The notes under the pieces were generated by a model. It was not told where the DNA came from, ran no database searches, and saw only the letters and a program-made list of their open reading frames with translations. From Marinobacterium litorale DSM 23545 (lineage in GTDB: Bacteria; Pseudomonadota; Gammaproteobacteria; Pseudomonadales; Balneatricaceae), in assembly GCF_000428985.1 (NCBI RefSeq), contig NZ_AUAZ01000034.1, positions 1-44,196 of the forward strand: a stretch of 44,196 nucleotides of DNA, in the 5' to 3' direction. How positions within the stretch are numbered: position 1 is the stretch's first letter; the number at the start of each line of letters is the position of its first letter. The position numbers were made by a program, and so were the translations under genes. Below, piece by piece: positions 1-44,196 of this stretch.

Positions 1-87
1 AACCGCCAGCGGCCACATCGTGCCAATGGCGGCATCAGTCCACTGGCGGCGGAAGAAAAACTTAAAACCGTGTCCGGGATTAGTTGA
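1..87 (+). CDS. Transposase C-terminal fragment, IS3-family-like (partial)
   Basis: Frame 1 is open from the first base to TGA at 85-87, giving the last 28 residues of a protein. The tail reads NRQRPHRANGGISPLAAEEK, which resembles the C-terminal end of DDE integrase-type transposases of IS3-like elements (an R-P/R-H, GxxSP pattern after the catalytic core). The catalytic DDE residues lie upstream, outside the window, so activity cannot be judged. The gene ends inside the element's terminal repeat. Confidence 0.55.
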   Translation, partial: NRQRPHRANGGISPLAAEEKLKTVSGIS

Positions 88-95
88 CCACTACA
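1..95 (+). mobile_element. Right end of an IS3-like insertion sequence
   Basis: The window opens inside an insertion sequence. A transposase tail runs to a stop at 85-87, and the stop is embedded in what looks like the terminal inverted repeat, read on the minus strand from 95 as TGTAGTGGTCAACTAATCCC. Ends of the form TG...CA with the transposase stop inside the repeat are common in the IS3 family. The left end is outside the window, so the family is inferred only from the tail. Confidence 0.6.
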
Positions 96-502
96 AGGGC
101 ATCCTATGTAAGTTACAGATGCTCAACTCGATTATGCCACCACTATGAAGTTAGAAATGGAAGACAATAAATGGGCTCCCCCCGTAACAGCTGACACCAC
201 CCGGATCATGCTGGACTTATCACGCTCTACTAGACACACCTAGAGCCCAAGTAACGTCAGCTACGGATTACCCCCGTACTGCGCCCTGTTTTACGGTGTT
301 AATTTTAAATAATTGAGGATGACGCCGGCTAGACATAACATATCGGATGCTGCCTCTTTCGAAGGCATTGAGGTATCTAAAGGGCTAAGTACAATTCAGT
401 TGGACTCCAGGCGTAGTCCTTTTTATACCAAGAATTGTTACAGTTCCGTTACTAAAAGCATAGGAGAAGGGAGTATAGAAAAACTAACACAGCCTTTTAA
501 CT
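96..502. other. Gene-poor stretch between IS end and gntR
   Basis: About 400 bases with no convincing gene. A 33-codon open frame (145-243) and a 78-codon frame starting at 313 that runs antisense into gntR are present, but neither has a good ribosome-binding site or a recognisable product. The stretch is probably decayed sequence next to the insertion element, plus the 3' flank of gntR. I see no clear terminator here. Confidence 0.4.
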
Positions 503-1168
503 TTAGTTTGATACGAGCTTCCTCACTTGATTTAGAACTCCCTTTTTAGCATGGGCAGCATGTTTGGCTGTAAGATTAACCGCCTTATCAACTTCGCCTG
601 TCGATATAGCCTCTGCTATAGCTTCATGCTCGTCCCAGATCTCATTACGGCGACCGCTACTTTGAAGAACGGTTCCCATAACCCTTCTCAAGTGAGACCA
701 GTATGGTTGAGCACTTTGATAGATAAGAGGGTTACCAGATGCTTCGTAAATAGCGTAATGAAATGCTATATCTGCATCTATCATACGTTTGATATCGTCA
801 CTGCTCGCGGCTTTTCGACCTTCGGCGAAAATTCTCCCGTCTAACCGATATTTTTTTTCCGCGGCGAGCCGAACGGCTAATTGGTCCAAAGCACTACGTA
901 TATCATACAGGTTGCTCAGCCACTCTAGATCGAGTGGCGCGACGAGCACTCCTCGCCCGGGAGCATCGGTGACAAAACCATCTTTCTTGAGCAACCGGAG
1001 CGCTTGGAGCACAGGCGACCGTGAAACCTCCAGCTGCTCAGCAATTTGTTCTTGCGTCAACCGGGTTCCAGGCGCTAACGAACCATCACTGATTGCATCT
1101 AGAAGTGATTCGTAGACTTCGCTGACGAAATCGGGTCTAGCCTTAACTTTTTTTAGCTGCATATTCAT
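503..1168 (-). CDS. GntR/FadR-family (FCD) transcriptional regulator
   Basis: A 221-residue one-domain-plus-effector regulator. The N-terminal winged helix (about residues 10-75) carries the GntR pattern LTQEQIAEQLEVSRSPVLQA. The C-terminal FCD domain has the expected metal/effector ligands: DADIAFHYAIY, WDEHEAIAEAI and a late HAAHA. I chose ATG at 1168 rather than a TTG 15 bases upstream; ATG at 1162 is also possible and the ribosome-binding site is weak. It is the last gene of a minus-strand run after dctM, separated by a hairpin. FCD regulators usually repress catabolic or transport operons and are released by a small organic acid. A GTATAC-centred dyad before the Rieske gene (7264-7283) is a plausible operator. 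The effector is unknown. Confidence 0.88.
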   Translation of the reverse strand: MNMQLKKVKARPDFVSEVYESLLDAISDGSLAPGTRLTQEQIAEQLEVSRSPVLQALRLLKKDGFVTDAPGRGVLVAPLDLEWLSNLYDIRSALDQLAVRLAAEKKYRLDGRIFAEGRKAASSDDIKRMIDADIAFHYAIYEASGNPLIYQSAQPYWSHLRRVMGTVLQSSGRRNEIWDEHEAIAEAISTGEVDKAVNLTAKHAAHAKKGVLNQVRKLVSN

Positions 1169-1257
1169 TATGCTTCTGCTCAATCTACGTCGATAGTATG
1201 CGTTATAGGAGTCTGTTGGTCAAATTCCTTCAATATGAATGAAGTATATCATAGGGT

Positions 1258-1282
1258 GGCGGGCACCTACTTAGTGCCCGCC
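1258..1282. terminator. Hairpin between dctM and gntR
   Basis: A perfect 9-bp stem (GGCGGGCAC / GTGCCCGCC) with a 7-nt loop. A T-tract follows on the plus strand (1285-1289), so the canonical terminator orientation is plus, although both flanking genes are on the minus strand. For minus-strand transcription it may act as a transcript-stabilising 3' hairpin after dctM or block upstream-directed antisense transcription. Confidence 0.55.
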
Positions 1283-1315
1283 AATTTTTCCAACAATAAT
1301 TGTTAAATAGCGATA

Positions 1316-2704
1316 TTAGCCATATGCAATAGCAGGTAGCCAAAGAGTTAACTGTGGCCATGTTATTAGAAAACCCAAGGCAACCAATTGCAAGATAATA
1401 AAAGGTATAATGCCAACATATATATCTGATAGTTTAATATCCGGTGGGCACACACCTTTTAGATAGAAAAGAGCGAACCCAACAGGCGGGGTTAAAAAGG
1501 ACGTTTGCAAAGTCATCGCAACAAGCATAACGAACCATACGAGCTCTGGGTTATCAACGACCCCGCCTCCATCAATATCGATACTCAGAGATGAAATGAT
1601 GGGAGCCAAAAGAGGAAGAACAATAAGCGTTATTTCAATCCAGTCGAGGAAAAATCCTAACAAAAATATAATTAAAAGGATACACAGGATTATTCCATAT
1701 TCACCAAAGGGCAGTGATGTAAGTGCCGATTCTATAAGCTCATCTCCCCCAAGTTCACGTAAAACAAGTGCAAAACAGGTAGCGCCAATAAAGATGGCGA
1801 ATATATAAGCCGTAGTATTGTAAGTTCTAAGTGTGACAGATTTCAAAACCTTGAAATTTAACTTGCCGTAGTAAAAGGCCAGAAGAGTTGCACCAAATGC
1901 ACCAATACCGGAGGCTTCAGTAGGCGTGGCAATACCCGCAAATATCGAACCTAGCACCGTAAATACGAGTAACATTGTGGGAAGCATAGCCGTCAATACA
2001 TCAATAGCTACCTTCAAGTCTACTTTTTGTACGTCGTCAGGCAGTGGTGTGCTAGCGGGTTTGAAGACGCCCACACCGATGATATAAACCACATATAGAG
2101 CGCTCAGTATGATACCTGGAACCACAGCGCTCATAAATAGGTCGCCCACAGAAAGCGCTAGTTGATCGGCCATAATAACTAACATGATACTTGGTGGGAT
2201 AAGAATACCAAGTGTACCAGAGCTAGCGATTGTGCTGAGTGCTAATGGTTTTGAGTAACCTTGCTGAAGCATCGATGGCAAGGCCATCATGGCTAATAGA
2301 ACTACAGATGCACCAATTATTCCCGTAGACGCAGCCAATATAATCCCGATCGCGGTAACCGTTAATGCAAGTCCTCCTCTTACATGGCCAAATAAAACTT
2401 GCATGGATTTCATTAGTCGTTCAGCAACGCCAGAACTATCCAGCATATTGCCCATGAAAATGAACATGGGAAGAGCTACTAGAATCCAGTTATCCATTAT
2501 TTTGTAGAGTCGGTTTACCACCAAGCCAACGGTATTATAGTCTAAGCCTGTAATAGTCCCGATATACAGATCGCTAAAGTAGCCGATCATTGTGAAAACG
2601 ATACCGACACCCGCAAGTACATAAGCTACTGGGAGGCCTGTAAACAATAAGGCTATAAAGGTCCCGAACATCAGAACCACTAGTACTTCATTAGCATCCA
2701 TCAT
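1316..2704 (-). CDS. dctM: TRAP transporter large permease (DctM family)
   Basis: A 462-residue polytopic inner-membrane protein with about 12-13 hydrophobic segments. It matches the DctM subunit that couples Na+ influx to uptake of organic acids delivered by a periplasmic binding protein. Family signatures include the early MFGTFIALLFTGLPVAYVLAG, the GIIGASVVLLAMMALPSML loop, the GTLGILIPPSIMLVI helix and a late TSFLTPPVGFALFYLKG. Length is normal for DctM. Its start overlaps the end of dctQ by 14 nt, indicating translational coupling. ATG at 2701 is an alternative start. It lies in the Rieske-reductase-dctPQM-gntR minus-strand run, so it probably imports the oxygenase substrate or a related carboxylate. 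Confidence 0.95.
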   Translation of the reverse strand: MMDANEVLVVLMFGTFIALLFTGLPVAYVLAGVGIVFTMIGYFSDLYIGTITGLDYNTVGLVVNRLYKIMDNWILVALPMFIFMGNMLDSSGVAERLMKSMQVLFGHVRGGLALTVTAIGIILAASTGIIGASVVLLAMMALPSMLQQGYSKPLALSTIASSGTLGILIPPSIMLVIMADQLALSVGDLFMSAVVPGIILSALYVVYIIGVGVFKPASTPLPDDVQKVDLKVAIDVLTAMLPTMLLVFTVLGSIFAGIATPTEASGIGAFGATLLAFYYGKLNFKVLKSVTLRTYNTTAYIFAIFIGATCFALVLRELGGDELIESALTSLPFGEYGIILCILLIIFLLGFFLDWIEITLIVLPLLAPIISSLSIDIDGGGVVDNPELVWFVMLVAMTLQTSFLTPPVGFALFYLKGVCPPDIKLSDIYVGIIPFIILQLVALGFLITWPQLTLWLPAIAYG

Positions 2705-3230
2705 TCTGGCCCTGTTTTAGAATTTGTATTTCTTGAATAATTCTTACCAATACGGCAAGAAACAACATCGCCAAGCTCAGCGGGATCACTGACTTAATCG
2801 CCCATCTCCAGGGCAACCCAGATGGTGATGTTGAAGACTCATTGATTCGCCATGAGTTGTATACAAAATCAAGGCTGTGCATAAATTGCACGATGATGAA
2901 AGGTGTAACTAAGAATAAAAGCCCTAGTATTTCTATTTTTGATTTGGTTCGTTGAGAGAACAATCCTGAGAATATATCTACTCTGACATTAGAATTACTT
3001 AGTTGCGCTTGTGTTAAGCCAAACATTACAGCTATGGAATATAAATGCCATTGGAGCTCTTCTAGCATTATTGAGCCGCTAGCGAAAAATTTTCGCAACA
3101 CGACTTGAGTTATTATTACCCCAATCAGTGCTACGTTCACCCACGCGATTACGTTTCCTATCTTTTTAAGAATTATTTCTAATCGCGAGGCCTGTTGATT
3201 AAATGAGATCAGCATAGAGTTATTGCTCAT
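2691..3230 (-). CDS. dctQ: TRAP transporter small permease (DctQ family)
   Basis: A 179-residue protein with four predicted membrane helices, the normal size for DctQ, which joins DctM in the inner membrane to form the transport module. Visible family features are VNVALIGVIITQVVLRKFF in the first helix and the MLEELQWHLYSIAVMFGL stretch typical of DctQ. I chose ATG at 3230, preceded by AAGGTG at good spacing, instead of a start 42 bases upstream. It sits between dctP and dctM and overlaps dctM. The 79-nt gap to dctP contains a strong hairpin, which probably lowers permease expression relative to the binding protein. Confidence 0.93.
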   Translation of the reverse strand: MSNNSMLISFNQQASRLEIILKKIGNVIAWVNVALIGVIITQVVLRKFFASGSIMLEELQWHLYSIAVMFGLTQAQLSNSNVRVDIFSGLFSQRTKSKIEILGLLFLVTPFIIVQFMHSLDFVYNSWRINESSTSPSGLPWRWAIKSVIPLSLAMLFLAVLVRIIQEIQILKQGQNDGC

Positions 3231-3264
3231 TATTATCACCTTTTCGTTCTTAAAAGGTGTAGCA

Positions 3265-3287
3265 AGGGCCATTATTTAAATGGCCCT
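3265..3287. terminator. Intercistronic hairpin between dctP and dctQ
   Basis: A perfect 9-bp stem (AGGGCCATT / AATGGCCCT) with a 5-nt loop between the binding-protein gene and the permease genes. There is no U-tract on the minus strand, so it looks more like an RNA-stabilising or attenuating element than a full terminator. Such hairpins commonly give an excess of binding protein over permease. Confidence 0.6.
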
Positions 3288-3309
3288 CTTGTTAGAGTAC
3301 TAGAAGCTC

Positions 3310-4359
3310 CTATTGGCGAGGAAGAAAAGCATTTACTTCCCAAATATCGTATTTTTCTCGGAAGTCGCTTAAATCAGCATATGCTTTCTTGAAAAAAGGA
3401 TCTTCATTCATCTCTGTGACTACTTCGTTCCACTTTCTTTTGAATGCATCAAGCATCTGATCGTTCCAATAGCGTATTTCTACGCCGTCTTTTTGCGCCT
3501 CAGCCAATATCTCAAACTGGCTCGCTTCACCTTCGGCAAAGGAATCGGTCATTGACGCCTTACAAACGCTTTCAACAACGGCTTGTTGATTTTCACTCAT
3601 GCCGTTCCAAGTGTCTTTATTTATCAGAAGCTCATAAATAGTCGATTGCTGATGCCACCCAGGGAAATAGTTATATTTTACAATCTTATTAAAGCCAAGT
3701 CGTTTATCGATAGCAGGTTGAGCAAACTCAGTCGCGTCAATCGCACCTTTTTCCAATGCGCCAAAGATCTCGCTACTTGGTAATTGGGTGGTGTTAACCC
3801 CCAGTTTCTCCATTACACTGGCACCCAAGCCGAAAAACCTCATATTAAGGCCTTCAAGATCAGTCGGTTTTTCAATTGGTTTTGAGAACCATCCAGAGGT
3901 TTCTGGTGAAATAATAGCGCAGGGTAATACTTTTACATTATATCCGGCAGTGTCATACATTTCTTGGTATAGACTTAGCCCATTTCCATAATAAAGCCAA
4001 GCCATGTATTCACCGGCCTCAGGCCCAAAAGGGATCGCAGAAAATATGGCAGCCGCCGGTATTTTTCCTTGCCAATTTCCTGCTGTCGCATAGCCAGCAT
4101 TTACTTTGCCTGTCGCGACTGCATCCAGGATTTCAGTGGCACTGATAAGCTTATTAGGTTCATATATTTTCATTCTGATGTTGCCGTCACTTACTTTATC
4201 TAGCTGATCGGCAACACGGACGATAGACGTACCCATTGCGGGCAGGCTCGATGAATATGCAATTGGAGTTTTAAGTAAAATTCGTTCCGCATAGGCGTTT
4301 GAAGCTAGTGCAACTGATAAAATTGAGATGGATGCAAATTTTTTATATTTGTTTTTCAT
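3310..4359 (-). CDS. dctP: TRAP transporter periplasmic substrate-binding protein (DctP family)
   Basis: A 349-residue binding protein. Residues 1-24 form a signal peptide (basic KNKYKK, hydrophobic core, AYA cleavage site before ERILLKTP). The mature part follows the DctP fold. The segment MRFFGLGASVMEKLGVNTTQ corresponds to the conserved region containing the arginine that usually clamps the substrate carboxylate, and ALEKGAIDATEFAQPAID is the next conserved block. An AGAGGTAAACC ribosome site precedes ATG 4359. It lies downstream of the Rieske reductase in the same direction. The ligand is not identifiable from sequence; the 'mannitol/chloroaromatic' type of DctP is possible. Export to the periplasm and a role in high-affinity uptake are well supported. 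Confidence 0.94.
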   Translation of the reverse strand: MKNKYKKFASISILSVALASNAYAERILLKTPIAYSSSLPAMGTSIVRVADQLDKVSDGNIRMKIYEPNKLISATEILDAVATGKVNAGYATAGNWQGKIPAAAIFSAIPFGPEAGEYMAWLYYGNGLSLYQEMYDTAGYNVKVLPCAIISPETSGWFSKPIEKPTDLEGLNMRFFGLGASVMEKLGVNTTQLPSSEIFGALEKGAIDATEFAQPAIDKRLGFNKIVKYNYFPGWHQQSTIYELLINKDTWNGMSENQQAVVESVCKASMTDSFAEGEASQFEILAEAQKDGVEIRYWNDQMLDAFKRKWNEVVTEMNEDPFFKKAYADLSDFREKYDIWEVNAFLPRQ

Positions 4360-4423
4360 GGTTTACCTCTCATTATTTTGATTATAAGTTTTCTTTGAGG
4401 TTTGTTGGGTTTTTAAGTTACTT

Positions 4424-5410
4424 CTAGATATCTAATACAATTAGATCGCTTGTAACACGAGATACACAACTCGTGAAGTGATCGCTCCGTTCTTCGTCGT
4501 CGAGAATATAGTCCTGGTGATCTACCTCCCCTTCTAAAAATCTAATTTTACAAGCTCCGCAAAGCCCTGATTCACATGATCTTTCAACTTCAACTCCTGA
4601 GTTTTGCAACGCCTCCAGTACGGATACACCGGCTGCAACTTCAATCACTTCCCCAGTGCTATTTAGCTTTATCTTGTAGCCGTCCGTGCGCTCTGGTTGT
4701 GAATCTGCTTTTGGTGCCACAGGCGCCTTAAAATGTTCGAAGTGGACAGTGCCTTTTGTCCAATGTGCTGCTGATGTTTTACACGCCTCCATGAATCCAC
4801 TTGGTCCACAATAATACAAATGGTCGCCATCGCGTTGGCTTTCAAAAAGTTTCTGGAGATTCAACCCGTTATTTGGATCGCCTCCGTCAAAATGGAAATG
4901 AACATTTTCATTATCTGATAACGCGCAAATCTCATCGTAAAATGCGACGCATGTCTTATCTTTTGCGCAATAATGAAGTTCGTAGGGGATGTTAAGCGAG
5001 CGCAATTTGTGGGCCATCGATTTTAGAGGAGTAATACCGATACCTCCTCCTATGAGGATCGCTCTCTTAGTATTATCAGAGAGCTCAAAGTTATTTCTTG
5101 GAAGGCTTACAGTTACAATATCTTGGACCTTTAGCTGGTCATGGATTGCTTTCGATCCGCCGCGCCCGTTTTCATCGCGCAGGACAGCAATAACATATCT
5201 GTGTGTTTCGCTCGGATCATTACACAGAGAATATTGCCGGGTAACGTTGCTTGATACTTTTATATCGATATGAGATCCTGCTTCAAACGGGGGTAGATCT
5301 TTACCATCCGGATCTACGAACTCATAAGAATTGATTGATTTGCCTTCAAAAGTAATTTTTCTTAGTACCAATGAAAGCTCTTGGCTATGATCAAAGCTTT
5401 TGGCGTTCAT
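4424..5410 (-). CDS. PDR/VanB-type ferredoxin-NAD(P)H oxidoreductase (Rieske oxygenase reductase)
   Basis: A 328-residue three-domain reductase of the phthalate dioxygenase reductase type. The N-terminal flavin-binding barrel has RQYSLCNDPS (about residues 58-67). The NAD-binding domain has IGGGIGITPLKSM (about 119-132) and YYCGPSGFM (199-207). A C-terminal plant-type [2Fe-2S] ferredoxin domain uses C279, C284, C287 and C315. It passes electrons from NAD(P)H to the Rieske centre of the oxygenase encoded just upstream (gap about 110 nt with a hairpin). The ribosome site before ATG 5410 is weak. It is distinct from the second PDR reductase in the dmm operon (39965-40915). Confidence 0.93.
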   Translation of the reverse strand: MNAKSFDHSQELSLVLRKITFEGKSINSYEFVDPDGKDLPPFEAGSHIDIKVSSNVTRQYSLCNDPSETHRYVIAVLRDENGRGGSKAIHDQLKVQDIVTVSLPRNNFELSDNTKRAILIGGGIGITPLKSMAHKLRSLNIPYELHYCAKDKTCVAFYDEICALSDNENVHFHFDGGDPNNGLNLQKLFESQRDGDHLYYCGPSGFMEACKTSAAHWTKGTVHFEHFKAPVAPKADSQPERTDGYKIKLNSTGEVIEVAAGVSVLEALQNSGVEVERSCESGLCGACKIRFLEGEVDHQDYILDDEERSDHFTSCVSRVTSDLIVLDI

Positions 5411-5488
5411 AATGCTGCTCTTTTAATAATTTTTATTGTCTCGTTTGCTCTTGTTTACGTTAATTCCAGGCTACAGCGTAAAAAGAGC

Positions 5489-5512
5489 GGGTGCGTGATT
5501 TTTCACGCACCC
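5489..5512 (-). terminator. Leaky terminator or attenuator between oxygenase and reductase genes
   Basis: A perfect 10-bp stem (GGGTGCGTGA / TCACGCACCC) with a TTTT loop on the plus strand. Read on the minus strand, it is followed four bases later by a run of five Ts. It lies between the stop of the oxygenase gene and the reductase start. It would favour oxygenase mRNA over reductase, TRAP and regulator mRNA. Confidence 0.65.
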
Positions 5513-5520
5513 TTTAGGTG

Positions 5521-7056
5521 TCAGCGCTGAACAGACGTTTCAAGCTCATCCATTTTCTGTTTTACATAATCAGCGCGCTCATCACCCTTCAACTGATCTG
5601 CTTCGGTCAGAATCGATACGATCTGTTTTGCAACATACCGACGATTTTTGACTTCAGTGTCTACGTCCTCTGCTTCTGGGATGTCAAGCACATTGCCACA
5701 GCAGTAGCTATTTGGCGCTCCGTTCATGCCTTCTAACCATTTAGCAAATCCTTCCGGTGTCGCGTCAGGATTATTACCTCTGACAGCATCGCGGAGCATC
5801 TTTCTGAACATGTAGAGCCCCGCATCAAAGCGTGTCGGGTTCTCCAGCGCGTGGACTGCGATTGGACGCTGACTGATAATTGCCTCGTAATCACCTGGGG
5901 CGTATTGACAGTCTTTGTAGTTTTCTCGTGCACGATGATCTGACGGAATCGGCGGCATGTCGTCAATCGTGTACTTGCCAAATCGCTCAGGACGACGCAT
6001 CGCCACCTGCCCGTCCAGGAAGTCGATAGACTCATACCCTACAAGTTCTTTCTTACCCACTCCGCGAGTATCGATACCTGGGCCCATAACTCGCCAGCCG
6101 ATCATCTTGCTATTTTCATCATCGACAGGCACGGTCCAGCGGATGATGTGAAAGCGGCTAAAGAGCTTTTTCTTTGAACCATCTTCAGACGTATAAGCGT
6201 GAAGGCTCAAGTTGGGCAGCGCTTGGTGCTGAACGCGCACAAACAGGCGGTCTTTGTCTACACGGCGCGCGCCTGCGCATGCGAGACCTTTACCTTTATG
6301 TACCGGAATAAACTGCATATCCGGTGCAACTTCCATTGAGCCCGCACCAACTTCGTCAAAGGTGGTCTCTTGGAAATTCCCACCAACAACGTATTTCGCT
6401 GCATGGAGCGCTGTTGGGTGGAAGTTGTCTGCTGCATTATCCTGTACTTGAAGCCAGTTACAGTGTTGGAAATTGCTATACGGTACCAGTTCGTCTGTTG
6501 GCAGGACGGTGAAATTTCCTTCCCATTCAGGGAACGGCGGCTCGTTTTCCGGCGGACCCATGTAGGCGAACACGAGACCATTACGCTCGAACGCTTTATA
6601 AGCACCCTGCTGAATGGAACAGGCGTAACGTTCGGCATCCTTCTCTTCGCCCTTAGGGAACGGAACCTCTATACAGCTTCCATCAACGTCAAATACCATA
6701 CCGTGGTAGCAGCAGCGGATACCGTGCTCTTGGATTGACCCGTATTCCAAAGAAGCGCCACGGTGACAGCAATGCGCATGCAACAGACCGATTTTTCCTG
6801 ACCCGTCGCGGAAAGCTACGAGCTCTTCACCGAGAATTTTTAGATATGTCGGTGTATCTGTAAGCTCCTTTGCCATGCAGACTGGCTGCCAAAAAGAACG
6901 CATATAATCGCCCATGGGCGTACCGGGACCTACTTCTGTAAGCTCCGGGTCATGGGCCGGCACTTTATTGGAATGGTACCCGCTATAGGGTTTAAGGTGA
7001 TCTGGCTTGTCCTTATCAACCCCAGTGCTTTCAGTGTTGGTTACTTTTATTGTCAT
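5521..7056 (-). CDS. Rieske non-haem iron oxygenase, large subunit (phthalate dioxygenase type)
   Basis: A 511-residue aromatic-ring-hydroxylating or demethylating oxygenase. The Rieske [2Fe-2S] site is C96-x-H98 and C115-x2-H118. The mononuclear iron site follows the D206-x3-D210-x2-H213-x4-H218 pattern. It is longer than the common 350-430-residue phthalate or vanillate type oxygenases, mainly through an extended C-terminal half. No small subunit is encoded nearby, consistent with a homo-oligomeric, two-component system served by the adjacent PDR reductase. ATG 7056 has GGAG seven bases upstream. The substrate is unknown. Association with a TRAP importer, an FCD-GntR regulator and a class II aldolase-like protein points to an organic, probably aromatic, acid. 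Confidence 0.93.
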   Translation of the reverse strand: MTIKVTNTESTGVDKDKPDHLKPYSGYHSNKVPAHDPELTEVGPGTPMGDYMRSFWQPVCMAKELTDTPTYLKILGEELVAFRDGSGKIGLLHAHCCHRGASLEYGSIQEHGIRCCYHGMVFDVDGSCIEVPFPKGEEKDAERYACSIQQGAYKAFERNGLVFAYMGPPENEPPFPEWEGNFTVLPTDELVPYSNFQHCNWLQVQDNAADNFHPTALHAAKYVVGGNFQETTFDEVGAGSMEVAPDMQFIPVHKGKGLACAGARRVDKDRLFVRVQHQALPNLSLHAYTSEDGSKKKLFSRFHIIRWTVPVDDENSKMIGWRVMGPGIDTRGVGKKELVGYESIDFLDGQVAMRRPERFGKYTIDDMPPIPSDHRARENYKDCQYAPGDYEAIISQRPIAVHALENPTRFDAGLYMFRKMLRDAVRGNNPDATPEGFAKWLEGMNGAPNSYCCGNVLDIPEAEDVDTEVKNRRYVAKQIVSILTEADQLKGDERADYVKQKMDELETSVQR

Positions 7057-7614
7057 TTGATAGCTCCAGTTTTAGATGGCTATGTTTTTTGTTTTGAACA
7101 TTGTCGGAAATGCTGATCTTCAACTTTTAATTGACTCAGATGACCGGATCTTTCTTTTTCTGATGACAGGCTCGTTACTCCTCTCAGGCCGAAGGGCCTA
7201 CCGTCCTTGGTGTGTCTTTCTCGAAAACAAAACCGGCAATCAAGATCCAGAGTACTGCGTGCTGTACTCTGTATACAGAATACGTTAGTTCGGGATCGAG
7301 ATGCTGTCAACCAGGATTTGGAAAGTTTGTGCACGAATACTAGATGAACGACTACTGCTCAAACGGCTGCAATCGAATTAATGGGGCGAGTAGCAAAGGT
7401 AAGCCGCTGTTTTAAAAACACTATATGTGTGAAAAGTAGTGCTTGATCAGAAGTTCTTGTGAGCGCTCGGTTTGGGCAACTGTTGTGCGTGACACTAACA
7501 TGTAACCCACGTACTTCGCGGGCTGCGCCGTCGTGAAATCGTTCTCCAGCCGTATGGGGCAATTTTTGTAAGGCGATGACACGGCTGAACTTGTGACGTG
7601 GTGGTCTCACGTGA
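7057..7614. other. Intergenic promoter region of the Rieske operon
   Basis: A 558-bp gap between the end of lysR and the start of the Rieske gene. Small open frames on both strands lack ribosome sites and recognisable products. The clearest signal is the GTATAC-centred dyad at 7264-7283. The region should contain the minus-strand promoter of the Rieske-TRAP operon, but I cannot place a convincing -35/-10 pair. Confidence 0.5.
7264..7283. promoter_or_regulatory. Candidate GntR operator (CTGTATACAG dyad)
   Basis: A 20-nt dyad with 9 of 10 base pairs matching, built on the perfect core CTGTATACAG (7269-7278). TGTATACA-type cores are a common operator form for FCD-group GntR regulators. It lies about 210 bp upstream of the Rieske start, in the operon that ends with a GntR/FCD gene. 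The pairing of this site with that regulator is inference. Confidence 0.55.
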
Positions 7615-8514
7615 TCAGTCGTCCCCGGCAACTTCGCATTTAGCAAGCAGCCAGCTTTTGAAGAGTCGAATTTTATTAACTTTTCTTTCATTTGTTCTGC
7701 ATGAAAAAAAGTGAGTTTCTACACTTTTTTCGATGAACACGTTCCTACCTAGCTCGATCAGCTCTCCTCTCAATATCTCTCGCTCTGCAAGACGTACGCT
7801 CTCAAGCGCTACCCCCATGCCGTCCACTGCGGCCGAGATTACTAAAGCGGCTCTGTCAAAAGATGGGCGGGGCCGTTTTGGTAGACGCAGCCCATTTAAG
7901 GTGAACCAGTCAGACCAGGAGGTGTGACTTAGCTGAGATTCAATGAGAGGTAGTTCGGTGATCTGCTGCGAAGCAGTCAATCTATCGTCTAGCAGACCTG
8001 GAGCGCACAAGGGGACTGTTCTTTCTTTTCCCAAAGCAATTACGTCCACGCCGGGGCGTTCAAATACATTCACGTATGTGATGGCAACGTCGACATCTTG
8101 AACACGTGTGAGGTCAATAGGTTCGGCTCCTGTAGAGAGCCTGATAGTTATGTCGGGGTGATGCTCCATGAACTCAGGGAGCCGAGGGCCGAGCCATTTG
8201 GCGGCGAAACTAGGTGCGCAGTAGAGGTTGAGGACTTCAGCACTGGGTGTTAACGCCACTTCGTTACATGCGGCTTCTAAAGCGTCGAAAACTCTAGATA
8301 AGTTCGCTTGTAGACGCGCGCCTTCAGGAGTTGGCTCTACGCTCCTGTTCTTCCTAATGAACAAGGGTCGCCCAAAGTAACCTTCAAGCTCCCTAACTTG
8401 GTGACTGATCGCGGATTGGGTTAAGTGAAGTTCTTGTGCCGCCAACGTAAAGCTTTGCAGTCTAGCGGCAGCCTCGAATGCGCGTAAGAGAATGAATTTC
8501 GGTATTTTATTCAT
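7615..8514 (-). CDS. LysR-family transcriptional regulator (GcvA-like)
   Basis: A 299-residue LysR protein. The N-terminal helix-turn-helix (about residues 5-65) reads FTLAAQELHLTQSAISHQVR, followed by the linker helix and a periplasmic-binding-protein-like effector domain. The overall pattern (LRAFEAAARLQSFTLAAQEL, CAPSFAAKWLGPRLPEF) is of the GcvA subgroup. ATG 8514 has AAGGA six bases upstream. It is divergent from the class II aldolase gene, the classical LysR arrangement, with a TTCATG/CATGAA dyad in the shared promoter region. It probably controls the aldolase-SDR genes and perhaps itself. The effector is unknown. Confidence 0.92.
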   Translation of the reverse strand: MNKIPKFILLRAFEAAARLQSFTLAAQELHLTQSAISHQVRELEGYFGRPLFIRKNRSVEPTPEGARLQANLSRVFDALEAACNEVALTPSAEVLNLYCAPSFAAKWLGPRLPEFMEHHPDITIRLSTGAEPIDLTRVQDVDVAITYVNVFERPGVDVIALGKERTVPLCAPGLLDDRLTASQQITELPLIESQLSHTSWSDWFTLNGLRLPKRPRPSFDRAALVISAAVDGMGVALESVRLAEREILRGELIELGRNVFIEKSVETHFFSCRTNERKVNKIRLFKSWLLAKCEVAGDD

Positions 8515-8539
8515 GCATGGTCCTTAGGCATTATCTGTA

Positions 8540-8555
8540 TTCATGCTTTCATGAA
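8540..8555. promoter_or_regulatory. Candidate LysR operator
   Basis: A perfect dyad TTCATG-CTTT-CATGAA lies 26 nt upstream of the lysR start, in the lysR/aldolase divergent region. The outer CTG...CAG bases extend it imperfectly. The layout matches a LysR recognition site for autoregulation and activation of the divergent gene. Confidence 0.5.
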
Positions 8556-8727
8556 CAGACGTCGCTTGTCAATTCGCGTTATTCCTCCGAATATCCAACT
8601 ATGCCAGCTAAATGATAGCGACGAACTGACGTGATCATTCTGCGAGCATTTAGAGAATAGTCACAATCAGATGTGGTTATATTTTTCTGCTGGTTGTTTC
8701 AACTGCATGAATAATAAGGAGAAGTAT

Positions 8728-9558
8728 ATGAACGCCATCGCTGAACAGCTTCGTAAAAGCGGCCGCACTTCGATCTATCAGCCTGAGCAAGAAGGTCTGA
8801 TTTATCCTGAAGAGCCGTCTTTCTCTTCTCGTGAAGAAGAGCGCCGTCATCTTAAAGAGCGCCTGGTAGGGGCGTGTCGGGCATTTGCTTTGCACGGGCT
8901 GGATTATGGGTTTGCCGGTCACCTCACAGTACGTGATCCTATTGATCCGAGCCTTTACTGGACCAACCCGATGGCAGTGCATTTTGCCGATGTGAAAGTT
9001 TCAAATTTGATCCTTGCGGATCACGAGGGTACGGTCGTGGAGGGCGACTACGCCATCAATAGAGCCGGATTTGTGCTTCATGCTGCAATTCACGAGGCAC
9101 ATCCCGATATTGTAGCGATGTGTCATGCTCATACAGTCTACGGCTCCGCATTTGCAGCTCTCGGTAAAGAGCTTCTTCCTATGACGCAGGATGCTTGTGC
9201 ATTCTACGAAGACCATGTTGTTATCCTCGATGAAGCCGGCCAAGTTGCAGTTGAAACGAAGGCGGGACACAAGGTTGCTGACGCATTTAAAGGTGTAAAG
9301 GCAGCAATTCACCAAAATCATGGTCTGCTTACCGCTAGCCGTCATAGTATTGAAGCCGCTGCGTTTTGGTTTATTGCTCTAGAGCGCTGCTGCCAACAGC
9401 AGTTGATGATCGAAGCTACAGGTCAGGTTCCTAAACTGGTTACTCAAGATCGTGCTCGTTATAGCCGCGAACATGTGGGCAGCGAATATATCGGTTGGCT
9501 ACACTTTCAGCCAATTTGGGAGCAATTGGTAAAGGCACAGCCTGACATGTTTAGCTGA
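8728..9558 (+). CDS. Class II aldolase/adducin-family protein (possible decarboxylase)
   Basis: A 276-residue cytosolic protein of the class II aldolase/adducin fold. Zn-binding histidines are visible in CHAHTVYGSAF and in the later AIHQNHGLLT motif, and LYWTNP marks the substrate pocket region. I chose ATG 8728 because AAGGAG lies six bases upstream; in-frame ATGs at 8671 and 8707 have no comparable site. Family members include sugar-phosphate aldolases and decarboxylases of hydroxylated aromatic dicarboxylates. The neighbouring Rieske oxygenase makes a decarboxylase role attractive, but that is inference. It is followed by a strong terminator, so it may be monocistronic under the divergent LysR regulator. 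Confidence 0.85.
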   Translation: MNAIAEQLRKSGRTSIYQPEQEGLIYPEEPSFSSREEERRHLKERLVGACRAFALHGLDYGFAGHLTVRDPIDPSLYWTNPMAVHFADVKVSNLILADHEGTVVEGDYAINRAGFVLHAAIHEAHPDIVAMCHAHTVYGSAFAALGKELLPMTQDACAFYEDHVVILDEAGQVAVETKAGHKVADAFKGVKAAIHQNHGLLTASRHSIEAAAFWFIALERCCQQQLMIEATGQVPKLVTQDRARYSREHVGSEYIGWLHFQPIWEQLVKAQPDMFS

Positions 9559-9571
9559 TAGGTATGTGGAC

Positions 9572-9618
9572 AATAGCAGCCTGTTAATAATCGATTGTTA
9601 CAGGCTGCTATTTAATTT
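9572..9618 (+). terminator. Rho-independent terminator after the aldolase gene
   Basis: A perfect 13-bp stem (AATAGCAGCCTGT / ACAGGCTGCTATT; arms 9572-9584 and 9600-9612) is followed by a T-rich TTAATTTT tract. It lies just past the aldolase stop on the plus strand. Confidence 0.8.
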
Positions 9619-9674
9619 TCCCTGTGTTTCAAAAAAGTGCTTTTTAAAGCATAAAAAATAAGTGGAGGCATGGG

Positions 9675-10436
9675 ATGAAGTTGTTACAATTTCAAAACGT
9701 CGTCATCAGCACAGACGACAATCAGTTTGATATTGCAGAATCTGTGGCGATGATGTTTGCAGAATATGGTGCAAATGTGTCGATCCTGAGTAAAGATAGA
9801 GTCCAAGCCGATAAGCTACTAAGCGCTCTAGGTGGCGCTGGCTTCCATGTGGATTGTGATATATATAAAAAAGAATCTTGTGAAAAAGCCTGTAAATTAG
9901 TTTACGAAACTTGGGGCAAAGTTGATGTGCTTGTAAATTTACCAGGAATGACACAGGATAAATGCATTTTAAGTATTGATCCTGAAGAACTGGCTGAAAA
10001 TTTCAGTTGCAGTATATTTAGTATGGTTTGTATTAATCAGACTGTTTCTGGATATATGAAAAAAAATGGAGGTGGATCGATTATTAATATAATGCCTCCT
10101 GATAAGATTAATGATCAAGCCCATACGTCATCGCATTATGGTGCAGTAAAAGAGTGCTTGGTTAAGTTATGTAAGTCGTTCGCCCAAGATTTAGCTGAAA
10201 GCAAAATAAGAGTAAATGTTGTAACCCCTGGTTTTATAAATCGTGGTTTTACTGTATCTCATCTGGGGTATGGCGCCTATGAATGTGCTATATCACGCAT
10301 CCCGCTAAGACGAGGGGGGCGCGTCGAGGATATTGCCGGAAGTAGTATATTTCTGGCATCTCCTTTATCAACATACATTACTGGTATGGAAATGTTTGTC
10401 GATGGAGGGGTTCATTATATAAATAGCTCAAGCTAA
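9675..10436 (+). CDS. Divergent SDR-family protein lacking the glycine-rich cofactor motif
   Basis: A 253-residue protein of short-chain dehydrogenase/reductase fold. The C-terminal part is typical: Y-G-A-V-K in HYGAVKECLVKL (about residue 155), RVNVVTPGFI, and an ending like SDR enzymes (YITGMEMFVDGG). The N-terminal TGxxxGIG nucleotide motif is replaced by ISTDDNQFDI, the NNAG motif reads NLPG, and the catalytic serine region reads NIMPPDK. It may therefore bind NAD(P)H poorly or have a non-redox role. GGAGG lies six bases before ATG 9675. It is unusually AT-rich. The next gene is a canonical SDR 56 nt downstream in the same direction. Confidence 0.8.
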   Translation: MKLLQFQNVVISTDDNQFDIAESVAMMFAEYGANVSILSKDRVQADKLLSALGGAGFHVDCDIYKKESCEKACKLVYETWGKVDVLVNLPGMTQDKCILSIDPEELAENFSCSIFSMVCINQTVSGYMKKNGGGSIINIMPPDKINDQAHTSSHYGAVKECLVKLCKSFAQDLAESKIRVNVVTPGFINRGFTVSHLGYGAYECAISRIPLRRGGRVEDIAGSSIFLASPLSTYITGMEMFVDGGVHYINSSS

Positions 10437-10492
10437 AGCAAGTATATCATTGTAATAGTGTCTATTAAAAAACGCAAAATAAGGCTATTTTC

Positions 10493-11269
10493 GTGTCTAG
10501 AACAGCTTTTATTACCGGCGCAACCTCTGGGTTCGGCTTGGCATGCGCACGGCGATTGGCTAGCGCTAACTGGAATTTGGTTCTCGTAGGACGTCGAGAA
10601 GAACGGCTTGCAGCGTTGGAAATCGAGCTTTTGGAGCGCTGTAAAGTAAAAACTCTAACGCTTGATGTCCGAGATTCAGAAGCTATTAACCATAGCATTG
10701 AGACACTGCCTGAACCATTTAAAAATATAAGTTTATTGTTGAACAATGCGGGTTTGGCATTGGGGACTGAGCTTGCTCAAAACTGCAAGTTATCCCGCTG
10801 GCAGCAGATGATCGACACAAATATAAGTGGAGTTGCTGCAGTGACCCACGCACTTTTACCTACAATTATTCGTTACGGTAAAGGTGCATGTATTATAAAC
10901 TTGGGGTCTATTGCAGGTCGCTGGCCTTATCCAGGGGGCAACGTTTACTGTGGTACTAAAGCATTCGTTGAGCAGTTTTCAAACGCTTTGAGGTGCGATT
11001 TGGCGGGCACAGGAGTCCGTGTAACAAACATAGCACCTGGGCTCGCTGAGAGCGAATTCACCCTAGTTCGTACAGGGGGAGACACAGGTGCTCATGAAGA
11101 ACTTTACAAAGGAGCGAACCCTATTAAACCTGAAGATATCGCTGACGTAGTTTATTGGATAGCGACTCTTCCTCCTCATCTTAACATCAATCAGCTTGAA
11201 ATAATGCCAGTATCACAGGCATGGTCTCCTTTAGCGATATATAGGTGGTATAGCGATATAGAAGAGTAA
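10493..11269 (+). CDS. SDR-family oxidoreductase (YdfG-like)
   Basis: A 258-residue NAD(P)-dependent dehydrogenase/reductase with intact motifs: TGATSGFG (residues 9-16), NNAG (about 84-87), a serine in NLGSIAGRW and the catalytic YCGTK. The sequence resembles YdfG-type enzymes that oxidise 3-hydroxy acids or reduce malonic semialdehyde. The start is GTG 10493 with AAGG eight bases before it; no ATG fits better. It probably forms an operon with the upstream degenerate SDR. In this setting it could oxidise a diol or hydroxy acid made by the Rieske or aldolase steps, but the substrate cannot be read from sequence. Confidence 0.87.
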   Translation: MSRTAFITGATSGFGLACARRLASANWNLVLVGRREERLAALEIELLERCKVKTLTLDVRDSEAINHSIETLPEPFKNISLLLNNAGLALGTELAQNCKLSRWQQMIDTNISGVAAVTHALLPTIIRYGKGACIINLGSIAGRWPYPGGNVYCGTKAFVEQFSNALRCDLAGTGVRVTNIAPGLAESEFTLVRTGGDTGAHEELYKGANPIKPEDIADVVYWIATLPPHLNINQLEIMPVSQAWSPLAIYRWYSDIEE

Positions 11270-11405
11270 TAATATATCGCCGGTATTATATATCGCTACA
11301 ACTAAATATATAATTGGTGATGATCTTTTTACTCCGCTATCCCGTGCTTTTTTGGAAGCCAGAAGTGTTGATGTATTTTGTTTTTGTGGCAATCGATTAT
11401 TACAT

Positions 11406-12510
11406 ATGAGTGATTCTGTAATATTAAAAGATCTAACAGGTAACTTTGAAGATCGCTTTAAGATTAAAAATGTGAACTGGGTTATTAATCCTGCTCAACA
11501 TTGGGTGATAACTGGAACTAATGGATCGGGCAAATCTGCTTTGGCGGCCGTGTTGGCTGGTGTGGGCTAAATCGAATCCGGAATGATTTTTAATCTTCCA
11601 AGAAAAGTAGAGATTTTTAATTTGAAGTTCAATTTGAATTAATCGCTGGAGAAATTAAAAAAGATGATTCAGATATAATGGACGTTGTATCCGTCGGTAC
11701 TCCTGTTAGAGAATTTATTTTCTCGCAATGTTTTGACCCTTCACTGGCAACTACTTTAACAAATAAGTTTGGTATTTCAGATTTTCTGGATCGGTCGTTT
11801 CGTAAACTTTCTACGGGCGAAACTCGAAAGGTGATGCTAATTCGATCTCTTTCTCGAAAGCCAGATTTGCTCATATTCTATGAACCATTTGATGGGTTAG
11901 ACGCCAACAGCTTATATATCCTCTACGAGTATCTTGATTGCCTTTTCGATAAAGTCGCTATGGTTATGGTGCTTAATCAATTTGATGAAATACCTAGGTT
12001 TATCACTCATTTTTCCTATATGGAAAAGGGTGAGTTAGTACTTAAAGTTAATCGTGCCGACGAGGATGTCTTTAGCGAGTTGTATCATCTAATACACCTT
12101 AAAAATACAGATTTTGACATCCCTTTAGCGGATTTACATAACCCACCACCTCAGTTAGATCCAATTTATCCTTTGGTTCGGCTTAAAAATGTTAAAAATC
12201 AATACGGCGAATCTATAGTTTCCGAAGGCCTAAATTGGACTATTGAACCCGGCCAACATTGGCAACTAAGCGGGCCTAATGGAAGTGGTAAAACAGGTAT
12301 ATTATCCTTAATAACAGGCAATCATCCTCAGTGTTATGTGAATGACATTTTTTTTGGAGGTTTAAACGTGGTAATGGGGAAAGTATCTGGCAAATCAAAA
12401 AGTATATTGGATATGTTTCCACTTCGCTGCATTGGGAATATCGTGTCTGATGTAGTTGCAAAAGTGTGATTTTGTCTGGATTATATGACAGTATCGGAAT
12501 GTGCTGTGGA
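11406..12510 (+). pseudogene. modF: Decayed modF-like double ABC ATPase
   Basis: Remnant of a protein with two fused ABC ATPase domains, as in ModF/PhrA. The first Walker A (GTNGSGKSALAAVLAG) is followed by an in-frame stop at 11568-11570. A frameshift around 11615-11640 restores reading into the region at 11678. LSTGETRK is the signature motif, and Walker B reads LLIFYEPFDGLD with the usual Asp replaced by Tyr. The second Walker A (GPNGSGKTGIL) is followed by at least three frame changes between about 12345 and 12480: GESIWQIKKYIGYVS, then VSDVVAKV, then VILSGLYDSIGM are each in a different frame. The last third of the second domain is missing. The boundaries are approximate. Confidence 0.85.
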
Positions 12511-12578
12511 TTCAACTGGTCATCGCAACACTCTGAGCACTACCGCATTTAACCCAAGACTGCCCTACGCCCAAATAA

Positions 12579-12598
12579 AAAGGCCCCGAAGGGCCTTT
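12579..12598 (-). terminator. Rho-independent terminator of amtB (first copy)
   Basis: AAAGGCCC-CGAA-GGGCCTTT hairpin; on the minus strand it is followed by a T-run. It sits 29 nt past the amtB stop. A 33-nt block containing it (12577-12609) is identical to 14151-14183 downstream of folD. Confidence 0.88.
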
Positions 12599-12627
12599 GA
12601 TGGAGGGCTAAACATAACGCCTAAACG

Positions 12628-13890
12628 TTATTTGTTGACGTGCTCTGGACCGAATTCCGGATACGCGTGCATTCCACACTCGTGAAGGTCCATGCCTTCC
12701 GCTTCCTCTTCTTCGCTGACGCGGATGCCCATCACGGCTTTGATAACCAGCAGGACGATGAAGCTGGCGATAAACATCCAGGCGAAGGTTGCTGCTGTGC
12801 CGATCAGCTGTCCCATGAAGGTGGCATCGGGGTTGGTGATGAGTACGGCGAAGATGCCCCAGATACCGGCGGAGCCGTGGACGGAGATTGCGCCGACCGG
12901 GTCATCCAGCTTCAGGCGATCCAGCAGGAGTACGGAGAAGACAACAACGACACCGCCGATGGCGCCGATGAAGCTGGCCATACCGGCGCTGGGCAGCAGC
13001 GGTTCGGCGGTGATGGCCACGAGACCGGCCAGTGCACCGTTGATGGTCATGGTCAGGTCGGTCTTGCCAAACAGGGCGCGGGCCACAAGGGCTGCGACAA
13101 CCATACCGGCGGCAGCGGCGGCGTTGGTGTTTACGAAGATTTTGGCAACGGCGTTGGCTTCTTCAACGTTGGCGATTTTCAGCTCGGAACCGCCATTGAA
13201 GCCGAACCAGCCCATCCAGAGGATGAACATACCCAGGGTGGCCATCGGCAGGTTGGCACCGGGGATGGCGCGCACTTCACCGTTAGGGCCAAACTTGCCT
13301 TTACGTGGGCCGACCAGAATAACGGCGGCCAACGCAGCGGCCGCACCGGCCATATGCACGACAACGGAGCCTGCAAAGTCCTGGAAGCCTAGCTGATCCA
13401 GGAAACCACCGCCCCATTTCCAGTAGCCTTCCACCGGGTAGATCACGGCAACCATAAACACCGCGAAGATCAGGAACGGCCACAGCTTCATGCGCTCGGC
13501 CACTGCACCGGAGACAATGGACATGGTGGCGGCTGCGAATACGGCCTGGAAGATAAAGTCGGCCATGGCGGAGTAGTAAGGCGCTCCGTCCCCACCTGCG
13601 ATGACATCGTCGGTGCTGTTATCGCCGCCCAGCATGAAATCGATACCGGGAATGACCGAGCTGATCGGATCAGCCGGATACATGATGTTGTAGCCCACGA
13701 CCAGATAGACAATACACGCGATGCCGTAGAGCAGTGCGTTTTTGTTCAGGATCTCGACCGTGTTCTTGCCACGTACCAGCCCGGATTCAAGCATGGCGAA
13801 ACCCGCCGCCATCCACATCACCAACGCGGTACACATCAGGAAGTAAAAAGTATCCAGAGCATAGCCCAGTTCCAATACCATTGTCTCCAT
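12628..13890 (-). CDS. amtB: Ammonium transporter (Amt family), copy 1
   Basis: A 420-residue polytopic inner-membrane channel for ammonium. Conserved Amt blocks are visible: ALVMWMAAGFAMLESGLVRGKN, the AGSVVVHMAGAAAALAA helix with a pore histidine, and VHGSAGIWGIFA with the second pore histidine. I chose ATG 13890, preceded by GGAGAG, rather than a start 39 bases upstream. No glnK gene is adjacent, although PII control is usual for this family. It lies downstream of folD in the direction of the N-methylglutamate operon, but a terminator and its own sigma-54-like promoter separate it. It probably recovers ammonium lost by diffusion during methylamine growth, or serves nitrogen-limited uptake. 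Confidence 0.95.
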   Translation of the reverse strand: METMVLELGYALDTFYFLMCTALVMWMAAGFAMLESGLVRGKNTVEILNKNALLYGIACIVYLVVGYNIMYPADPISSVIPGIDFMLGGDNSTDDVIAGGDGAPYYSAMADFIFQAVFAAATMSIVSGAVAERMKLWPFLIFAVFMVAVIYPVEGYWKWGGGFLDQLGFQDFAGSVVVHMAGAAAALAAVILVGPRKGKFGPNGEVRAIPGANLPMATLGMFILWMGWFGFNGGSELKIANVEEANAVAKIFVNTNAAAAAGMVVAALVARALFGKTDLTMTINGALAGLVAITAEPLLPSAGMASFIGAIGGVVVVFSVLLLDRLKLDDPVGAISVHGSAGIWGIFAVLITNPDATFMGQLIGTAATFAWMFIASFIVLLVIKAVMGIRVSEEEEAEGMDLHECGMHAYPEFGPEHVNK

Positions 13891-13961
13891 TTGTTCTCTC
13901 CAAAATCGGTCAGGGCAAACGCCACACACCAGCGTTCTAAAACCCCTTTAGGGAATATTTA

Positions 13962-13994
13962 TTTCCTACTACGAATAAGCAATGAATAGACCAA
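13962..13994 (-). promoter_or_regulatory. Sigma-54-type promoter of amtB copy 1 with adjacent dyad
   Basis: On the minus strand TTGGTCTATTCATTGCT gives GG-N10-GC spacing, the -24/-12 pattern of sigma-54 promoters (13977-13994). Immediately downstream lies a dyad that reads TTTCCT-ACT-ACGAAT on the plus strand (13962-13976). It is an imperfect form of the TTTCCY-N3-AGGAAW motif seen at four other promoters in the window. The dyad would cover about -11 to +4. Confidence 0.6.
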
Positions 13995-14152
13995 CTTTGC
14001 GTATACGGCTGTTTTTCAAGGCTTATGGGGAGAAATCAGGGGTTGTCGGGTAAAAACCGTCCCCAAATAGGGGCACTCGAAATTTGCGAGCCCTTTTTAA
14101 GTGCATACGGGTTCTTAGCAGTGAACGGAAAGGGGCGTTTTCAGATATAGAA

Positions 14153-14172
14153 AAAGGCCCCGAAGGGCCTTT
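14153..14172 (-). terminator. Rho-independent terminator after folD
   Basis: AAAGGCCC-CGAA-GGGCCTTT hairpin with A-run on the plus-strand 5' side, i.e. a U-tract for minus transcription. It ends the purU-to-folD operon. The surrounding 33 nt are identical to those of the amtB terminator at 12577-12609. Confidence 0.85.
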
Positions 14173-14208
14173 GATGGAGGGCTTAACGCCGAAAAGGTTT
14201 AAACGTAT

Positions 14209-15069
14209 TCAGGCCGCTTCCATGGCCTCACAGGCTTCCAGTGTATTCTGTAGCAGGCAGGCGATGGTCATCGGTCCAACACCGCCGGGCACGGGCGTAA
14301 TCGCTGCAGCCCGTTCCTTGGCCGTATCAAAGTCCACATCCCCGGCCAGTTTGCCGGTATCCAGGCGGTTGATACCCACATCCAGTACCACGGCACCGGG
14401 CTTGAGCCATTCCCCCTTGATAAACTTCGGAATACCCACGGCGGCGACCACAATGTCGGCGCGCGCCAGCTCGGCTTGCAGATCTTTGGTTTTGGAGTGG
14501 CAGACAGTCACCGTTGCCCGCTCCATCAGCAGTTCCAGAGCAACCGGTCGGCCCACAATGTTAGAGGCGCCGATGATGACCGCATTTTTGCCCATGGGAT
14601 CAATTCCGTAGGCCTTGAGCAGACGCATACAGCCATAGGGTGTGCAGGGCCGCAGTGTCGGTGCTTTTCCGGCCAGGCGCCCCAGGTTATAGGGGTGAAA
14701 ACCATCCACATCCTTGGCCGGATCGATCCGCTCGATCACCGACTGCACCTCAATGTGCTTGGGCAAAGGGAGCTGCACCAGGATGCCGTGAATCTCAGGG
14801 TCGGCATTGAGATCATCGATCAGCGACAACAGATCGCCCTGGGTGGTTTCCACGGCCATCCGGTAGCTGCGCGAGATGAAGCCCACTTCCTCACACGCCT
14901 TCACTTTGCTGCCCACGTAGACCCGGGAGGCGGGATCTTCGCCGATCAATACCACCGCCAGACCCGGAGCCGGCAGCCCCTTTTCAAGGCGAGTTTTCAC
15001 CTGTTCTGCAATTTCTTTGCGTAGGTTGGCCGCTACGGCCTTCCCGTCGATCAGCTGCGCTGTCTCCAC
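14209..15069 (-). CDS. folD: Bifunctional methylene-THF dehydrogenase / methenyl-THF cyclohydrolase
   Basis: A 286-residue cytosolic enzyme that oxidises 5,10-methylene-THF to methenyl-THF and hydrolyses it to 10-formyl-THF. The conserved [14 protein letters not shown] stretch carries the catalytic lysine. [11 protein letters not shown], the cofactor-binding [11 protein letters not shown] and the C-terminal [13 protein letters not shown] are all present at normal spacing. It is the last gene of the N-methylglutamate operon, 79 nt after mgsC. There it takes the methylene-THF released by MgdABCD and passes it on as formyl-THF to PurU, encoded as the first gene of the same run. Confidence 0.97.
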
Positions 15070-15148
15070 AATCGTCTCCTGAGAGTTGAGTCGTTAAGAA
15101 ATAGGCGGGGCGTTTCCCAAGCGGGAAACGCTCCCGAAGCAGACGCGA

Positions 15149-16477
15149 TCAGAAGCCCTGGCCGGGCACCCAGGTGGTACCGGCCAGCGGTACACGGGCC
15201 ATGGCGGCAGACTCAACGGTTAACGCCACCAGATCTTCCGGTTCCAGGTTGCGCAGGTCGTTCTTGCCACAGGCGCGTGCCAGTGTCTGAGCTTCCAGCG
15301 TCAGCACACGCAGGTAGTTAGCCAGACGATGCCCGGCCGCCACCGGATCAAGACGCTTCATCAGCTCCGGATCCTGAGTCGAGATACCGGCCGGGTCTTT
15401 ACCTTCGTGATAATCGTCGTAGAAGCCGGCGGCGGATCCGATCTTTTTAAACTCTTCGTCATACATGGGGTGGTTACAGCCCAGCGCGACCAGCGCAGCG
15501 GTACCAATCGCCACGGCGTCGGCGCCCAGCGCCATGCACTTGGCCACATCGGCACCGTTACGGATACCGCCGGAGACGATCAGCTGTACCTTGCGGTGCA
15601 TACCCATCTCCTGCAGCGCCTGAACGGCCTGCGGAATAGCCGCCAGGGTCGGGATACCCACGTGTTCGATAAACACATCCTGAGTCGCGGCAGTACCGCC
15701 CTGCATGCCGTCAACGACGATGACGTCAGCACCGGCCTTCACCGCCAGTTTTACGTCGTAGTAGGTGCGGGTCGCGCCCACCTTGATGTAGATCGGTACC
15801 TGCCAGTCAGTGATCTCGCGCAGCTCCTGAATCTTGATCGCCAGATCGTCCGGGCCGGTCCAGTCCGGATGACGGCAGGCAGAGCGCTGATCGATCCCCT
15901 TGGGAAGGGTACGCATCTGCGCGACACGGTCGGTGATCTTCTGACCCAGCAGCATACCGCCGCCGCCCGGCTTGGCACCCTGGCCCAGCACCACTTCGAT
16001 GGCATCGGCCTTGCGCAGGTCGTCCGGGTTCATGCCGTAGCGGGACGGCAGGTACTGATACACCAGTTTTTTGGACTGGCCGCGCTCTTCCGGGGTCATG
16101 CCGCCATCACCGGTGGTGGTGGAAGTGCCCACTTCGGAGGCACCACGTCCCAGCGCTTCCTTGGCGTTGGCGGACAGTGCACCAAAGCTCATGCCAGCGA
16201 TGGTGATCGGGATATCCAGCTTGATCGGATTCTTCGCGAAGCGGTCACCGAGTACCACGGAGGTGTTGCACTTCTCGCGGTAACCTTCCAGCGGGTAGCG
16301 CGACATGCTGGCACCGAGAAACAGCAGATCATCAAAATGGGGCAGCTTGCGCTTGGCGCCAAAGCCGCGAATATCGTAGATGCCGGTTTCCGCAGCCCGA
16401 CGAATCTCGTGCATGGTGGTTCGGTCGAAGGTTGCTGATTCACGCAGGCCCGGGTTGACGTTGATATCGTTGCTCAT
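15149..16477 (-). CDS. mgsC: N-methylglutamate synthase subunit C (glutamate-synthase-like FMN domain)
   Basis: A 442-residue protein equivalent to the FMN/synthase domain of GltB (GlxD/MgsC type). With MgsA and MgsB it makes N-methylglutamate from methylamine-derived nitrogen carriers. Conserved blocks include IAGMSFGALSANAKEAL, GEVGTSTTTGDGGM-like ASEVGTSTTTGDGG, GAKPGGGGMLLGQK, KVGATRTYYDVKLAVKAGAD and VSGGIRNGADVAKCMALGADAV. At the place where GltB has three closely spaced 3Fe-4S cysteines, only one (ALGCNHPMYDEE) is visible. A glutamate-synthase-like protein outside the NMG pathway is the alternative, but gene order with gmaS and mgdABCD argues for mgsC. ATG 16477 follows GAGAGG. Confidence 0.92.
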   Translation of the reverse strand: MSNDINVNPGLRESATFDRTTMHEIRRAAETGIYDIRGFGAKRKLPHFDDLLFLGASMSRYPLEGYREKCNTSVVLGDRFAKNPIKLDIPITIAGMSFGALSANAKEALGRGASEVGTSTTTGDGGMTPEERGQSKKLVYQYLPSRYGMNPDDLRKADAIEVVLGQGAKPGGGGMLLGQKITDRVAQMRTLPKGIDQRSACRHPDWTGPDDLAIKIQELREITDWQVPIYIKVGATRTYYDVKLAVKAGADVIVVDGMQGGTAATQDVFIEHVGIPTLAAIPQAVQALQEMGMHRKVQLIVSGGIRNGADVAKCMALGADAVAIGTAALVALGCNHPMYDEEFKKIGSAAGFYDDYHEGKDPAGISTQDPELMKRLDPVAAGHRLANYLRVLTLEAQTLARACGKNDLRNLEPEDLVALTVESAAMARVPLAGTTWVPGQGF

Positions 16478-16501
16478 GATTCAATCCTCTCGCAATCAGG
16501 C

Positions 16502-17185
16502 TTAGTACGCCGAAACGTTGTCGACTTTGAAGTTGTACAGCTGACGGGCCGATCCATAGCGCTTGAACTGGGTCGGATCCTCATCAACACCGGCGCGGTT
16601 CAGGAGTTCGGTCAGCTCGGTAATGTGCTCGTCGCGCATCTCTTTCTCGACGCAGTCGGCACCCAGTGATTTGACGCTGCCCTTCACATAGATGTGCACT
16701 TCGTAGAGGGAGTCGCCCAGTGCGTCCCCGGCATCACCGCACACCACCAGAGAGCCTGCCTGTCCCATAAAGCAGCTCATGTGACCCACGCTGCCTTTAA
16801 CGACGATATCCACGCCCTTCATCGAGATCCCGCAACGCGCACCGGCGTTACCTTCGATCACCAGCAGGCCACCGTGCGCCGTTGCACCCGCCGCCTGGGA
16901 GGCATCGCCTTTAACGCGGACGGTGCCCGACATCATGTTTTCAGCCACGCCCTGGCCGGCGTTGCCGTGAATGGTGACGTGTGCTTTCTGGTTCATGCCC
17001 GCGCAGAAGTAGCCGGCATGGCCCTTGATATCCACAGACAGGTTTTGGTCGATACCGCATGCCAGGTTGTGCTGTCCCTTGGGGTTGAGCACTTCAAATT
17101 CGCGCTCAACGCACTCCGGGCTCTGGTCATGAAGCGCCTGGTTCAGATCGCGGACGGTCGCTTCGCTCAAATCAAAAGTTTTCAT
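16502..17185 (-). CDS. mgsB: N-methylglutamate synthase subunit B (GltB beta-helix domain)
   Basis: A 227-residue protein matching the C-terminal GXGXG beta-helix domain of glutamate synthase (GlxC/MgsB). Repeated turns such as GHAGYFCAGMNQKAHVTIHG, GNAGQGVAENMMSG, GDASQAAGATAHGG and GNAGARCGISMKG form the right-handed helix. I chose ATG 17185 because GAGGAG is eight bases upstream; an ATG at 17191 lies only two bases after it. It lies 12 nt from mgsA and 24 nt from mgsC. It has no known catalytic residues and is structural in the synthase complex. Confidence 0.92.
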   Translation of the reverse strand: MKTFDLSEATVRDLNQALHDQSPECVEREFEVLNPKGQHNLACGIDQNLSVDIKGHAGYFCAGMNQKAHVTIHGNAGQGVAENMMSGTVRVKGDASQAAGATAHGGLLVIEGNAGARCGISMKGVDIVVKGSVGHMSCFMGQAGSLVVCGDAGDALGDSLYEVHIYVKGSVKSLGADCVEKEMRDEHITELTELLNRAGVDEDPTQFKRYGSARQLYNFKVDNVSAY

Positions 17186-17197
17186 TGTCATCTCTCC

Positions 17198-18100
17198 TCA
17201 GGCACTGCGTTCCCAGACATAGAAGGTGGCCGGTTCCGGCTCCCAGACCTTGGCGTTTTCGATCCCCGGCAGGGTGGTCAACGCCTGATATTCCGAAGCC
17301 ATGGCGACGTAATCGTCCGTCTCGGCCAGCACCGCCGGTTTACAGGCGATCGGATCACGCATCACCGCAAACCCGTTGCGCGTGCCGATGGTGAAGGTGA
17401 AGAAGCCATCCAGATCTTCCAGCGCATGTTCCAAAGCGACTTTCAGGCTGTCGCCCTGGCGCAGACGCCAGGTCAGGTAACCCGCGGCCACTTCTGAGTC
17501 GTTCTCGGTCTCGAAGGTGATGCCTTCACGCTTGAGGTTTTCGCGCAGACGGTTGTGGTTGGACAGGGAGCCGTTGTGCACCAGACACAGGTCCATGCCG
17601 GTGGAGAACGGGTGGCTGCCCTCCATGGTCACGGCTGACTCGGTGGCCATGCGGGTATGGCCAATGATGTGACTGCCCTTCATGTTTTTCAGGTTGAACT
17701 TGGCGGCGATCTTCTCCGGCAGGCCCACCTCTTTCAGAATCTCGATCGACTGACCCACACTCAGGATCAGCACGTCCGCCGCACTCTCTGCCATCCAGTC
17801 ACGGATGGTCTGTTCGTCGGAGCCCACCTTGAATACAGTGACGTTGGCGTTCTGCATCCAGGTCAGTTCAACACGCAGCTGATGGCGCAGGGTGTCTGCC
17901 AGCGCTTCCCAGTCGTAGTTTTCATCAGGGTGGCGCAGGGTCAGCTTGGTCCAGCCATCGCCAACCTCATCCCCGTAGATGGCAAAGCCTGCACTGTCGG
18001 GACCGCGCTCCGTCATGGCGATCAACATCGGCTCGAACAGCTCGCCAATACGGCTCTCCAGTTCAGGGTTCTTCAAGTAAAGTCCAACGATTCCACACAT
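17198..18100 (-). CDS. mgsA: N-methylglutamate synthase subunit A (class II glutamine amidotransferase domain)
   Basis: A 300-residue Ntn-type amidotransferase domain (GlxB/MgsA). Translation starts at ATG 18100, so removal of Met exposes the nucleophile Cys in MCGIVGLYLKNPE; GAGGAT precedes it. A longer frame upstream would bury that Cys and is not used. Other conserved parts are the TERGPDSAGFAIYG loop, the HTRMATESAVTMEGSHPF block and the LVHNGSLSNHNRLR oxyanion region. In the N-methylglutamate pathway the domain is thought to handle gamma-glutamylmethylamide rather than glutamine, supplying methylamine to MgsBC. It lies directly after gmaS in the same operon. Confidence 0.93.
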   Translation of the reverse strand: MCGIVGLYLKNPELESRIGELFEPMLIAMTERGPDSAGFAIYGDEVGDGWTKLTLRHPDENYDWEALADTLRHQLRVELTWMQNANVTVFKVGSDEQTIRDWMAESAADVLILSVGQSIEILKEVGLPEKIAAKFNLKNMKGSHIIGHTRMATESAVTMEGSHPFSTGMDLCLVHNGSLSNHNRLRENLKREGITFETENDSEVAAGYLTWRLRQGDSLKVALEHALEDLDGFFTFTIGTRNGFAVMRDPIACKPAVLAETDDYVAMASEYQALTTLPGIENAKVWEPEPATFYVWERSA

Positions 18101-18159
18101 AATTTTATCCTCTTGCCGGGCGCGCCCGGCTTCACACATTCACGCAGCCAGATGCTGAA

Positions 18160-19494
18160 TTAGAAAAACTCGGCGTAATGCTTCAGTTCCCAGTCGGAAA
18201 CATGGCGGCTGTACTCAACCCATTCAGCCCGCTTCACCTTGATGAACTCGGAGACGATCTCCTTACCCATCTTCTCGGTAAACAGGGTGTCCGCTTCCAG
18301 CGCATCCAGCGCTTCGTTCAGGTTCTGCGGCAGGATACTGACGCCCTTCTCCTTGATCTCTTCCAGGCTCAGACTGTACAGGTTCATATTCATCGGCTCA
18401 CCCGGATCCAGCTCACGCTCGATACCATCCAACCCGGCGGCGATCAGTGCCGCATGGACCAGGTAGGGGTTGCAGCCGGAGTCCGGCAGACGGAATTCCA
18501 GACGGCCGTAGGGCACGCGAACCATGGCTGAGCGGTTGTTGTCGCCGTAGCAGACGTAGGCCGGGGCCCAGGTCGCACCGGAGGCGTTACCGCCTACCAC
18601 GAGGCGCTTGTAGGAGTTGACGGTCGGCGCGGAGAAGGCGCAGATCGCATCGGCGTGGGCCAGGATGCCGGCGGTGAAGTGGTACGCCATTTTGGACAGG
18701 CCCATGCCGTTCTTGTCGGTTGCGTCATGGAACAGGTTTTTGCCTGACTCATCGGTGATCGACAGATGGAAATGCATGCCGTTGCCGGTCCGGTCGGAGG
18801 CAGGCTTGGGCATAAAGGAGCAGACCATGCCCAGCTTGTTGGCGATCTCACCGGCGGCCATGCGCACAAACGTAAACCGGTCGGCCGAGGTCAGCGCATC
18901 GCTATAGGTGTAGTTGATCTCGAACTGGCCGTTGGCGTCCTCGTGGTCGATCTGGTAGACATCGAAATCCACTGCCTGGAGAGATTCAACCAGCTGCTCC
19001 AGGAACTCACGGGAGCGGGACAGCCCCTTGTAGTCGTAGCAGGGTTTGTCCAGCACGTCGCTCTCATCCACCGGTGTCAGCGAACCATCTTCGGCACGGT
19101 TGAACAGTGAGAACTCGGGCTCCAGGCCGGTGTTCAGGGTCCAGCCGCGCTGGCTCAGCTTGTCCAGCTGGTTTTTGAGCACCACACGGGAGCAGTAGGG
19201 GTGCGGTTCGTTATTGACGTAACCATCGCAGGCGATGCGGGCATAGCCCGGCTGCCAGGGTACGGCGCTGAGTGTATTCAGGTCACCACGGGCCATGAAG
19301 TCAGGGCCGTGGGGCTCCATGCCCAGTCCCCAGACGGCAAATCCTGCGAATCCGGCACCGCTCTCGACCACCGAGTTCAGGCAGTTGGCCGGAACCGACT
19401 TGGTCTTGGCAACACCGTGGATGTCGACGAACTGGGCCAGGATGTACTTGATGTCGTTCTGGCTGAGGAAACGGTCAATCTCTGCGGGCATCAT
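18160..19494 (-). CDS. gmaS: Gamma-glutamylmethylamide synthetase (glutamine-synthetase family)
   Basis: A 444-residue ATP-dependent ligase joining methylamine to glutamate. It has the glutamine-synthetase fold: an N-terminal beta-grasp ([14 protein letters not shown]), the metal and glutamate site at GLEPEFSLF and [37 protein letters not shown], and the ATP-side [20 protein letters not shown]. Length and the E-x-N-GQ-x-E pattern fit GmaS rather than the longer housekeeping GlnA. The start ATG 19494 overlaps the mgdD stop (ATGA) and follows AAAGGAGG. Together with mgsABC and mgdABCD on either side it identifies the monomethylamine N-methylglutamate pathway. A gamma-glutamyl-polyamine synthetase is the main alternative by family, but context argues against it. 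Confidence 0.94.
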
Positions 19495-20003
19495 AGTGCA
19501 CCTCCTTTGGTTAAGTCTTTGCCACCCAGTTCGCGGACCAGGGTGCTGAAAATTTCACTTAGGTAATGGTCGTAACCGGCATCAAAACCGATCATCAGAG
19601 CACCGCCTTGCTGTTCTCGATAAAGCCAGCAGTTCACACCGGCCACCGATGCCATCAGCCAATCGCCGGGCTGCATCTTGCGGAAGTCGAACTGGCACAG
19701 CTGTAACATCAGCTCAATCCACCCCTCACCCTGCACCACGAGGACGCGGTCGTTGCGGGGGAAGCACCATTCGCAGCCAGCCCACTCTTGCCCGACGGGG
19801 ACAAACGCCATGTACTCGTCGGTCCCGGTACGTGCGACCAGCGCTCCGTTCAGTTCCAGGGCCGTTAGTTGCGATTGAGGCAAAGGCAGTCCCGATCCGG
19901 CCAGCGCCTCTGCACTGACGGGACCGGTAAGCAGGTAACCGCTCAGATCGTCACGGGCACTCAGGCTCAGGTTGCTCATCTCGGGTGAAGCATTAGCATT
20001 CAT
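19491..20003 (-). CDS. mgdD: N-methylglutamate dehydrogenase subunit D (SoxG-like)
   Basis: A 170-residue protein of the heterotetrameric sarcosine oxidase gamma-subunit family, here a subunit of N-methylglutamate dehydrogenase. Sequence is weakly conserved, as usual for this subunit; a recognisable part is CLYREQ-like [25 protein letters not shown] near the C-terminus. I chose ATG 20003, whose first base is shared with the mgdC stop (TGATG), instead of a start 66 bases upstream inside mgdC. The downstream gmaS start overlaps its stop by four bases, so the three genes are translationally coupled. Confidence 0.88.
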
Positions 20004-22948
20004 CAGGCCACCTCCGTCAGGTCGGCTGTCTGGCGTGCGCCATCGGCGTCGTAAAAAGGTGTCGCGCAAGGCTCGATGGCAACAAAGGCCCCGCTATCGA
20101 CTTTCACCTGCATCGGCACGTTGGCATCGGCCAGTGGCAGATCCACCATCGCCAGACCGATGATCCGGCCCAGAGACGGGCTATAGGCGATACTGGTAAT
20201 ACGCCCGGAGATCTCGCCGTCCTGAATAATCAGGTGACACTCTTTCGGCATTTCACTGCTGCTCTTTGGAGAGAATCCCTGCGGCAGACGGAACCCGATC
20301 AAGCGGCGCTCGCAGCTGTTTTTCAGGCGTGCCAGTGAGGGCTTGCCGGTGAACCAGGGCTTGCTCTTGAGCGGCACCGCCCAGCTCATATTGGCTTCGA
20401 ACGGGTTGGTCAGGCCGTCGGTATCCTGGCCCACGATGATGTGGCCCTTTTCCAGTCTCAGTACGCGCTGCGCCTCGACACCGAAGGGGCGGATCGCATG
20501 GGCAGAACCGACGTCCATCAGTTTTTCCCAAACTTCCAGCGCTGCATTAGCCGGCAGGTGAATCTCGTACCCCAGCTCACCGACAAAACCGACCCGGATC
20601 AGACGTACGGGATAGCCAAGCAGAGTGCCTTCGCGCATGCCCAGGTAGGGAAAGCTCTCTTCACTGAGATCCACATCGGTCAGTGCGCTCAGCACCTTGC
20701 GTGATGCAGGTCCCGCCAGGTTCATGGCCGCCAGCGAGCCGGTCAGGTTGGCCAAACGGACGTTGAGACCCAGTTCCTGAATTTTCAGCGACAGGGTTCT
20801 GAACGCAGCGGCGGCGTGGCTGGTGGTGGCAGTGACGTAGAAGCGGTCTTCGGCGATACGACCGACGATACCGTCATCGATGATCACGCCGCTGTCATCC
20901 ACCGCCAGGGCATAACGGGTCATACCGATTTTGATGGTGGACATCTTCATGGTGTACACCACATCCAGCAGTCGGCCCGCATCCGGGCCCATCACCTCGA
21001 TCTTGCCCAGCGTGGAGACATCGATCAGGCCAAGACCGCTACGCACCGCCTGTACTTCCTGCACAATCGACTGCTCACGCTGAGCCGCCGTGACTGCCCC
21101 CGCCGCCGTGCTCGGTGCATAGAACTCAGGACGCTGCCACTGACCGGCTTCCATCATCCGGGCACCATGTTTCAGATGCCACTGATGCATCGGGGTCAAC
21201 CGCTCCGGGCGGAACCGTCGCCCTGCCAGCGCACTGACCGGCACCGGGTGGAACATGGGGCGGGCCGTGGTTGAACCGGTCTCGTCGATGGTTTTACCGG
21301 TGACAGACGCCAGTACCCGGATGCCGTTCATGTTGGAATGTTTACCCTGACTCGGGCCCATTCCATTGGTGGAGAAGCGCTTCATCAACTCGATGTTGTC
21401 GAAGCCCTCTTTGGCGGCATTGATCAGGTCCTTAAGCTGGAGATCCTCATCGATATCCAGGAAGTTCTTGCCCTTGGGGTGACCGATAATCGGCCAGGGG
21501 TGACTGTGTGACTGAGTATCGCGATGGACAGTGAGCTCACTGACGACCGCTTCCCCACGCAGTTGCGCAAGCGCTTCCCGGGCTGCGCGACTGCCATCAG
21601 CCAGACGCTGCTCCAGCGTGAAGGCGCCATTGAGACGCCCGCAGGCATGGATTCCTTGGGGCAGCTCACGGGGCAAAATCTGCTCGGCCTGGCTGGCATA
21701 TCCCAGCTTGGCACCGGCCTGGTAGAGCATCTGGGCGGCAGGCGCCCAACCCACACTCATCAGCAGCAGATCGCAGGGAATCACATGGCTCTTGCCGGCG
21801 TCGCATCCCTTGCCATTAAACGGCGCAACCACCACGGCGCTAAGCGCGCCTTTGCCCTGGGCTTCGTAGATTGCGCTGTGATCCAGCACAGTTATACCCT
21901 GAGCCTGGACCTGCTTGGCCCACTCACCGCGTTTGCCCACCCGTTCCAGATCGACAACGGCGGCAACCTCAACCCCGGCTGCGATCAAATCCAGCGCGGC
22001 GCGGTATCCTTCATCGTTACCGCAGAGTACGACGGCACGCTGACCGGGTTTAACGGCATAGCGGGCAATCAAACGCTGGGCGGCGGAAGCCAGCATCACG
22101 CCGGGCAGATCGTTGTTGCGAAACACCGACGGCTGTTCCATAACGCCGGTGGCCATAATCACCTGCTCGGCGCGCATTTTGGTGATGCCTTCGGGGCCTA
22201 CCAGCGGCACATAGTGGTCGGTATACCAACCGGCTGCATAATGGGCTTCCATCAATCGAATCTTGGCGTTGTTACTGATCCGGCTTTTCAGATCGGCACG
22301 CACCTTCGCCGCCGCTTCCTCATTGGCGAGCTGGTAATCGAGGCTGCCGCCGATACGCGGATTCTCATCCACCAACACCACGTCGGCACCTGCTTCTGCA
22401 GCGCTTAAGGCTGCCTGCATGCCGCTAGGTCCGGCACCGATCACCAGAACTTCGCTAAAGCCGTAGCGCTTGGGCTGCCGGGTAGCGCTCCAGCTGGTAT
22501 TGATCTCACCGAGCCCGGCCTTTTCGCGGATCAGACGTTCCCAGTACGGGAAAAACTTTTTCGGTTTGTGGAACGTCTTGTAATAGAAGCCCACCGGCAG
22601 AAACCGGGACAGCAAACCGATATAGCGGTCTTTATCGTTGGCCAGGGTACCGTTGACGTTACAGGCGCGCAGATCCACTCCCTCACTGACCGGCGTTACA
22701 TCACCGCGAATATTGGTGGCGTCACTGCTTTGGAACAGGGCGTTAACGTCATGGTTGGCCATCGACAACACACTGCGCGGACGGTGGTATTTAAAACTGC
22801 GTCCGAGCAGCTTCTGCCCCCCGGCCAGCAATGCAGAGGTCAGGCTATCGCCGGAAAAACCGGAAAAGGTCTGGCCTTCAAAGCGGAAGCTGACCGACTC
22901 ACTGCGGTCGATCCACTCCAGCGGTTGGGGATCAAGCCGGAATTTCAT
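20003..22948 (-). CDS. mgdC: N-methylglutamate dehydrogenase subunit C (SoxA-like, THF-binding)
   Basis: A 981-residue alpha-type subunit related to heterotetrameric sarcosine oxidase. Residues about 15-95 form a ferredoxin-like domain (FEGQTFSGFSGDSLTSALL, SFKYHRPRSVLSM). A dinucleotide-binding domain follows with VLVIGAGPSGMQAALSAAEAGADVVLVDENP at about 165-195, then a second nucleotide-binding part. The C-terminal third is a GcvT-like folate-binding domain (GLIDVSTLGKIEVMGPDAGRLL, GYEIHLPAN). It oxidises N-methylglutamate and transfers the methyl carbon to THF as methylene-THF. I chose ATG 22948 with GAGGAG upstream; it overlaps the end of mgdB by 17 nt. Confidence 0.95.
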   Translation of the reverse strand: MKFRLDPQPLEWIDRSESVSFRFEGQTFSGFSGDSLTSALLAGGQKLLGRSFKYHRPRSVLSMANHDVNALFQSSDATNIRGDVTPVSEGVDLRACNVNGTLANDKDRYIGLLSRFLPVGFYYKTFHKPKKFFPYWERLIREKAGLGEINTSWSATRQPKRYGFSEVLVIGAGPSGMQAALSAAEAGADVVLVDENPRIGGSLDYQLANEEAAAKVRADLKSRISNNAKIRLMEAHYAAGWYTDHYVPLVGPEGITKMRAEQVIMATGVMEQPSVFRNNDLPGVMLASAAQRLIARYAVKPGQRAVVLCGNDEGYRAALDLIAAGVEVAAVVDLERVGKRGEWAKQVQAQGITVLDHSAIYEAQGKGALSAVVVAPFNGKGCDAGKSHVIPCDLLLMSVGWAPAAQMLYQAGAKLGYASQAEQILPRELPQGIHACGRLNGAFTLEQRLADGSRAAREALAQLRGEAVVSELTVHRDTQSHSHPWPIIGHPKGKNFLDIDEDLQLKDLINAAKEGFDNIELMKRFSTNGMGPSQGKHSNMNGIRVLASVTGKTIDETGSTTARPMFHPVPVSALAGRRFRPERLTPMHQWHLKHGARMMEAGQWQRPEFYAPSTAAGAVTAAQREQSIVQEVQAVRSGLGLIDVSTLGKIEVMGPDAGRLLDVVYTMKMSTIKIGMTRYALAVDDSGVIIDDGIVGRIAEDRFYVTATTSHAAAAFRTLSLKIQELGLNVRLANLTGSLAAMNLAGPASRKVLSALTDVDLSEESFPYLGMREGTLLGYPVRLIRVGFVGELGYEIHLPANAALEVWEKLMDVGSAHAIRPFGVEAQRVLRLEKGHIIVGQDTDGLTNPFEANMSWAVPLKSKPWFTGKPSLARLKNSCERRLIGFRLPQGFSPKSSSEMPKECHLIIQDGEISGRITSIAYSPSLGRIIGLAMVDLPLADANVPMQVKVDSGAFVAIEPCATPFYDADGARQTADLTEVA

Positions 22949-23213
22949 AGTGCGGCTCCTCGTAACGAACTTCACTGGCGTCCACCTGGCCGATAATCTG
23001 GTCGGTCAGCGTGTCGCGTTCGAAAATAAACCAGCGTCCGGTGGGACGGTGATACCAGCGTTCCCGCAGAACTCCGGGCGCTCCGTTACGGTTAAAAACG
23101 TAATCAGCCCAGGTGGACTCGTCGGCATCGGACGGCGGTATGCGGATTTCACCGAGGTAGTCGAACTCGGTGATAGGACGTTTGCCGATGTCGGCACAAT
23201 CAAGCAGTTTCAT
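22932..23213 (-). CDS. mgdB: N-methylglutamate dehydrogenase subunit B (SoxD-like)
   Basis: A 93-residue delta-type subunit that tightens the dehydrogenase complex. SoxD features are visible: MKLLDCADIGKRPITEFDYL, ADYVFNRNGAPGVLRERWYH and FERDTLTDQI. Compared with the zinc-binding SoxD pattern (two N-terminal Cys, then His and Cys), this protein keeps C6 and H55 but has Ile at position 9 and no Cys after the His, so the zinc site looks lost. AAGGAGG is six bases before ATG 23213. It lies 11 nt after mgdA and overlaps mgdC. Confidence 0.92.
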   Translation of the reverse strand: MKLLDCADIGKRPITEFDYLGEIRIPPSDADESTWADYVFNRNGAPGVLRERWYHRPTGRWFIFERDTLTDQIIGQVDASEVRYEEPHYEIPA

Positions 23214-23224
23214 GACCCGCCTCC

Positions 23225-24466
23225 TTAGTGACCGACCGACGCCGCGCCCTTCTCGCCGACCAGATCGAAGTCGGCAAAACGGGACAGTCGGAAGGGTTCA
23301 ATCAATTCGTGGGTTTTGTCGTTGGCAACGGTCCAGGCCATGGTCTTACCGCTGACCGGGGTTGCCTTGAAGCCCCAGGTGCCCCAACCAGCATCCAGGT
23401 AGAAGCCGTCGATGGGGGTTTTACCCATGATCGGCGCAAAGTCCGGGGTGATATCGGACATACCGGCCCATTGACGCATCACTTTCATGCGGCTCATGAA
23501 CGGAAACAGATCCAGCATCTGGTCGGTAAGCCCCTCGACAAAGTCGAAGCTGGAGCGGGTGGAGTGCAGCACCGACGGGTCTACGGATGCCCCCATCACC
23601 ATCTCACCGCGGGACGACTGGCTGACGTAGACATGCAGGCTGCCGGAGACCACGATGGTGTCCATGAACGGCTTCACAGGCTCCGATACACAGGCCTGCA
23701 ACGGGAAGATCTCGATCGGCGTACGCAGCCCCAGCATGCTGGTGATGCGCGGGGTGGAACCGGCTACCATGGAGATCACCTTGTTGCAGCTGATCTGACC
23801 GCGGTCGGTATCGACACCCACTACCTTGTCGCCCTGGGTGCGAATGGCGGTAACACGGGTTTTCTGGTGGATCTCGACACCGCGGTTGTAAGCACCACGA
23901 GCATAGCCCCAGGCCACCGCGTCGTGACGGGCCACTGAACCGGGGGCGTGATAGAGCGCTCCCATTACCGGCGCGTGCCCTGCGCAGTCCATGTCCATGT
24001 AAGGTACGGCTTTGGCGATCTCTTCACGCCCGACCACCTCACTCTCGATACCCTGGTGCTTGTTCACCTCGGCACGCCAGCGCATGGTGCGCAGCGCACT
24101 GTCGGTGTGGGCCAGCGTGAAGTGACCACGGGTGGAGTAGAAGATATTCAGATCGAAGTCATCGGCCAGGTCCTCGAACAGCTTGAGGCTGGTGTCGTAG
24201 AACTTCACACCTTCCGGGGTCAGGTAGTTGGAACGCACAATGGTGGTATTACGGCCGGTGTTGCCACCGCCGATATACCCCTGCTCCAGCACAGCCACGT
24301 TGGTGATGCCGTGCTCCTTGGCCAGGTAGTAGGCGCACGCCATACCGTGACCGCCACCACCGATGATGACGACATCGTAGTGGGACTTGAGCGGTTTTGC
24401 TTCGGGGAAGAAACGCGGTTCGTCATGCGTACTCTTCAAACCGAATTTAAGTAAACGCCAGGGCAT
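23225..24466 (-). CDS. mgdA: N-methylglutamate dehydrogenase subunit A (SoxB-like flavoprotein)
   Basis: A 413-residue FAD-dependent oxidoreductase of the sarcosine oxidase beta-subunit type. The Rossmann motif IIGGGGHGMACAYYLA lies at about residues 34-49, followed by EQGYIGGGNTGRNTTIVRSNY, the region that holds flavin in this family, and GSVARHDAVAWGYARGA near the expected covalent-flavin histidine. The C-terminal DAGWGTWGFKATPVSGKTMA block closes the FAD site. It removes the methyl group of N-methylglutamate and passes electrons and the C1 unit through MgdC. It lies 17 nt after purU, as the first mgd gene of the operon. Confidence 0.95.
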   Translation of the reverse strand: MPWRLLKFGLKSTHDEPRFFPEAKPLKSHYDVVIIGGGGHGMACAYYLAKEHGITNVAVLEQGYIGGGNTGRNTTIVRSNYLTPEGVKFYDTSLKLFEDLADDFDLNIFYSTRGHFTLAHTDSALRTMRWRAEVNKHQGIESEVVGREEIAKAVPYMDMDCAGHAPVMGALYHAPGSVARHDAVAWGYARGAYNRGVEIHQKTRVTAIRTQGDKVVGVDTDRGQISCNKVISMVAGSTPRITSMLGLRTPIEIFPLQACVSEPVKPFMDTIVVSGSLHVYVSQSSRGEMVMGASVDPSVLHSTRSSFDFVEGLTDQMLDLFPFMSRMKVMRQWAGMSDITPDFAPIMGKTPIDGFYLDAGWGTWGFKATPVSGKTMAWTVANDKTHELIEPFRLSRFADFDLVGEKGAASVGH

Positions 24467-24483
24467 TATTTATCTCCGGGAGC

Positions 24484-25356
24484 TTAAGCGAAAACGACGG
24501 TCTTGTTGCCATACACCAAGACGCGATCTTCGATATGGAAACGCAGGCCTCGTGCCAACACCGCCTTCTCCACATCCTTACCCAGGCGGACCATGTCCTT
24601 GGTGGTGTTGTGATGGGTCACGCGCTGCACGTCCTGCTCGATGATCGGACCGGCGTCGAGCTCGGAGGTCACGTAGTGACAGGTCGCACCGATCTGCTTC
24701 ACACCCCGCTCGGCCGCCTGATGGTAGGGGCGAGCACCGATGAAGGAGGGCAGGAAGCTGTGATGAATATTGATGATCTTGTTCGGGTAGGTCTCACAGA
24801 GCTCTTCCGGAATGATCTGCATGTATTTCGCCAGTACGATCACATCGGCATCGGCAGCAGCGATCTGTTCACGCACGGCCTGGAAGTGAGGCTCTTTATT
24901 GCTCATATCCACTGGCACGTGGATATAGGGGATGCCATGCCACTCCACGTAGGAGCGCAAGTCATCGTGATTGGAGATGACACAGGGGATATCGATGTTG
25001 AGTTCGCCAGAGCGCCACCGATACAGGAGATCCGACAGGCAGTGCGCTTCCTTGGATACCATCAGAACCGCACGTTTGCGCTGCGCCGAGTCGGTGATAT
25101 TCCAGGTCATGCCGAACTTATCAGCCAGCGGTGCAAATTTCTCTTTCAGCGTCTCCAGATCGAACGGCAAGGAATCCGCGACCACTTCATAGCGCATAAA
25201 GAAGGTACACTGTTCGGAGTCAGCAAACTGATGTGCTTCGCTGATCCAGCCCTTGTATTCCGAGATAAACTGAGTGACCGCTGACACGATACCGATGGTA
25301 TCAGGGCAGGAAATAGAGATACGAAAACGTCGGGTGTTGTTGGGGTCAAGAGCCAT
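24484..25356 (-). CDS. purU: Formyltetrahydrofolate deformylase
   Basis: A 290-residue enzyme hydrolysing 10-formyl-THF to formate and THF. An N-terminal ACT domain (RISISCPDTIGIVSAVTQFI) is followed by the formyltransferase-like catalytic domain. Catalytic residues lie in INIHHSFLPSFIGARPYHQA and the SELDAGPIIEQD motif. I chose ATG 25356 (AGGTGG five bases upstream) over a GTG nine bases earlier. It leads the minus-strand operon purU-mgdABCD-gmaS-mgsABC-folD. It regenerates free THF for MgdC, Tdm and DmmD and releases formate for energy. A candidate sigma-54 promoter lies about 47 nt upstream. No formate dehydrogenase is in the window. Confidence 0.96.
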   Translation of the reverse strand: MALDPNNTRRFRISISCPDTIGIVSAVTQFISEYKGWISEAHQFADSEQCTFFMRYEVVADSLPFDLETLKEKFAPLADKFGMTWNITDSAQRKRAVLMVSKEAHCLSDLLYRWRSGELNIDIPCVISNHDDLRSYVEWHGIPYIHVPVDMSNKEPHFQAVREQIAAADADVIVLAKYMQIIPEELCETYPNKIINIHHSFLPSFIGARPYHQAAERGVKQIGATCHYVTSELDAGPIIEQDVQRVTHHNTTKDMVRLGKDVEKAVLARGLRFHIEDRVLVYGNKTVVFA

Positions 25357-25369
25357 CTTTGCCACCTAT

Positions 25370-25420
25370 TTTCTCATCAGGAAAATTAATTTCATAAAGA
25401 GAAAGCAAGCTTCCTGCCAA
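25370..25420 (-). promoter_or_regulatory. Sigma-54-type promoter of the purU/NMG operon with dyads
   Basis: On the minus strand TTGGCAGGAAGCTTGCTTT (25402-25420) is a good -24/-12 match with GG-N10-GC spacing. Directly downstream is a partial dyad that reads TTTCAT-AAA-GAGAAA on the plus strand (25390-25404). A better dyad, TTTCTC-ATC-AGGAAA on the plus strand (25370-25384), lies between it and the purU start codon. Confidence 0.65.
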
Positions 25421-25494
25421 CTTTTCAAGTCATATAAGAATTTTTACGTCGACTGCGCTTAAGGTCCTGAAAATCCTAGATTTATGAATATTTA

Positions 25495-25509
25495 TTTCCT
25501 GACAGGAAT
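25495..25509. promoter_or_regulatory. Operator-like dyad in the purU/dmmD divergent region
   Basis: TTTCCT-GAC-AGGAAT, among the best copies of the recurring TTTCCY-N3-AGGAAW dyad. It lies in the middle of the 458-bp purU/dmmD gap, away from either -12 element, so it may be an auxiliary site for looping. The rest of the gap holds promoters and further partial dyads at 25694-25708 and near 25761-25775, and no gene. Confidence 0.5.
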
Positions 25510-25562
25510 CTTCATTAACTTTACCTTTTATAGGGGTGAATGCGGATACCCTGCTCTAAAAT

Positions 25563-25590
25563 TGCACCATTAATAGGCAACGCTGCACCA
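25563..25590 (+). promoter_or_regulatory. Tandem NtrC-like half-sites
   Basis: Two TGCACCA heptamers (25563-25569 and 25584-25590) spaced 21 bp apart, about two helical turns. TGCACCA is the strong half of the NtrC enhancer consensus; the second halves are poor. They lie about 150-180 bp from the candidate sigma-54 promoters of purU (leftward) and dmmD (rightward), so one enhancer could serve both. Confidence 0.4.
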
Positions 25591-25724
25591 AATTACTCCA
25601 TCCGAGCGTTTATTCCTCACCCAGCACCAGTAGCGGGCAGATTTGCTTCATGCTGGTTCACTCCTCTGTTCACTACTAATCCAGGAATATTTATTAACTA
25701 ATAGGAATCATCAGCTTATCAATT

Positions 25725-25755
25725 CTGGCGTGAGAGTTGCTTTCCTTTTAGGAAT
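25725..25755 (+). promoter_or_regulatory. Sigma-54-type promoter of dmmD with adjacent dyad
   Basis: CTGGCGTGAGAGTTGCTTT gives GG (25727-25728), a 10-nt spacer and GC (25739-25740). It is followed at once by the dyad TTTCCT-TTT-AGGAAT (25741-25755). The start codon of dmmD is 59 bases downstream with an AAAGGAG site. This is the clearest plus-strand example of the promoter/dyad pair. Confidence 0.65.
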
Positions 25756-25814
25756 AAAATTAACCCAACAGGAATTAACGATTTATTCCGCTCGCTCTAT
25801 AAAAGGAGACAACA

Positions 25815-26954
25815 ATGGCAAATTCATGGCGCATAGCAGCCCTGGCCGATAAACACCGTGCTCTGGGCTCAAACCTGGAAGACTGGAACGGCATGCCAAC
25901 GGCATGGACCTACAGCGAGAGCGGCTACACCCTGGCCGATGAACATGAGGCGATCCGCACCAAGGCGGGCTTGATGGATGTATCGGGACTGAAGAAAGTC
26001 CACTACGTCGGCCCCCATGCAGAAAGCCTGCTGGAGTGGGCAACAACCCGGGATATCTCCAAGCTTTACCCGGGTAAAGCGGTCTACGCCACCATGCTCA
26101 ATGATGGCGGCAAGTTCATCGATGACTGCGTAATTTACCGGACCGGCCCTAACGCCTTTATGGTGGTGCACGGCACCGGACGCGGTTACGAGCAGCTGAC
26201 TCAAGCGGCACTGGGTAAGAACGTGGCGGTGCTGTTTGATGATGACCTGCACGACCTTTCACTGCAGGGTCCGGCCGCAGTGGACTTTCTGGCAGAGCAT
26301 ATCGATGGAATTCGCGACCTGCCCTACTTCCACCACACCCACGCCCGACTGTTTGGTTGCCCAATCACCATTTCACGGACTGGCTATACCGGTGAGCGGG
26401 GCTACGAAATCTTCTGCAAGGCCGCCGATGCCGAATGCCTGTGGGACAATATCCTCGAGCACGGAAAAGAGTTTGGCATTATCCCCTGCTCGTTCACCGC
26501 GCTGGACTGGCTTCGCACGGAAAGCTACCTGCTGTTCTACCCGTTCGATAACTCCGAAATGTATCCGTTCGAAAACGAGCCGGCCGGCGATACGCTGTGG
26601 GAGCTGGGACTGGACTTCACCGTCTCCAAAGATAAAACGGAATTCTGCGGGGCTTACGAACACTTCCGCCTGCAGGGTAAAGAGCGCTTCAAGATCTTCG
26701 GCGTACTGCTCGACGGCAAGGAAGCCGCTGGCGAAGGCGATGAGCTCTGGGCTGACGGCAAGAAGGTCGGGGTTATCACCTGTGCCATGTACTCCCGTCT
26801 GACCGACCGCTCCATGGCGATCGCGCGTCTGGAGGTTCCCTACGCCGAGCAGGGTACCCCGCTGCAGGTTAAAGGCAGCCTCGACGTATCGGCCATCGCC
26901 CATACGCTCCCGTTTGACGATCCAGAGAAGAAAAAGCGTACGGCCAAGGGGTAA
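25815..26954 (+). CDS. dmmD: GcvT-like THF-dependent aminomethyltransferase (DmmD candidate)
   Basis: A 379-residue folate-binding protein of the GcvT fold, cytosolic. Visible family parts are GLMDVSGLKKVHYVGPHAESLLEWATTRDI (N-terminal), the MLNDGGKFIDDCVIYR strand pair, SLQGPAAVDFL, SRTGYTGERGYEIFC and the C-terminal VGVITCAMYSRLTDRSMAIARL. In marine methylamine degraders an extra gene, dmmD, accompanies dimethylamine monooxygenase and is needed for growth on methylamines. A GcvT-like THF acceptor for the formaldehyde carbon fits that role, but the identity with dmmD is inference. It is unlike the glycine-cleavage GcvT in having no gcvH/P neighbours. The gene is divergent from purU and 12 kb from dmmABC. 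Confidence 0.8.
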   Translation: MANSWRIAALADKHRALGSNLEDWNGMPTAWTYSESGYTLADEHEAIRTKAGLMDVSGLKKVHYVGPHAESLLEWATTRDISKLYPGKAVYATMLNDGGKFIDDCVIYRTGPNAFMVVHGTGRGYEQLTQAALGKNVAVLFDDDLHDLSLQGPAAVDFLAEHIDGIRDLPYFHHTHARLFGCPITISRTGYTGERGYEIFCKAADAECLWDNILEHGKEFGIIPCSFTALDWLRTESYLLFYPFDNSEMYPFENEPAGDTLWELGLDFTVSKDKTEFCGAYEHFRLQGKERFKIFGVLLDGKEAAGEGDELWADGKKVGVITCAMYSRLTDRSMAIARLEVPYAEQGTPLQVKGSLDVSAIAHTLPFDDPEKKKRTAKG

Positions 26955-26961
26955 AGCAACA

Positions 26962-26987
26962 AGGGAGGGTGCCCAAGGCCCCTCCCT
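26962..26987. terminator. Bidirectional hairpin between dmmD and eutC
   Basis: AGGGAGGG...CCCTCCCT stem in the 35-nt gap between the convergent dmmD and eutC stops. There is no strong T-run on either side, so it is probably a moderate bidirectional terminator. Confidence 0.55.
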
Positions 26988-26989
26988 GA

Positions 26990-27796
26990 TCAATCGAGCA
27001 GGAAATTCCCCCGCCCCGTTCCCTCAAGTGCATCCGCCTCACCCGATTCATCTTTAAGTGCTACGCCTGAAAGCCGGCGTTTACGCGATTCCCTGACCAG
27101 CCACATCAACCGCCCTGTCGCATCTTCTGCCGAAATGCCCGCCGTTCGTATATTGGAGATGCAGTTGCGGTAAGCGTCGGTCAGGCCCACGCGCGGATTC
27201 CAGGTGTAGTAGATGCCCAGGCTGTCGGGAGAGCTGAGCCCGGGGCGCTCACCAACCAACAGAATAACCATTCGACTGCCCAGCAGCTCGCCCACCTCAT
27301 CGCCGACGGCAACACGCCCCTGCTGCACAATACAGACCGGTGTCCGGCTCAGCCCCTCGGCGTCCAGCTCCCGGTCTATCGCTGCGGCCACAACCGCTGC
27401 ATGGCGCTGGACCGCTGTTGAGGAAAGGCCATCGGCAATCACGATAGTGGCATCCTTCTCCCCATGGCGTTCATGTATCTGCTTGAGCAATGCACCCGAC
27501 TGCGCATCCAGACGACGTCCTTTATCGGGCCGCTGCAAATAAACCGCTCGATCTGTAGCCTGACTGTGCAACCTCAGACTCTCAAGCCCCTGTTCACTCA
27601 GTTGTTGCTCAAGCTGATCAATATCCAACGGGATATGGACCGCGTCCCGGGCCCGGGCATGGGCTTGCTGAAACTCCAGTTGAGGCTCGGTGGGCTGACT
27701 GACGCCACTGCGCCCCAGACCGATGCGGGCATCGGTATATCGACGCAAACTGGCCCAACTGTTGGGTGTAACGATTGCCTTTTTATCCACAGACAT
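26990..27796 (-). CDS. eutC: Ethanolamine ammonia-lyase small subunit
   Basis: A 268-residue subunit of the B12-dependent enzyme that converts ethanolamine to acetaldehyde and ammonium. Conserved EutC blocks are TDARIGLGRSGVSQPT near the N-terminus, DGLSSTAVQRHA, VGEL-LGSRMVILLVGERPGLSSPDSLGIY and YRNCISNIR. I chose ATG 27796, which lies seven bases after the eutB stop with GAGGT upstream; a longer frame would run into eutB. It is the second gene of a two-gene eutBC unit. No other eut genes (reactivase eutA, shell, aldehyde dehydrogenase) are present, so it is not a microcompartment locus. Confidence 0.95.
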   Translation of the reverse strand: MSVDKKAIVTPNSWASLRRYTDARIGLGRSGVSQPTEPQLEFQQAHARARDAVHIPLDIDQLEQQLSEQGLESLRLHSQATDRAVYLQRPDKGRRLDAQSGALLKQIHERHGEKDATIVIADGLSSTAVQRHAAVVAAAIDRELDAEGLSRTPVCIVQQGRVAVGDEVGELLGSRMVILLVGERPGLSSPDSLGIYYTWNPRVGLTDAYRNCISNIRTAGISAEDATGRLMWLVRESRKRRLSGVALKDESGEADALEGTGRGNFLLD

Positions 27797-27803
27797 GGGC
27801 ACC

Positions 27804-29189
27804 TCAAAGCTGTGACTGTATATGCGCAAAAGGCGCGGGCAGCTTCTCACCGCCGGCAAGCACACCTCCAGCGTCGAAAACTCCCATCGTTTCCAGCCAG
27901 CTTTCAAACTCCGGCGCGGGTGGTTTATTCAGTACCTGGCGCAGATAGAGCGCATCATGGAACGAGGTGGTTTGATAGTTGAGCATGATGTCATCGGATC
28001 CGGGGATGCCCATGATGAAGTTGATCCCCGCCACACCCAGCTGTGTCAGCAACATATCCATGTCATCCTGATCTGCTTCGGCGTGGTTGGTGTAGCAGAT
28101 ATCGCACCCCATCGGCAGCCCCAGCAGCTTGCCGCAGAAATGATCCTCAAGGCCGGCGCGGATGATCTGCTTACCGTCATAGAGGTACTCGGGCCCGATA
28201 AAGCCGACCACGGTATTCACCAGTAACGGATCGAAACGCCGGGCGACGGCATACGCTCTGGCTTCACAGGTCTGTTGATCGACGCCATGATGCGCGTTCG
28301 CCGACAGGGCACTGCCCTGCCCGGTCTCGAAGTACATGACATTTTGCCCGACGGTACCACGACCCAGTTCCAGTGCGGCCCGGTGGGCCTGATCGAGAAT
28401 AGACAGGTTGATACCGAAACTTTCATTGGCCGCCTGCGTACCTGCAATCGACTGAAAAACCAGATCCACAGGTGCTCCCCGGTTGATCGCCTCAAGATGC
28501 GTGGTGACATGGGTCAGCACGCAGGACTGGGTGGGTATCTCGTAACGCTGGATCACATCATCCAGCAGATGCATCAGCCGGGTCACGGCATGGTAATTGT
28601 CGGTAGCCGGATTGATCCCGATTACCGCATCACCGTTTGCGTACAAGAGACCGTCAAGCACGCTGGCGGCAACACCGGCCGGATCGTCGGTGGGATGGTT
28701 GGGTTGCAACCGGGTCGAGAAACGGCCTTTGAGCCCAAGCGTATCGCGAAACGCGGTGACGACCTCGATTTTCTGCGCCACCAGAATCAGGTCCTGCACA
28801 CGCATGATTTTCGAGACGGCAGCCACCATCTCAGGTGTCAGACCCGGCGCCAGTGCCTTTAATGTCTGGCTGTTGGCGTGATCGGACAGCAGCCAGTCGC
28901 GGAACTCGCCCACCGTCAGGTGAGCAACCGCGGTAAAGGCTTCCGGGTCATGGCTGTCGATAATCAGTCGCGTCACCTCATCCTGCTCATAGGGAATAAG
29001 CGCTTCATTCAAAAAACTGCTCAGTGGGAGATCAGCCAGGCAGCGCTGGGCCGCCACCCGCTCCGTGGCATTTTCGGCGGCGATACCGGCCAGACAATCT
29101 CCTGAGCGCAGCGGTGTCGCCCTGGCCATCAGCGTTTTCAGGTCATTAAACCGGTAACGTGTTGAACCAATATCGAACTGATAACTCAT
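27804..29189 (-). CDS. eutB: Ethanolamine ammonia-lyase large subunit
   Basis: A 461-residue TIM-barrel subunit that binds adenosylcobalamin and ethanolamine. Substrate-site residues known from E. coli EutB are kept: FSTRLQPN (Arg, Gln), GDAVIGINPATDN (Asn), MYFETGQGSALSA (Glu), and the late GSDDIMLNYQT block. I chose ATG 29189 (GGAG eight bases upstream) over a start 42 bases earlier. It lies between eutC and a small membrane-protein gene plus amt copy 2, all on the minus strand, with a strong palindrome before it. The ammonium it releases would be handled by the adjacent Amt protein. An activity on another amino alcohol is possible but not indicated by the residues. Confidence 0.96.
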   Translation of the reverse strand: MSYQFDIGSTRYRFNDLKTLMARATPLRSGDCLAGIAAENATERVAAQRCLADLPLSSFLNEALIPYEQDEVTRLIIDSHDPEAFTAVAHLTVGEFRDWLLSDHANSQTLKALAPGLTPEMVAAVSKIMRVQDLILVAQKIEVVTAFRDTLGLKGRFSTRLQPNHPTDDPAGVAASVLDGLLYANGDAVIGINPATDNYHAVTRLMHLLDDVIQRYEIPTQSCVLTHVTTHLEAINRGAPVDLVFQSIAGTQAANESFGINLSILDQAHRAALELGRGTVGQNVMYFETGQGSALSANAHHGVDQQTCEARAYAVARRFDPLLVNTVVGFIGPEYLYDGKQIIRAGLEDHFCGKLLGLPMGCDICYTNHAEADQDDMDMLLTQLGVAGINFIMGIPGSDDIMLNYQTTSFHDALYLRQVLNKPPAPEFESWLETMGVFDAGGVLAGGEKLPAPFAHIQSQL

Positions 29190-29237
29190 CGGATCGACTC
29201 CGCGAAAGTATTTAGTGCGCGTATGGGCCAAACGTGC

Positions 29238-29263
29238 CGAGGGGGCGATTAATCGCCCCCTCG
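29238..29263. terminator. Perfect 26-nt palindrome upstream of eutB
   Basis: A fully symmetrical 26-nt palindrome with arms CGAGGGGGCGATT / AATCGCCCCCTCG. It lies between the small membrane-protein gene and eutB. It could be an attenuator or terminator with read-through into eutBC; there is no long U-tract. A protein-binding site is also possible. Confidence 0.6.
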
Positions 29264-29279
29264 TTCAGATCGTTTCAGA

Positions 29280-29447
29280 TCACTTATGCTTGTCGAAGGC
29301 GTCCTTCTCATGCTTCATGATGCTGATGTTCAGATAGAGATAGATGCCAACCGCCGCGGCCAGACTTATCGCCATCCCCATCGGGCTATCCGAGAACGTG
29401 AAGTACGCGGCCACGTTGTCCCAGCTACTGATCGGACTTGAAAACAT
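29280..29447 (-). CDS. Small single-pass membrane protein, 55 residues
   Basis: An open frame of 55 codons with AGGAG six bases before ATG 29447. The protein starts MFSSPISSWDNVAAYFTFSD and has one hydrophobic helix at about residues 23-42 (MGMAISLAAAVGIYLYLNIS). It ends in a charged tail (KHEKDAFDKHK). Codon use is like its neighbours. It lies 98 nt downstream of amt copy 2 and 90 nt upstream of eutB, on the same strand. I do not recognise a family. An accessory subunit of the neighbouring ammonium transporter is a possibility by position only. Confidence 0.72.
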   Translation of the reverse strand: MFSSPISSWDNVAAYFTFSDSPMGMAISLAAAVGIYLYLNISIMKHEKDAFDKHK

Positions 29448-29459
29448 ATGATTCTCCTC

Positions 29460-29476
29460 GGTGCATCTGATGCACC
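29460..29476. repeat. 7-3-7 inverted repeat before the small ORF
   Basis: GGTGCAT-CTG-ATGCACC, a perfect inverted repeat just upstream of the ribosome site of the 55-residue gene and downstream of amt copy 2. It may be an RNA hairpin controlling the small gene. The halves resemble an NtrC site turned inside out, so I do not call it an NtrC site. Confidence 0.45.
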
Positions 29477-29545
29477 CATGATTACGCGTTATGGAGTCTT
29501 ACGGGCGCTACCTGTCAGGTAACCAGGCAGCGCCGGTGTCCTTTA

Positions 29546-30874
29546 TCAGGCCAGTTTTTCCGATTCGCTCGGGGTAATAGTCCCCTCGACAACACGGTTG
29601 GCCGGTACAGTTTCCGGGTACGGCTTGGCCGGAATTTCGACCAGATCCAGACCCAGCACTTCAACATGGGGCGGTACACGCAGTGCATTGAACTTTTTCA
29701 GTGCAAAGGAGATACCCCACCCCGGGATAAAGCCTGTCAGCGCCATCACAACGGCACCCAGCAACTGACCGGTGAAGGTGATGTCCGGCAGTTCACCGAT
29801 ATTCGGGTAGGCAGAGGCAACCACGCCCACCAGCACCACACCGTAGAAGCCACAGAAACCGTGTACGGCAACAGCGCCCACGGCATCATCAATGCCCAGC
29901 TTCTCGATCCAGCGACCGACGATCGGCATCAGCACACCGCCGCTTGCCGCCAATACGAAGGTCAGGCCCGGGTAGTAGAGATCCAGACCCGCAGCCACGG
30001 TGATGATCCCTGCCAGACCACCGGACATGGTCCAGAAAGGCTCACGGGAAGAAAGGTATGCACCGATCACGCCACCGGCAAAGCCCATCAGGGTATTGAA
30101 GCCAAAGGCAGACAGGTTAGTCGGGTTACCGTAGATGGTGGTCCAGCCGGTATCACCGCCATTGAATATAATGCAGCCACCCAGGAAGCCGAAGAAACCG
30201 ACGATGATCATCATCAGGCCAATCAGCGACATCGGCAGACTGTGCGGCGGGATGTACATCGCCACCCCATCCTTGAATTTACCAACGCGGGCACCCAGGT
30301 TCATCAGCACGCCCAGTGCAAAGAAGCCTGCGACCGCATGGACGACGCCGGATGCGCCCACATCGTGATAACCAAACTCGGTCAACAACCAGCCACTCGG
30401 GTGCCAGCCCCAGGCACCGGCCAGGATCCAGACCGCAGAACCCAGGATTGCGGCCAGTATGAGGAATGCACTCAAGCGGATACGCTCAATAACGGCACCG
30501 GACAGGATGGAACCTGTGGTCGCACCGAACAGTGCAAACGCCGCGAAGAAGATACCAGTGCCCATGTCCTGGACATTCGGTCCCATGCTCATGCTCCAGG
30601 GCAGCGCCGCCGAGGCATCAATGGGAATCAAACCGTTCGGGAAGGCGTTATAGATCCACCAGCCGAAGAAGTAGAAGGTAGGGATAATCACCGACAGGGT
30701 CAGGATGTTTTTCATCCCGGATGTCAGCGCGTTCTTGACGCGTGAAGCGCCGATCTCATAGGCCAAGAAGCCTGCGTGGATCATGAACATGATGGCCGTG
30801 CACCACCAGTAAAACACTTCGACATTCATCGCCTGATGCATCTCGAAGGTGCTTTGCAGGGTTTCCAAAGTCAT
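29546..30874 (-). CDS. Ammonium transporter (Amt family), copy 2
   Basis: A 442-residue inner-membrane ammonium channel, clearly a different subgroup from copy 1. Conserved parts include MFMIHAGFLAYEIGASRVKNAL, the GASGVVHAVAGFFALG helix with the first pore His, FLGGCIIFNGGDTGWTTIYG, and AVGAVAVHGFCGFYGVVL with the second pore His. A short cytosolic tail follows. No glnK is adjacent. It is transcribed toward the small membrane-protein gene and eutBC from a sigma-54-like promoter 130 nt upstream. Uptake of ammonium or methylammonium is possible; some Amt proteins accept methylammonium, which would be relevant here, but specificity cannot be read. Confidence 0.93.
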   Translation of the reverse strand: MTLETLQSTFEMHQAMNVEVFYWWCTAIMFMIHAGFLAYEIGASRVKNALTSGMKNILTLSVIIPTFYFFGWWIYNAFPNGLIPIDASAALPWSMSMGPNVQDMGTGIFFAAFALFGATTGSILSGAVIERIRLSAFLILAAILGSAVWILAGAWGWHPSGWLLTEFGYHDVGASGVVHAVAGFFALGVLMNLGARVGKFKDGVAMYIPPHSLPMSLIGLMMIIVGFFGFLGGCIIFNGGDTGWTTIYGNPTNLSAFGFNTLMGFAGGVIGAYLSSREPFWTMSGGLAGIITVAAGLDLYYPGLTFVLAASGGVLMPIVGRWIEKLGIDDAVGAVAVHGFCGFYGVVLVGVVASAYPNIGELPDITFTGQLLGAVVMALTGFIPGWGISFALKKFNALRVPPHVEVLGLDLVEIPAKPYPETVPANRVVEGTITPSESEKLA

Positions 30875-30990
30875 TGGTTCATCCTCATATGCAACACAGA
30901 ATTAGTCATGCGCTACACCAGAAAACCTTCAAAACGGATGAAGCATTTACTGAGTAGCGCCTGTTGTTTATTTCTTTAAACGAATTATTA

Positions 30991-31023
30991 TTTCCCATCA
31001 GTAAAGGCAATCCATGTGCCAAA
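30991..31023 (-). promoter_or_regulatory. Sigma-54-type promoter of amt copy 2 with adjacent dyad
   Basis: On the minus strand TTGGCACATGGATTGCC is nearly the sigma-54 consensus with GG-N10-GC spacing (GC at 31007-31008). Directly downstream is a dyad that reads TTTCCC-ATC-AGTAAA on the plus strand (30991-31005). This is the strongest -24/-12 element in the window. Confidence 0.75.
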
Positions 31024-31150
31024 TTTGCAGAATCCAGGTATAAAACCTTCCTCGTATATGTAGTTATATGTTTATAAAGCGGTTTTTTATTTAGCCGTTG
31101 CAGTTGCCTGAATCAGGGACTGGCAGCCCACTCATTTTGGCCGGAGACAG

Positions 31151-31180
31151 TGGTTAAAAACTGTGCTCTTTTTTTAACCA
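31151..31180. repeat. 10-10-10 inverted repeat between tdm and amt copy 2
   Basis: TGGTTAAAAA, a 10-nt spacer, then TTTTTAACCA: a perfect inverted repeat 32 nt past the tdm stop and about 130-150 nt upstream of the amt copy 2 promoter. It could be the tdm 3' hairpin or an activator site. The remainder of the 337-bp gap holds the promoter and no gene. Confidence 0.5.
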
Positions 31181-31211
31181 GCGCCCCGTTATCGCGCAGT
31201 CCGTCCACCCG

Positions 31212-33551
31212 TTAGCTGCGCACCCGGATACGTTCAGGGTCGTGGAACGGCAGCACTACAACCTGACCGGGCAGTCGTTTCTGATGGCCATCAAGCTGAC
31301 CGACTTCGAGCGCGGTGCCAGGCTCGGCAAAGTCGGGTTGAACGCGCACAAGCGCGATGGTTTTTCCGATCAATGGCGAGCGCGTTGCACTGGTAACAAC
31401 ACCCACCGGGTAACGCCCGTTGTACAGGGCATCGCCATGGGCAACGGCGTCTTCGCTATCGAGTACCAGCCCCATCAGCTTCTGACGATTCGCTGCGGGT
31501 ACACGCTCCAGTGCTGCTCGACCAACAAAGTCGTCCTCTTTGGTTTTAAGCGGGACAGTGAAGCCAATACCCGCCTCATAGGGGTCGGTCTCGGGGCAGA
31601 ACTCATAGCCGGCGAAGATCAGCCCAGCCTCGATACGCAGCATATCCAGCGCATCGAATCCCAACGGTGCCAGCCCCAACGGTTCACCCTCTCGCCAGAT
31701 CGCATCCCAAACCTGCTCACCGTCATTCGGGTGGCACCAGACTTCAAAGCCCAGTTCCCCGGTATAACCGGTTCTCGATATCATCACCGGTCGGCCATCG
31801 GGCCCACCCAGGCGCCCAACCGTGAAGTGGAACCAGGCCAGTTCCGACACCGGTGTGCGTGCTTCAGGGGTCCAGATAAGCTCAGTCAACAGCTGTCGGC
31901 TCAAGGGGCCCTGGACCGCCAGGTTATGCAGTTGATCAGTGGACTCCTGTATGCGCACCCGGTAGCCCTCGCGAGCTGCCAGCTCCCGTAGCCAGACACC
32001 GGTATAGGGGTCACCACAAATCCAGCGAAACGCCTGATCCTCCAACCGAAACAGGGTGCCATCATCGATCATGCCGCCGGTTTCATGACAGATCGCCGAA
32101 TACACCACCGCCCCGACGGCCAAGCGACGTACGTTTCGCGTCAACGCTTTCTGCAACAGCGCTTCTGCATCGGGGCCGGTCACCTCAAACTTGCGCAGTG
32201 GCGACAGATCCATCACGGCAACGCGTTCACGACAGGCCAGGTATTCGGCACGCGCGCCCCAGCCATCAAATTCAGTGGGTACCCAATACCCGCGATACTC
32301 GCTGAAATGCCGGGTCAATGCGGATGTGCGGGCATGAAAGGCTGTTTGCTGGGTCATTCGAGCGGGCTCCTCGGGACGGTTTCGATAGGCGATAGCGCGG
32401 GGAAAACTTGCCTCAGCCGCGTAAATACGGACATGAATATCGGTGGGGAACCAGCCATTGGCCGGATCGATATCATCGGGACAGGCAGAAGAAACGCAGA
32501 GCAGACCCCGACTTGCGCGCATCAATACGTAGTCGCCGGGCCGGGACCAGGGCTCGTCCATGCCGATGGTGCCGCAGGGCTCGGCGCTGGTGTTGAAAAA
32601 GAAGTTGATCGCCGGCCAACCGGCGCGCGGCTCCACACCGTACTCTTTCAGCGCGCGGTTAAAGTTATCGGTGCAGCTGATATGACCAAAGTACCCGGCA
32701 TCCTCGTAATACTTGGGCGTACAGGCCAAAAGGAAGCTGTCATGCCTGCCAACCGTATCCTGCACCAGCTCCAACATGGCCTTCATACGCTGATCGTAAA
32801 AGCGGGAGTAAAGCCCCGGTTGCGGCAGTGCAGTGCCGGAGAGCGTGCGGGTTGCCGTGGCATCCAGCGTAATTTCTTGTCCCTGACGTAACGCCTCCAG
32901 ATCAAAAGCGATAAAGTCGGAACACTGCTTGCCGGCCACATCCGAGATCTGAATCCACTCGCCCGCCTTGACTTCATACGCCCGGGCACTGGAGTGCGGC
33001 ACATGGACCTCACGCACCGGCTGTGCATCTGTGTACTCCGGAGAAAAAGGTTCGGGCAGTTGCTCGATGCCAAGCGATTGAAAACTGTGCGTCAACAACA
33101 ACTCACCGGGCGCAGTTTGCTCGTCCACCTGCATGGGCAAAGCGGGCGCAAGCACCAGAATATCCAGCGGCGACGCCCCCTCGGAAAGCGTCAGTTCGAA
33201 AGGCATCTGCTCAGGCGTGATGCACAGGCCTTCAATTAACAGCGGATCGCCAGAACCGGCAACCTCCAGTAAAGACGATAACCTGTCAGCACCGCTGCCG
33301 GGATGTTCCAACTGAGCACGAAAAAGTTCCGCCGACTCCAGCCGCCGTCCGTAACGCTCCTTGAGCTGATCCGCCGTATATCGATTAAGGCCCAGGATCT
33401 CACAACACTGAACGTGATCAGGGCTATCGATGACAAGCATCTCTCCGGCAGAAAGCCTAAGCCTCATACCATCCTGGCCGGCGACGATAAGAGAACGTGA
33501 CCGCACAGCCCCCCACCAGCCTTCGCCTGCGCTTTGCTCCATCACTGTCAT
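31212..33551 (-). CDS. tdm: Trimethylamine N-oxide demethylase (aldolase)
   Basis: A 779-residue two-part protein. The N-terminal half carries a DUF1989-type domain (about residues 195-400) with Cys residues in DVAGKQCSDFIAFD and further on in CTDNF, EPCGTIG and LLCVSSACPDD, the type of site that binds zinc in Tdm. The C-terminal half is a GcvT-like THF-binding domain (MDLSPLRKFEVTGPDAEALL, SRTGYTGELGFEVWC, VGVVTSATRSPLIGKTIALVR). The enzyme splits TMAO to dimethylamine and formaldehyde, and the folate domain probably captures the formaldehyde. I chose ATG 33551 with GGAGG eight bases upstream; a GTG at 33560 overlaps that site. Tmm, which makes TMAO, is encoded 3 kb away. Confidence 0.94.
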   Translation of the reverse strand: MTVMEQSAGEGWWGAVRSRSLIVAGQDGMRLRLSAGEMLVIDSPDHVQCCEILGLNRYTADQLKERYGRRLESAELFRAQLEHPGSGADRLSSLLEVAGSGDPLLIEGLCITPEQMPFELTLSEGASPLDILVLAPALPMQVDEQTAPGELLLTHSFQSLGIEQLPEPFSPEYTDAQPVREVHVPHSSARAYEVKAGEWIQISDVAGKQCSDFIAFDLEALRQGQEITLDATATRTLSGTALPQPGLYSRFYDQRMKAMLELVQDTVGRHDSFLLACTPKYYEDAGYFGHISCTDNFNRALKEYGVEPRAGWPAINFFFNTSAEPCGTIGMDEPWSRPGDYVLMRASRGLLCVSSACPDDIDPANGWFPTDIHVRIYAAEASFPRAIAYRNRPEEPARMTQQTAFHARTSALTRHFSEYRGYWVPTEFDGWGARAEYLACRERVAVMDLSPLRKFEVTGPDAEALLQKALTRNVRRLAVGAVVYSAICHETGGMIDDGTLFRLEDQAFRWICGDPYTGVWLRELAAREGYRVRIQESTDQLHNLAVQGPLSRQLLTELIWTPEARTPVSELAWFHFTVGRLGGPDGRPVMISRTGYTGELGFEVWCHPNDGEQVWDAIWREGEPLGLAPLGFDALDMLRIEAGLIFAGYEFCPETDPYEAGIGFTVPLKTKEDDFVGRAALERVPAANRQKLMGLVLDSEDAVAHGDALYNGRYPVGVVTSATRSPLIGKTIALVRVQPDFAEPGTALEVGQLDGHQKRLPGQVVVLPFHDPERIRVRS

Positions 33552-33682
33552 GCTTTCCACCTCCCATCGATTTGGGGCTTGCCCGGCTCATGCATCACTA
33601 TTCAGGGTTCATCTGAGTGCATCCGCCGCCTGCAAGCGCCAAGCTGGTGCGCTTTTGAACCTATCTGGAGCGACACCGATTA

Positions 33683-33697
33683 ATAACTGATGGGAAA
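33683..33697. promoter_or_regulatory. Weak copy of the recurring dyad upstream of tdm
   Basis: On the minus strand TTTCCC-ATC-AGTTAT; the left half and spacer match the amt copy 2 site exactly but the right half is degenerate. No -24/-12 element is adjacent, so control by the same regulator is uncertain. Confidence 0.3.
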
Positions 33698-33742
33698 AAA
33701 TCTTTACTTACAATGCCTGCGCGTTCAATTCGTCCGTGGTTA

Positions 33743-33758
33743 TACCCCCTTAGGGGTA
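33743..33758. promoter_or_regulatory. NarL-type 7-2-7 palindrome
   Basis: TACCCCC-TT-AGGGGTA matches the paired heptamer layout (TACYYMT-N2-AKRRGTA) bound by NarL-family response regulators, with only the outermost Y/M positions relaxed. It sits between tdm and the histidine kinase gene, whose operon encodes a NarL-family regulator. Confidence 0.55.
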
Positions 33759-33769
33759 AAGCGCAGAAA

Positions 33770-33786
33770 CTGGCATATTTGCTGCT
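33770..33786 (+). promoter_or_regulatory. Possible sigma-54-type promoter of the sensor operon
   Basis: CTGGCATATTTGCTGCT has GG-N10-GC spacing (GG 33772-33773, GC 33784-33785) and lies about 46 nt before the kinase start, just downstream of the NarL-type palindrome. The -12 half has one mismatch. There is no TTTCC dyad here. Confidence 0.4.
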
Positions 33787-33831
33787 CATCCATAGTCACT
33801 ATTTGTCCGCCCATGTGCAGGATATGGCCCT

Positions 33832-35025
33832 ATGGAGAGAACAGCTTTACAGACACACAGTCACGGATGGTTACACCGACTGACCCGTGCATCTCGATTT
33901 TCGCGGGCACCGGCCACTCCCCGCTCCCACGACGTGCCCAACATTGATGAGCTCGCCTTAGAGATCGCAGGTTGCGTGCAGCTGGATCGAGAATTACCGG
34001 CGCTGTTAAAGCCGCTGGAGCACTCTCTCGGATGTCACCTGGCCGATAAATCGAATCTCAAGCTTGGGGTTGCTGTCAGCAGACAGGGAGATGGGGCAAC
34101 GCTGTTCATGACGGAAGGTGGCCCTTCCATGCCCGGATTGGAGACATTTGTCCGCTATCAGCTCAACGGTGCCCTCTCCGATATACCTCCAATGAAACTG
34201 TTTTCTATCCCTCTGCCCGGACATCAACTGAGCTGTCATTGCATACGCTTTGAGATGGAGACCGGTTGCGGCTGGCTGTTGCTTGCAGCTCCCCTTGCCC
34301 TGCCGGAGTCGGTGGAGCGTCTTTTAGCCCCCCTGGCTCACGCTACAGGACGCGGCTTATCTATCCATTGCCTTCACCAAAAGCGGATTGATGATGCGGT
34401 TCATCAGGAGCGCCGGGCACATGCGGCGGAGTTACATGACTCTCTGGCACAGATCCTCGGTTACCTGCGCTTGGGAACTTCGCGGCTGGATGCCCGCTGC
34501 AGCCGCTGTAATCAGCCGGATCTGCAGGCTATAGCGACCGACCTGTCACACCAGACCCGACACGCTTACCGCATGCTGCGGGATCTGATCAGCAGCTCTC
34601 GCCTCACGTTGGAGGGAGGATCTCTGCATACGGCTTTGGCAGCCGCGGTAGAGGAGTTCGAACAACGCAGCGCACTGGTCTTTGAGCTGGATGACCGTTG
34701 TCCACAGCTCGAACCGGAGGAGAATATCGCCATTCAAATTCTGATGATTGTGCGCGAAGCCCTGAGCAATGTCGTTCGTCATGCGCATGCTCAGCATGTA
34801 CGCATCCAATTGATGCCGCTGAATTCAGCAGGCTTGCAGTTGCGTATAGAAGATGACGGTTGCGGCCTCAGTGCGGAACGCAAGCGGGGCGACAGTTTTG
34901 GCCTGGGCATCATGCAGGAGCGCGCAGAAAAAATAGGTGCCCGCCTGGAGATCGGTCCCCGTCCCGAAGGCGGAACACGGCTAGATCTACGGCTGCTCCT
35001 GCGGGATTTAAGAGCTGGAGACTAA
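33832..35025 (+). CDS. Cytosolic histidine kinase, NarX/HisKA_3 class
   Basis: A 397-residue sensor kinase with no membrane segment. Residues about 38-185 form an unrecognised, GAF-like input region with several Cys residues, including CHC at 135-137. The HisKA_3 phosphoacceptor is H202 in AAELHDSLAQILGYLRL. The ATPase domain has the N-box REALSNVVRHAHA (N313), DDGCGL and FGLGIMQERAEKIGARLEI. A C-x2-C pair at 223-226 lies in the dimerisation region. It is followed one base after its stop by the response regulator. Being soluble, it should sense an internal signal, perhaps methylamine, TMAO, redox state or a metal. The start choice is uncertain, as the ribosome site is weak. Confidence 0.88.
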   Translation: MERTALQTHSHGWLHRLTRASRFSRAPATPRSHDVPNIDELALEIAGCVQLDRELPALLKPLEHSLGCHLADKSNLKLGVAVSRQGDGATLFMTEGGPSMPGLETFVRYQLNGALSDIPPMKLFSIPLPGHQLSCHCIRFEMETGCGWLLLAAPLALPESVERLLAPLAHATGRGLSIHCLHQKRIDDAVHQERRAHAAELHDSLAQILGYLRLGTSRLDARCSRCNQPDLQAIATDLSHQTRHAYRMLRDLISSSRLTLEGGSLHTALAAAVEEFEQRSALVFELDDRCPQLEPEENIAIQILMIVREALSNVVRHAHAQHVRIQLMPLNSAGLQLRIEDDGCGLSAERKRGDSFGLGIMQERAEKIGARLEIGPRPEGGTRLDLRLLLRDLRAGD

Positions 35026-35026
35026 C

Positions 35027-35725
35027 ATGCGCAGTGCTGACAACTGGCACGACACGGATACTGACACCGCACGTGTTGTTCTGGTCGATGATCACCCGAT
35101 CTTTCGACGGGGCGTGGCTGAACTGCTCAATGAAAGCAGTCGTTTTGATGTTGTGGGTCAGTTCGACTGCGCCGGCGCCCTGTTGGACGTTCTGGATCAA
35201 CTGCAACCTGATCTCGCCCTGCTTGATCTGCAGATGCCAGGGGTCGATGGCCTTTCATTGCTACAGACTCTCAAATCACAGGCTCCAGACCTGCGTATTG
35301 TTATGCTGACCGCGTCCGACGACAGCAACCACCTGATGCAGGCTATCCAATCCGGTGCCGACGGCTATCTGCTCAAAGAAACGGATGCGGACCTGATCCT
35401 GTCGCGTCTCGAAGGTGTACTGGAGGGAAAAATAGCGCTGGACGATGAAGCTCTGATCATTCTGACCCAACGACTGCGAGCCCCCACGGGCCCCAGCCCA
35501 AGTCATGAACCTCTGGAAGAGATCACCTTGCGTGAACGTCAGACCCTGAGCCTTATAGCTGCAGGCATGAGTAATAAACTGATTGCCCGGGAACTGGGGA
35601 TCAGCGACGGCACCGTGAAGGTTTATGTTAAAGCCCTGCTGCGAAAACTGAACCTGCACTCCAGGCTGGAACTCGCCGCCTGGGTTCATGCTCACCCTGA
35701 AATCGACCTGGAGTCCGGACAATGA
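35027..35725 (+). CDS. NarL/FixJ-family response regulator
   Basis: A 232-residue two-domain regulator. The receiver domain (about residues 16-130) has the acidic pair in VLVDDHPIF, the phosphoacceptor Asp67 in LALLDLQMPG, the switch Thr in VMLTASDD and Lys in YLLKETD. The C-terminal LuxR-type helix-turn-helix (about 160-225) reads LTLREREQTLSLIAAGMS-like TLRERQTLSLIAAGMSNKLI, then GISDGTVKVYVKALLRKLNL. It starts one base after the kinase stop and its end overlaps the PAS gene (ATGA). The likely target is the TACCCCC-TT-AGGGGTA palindrome upstream of the kinase and tdm. Confidence 0.93.
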   Translation: MRSADNWHDTDTDTARVVLVDDHPIFRRGVAELLNESSRFDVVGQFDCAGALLDVLDQLQPDLALLDLQMPGVDGLSLLQTLKSQAPDLRIVMLTASDDSNHLMQAIQSGADGYLLKETDADLILSRLEGVLEGKIALDDEALIILTQRLRAPTGPSPSHEPLEEITLRERQTLSLIAAGMSNKLIARELGISDGTVKVYVKALLRKLNLHSRLELAAWVHAHPEIDLESGQ

Positions 35726-36498
35726 GTATTCTCGGTTTTAAGCGCAGACGCTCAAGGTCCGCTCAGACAGATCCGGTCGATGTGCTCGACAGCCTGGATG
35801 AGGCTGTGGTGGTTATCGATGAGCAGGAACGCATCCTTTACCGCAACCGGCGTTGGGAATCCCTTGAACAGGCTACCGGCCAGCCCGATCACGCGCTTCC
35901 CCTGCACCGCTTTATGCACCCACTGGACCAGGCACCCTGGCGTGAGTTTCTGGGACAACTCAATCAGGGCCAGCGGCCCGATCCACTCTGGGTCCGTTTA
36001 CCGGTCGGCGAAGCGCTTTACTGGTGTGAGCTTCGTGCCCAACCGTTATACAAGGATGCCGATTGGCCGATCAGCCTGAGTTTTTGTGATATCACACCGC
36101 AGGTGCGCCGCGATCAGCAACGGGACGCCAGCCATCGCAGCCTGAATCAGCTGGTATCCAACTTGCCGGTCATGCTGTATCGGGCCCGAAACAACCGTAA
36201 CTGGAGCATGGAATATGTCAGTGAGGGCTGTCTCTCCCTGACCGGTTACAGTGCCGATGCATTGGTTAATCAGCCCCGGCTGAGTTATGGCGCGCTTATC
36301 CATCCGGAGGATGCCGGCCCTGTCTGGGAGGAGGTTCAACAGGCGCTGCATGACAACCGCCCCTTCGAGTTGTACTACCGTATCCACCATGCGAACGGGG
36401 CGATTGTGCAGGTCCGTGAAAAAGGTCAGGGGCTTTACGCGGAATCGGGCGCCGTCCTGGGCGTTGAAGGCGTTATTTTTACGCTGGAGTCTATTTAA
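35722..36498 (+). CDS. Tandem PAS-domain protein without output domain
   Basis: A 258-residue soluble protein made of two PAS domains (about residues 18-128 and 140-258). The first has VLDSLDEAVVVIDEQERILYRN. The second has NWSMEYVSEGCLSLTGYSADALV and the PAS/PAC continuation IHPEDAGPVWEEVQQAL, YRIHHANGAIVQVREKG. No kinase, cyclase or DNA-binding domain follows. The start overlaps the response-regulator stop by four bases, so the three proteins are made together. It is probably an accessory sensor that modulates the kinase or regulator by binding a ligand or cofactor. The first domain is short and could be atypical. Confidence 0.85.
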   Translation: MSILGFKRRRSRSAQTDPVDVLDSLDEAVVVIDEQERILYRNRRWESLEQATGQPDHALPLHRFMHPLDQAPWREFLGQLNQGQRPDPLWVRLPVGEALYWCELRAQPLYKDADWPISLSFCDITPQVRRDQQRDASHRSLNQLVSNLPVMLYRARNNRNWSMEYVSEGCLSLTGYSADALVNQPRLSYGALIHPEDAGPVWEEVQQALHDNRPFELYYRIHHANGAIVQVREKGQGLYAESGAVLGVEGVIFTLESI

Positions 36499-36553
36499 CG
36501 GGCTATCACAGGTCTCTCACGCTCGCCGTTTTAACCGCTACTCCCACCTCGAT

Positions 36554-36574
36554 TACCCCCTTTGACCTACCCAT
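36554..36574 (+). promoter_or_regulatory. Possible NarL-type heptamers upstream of tmm
   Basis: TACCCCC (36554-36560) and TACCCAT (36568-36574) are two same-strand heptamers of the NarL type in the 172-bp PAS/tmm gap. Their opposite halves are poor. They are offered as a weak hint that the same regulator acts on tmm. Confidence 0.3.
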
Positions 36575-36670
36575 ACCGGGGAATTATCAGCAGGCGCCCC
36601 AACCCTTAATTTAGGTCTTACCACACATTACGCAGTGATATTCAAACAGCCTACGTATTAGGAGAGACCT

Positions 36671-38038
36671 ATGACTAAACGAGTAGCGATCATCGGCGCC
36701 GGTCCCAGCGGTCTGGCGCAGCTTCGAGCCTTCCAGTCTGCCCAGGCCAAAGGTGCTGAGATACCGGAGCTGGTCTGTTTCGAGAAGCAGAGCGACTGGG
36801 GTGGGATGTGGAACTACACCTGGCGCACCGGACTGGATGAAAACGGTGAACCGGTGCACGGCAGCATGTACCGCTACCTCTGGTCCAATGGGCCCAAAGA
36901 GTGTCTGGAGTTTGCCGACTATACGTTTGAGGAACACTTCGGCAAGCAGATAGCCTCTTATCCTCCTCGCGAAGTGCTCTGGGACTATATCAAGGGGCGC
37001 GTGGAAAAAGCCGGTGTGCGCAAGTACATCCGTTTCAACACCCCGGTTCGTAACATCAGCTTCGATGAAGACACCAAGCTGTTCACCGTGGCTGTATACG
37101 ACCACAACACCGACACCAGCTACAGCGAGACCTTTGATCACGTGGTCTGTGCCAGCGGTCACTTTTCGACACCCAAGGTGCCTGAGTTCCCGGGTTTTGA
37201 ACACTTTGGCGGGCGCATCCTGCACGCACACGACTTCCGGGACGCGCTGGAGTTCAAAGACAAGGATATCCTGATCGTCGGCGCCAGCTACTCCGCCGAA
37301 GATATCGGCTCACAGTGCTACAAGTACGGTGCCCGTTCCATCACCAGCTGCTACCGCACCGCGCCCATGGACTTCAAATGGCCTGACAACTGGGAAGAAA
37401 AACCCAATCTGACCCATGTCGATGTGGATAACGCCTACTTCGCGGACGGCACCAGCAAGAAAGTTGATGCCATCATTCTTTGCACCGGCTACCTGCACCA
37501 CTTCCCCTTCCTCGACGACTCTCAGGCCCTGAAAACCGATAACCGCCTCTGGCCGCTGAATCTCTATAAAGGCGTCGTCTGGGAAGATAACCCGCAGTTC
37601 TTCTACGTGGGTATGCAGGACCAGTGGTACTCCTTCAACATGTTTGATGCCCAGGCCTGGTATGTGCGCGATATCATCATGGGGCGGATTGCACTCCCGT
37701 CCAAAGAGGCGATGACCGCCGACAGCCTGAAGTGGCGCGAAGAGGAATTGAAACTGGAAACCGCGAAAGAGATGTACGAGTTCCAGGGCTCCTACATTCT
37801 TCATCTGATCGAGCAGACCGACTACCCGACCTTCGACATTGATGGGGTGAACCGGACGTTCCTGGAGTGGAAGAATCACAAGAAGGAAAACATCATGACC
37901 TTCCGCGACCACTCCTACGCCTCGCTGATGACCGGCACCATGGCACCTCCCCATCATACGCCCTGGCTGGATGCGCTGGACGACTCCATGGAAGCCTACC
38001 TCAACGATCCTGAAGCTCAGGTCCAAAAGGCTGGCTGA
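36671..38038 (+). CDS. tmm: Trimethylamine monooxygenase
   Basis: A 455-residue flavin-containing monooxygenase that oxidises trimethylamine to TMAO with NADPH and O2. The FAD motif is [16 protein letters not shown] (residues 6-21). The FMO motif region is [15 protein letters not shown], and the NADPH motif is [21 protein letters not shown]. The block [12 protein letters not shown] is typical of bacterial Tmm. Length matches known Tmm (about 445-455). AGGAGAGACCT precedes ATG 36671. It lies downstream of the sensor-regulator-PAS cassette and 26 nt before a cupin gene. It also would act on dimethyl sulfide and other small soft nucleophiles, as reported for the family. Confidence 0.95.
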
Positions 38039-38064
38039 ACAGTCGCACCGAGGAGATTTGCATC

Positions 38065-38415
38065 ATGAGCAGCATTACCAAACTACCGGTTCGCAGTGTT
38101 GAGCCAATCACCGATGACCTGCCGGGCTGGTCCAAAGTGGAGGGCTCACCAAGCATGTCCACCTGGATTGAGTACACGGCTTCCGACGAATCGATGATTG
38201 CCGGCTGGTGGACGGCTACGCCCGGTATTTACCACGCAACTTATGCCAGCTGGGAGTTTATCCATCTGATAGAAGGCAAAGCGGTCATCACCCCCGAGGG
38301 GGGTGAGCCGGTGGAGGTCAACGCCGGTGACGCCTTCGTAATGGAAGCTGACTTTGTGGGGACCTGGCAGATCATTGAACCGATTCTCAAGCACTTCACC
38401 ATTCGCTTGAAGTAA
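38065..38415 (+). CDS. Small cupin protein downstream of tmm
   Basis: A 116-residue single-domain protein of the DUF861/EutQ-like cupin type. Recognisable parts are MIAGWWTATPGIYHATYASWEFIHLIEGKAVIT and VNAGDAFVMEADFVGTWQI. Metal ligands typical of cupins are reduced: E and few His in the expected places. GAGGAG lies before ATG 38065, 26 nt after tmm, so it is probably co-transcribed with tmm. Downstream is a strong terminator. Its function is unknown; ligand binding or a small catabolic role linked to TMA oxidation is likely by position. Confidence 0.85.
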   Translation: MSSITKLPVRSVEPITDDLPGWSKVEGSPSMSTWIEYTASDESMIAGWWTATPGIYHATYASWEFIHLIEGKAVITPEGGEPVEVNAGDAFVMEADFVGTWQIIEPILKHFTIRLK

Positions 38416-38430
38416 CCGAGTCAGCCATTA

Positions 38431-38461
38431 ACCACCATCCACTGCGGATGGTGGTTTTTTT
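38431..38461 (+). terminator. Rho-independent terminator of the tmm-cupin unit
   Basis: A 10-bp perfect stem (ACCACCATCC / GGATGGTGGT) with a 5-nt loop, followed by six Ts on the plus strand. Confidence 0.93.
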
Positions 38462-38532
38462 GCACGCGTTTAATGGGTATCAATCCCTTGCAGCCCCCTT
38501 CCACTTGAAAGCAACACCCTCCGACCACGCAT

Positions 38533-38560
38533 AAAAAAGCAGCCGACTTAATGGGTCGGC
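38533..38560 (-). terminator. Rho-independent terminator of the dmmABC-SMR operon
   Basis: GCCGAC / GTCGGC stem (38542-38547, 38555-38560) followed by a T-run for minus-strand transcription (A-run at 38533-38538). It ends the operon 34 nt past the SMR stop. Confidence 0.8.
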
Positions 38561-38593
38561 CGCAAGGTTCACTGTTCGTTGGTAGAAAAAATA

Positions 38594-38920
38594 TCAGGCG
38601 GAAGCTTCGCCAAAGAGTTTAAGCCCGACCACGCCGCCAATGATCATGCCGATACAGAGCATGCGAATAAGACCACCCGGCTCCTGCATAAAAAGCACAC
38701 CGACCAGCGCCAGGGCCGATGCACCGATCCCGGACCAGACCGCATAGGCGGTACCGACCGGGATGGTGCGCATGGCAAAGGAGAGCAGTGTCAGGCTGAC
38801 CACGATCAATACCGCGGTGATCACCGAAGGCCAGAAACGTGTAAAGCCATCGCTGTATTTCAAGCCGATGGCCCATAGACACTCCAGGAGGCCTGCAATA
38901 AGCAGATAGATCCAACCCAA
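38594..38920 (-). CDS. SMR-family small multidrug/guanidinium exporter (SugE/Gdx-like)
   Basis: A 108-residue protein with four membrane helices, the normal SMR size. The membrane glutamate of the family is E13 in WIYLLIAGLLECLWAIGLKY; the GLKYSDGFTR continuation is of the SugE/Gdx type, which exports guanidinium and small quaternary ammonium ions. I chose TTG 38920, six bases after AGGAG, because the protein then begins as other SMR proteins do; a longer frame starts inside dmmC. It lies 13 nt after dmmC in the same direction and before the operon terminator. Export of excess amine or a toxic by-product is plausible, but the substrate is not shown. Confidence 0.88.
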   Translation of the reverse strand: MGWIYLLIAGLLECLWAIGLKYSDGFTRFWPSVITAVLIVVSLTLLSFAMRTIPVGTAYAVWSGIGASALALVGVLFMQEPGGLIRMLCIGMIIGGVVGLKLFGEASA

Positions 38921-38933
38921 AATGCGCTCCTGA

Positions 38934-39953
38934 TCAGTTTGCCGGATCGAATTGAGACAACCACTCAACCACCATCGGGTGGTATCGGCTCAATCCCTTA
39001 TACTCGATCAGTTGCTCAGGCAGACTCTTCATCACCCGATGCATCCGCTTGGCCCACTCCGGGTTGGTTACCAGATCTTCAAGGCTGATCAGGTAGGTGC
39101 GAATGCTGAACATCAAGGCGTTGCTGCGCGGCATGCGATCCAGAACCTGCAGCTCAACACGCAGATGCACTTTCTCACCCACGTTTTCCGGCGTCACACT
39201 CGCCCGATCCGTACCCCACATGGGGTAGGTTTCCGGTGAGGTATCCATCCGCGCATTCACAGTCAGAGTCCAGTTCAAGCGGCGTACGGGACGCCCCTGG
39301 GGAATGGCACAGAGATACTTCAAGGCACGATCAAAAATACCCATCTCATGCGCCATAGGTACCGGCCCATGCCAATCTTTGAAACTCATGCCGGCATCGA
39401 AGGCCAGTGACCAGTCGGCCGGGCAGGTTACGATCCCCGCATCCAGAAACAGATCACCATCCCGTTGATCGAGCAGTGCAAAATCGCCCTGAACCTGGCG
39501 ACCGATGTATTCCATCGGCGGCAACGGCAGCGTGCTGCTATCACCAAACACAAAACTGTCTTTAAGATTCAGCAGTTTGTTTTCCCAAGTCCAGTTATCG
39601 CCCTCTTTGGTCAGGGCGAAATACTCCGGGTAGTCATTGGAGAAGCTCTCCATCACGCGCTCGATCATATCCCAACAGGCCAGATCCATATGGGGCATGG
39701 CCAGACAGCGTTTGGGATTTTCCTCAAGTACCAGGCCGCGCTCATGCATCTCGGACAGGTAGTGCTCATCAATATCGAGCAGATGTTCATACACCGAGCC
39801 TTCAGGCCCCGGCGTCACGTGGGGCTCGATGTTTACCGAGTACATATATTCGTCTTCCGGGAAGGGAAACGGAAAACGCGCTATCGCCCCGGGGCTGTTG
39901 GAGTAGGTAAAGTCATCACGGAAACTTTGAATCGGTTTGGGTGCCATTCTCAT
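38934..39953 (-). CDS. dmmC: Dimethylamine monooxygenase haem subunit (DUF3445/HODM-alpha type)
   Basis: A 339-residue protein of the haem-dependent oxidative N-demethylase family (DUF3445), with a PAS-like haem-binding fold. It catalyses the oxidative demethylation of dimethylamine to methylamine and formaldehyde, using electrons from the reductase encoded just upstream. Conserved-looking parts include RCLAMPHMDLACWDMIERVM, FLDAGIVTCPADWSLAF, FKDWHGPVPMA and RLNWTLTVNARMD. The exact haem ligand is not assigned here. AGGAG is nine bases before ATG 39953. The gene order A-B-C in transcription direction matches the naming of dmmABC in marine bacteria; the letter assignment is from that order. 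Confidence 0.85.
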   Translation of the reverse strand: MRMAPKPIQSFRDDFTYSNSPGAIARFPFPFPEDEYMYSVNIEPHVTPGPEGSVYEHLLDIDEHYLSEMHERGLVLEENPKRCLAMPHMDLACWDMIERVMESFSNDYPEYFALTKEGDNWTWENKLLNLKDSFVFGDSSTLPLPPMEYIGRQVQGDFALLDQRDGDLFLDAGIVTCPADWSLAFDAGMSFKDWHGPVPMAHEMGIFDRALKYLCAIPQGRPVRRLNWTLTVNARMDTSPETYPMWGTDRASVTPENVGEKVHLRVELQVLDRMPRSNALMFSIRTYLISLEDLVTNPEWAKRMHRVMKSLPEQLIEYKGLSRYHPMVVEWLSQFDPAN

Positions 39954-39964
39954 GGGGCTAACTC

Positions 39965-40915
39965 CTAAAGATCGATAACCAGACGTTTGCCTGCGGCACG
40001 AGAGACACAGGGCATTATGCTTTCGCCCTGTTCACGCTCTGCAGCGGACAGAAATTCATCGCGATGCTCCACATCGCCGGACAGCACACGGGTCTGGCAC
40101 TGGCCACAAACACCACCCCGACAGAGGTTGGGCACCTGGACCTGAGCGCCTTCCAGCACCTCCAGCAGGGAGCTGTCCGCATCGACATTCAGCGTCACTC
40201 CGCTGCGGGCCAGCTCCACCTCAAACGGGTTGCCCGGCTGAGGCGCGGCAAAAGCCTCATAGTGGATATGGCTCTCGGGCCAGCCCAGTGACTGAGCAAC
40301 TTCATGTACACCGGCAATCAACGTTTCAGGCCCGCAGATATAAACGTGTGTACCCCGGGGCTGATCGGCCAGCAATGTGCCCAGTTCACAGCGGTTACCC
40401 GCTTCGGAGTCATACAGGAAACAACGCTCACCCAGCGTCTGTTCAAGCTGTTCACGGTAAGCACCGGTGCTGGAGCTGCGATAGAGGTAATGCAGCTCAA
40501 AGTTGGCGCCACGGCGTTCCAGCTCTGGCAAATAGGACATAAAGGGCGTAATACCCACGCCACCGGCCACCAGCAGGTGCTTACGGGCGCTCCAGGCCGG
40601 AGAAAACAGGTTGGCAGGCGGTGTAATCGAGAGTTCATCCCCCACCGCCACCGACTCATGCATGTAGATAGACCCACCGCGCGAGGTCTCCTGGCGTCGC
40701 ACGGCAATTCGGTAACTGCCGGATTCTCTTGGATCGCTCAGTAAGGAATAGGCGTTGCGGTGAGGCCGGGGCTCGGCAGGCATCTCCACCACCACATGAG
40801 AGCCGGGTGAAAATGGCAGAAGCTCACCGCCCACAGGCGCTAACGTAAATTCCCGAATCGCCGGAGCAACCTCGGCGATGGCGGTTACCCGAACTTGAAT
40901 CGTATCAATACTCAT
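39965..40915 (-). CDS. dmmB: Dimethylamine monooxygenase reductase subunit (PDR/VanB type)
   Basis: A 316-residue NAD(P)H oxidoreductase. The flavin-binding part has RNAYSLLSDPRESGSYRIAV (about residues 53-72), the NAD-binding part has VAGGVGITPFMSYL (117-130) and YICGPETLI (192-200), and the C-terminal [2Fe-2S] domain uses C265, C270, C273 and C303. It feeds electrons to the haem subunit. Its ATG 40915 shares a base with the dmmA stop (TGATG), and its stop lies 11 nt before dmmC. It is a separate gene from the Rieske reductase at 4424-5410, though of the same family. Confidence 0.88.
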   Translation of the reverse strand: MSIDTIQVRVTAIAEVAPAIREFTLAPVGGELLPFSPGSHVVVEMPAEPRPHRNAYSLLSDPRESGSYRIAVRRQETSRGGSIYMHESVAVGDELSITPPANLFSPAWSARKHLLVAGGVGITPFMSYLPELERRGANFELHYLYRSSSTGAYREQLEQTLGERCFLYDSEAGNRCELGTLLADQPRGTHVYICGPETLIAGVHEVAQSLGWPESHIHYEAFAAPQPGNPFEVELARSGVTLNVDADSSLLEVLEGAQVQVPNLCRGGVCGQCQTRVLSGDVEHRDEFLSAAEREQGESIMPCVSRAAGKRLVIDL

Positions 40916-41463
40916 CAGACCAGCTCCTCTGTTTCCGGGATATCCGCAGGGTCTTCCGCGTTTATCTGCACGCCAACGTAGGCACCGTGCAACTTGGAGT
41001 AGTGATCACGCACCAAAAGCAGCCGGCCACAACCGGAGCATGCATGCGGGGAATAGGTGACCTCTTCGGTAATCGCGTAACAGTGAGTACAAAAGAGCCG
41101 CCGCTTATTGCTCTCCGGCGCAAGCAGCTGAATCTGCTCAGACGCCAGCCCGGCTTTTTCAGCCAGATTGTGGACATCCCAAAGGAACCCTTCGTCACCG
41201 GCGACATAGACAGCGCTGGCCAGTGGCAGTGCATTGATGACCACGTCCAACTCTGACAGCGAACCGCACTCTGTGCCCAGGTCGGTGACTTCAGGTTTCC
41301 CGAACAGATAGAGCGCCTTCTCTCCTTTTGGAGCGGCTTCATAAAGGGACCGGATGCGTGACAGACTCTGCGCGGTCGACACGAAAAGGTGTTTTTGAGT
41401 GTTGGGACGCAGCGAGACCTCGGTGTAGGTCGGTCTGCTTTTGATCAAAGGCTCGTCTGGCAT
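40915..41463 (-). CDS. dmmA: Dimethylamine monooxygenase subunit DmmA (zinc-ribbon protein)
   Basis: A 182-residue soluble protein. The N-terminal part (about residues 25-120) resembles a reductase-like alpha/beta domain (LYLFGKPEVTDLG, LASAVYVAGDEGFLWDVHNLAEKAGL). The C-terminal part is a zinc ribbon with C125-x2-C128 and C142-x2-C145 in LFCTHCYAI and HACSGCGRLL. DmmA-like proteins with such a C-terminal ribbon accompany the haem and reductase subunits and are needed for activity. AGGAGG precedes ATG 41463. It is the first gene of the operon and follows a candidate sigma-54 promoter 130 nt upstream. Confidence 0.82.
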   Translation of the reverse strand: MPDEPLIKSRPTYTEVSLRPNTQKHLFVSTAQSLSRIRSLYEAAPKGEKALYLFGKPEVTDLGTECGSLSELDVVINALPLASAVYVAGDEGFLWDVHNLAEKAGLASEQIQLLAPESNKRRLFCTHCYAITEEVTYSPHACSGCGRLLLVRDHYSKLHGAYVGVQINAEDPADIPETEELV

Positions 41464-41558
41464 AGGGAGTCCTCCTATATCCTCGAGTTAAAGGACATTC
41501 ACTGGGGAAATCAGCCCGATCAAGGATCCCAATTGGCCTTGAACGGATGGATCTTATA

Positions 41559-41611
41559 TTTCCTGCAGAGATACATAATTTCTTTTCAGGAAAGGCAATT
41601 TGCGCACCAAA
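41559..41611 (-). promoter_or_regulatory. Sigma-54-type promoter of dmmABC with two dyads
   Basis: On the minus strand TTGGTGCGCAAATTGCC has GG-N10-GC spacing (GC at 41595-41596). Directly downstream is the dyad TTTCTT-TTC-AGGAAA as read on the plus strand (41579-41593). A second, partial copy TTTCCT-GCA-GAGATA (41559-41573) lies exactly 20 bp further on, about two helical turns. Confidence 0.65.
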
Positions 41612-41673
41612 AAATATAACCAGCAGATATAAAAGGTTTTTTATAATTACACCCTCTTCCATCGGAATGAGAG

Positions 41674-41690
41674 CTGACCAACTTGGTGCG
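41674..41690. promoter_or_regulatory. Candidate NtrC enhancer upstream of dmmABC
   Basis: CTGACCA-ACT-TGGTGCG fits the NtrC pattern TGCACCA-N3-TGGTGCA with a strong right half (6/7) and weaker left half (4/7). It lies about 65-80 bp upstream of the dmmABC -24 element, a usual enhancer distance. It is also within the regulator's upstream region. Confidence 0.5.
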
Positions 41691-41767
41691 AAGGACCAAC
41701 CGTCGGCTCCCTGATGAAGCACGTTTGTCGTGACTCATCGGTTATGGAACCCGTACAGATCCTAGGA

Positions 41768-41807
41768 TTGAGAAACTAAAAAGGAGAAAATATTTCCTTG
41801 CAGGAAT
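41768..41807 (+). promoter_or_regulatory. Sigma-70-like promoter of the XRE-cupin gene with operator on -10
   Basis: TTGAGA (41768-41773), a 17-nt spacer and TATTTC (41791-41796) form a -35/-10 pair. The dyad TTTCCT-TGC-AGGAAT (41793-41807) overlaps the -10. This suggests that the regulator represses its own gene and ties the dyad family to it. Confidence 0.6.
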
Positions 41808-41853
41808 ATTCTCGCTAGACTGAAGCGAGTGAAGAAGAAATGGACCCTGTTCT

Positions 41854-42498
41854 ATGACTAAATCCCGACACTTGGATGCCCTTGAAAAAGGTGAGATCAG
41901 TTTCAGTCGTGACGGCACTGACCCGCGTTTACGCCTCGAGCAATACATCGCCATGCAAGTCAAAAGTAAACGCATGGAGATGGGACTGAAGATAACTGAC
42001 GTGGCTCGGATCGCCGGATTAAGCCAGGGTATGGTCAGTAAAATCGAGAATGCTCAGGTCTCCACCAGCCTGGAAACGCTGAGTCGCCTGTGTGATGCGA
42101 TCGGGTTACCGATTTCTCAGTTGTTCAGTAACTACGACCACCCTACCGGCAGTGCGCAATTGACCAAAGCCGGCGAAGGCAAGGTCGTGGTTCGCCGGGG
42201 GACCGAAAAAGGACACGCCTACCAGCTGCTCAGCACGCAACGCGGTAAGAAATCCGGTTACGAGCCCTTCCTGATTACCATGGATGATGCCAGCGAGGTG
42301 TTCCCGACCTTCTCGCACCCGGGCCAGGAGCTTATCTATATCCTGAAAGGCGAAATACTCTACCGCCACGGTAACCAACTCTACGAGATGGGCCCCGGCG
42401 ATTCACTGGCATTCGATGCCGAGGTGCCCCATGGCCCGGAACAACTGCGCGAGGTTCCCCTGCAGCTGTTATCCGTCATCATCTACCACGATCGATAA
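41854..42498 (+). CDS. XRE-family regulator with C-terminal cupin sensor domain
   Basis: A 214-residue regulator. The helix-turn-helix spans about residues 30-90: KSKRMEMGLKITDVARIAGLSQ then GMVSKIENAQVSTSLETLSRLCDAIGLPISQLF. The cupin domain (about 130-205) has FSHPGQELIYILKGEILYRH, then YEMGPGDSLAFDAEVPHGPEQL, with the usual His/Glu metal ligands. Such regulators (PuuR/SutR-like) usually repress catabolic genes until a small ligand binds the cupin. It is divergent from dmmABC. The TTTCCT-N3-AGGAAT dyad in its own promoter and at five sigma-54 promoters in the window makes it the prime candidate for a methylamine-responsive repressor. The ligand and site assignment are inference. Confidence 0.9.
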   Translation: MTKSRHLDALEKGEISFSRDGTDPRLRLEQYIAMQVKSKRMEMGLKITDVARIAGLSQGMVSKIENAQVSTSLETLSRLCDAIGLPISQLFSNYDHPTGSAQLTKAGEGKVVVRRGTEKGHAYQLLSTQRGKKSGYEPFLITMDDASEVFPTFSHPGQELIYILKGEILYRHGNQLYEMGPGDSLAFDAEVPHGPEQLREVPLQLLSVIIYHDR

Positions 42499-42559
42499 CG
42501 GTCTGAGAGACACCCTCATCCCCGGATTGGTGTGATCACCGTTCTCACCCGAGACTCCA

Positions 42560-42584
42560 CCTGTCCCCATTTTTAGGGGACAGG
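42560..42584. terminator. Hairpin after the XRE-cupin gene
   Basis: CCTGTCCCC / GGGGACAGG perfect 9-bp stem with an ATTTTTA loop, 61 nt past the regulator stop. It has no T-run after the stem, so its strength as a terminator is uncertain. Confidence 0.55.
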
Positions 42585-42697
42585 CTCCGCGCCACGATCC
42601 CAGTACGCTTGAACCTGCCGAACATCAAAACAACATAACAACGTTGTTCAAGGCCCGCAGACGGCAGGCCTGTGCACAGGGTTAAGAGGATTTCGTG

Positions 42698-43879
42698 ATG
42701 CAGTATCATCTCAACGGTTTTAAGCCCGGTAACTATCAGATCCCCGACGCGGCTCGAGAGCCCGACACGCCGCCGCCCATTACAGCGCTCCCCGACGAGG
42801 TTGATGTATTGATTGTCGGCTGTGGTCCCGCAGGCCTGGCGTTGGCGCGCCAGCTTGCCGATTTTGCCGATATCAAAACCTGCATCGTGGAACAGAAGCC
42901 AGGACCTATGCTGTTTGGCCAGGCGGATGGCATCTCCTGCCGCACTCTGGAGATCATGGAAGCGTTCAACAGCAGCGAATTGTTGGTGAAAGAGTGCTAC
43001 CAGCTTCATCAAAACGCCTTCTGGGAACCCGACGCTGATCATCCAGAGCAGATCAAGCGAACTCACAAAGTACCCGATGCACGCCTTGGACTTTCTGAGT
43101 TTACCCACAGTGTGGTCAATCAGGCCCGCCTGCACGATATTCTGCTCGATGGCATGGCCAACTCGGTCACACACCTGGTGCCTCACTACAGTCGTCGTCT
43201 GCTGGAGCTGGATGTTGACCAAAGCCTGACCCAGAACCTGGATGCCCACCCAATCACCGCCACCTTTGAGCGCAACGATGCCTCCGAATCCGCCCACGTA
43301 GAAACGGTGAAAGCACGCTACGTAGTTGGCTGTGATGGTGCCCGCAGTGCCGTCCGCAAAAGTCTATCTATCGAGCTACAGGGCGACTCGGCCAACAAAG
43401 CCTGGGGTGTCATGGATGTGCTGGTGGTCACCGACTTCCCGGACATCCGGGTTAAAAGCTTTGTCCAGTCCCGGGACAACGGTGCCGTGATGATCATCCC
43501 CCGTGAAGGAGGCTATCTGGTCAGGCTCTATGTGGAGCTGGGCCTGCTGGAAAACAATCAGAGAGCATCGCAGCTGAACTTGAGCGCGGACGACTTGATC
43601 GCTAAAGCCCAGTCGATCATGAGCCCCTACAGCCTGGATGTGAAAGAGGTTGCCTGGTGGTCGATCTACGAGGTGGGCCAACGGGTCGCCGAACGTTTCA
43701 CTGATGTCCCGGCTGATAACCCGAGCGGACTGATTCCCCGTGCCTTTGTGGCCGGCGATGCCTGCCACACTCATAGCCCGAAAGGGGGCTGGGGCCTGAA
43801 CACCTCACTGCCCGATACCTTTAACCTGGGCTGGAAGCTGGCGGCCGTCCTGCAGGGTCGATCTCACCCCGAATTACTA
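42698..43879 (+). pseudogene. FAD-dependent aromatic monooxygenase, interrupted by IS630-type element
   Basis: The N-terminal two-thirds of a flavoprotein hydroxylase of the phenol 2-monooxygenase / 3-hydroxybenzoate 4-monooxygenase type. The FAD motif is DVLIVGCGPAGLALARQLADF (about residues 37-57). The DG motif is GCDGARSAVRKSL, and the GD motif is FVAGDACHTHSPKGGWGLN. At 43878-43879 (a TA dinucleotide) the reading frame enters foreign DNA and stops at 43910-43912 after MGSKVSEHHL. Family enzymes are usually about 600 residues with a thioredoxin-like C-terminal domain, which is missing here. GAGGA precedes ATG 42698, and an upstream GTG is less likely. The rest may lie beyond the insertion, outside the window. 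Confidence 0.85.
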
Positions 43880-44196
43880 ATGGGTTCGAAAGTAAGCGAA
43901 CATCATTTATAATGTAGGCTCCGTTCGCCAAGCTTATCGGATATTTACACACATGCGCCACGATGACGGTCGTAAACTTGATCACAAAACATTAGAAGCC
44001 ATTCGCGTTCGCGCCGTTCAACGGGTCATGGATGGCGAGAGTCCAGAAGTCGTCATCAAAGCGCTGGGGATGAGCCGAGCACGAATCTATGAATGGCTGG
44101 CTGCCTACCGCGAGGGTGGCTTTGACGCGCTCAAGGCCAAGCAGATTTCCGGTCGTCCCAAGAAACTGAGCGGTGCTCAGATCCGGGAGCTGTATA
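43880..44196 (+). mobile_element. Left end of an IS630-family element
   Basis: The monooxygenase frame breaks after a TA at 43878-43879, the target dinucleotide of IS630-type elements. A transposase gene starts 73 bases later. The right end and inverted repeat are outside the window, so the exact boundary is approximate. Confidence 0.75.
43953..44196 (+). CDS. IS630-family transposase, N-terminal part (runs off window)
   Basis: An open frame of 81 codons from ATG 43953 to the window end with no stop. The product starts MRHDDGRKLDHKTLEAIRVR. It has the paired helix-turn-helix of IS630/Tc1-like transposases: VIKALGMSRARIYEWLAAYREGGFDALK followed by SGRPKKLSGAQIRELY. The catalytic DDE domain is beyond the window, so intactness cannot be judged. 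Confidence 0.88.
   Translation, partial: MRHDDGRKLDHKTLEAIRVRAVQRVMDGESPEVVIKALGMSRARIYEWLAAYREGGFDALKAKQISGRPKKLSGAQIRELY

What the first reader, a model, noticed from the sequence alone, without database searches (positions are those of the whole stretch)
13962..41611. Five sigma-54 promoters each followed by the same dyad
GG-N10-GC elements precede amtB1 (13977-13994), the purU operon (25402-25420), dmmD (25725-25741), amt2 (31006-31023) and dmmABC (41594-41611). In each, a dyad of type TTTCCY-N3-AGGAAW begins 0-2 nt past the -12 GC: 13962-13976, 25390-25404 (weak), 25741-25755, 30991-31005 and 41579-41593. It would cover about -11 to +4, where the sigma-54 holoenzyme opens DNA. A repressor here would act as a gate on nitrogen-controlled activation. 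I know of no described regulon with this layout in methylamine degraders.
Basis: partly seen in the sequence, partly recalled or inferred. Interest (0 to 1): 0.85.

Follow-up and report, generated by a model that had tools for sequence, protein, structure and literature searches.

The report
Tandem repressor sites on sigma-54 promoters
In a marine bacterium that feeds on methylated amines, five promoters of the nitrogen-controlled type carry the same pair of binding sites right where transcription should start, very probably for one neighbouring repressor protein, and related bacteria keep the layout.

Summary
The composite recurs before purU/mgdA, gmaS, dmmA, dmmD and amt genes in Marinobacterium, Nitrincola, Marinomonas, Oceanobacter, some halomonads, Halochromatium and Pseudomonas. 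A model trained without Marinobacterium ranks four of the five sites top in the 4.38-Mb genome; amtB1 is found only in part. Of 60 family genomes, 18 have the composite: exactly the 18 with gmaS, and 18 of the 19 with the XRE-cupin gene. That gene lies by pathway genes in 75 of 80 loci, including beta- and cyanobacterial ones. In cyanobacteria, where sigma-54 was not found (0 of 9), weaker sites with the same 20-bp step lie on a sigma-70 -35 box.

Best reading: an XRE-cupin repressor of the N-methylglutamate pathway, bound as two dimers over the start site, blocks NtrC/sigma-54 initiation until a methylamine-derived signal releases it. Binding, repression, activator and signal are inferred. 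HutC is a precedent: new variant of a known kind.

The parts
41854..42498 (+). XRE-cupin regulator gene (214 aa; HTH_3 plus Cupin_2), the likely binder of the dyads
   Evidence: Pfam HTH_3 1.2e-11 and Cupin_2 4.2e-14; co-occurs with composites
41793..41807 (.). perfect single dyad in front of the XRE-cupin gene (likely autoregulation)
   Evidence: dyads upstream of the gene in many relatives
41594..41610 (-). sigma-54 element of dmmABC
41579..41593 (.). dyad 1 of dmmABC
41559..41573 (.). dyad 2 of dmmABC, 20 bp past dyad 1
41674..41721 (-). two NtrC-like sites upstream of dmmABC (41674-41690 and a weaker one 41705-41721), tentative
   Evidence: consensus recalled when scored, later seen in a passage of PMC12977541
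25404..25420 (-). sigma-54 element of the purU-mgd-gmaS-mgs operon
25390..25404 (.). dyad 1 of purU (weak)
25370..25384 (.). dyad 2 of purU (stronger)
25495..25509 (.). perfect dyad 105 bp upstream of purU dyad 1; similar spacing in relatives where the XRE-cupin gene lies there
25725..25741 (+). sigma-54 element of dmmD
25741..25755 (.). dyad 1 of dmmD (perfect to WTTCCTNNNAGGAAW)
25761..25775 (.). dyad 2 of dmmD
31006..31022 (-). sigma-54 element of amt2
30991..31005 (.). dyad 1 of amt2
30971..30985 (.). dyad 2 of amt2
13978..13994 (-). sigma-54 element of amtB1
13962..13976 (.). dyad 1 of amtB1
13942..13956 (.). dyad 2 of amtB1 (weakest)
14209..25365 (-). presumed target operon: purU, mgd-type (sarcosine-oxidase-like) genes, gmaS, mgsABC, folD
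   Evidence: Pfam; gene names from family and literature, not from activity; co-transcription not tested
38934..41463 (-). presumed target operon dmmABC (DmmA-like, reductase, HODM_asu-like)
   Evidence: Pfam
25815..26954 (+). presumed target gene dmmD (GCV_T family)
   Evidence: Pfam
29546..30874 (-). presumed target gene amt2 (ammonium transporter family)
   Evidence: Pfam
12628..13929 (-). presumed target gene amtB1 (ammonium transporter family)
   Evidence: Pfam

Best explanation
The dyads are operators of the XRE-cupin protein encoded at 41854-42498, the local repressor of the N-methylglutamate/dimethylamine pathway. Two dimers sit 20 bp (about two helical turns) apart on one face of the DNA, cover about -11 to +24, and so stop sigma-54 RNA polymerase from settling on, melting or leaving the promoter even when nitrogen limitation has switched the enhancer-binding protein (probably NtrC) on. 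A pathway metabolite, probably beyond methylamine (gamma-glutamylmethylamide or N-methylglutamate are natural candidates), binds the cupin domain and lifts the block: an AND gate of nitrogen need and substrate presence. Shown by sequence: promoter elements, tandem dyads, their conservation and co-occurrence with the gene, and rpoN and ntrC genes in the genome. Inferred: binding, repression, cooperativity, NtrC as activator, the ligand.
For: (1) 46 composites in the window plus 80 relatives' loci; the nearest known gene downstream is gmaS, purU, dmmA, mgdA or amt2 in 41 of 41 outside the window and a pathway or amt gene in 5 of 5 in it. Around 903 sigma-54-like sites, dyads scoring 9.5 or more of 12 pile up at offsets 20 (17), 0 (14), 21 (12) and 1 (9), against a mean of 0.46 per offset over 180 offsets. 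(2) In 39 aligned composites the two dyads are 20 bp apart without a gap in 39 of 39, while the GC-to-dyad-1 distance varies (0: 22, 1: 16, 2: 1). Arms hold 1.16-1.34 bits per column on average, the N3 centres 0.15-0.21. (3) A model from 26 rows without Marinobacterium finds purU, amt2, dmmABC and dmmD as the four best places of the 4.38-Mb genome (E 1.6e-10 to 6.0e-4). (4) Of 60 family genomes, 18 have the composite at E<=1e-4; all are among the 19 with the XRE-cupin gene, and they equal the 18 with gmaS at 74% identity or more. Eight of the 18 share no contig length with any training locus. (5) The XRE-cupin gene has a pathway gene within the held flanks in 75 of 80 loci; the presumed recognition helix is largely conserved in 81 sequences. 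(6) In 14 cyanobacterial loci the facing promoter has TTGACA in 14 of 14, with an AGGAAA-type half-site (5 or 6 of 6) at the 20-bp step in 12 of 14; sigma-54 found in 0 of 9 such genomes. (7) XRE-cupin proteins of P. aeruginosa are repressors of neighbouring genes, with palindromic sites (PMC7901475, passages). (8) The genome has rpoN and one NtrC above the family cut-off.
Against: No binding, footprint, transcript-start or mutant data. gmaS and the XRE-cupin gene occur together almost always, so co-occurrence alone cannot say which product reads the dyad. All composite rows, including the held-out ones, were picked with a dyad consensus first read in this window. The held-out model finds amtB1 only in part (E 0.14). 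By equal contig length at least nine of the 18 composite genomes are records behind the training loci, and our own is one too; two of the accepted matches are partial (G001 lacks the -24 part; G300 lacks dyad 2). Five of 41 loci lack a full composite (L038, L041, L044, L045, L048), and 0 of 39 loci with XRE-cupin at 61% identity or less have one (4 partial matches at E<=1). Of 24 divergent loci among those 39 that were tested, 18 have no dyad of 10 or more of 12. Cyanobacterial tandem sites are weak as dyads (mostly 7.5-9.5 of 12), and of 10 beta-/other loci only 2 (L065, L070) show the half-site at the same step. NtrC-like sites are only moderately enriched (37 of 46 upstream against 15 of 46 in a downstream control reach 15 of 21).
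Confidence: 0.77

Rival explanations
1. The dyads are sites of the XRE-cupin protein, but it acts as an activator or co-activator (or in both ways), for example by bending the start region to help opening.
For: Position does not exclude helper roles; in Ruegeria pomeroyi the master regulator of the same pathway, TmaR, activates tdm and the later genes and mildly represses tmm (PMC13390433, abstract, results and discussion read).
Against: Sites lie over the start of sigma-54 promoters and, in cyanobacteria, over a TTGACA -35 box, where bound protein should exclude polymerase. Studied XRE-cupin proteins are repressors. TmaR is AraC-type.
Confidence: 0.1
2. The dyads are read by another protein, for example the LuxR-type response regulator at 35027-35725.
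For: That regulator is in the same cluster, and dyads alone do not name their reader.
Against: Relatives of it at 61-80% identity appear in 4 of 80 loci (L016, L019, L033, L048; a fifth, L037, at 28%), while composites occur in loci where none is seen, such as L020-L024 and L028-L031. The XRE-cupin gene itself has the dyad upstream in many loci. Flanks are 10 kb at most, so absence from those genomes is not shown.
Confidence: 0.06
3. The dyads are fortuitous: T-rich sequence after -12 elements and A+T-rich start regions resemble TTTCC/GGAAA, and conservation reflects kinship of orthologous promoters.
For: sigma-54 -12 elements are often followed by T (recalled); many aligned promoters are orthologous; with one mismatch allowed the motif has 19 places in the genome against 13 for the reversed control.
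Against: Five promoters of different genes in one genome share the tandem pair; the 20-bp step holds in 39 of 39 rows while the centres vary; a held-out model ranks four of five window sites top in the genome; the pair persists in L041 without GG-N10-GC.
Confidence: 0.03

Closest known systems
HutC repression of the NtrC/CbrB-activated sigma-54 hutU promoter in Pseudomonas
   Same: Local repressor of a nitrogen-yielding catabolic operon whose protected region overlaps the sigma-54 site; NtrC supplies nitrogen control; urocanate, a pathway intermediate, lifts binding; higher-order oligomers at hutU (PMC12977541 and PMC8871633, passages).
   Different: HutC is of another family (GntR, recalled) with site TGTA-N2-TACA; no 20-bp tandem dyads placed just past the GC at five promoters of one regulon were described in the passages seen.
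XRE-cupin repressors of Pseudomonas aeruginosa (PsdR, PauR, ErfA and others)
   Same: Domain architecture, targets next to their own gene, palindromic motifs, inhibitor role in optional metabolism (PMC7901475, passages).
   Different: sigma54 and RpoN have 0 occurrences in that paper's main text; a methylamine regulon was not in the passages seen. The letters of its motifs were not seen.
TmaR/TmoR control of trimethylamine catabolism in Ruegeria pomeroyi
   Same: Same pathway (tmm, tdm, dmmDABC, gmaS-mgs, mgd), coordinated induction, effector beyond monomethylamine (PMC13390433, abstract, results and discussion read).
   Different: AraC-type activator and GntR-type repressor; the words XRE, cupin and sigma54 have 0 occurrences in the main text.

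Membership tests
sigma-54 (RpoN) dependent promoter | GG-N10-GC with -24/-12 context TGGC-N8-TTGCW | tested here: met
   Scores 29-33 of 34 for all five (weights recalled)
sigma-54 (RpoN) dependent promoter | Genome encodes sigma-54 and enhancer-binding proteins | tested here: met
   PF04552 E 3.6e-71; NtrC TIGR01818 773.9 bits, over cut-off
sigma-54 (RpoN) dependent promoter | Transcription start about 12 bases past the GC | not testable with these tools
   No transcript data
NtrC-regulated promoter | GCACCA-N3-TGGTGC-like sites upstream | tested here: inconclusive
   Best window sites 15.5-16.5 of 21; 37 of 46 upstream against 15 of 46 downstream reach 15 (weights recalled)
XRE-cupin transcription factor | N-terminal HTH_3 and C-terminal cupin | tested here: met
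   best solved-structure match by sequence, 1y9q, aligned over the HTH
XRE-cupin transcription factor | Palindromic operator near its own gene and local targets | tested here: inconclusive
   Candidate dyad 41793-41807 and five local promoters by sequence; binding not shown
XRE-cupin transcription factor | Represses its targets | not testable with these tools
   Needs a deletion strain
HutC-type repressor over a sigma-54 promoter | Operator overlaps the sigma-54 footprint | tested here: met
   dyad 1 begins 0-2 nt past the GC, by sequence
HutC-type repressor over a sigma-54 promoter | HutC protein and its site TGTA-N2-TACA | tested here: not met
   Protein is HTH_3/cupin; operator TTTCCT-N3-AGGAAA
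TmaR regulon | AraC-type regulator in the cluster | tested here: not met
   No AraC-type HTH among the 38 window ORFs scanned, of 84 listed; the only AraC-named match is a weak AraC_binding cupin match inside the XRE-cupin protein

The most novel reading that the evidence does not exclude
One XRE-cupin regulator family governs the N-methylglutamate methylamine pathway across Gammaproteobacteria, Betaproteobacteria and Cyanobacteria. Its rigid 20-bp tandem operator is a portable module: mounted on the -35 box of a sigma-70 promoter in cyanobacteria without sigma-54, and mounted immediately past the -12 element of NtrC/sigma-54 promoters in gammaproteobacteria. That turns a plain substrate switch into a nitrogen-AND-substrate gate for a whole regulon, with a third in-phase site 105 bp upstream (ten helical turns) in some promoters suggesting a repression loop.
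Probability: 0.42. Interest if true: 0.78.

Novelty: new variant of a known kind. Interest (0 to 1): 0.62.

Why it matters
Methylated amines are an important marine nitrogen source, and the one master regulator of this pathway that my searches turned up is the AraC-type activator TmaR of Ruegeria. This points to a different regulator in gammaproteobacteria and, more loosely, in beta- and cyanobacteria, with exact operators that can be tested at the bench. It also offers a repeated natural case of a repressor placed on the opening region of sigma-54 promoters, a class usually discussed in terms of activation, and perhaps of one operator module used with two sigma factors.

Tried and rejected
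A generic sigma-54 consensus scan with up to 3 mismatches is uninformative alone: 53 matches against 76.7 expected, so GG and GC were used as fixed anchors and dyads scored apart. The first comparison script used a too strict sigma-54 pattern and printed one site only; repeated with a scored element. The idea that -12 element and dyad are one inseparable motif was rejected: distances vary 0-2, L041 has the tandem dyads without GG-N10-GC, and cyanobacteria have related sites without sigma-54. Regulon members outside the window were looked for: the only other place listed in the own genome is C5:5326-5361 at E 0.16-0.77, near palindromes with a 2-base centre between genes that read like sdaA and gcvT; not counted. 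Two of the 41 family genomes without the XRE-cupin gene gave weak matches (G003, G043; E 0.008-0.009; L127, L128) without a close pathway gene downstream; treated as background. Structure prediction and fold searches were not run: Pfam gave the domains, and a monomer model would not test tandem binding. Dropped rows: 7 of 46 composites (L018, L022, L026, L035, L043, L052, L054) left out of alignment A1 as near-duplicates; 13 more (five window sites; L016, L017, L019 twice, L020, L021, L023, L033) left out of the held-out alignment A2. One of the 67 composites (an extra one in L022, dyad 1 at 6.5) looks spurious.
Full report
What was claimed and what is there. The window is contig C31 of a 4.38-Mb genome of a Marinobacterium-like bacterium; the nearest relative found for its XRE-cupin protein is in M. 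lacunae at 90% identity. The cluster holds purU, mgd-type sarcosine-oxidase-like genes, gmaS, mgsABC, folD, two ammonium transporters, dmmD, dmmABC, a flavin monooxygenase (tmm), eutBC and an XRE-cupin regulator (38 of 84 listed ORFs scanned; names by family). All five sigma-54-like elements and all five dyads exist at the stated places, the elements within two bases.

The missed half. Each promoter carries a second dyad 20 bp beyond the first: 13942-13956, 25370-25384, 25761-25775, 30971-30985 and 41559-41573. Dyad-2 scores sum to 45.0, above every one of 200,000 draws of five from 8,042 intergenic positions (maximum 38.5). This explains the 'weak' purU site: its partner is the stronger one.

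Conservation. Eighty loci around relatives of the XRE-cupin gene were kept, of 98 found. In these and the window, 903 sigma-54-like sites were scored; dyads of 9.5 or more of 12 concentrate at offsets 20 (17 sites), 0 (14), 21 (12) and 1 (9), next -34 (5) and -35 (3), mean over 180 offsets 0.46. Of these, 46 are composites with both dyads. Outside the window the nearest downstream pathway gene is gmaS in 22, purU in 10, dmmA in 6, mgdA in 2 and amt2 in 1 of 41, within 400 bases in 41 of 41. In 39 of the 46 as aligned (7 near-duplicates dropped), the two dyads are 20 bp apart in 39 of 39, and the GC-to-dyad distance is 0 in 22, 1 in 16, 2 in 1. Arms carry 1.16-1.34 bits per column, N3 centres 0.15-0.21, the sigma-54 spacer 0.26. 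Rows were selected by offset and by a consensus read in this window, which favours such a result.

Model tests. A sequence model from all 39 rows finds exactly the five window sites in the own genome at E<=1.1e-5, as it must. A model from the 26 rows outside Marinobacterium and Nitrincola tapanii gives purU 1.6e-10, amt2 3.8e-9, dmmABC 3.0e-5 and dmmD 6.0e-4 as ranks 1-4; amtB1 appears only through its dyads (E 0.14). So four sites are confirmed by held-out rows and the fifth weakly. In 60 family genomes the 39-row model hits 18 at E<=1e-4; the XRE-cupin protein is found in 19 of 60, including all 18; gmaS at 74% identity or more is found in exactly those 18. The nineteenth, G010, has the XRE-cupin gene but neither gmaS at that level nor the composite. 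By equal contig length, at least nine of the 18 are records behind training loci, and our own makes ten; the other eight (G001, G005, G028, G029, G041, G042, G052, G054) are new, one of them (G001) with a partial match. Of 28 loci fetched by that search from other genomes, a capped part of its rows, the 26 at E<=1e-4 have a pathway gene just downstream and the 2 at E 0.008-0.009 do not. Among 369 genomes of the class, 10 have gmaS at E<=1e-180; of the 9 other than our own, 8 have an XRE-cupin relative. Three of these 8 (56-66% identity) have the composite at E<=1e-4 (G300 only sigma-54 plus dyad 1); the other 5 (48-53%) and the one without XRE-cupin do not. In the fetched loci, 36 of 41 with XRE-cupin at 63% or more have a full composite at E<=1e-4, against 0 of 39 at 61% or less.

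Who reads the dyad. A pathway gene is within the held flanks in 75 of 80 loci (69 with gmaS, mgs or mgd); the five without are L038, L044, L045, L063 and L093, the last two at contig edges. The gene has the dyad in front of itself in the window (41793-41807) and in many relatives. In 81 sequences the presumed recognition helix keeps S57, G59, M60, S62 and E65 at 100%, while 58 (Q or R) and 61 vary. In 24 divergent loci without composites (beta-, cyanobacterial and other), 6 have a dyad of 10 or more of 12 in the shared intergenic region, against 0.28 expected and at most 2 in 300 shuffled sets; 18 do not. In 14 cyanobacterial loci the operon facing the gene has TTGACA in 14 of 14 with a -10-like hexamer (up to 3 mismatches allowed) 17-18 bp on, and in 12 of 14 an AGGAAA-type half-site ends a degenerate dyad exactly 20 bp upstream of one that starts with that TTGACA; of 10 beta- and other loci only L065 and L070 show this. 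Sigma-54 was not found in 9 of 9 cyanobacterial genomes tested, and was found in 4 of 4 betaproteobacterial and 5 of 5 gammaproteobacterial ones (completeness of the fetched ones not told). In Marinomonas sp. MED121 (L041) the tandem dyads remain but no GG-N10-GC precedes them. The dyads therefore seem to belong to the regulator, not to the sigma factor.

Mechanism. With the GC at -13/-12, dyad 1 covers about -11 to +4 and dyad 2 about +10 to +24. Two dimers on one face of the helix over the start region would block polymerase; XRE-cupin proteins of P. aeruginosa are local repressors with palindromic motifs (PMC7901475, passages). Nitrogen control would come from NtrC: the genome has ntrC and rpoN, and NtrC-like sites are moderately enriched upstream (37 of 46 against 15 of 46 downstream). 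The ligand is unknown; cupin residues H155, E159 and H193 are conserved in 99-100% of 81 sequences. In R. pomeroyi the inducer of the same pathway is a catabolite beyond monomethylamine (PMC13390433), which makes gamma-glutamylmethylamide or N-methylglutamate reasonable guesses.

A third site. In 12 of 67 distinct composites a dyad of 10 or more of 12 lies 103-106 bp upstream of dyad 1 (about ten helical turns), and in 6 at 34-36 bp. In the window it is the perfect dyad 25495-25509 before purU, although the XRE-cupin gene is not there; L114 is a second such case. It may be a remnant of the regulator's own operator or part of a repression loop.

Known or new. A local repressor over an NtrC/sigma-54 promoter is known from HutC (PMC12977541, passages; PMC8871633, passages). 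XRE-cupin repressors are known. I found no paper tying an XRE-cupin protein to methylamine genes or to sigma-54 promoters; searches, open-access library only, seen as listings except the papers named here and PMC12565409, PMC12316311 and PMC5520151 (passages). Hence new variant of a known kind.

Noticed in passing
window 25495-25509: Perfect dyad kept 105 bp upstream of purU dyad 1 although the regulator gene is not divergent there in this genome; spacing of 104-106 bp is seen where it is (L019, L020-L022, L024, L027).
   Followed up: partly
L041:9674-9710 (minus strand): Marinomonas sp. MED121 keeps the 20-bp tandem dyads upstream of gmaS but shows no GG-N10-GC; a TTGTAT-N17-TATCCT sigma-70-like element (read by eye) stands instead.
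   Followed up: partly
own genome C5:5267-5280 and 5336-5349 (L106): Between genes that read like sdaA and gcvT lie TTTCCTATAAGAAA and TTTCCTATAGGAAA, with a 2-base centre, similar to but distinct from the operator here; possibly another XRE-type site in glycine metabolism.
   Followed up: no
window 33832-36498: A histidine kinase, LuxR-type response regulator and PAS protein next to the flavin monooxygenase (tmm, 36671-38038), before which no composite was found; a separate control of the first step is likely.
   Followed up: no
L038, L044, L045 and genome G010: Nitrincola schmidtii-type genomes keep an XRE-cupin gene (69-72% identity) although G010 has no gmaS match at E<=1e-100 and no composite; an orphan regulator or another target.
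   Followed up: no
L067, L071, L074, L077-L081, L084, L087, L091: Cyanobacterial records carry mgd-gmaS-mgs clusters, several with purU, facing an XRE-cupin gene: a methylamine pathway that looks shared with proteobacteria by transfer.
   Followed up: partly
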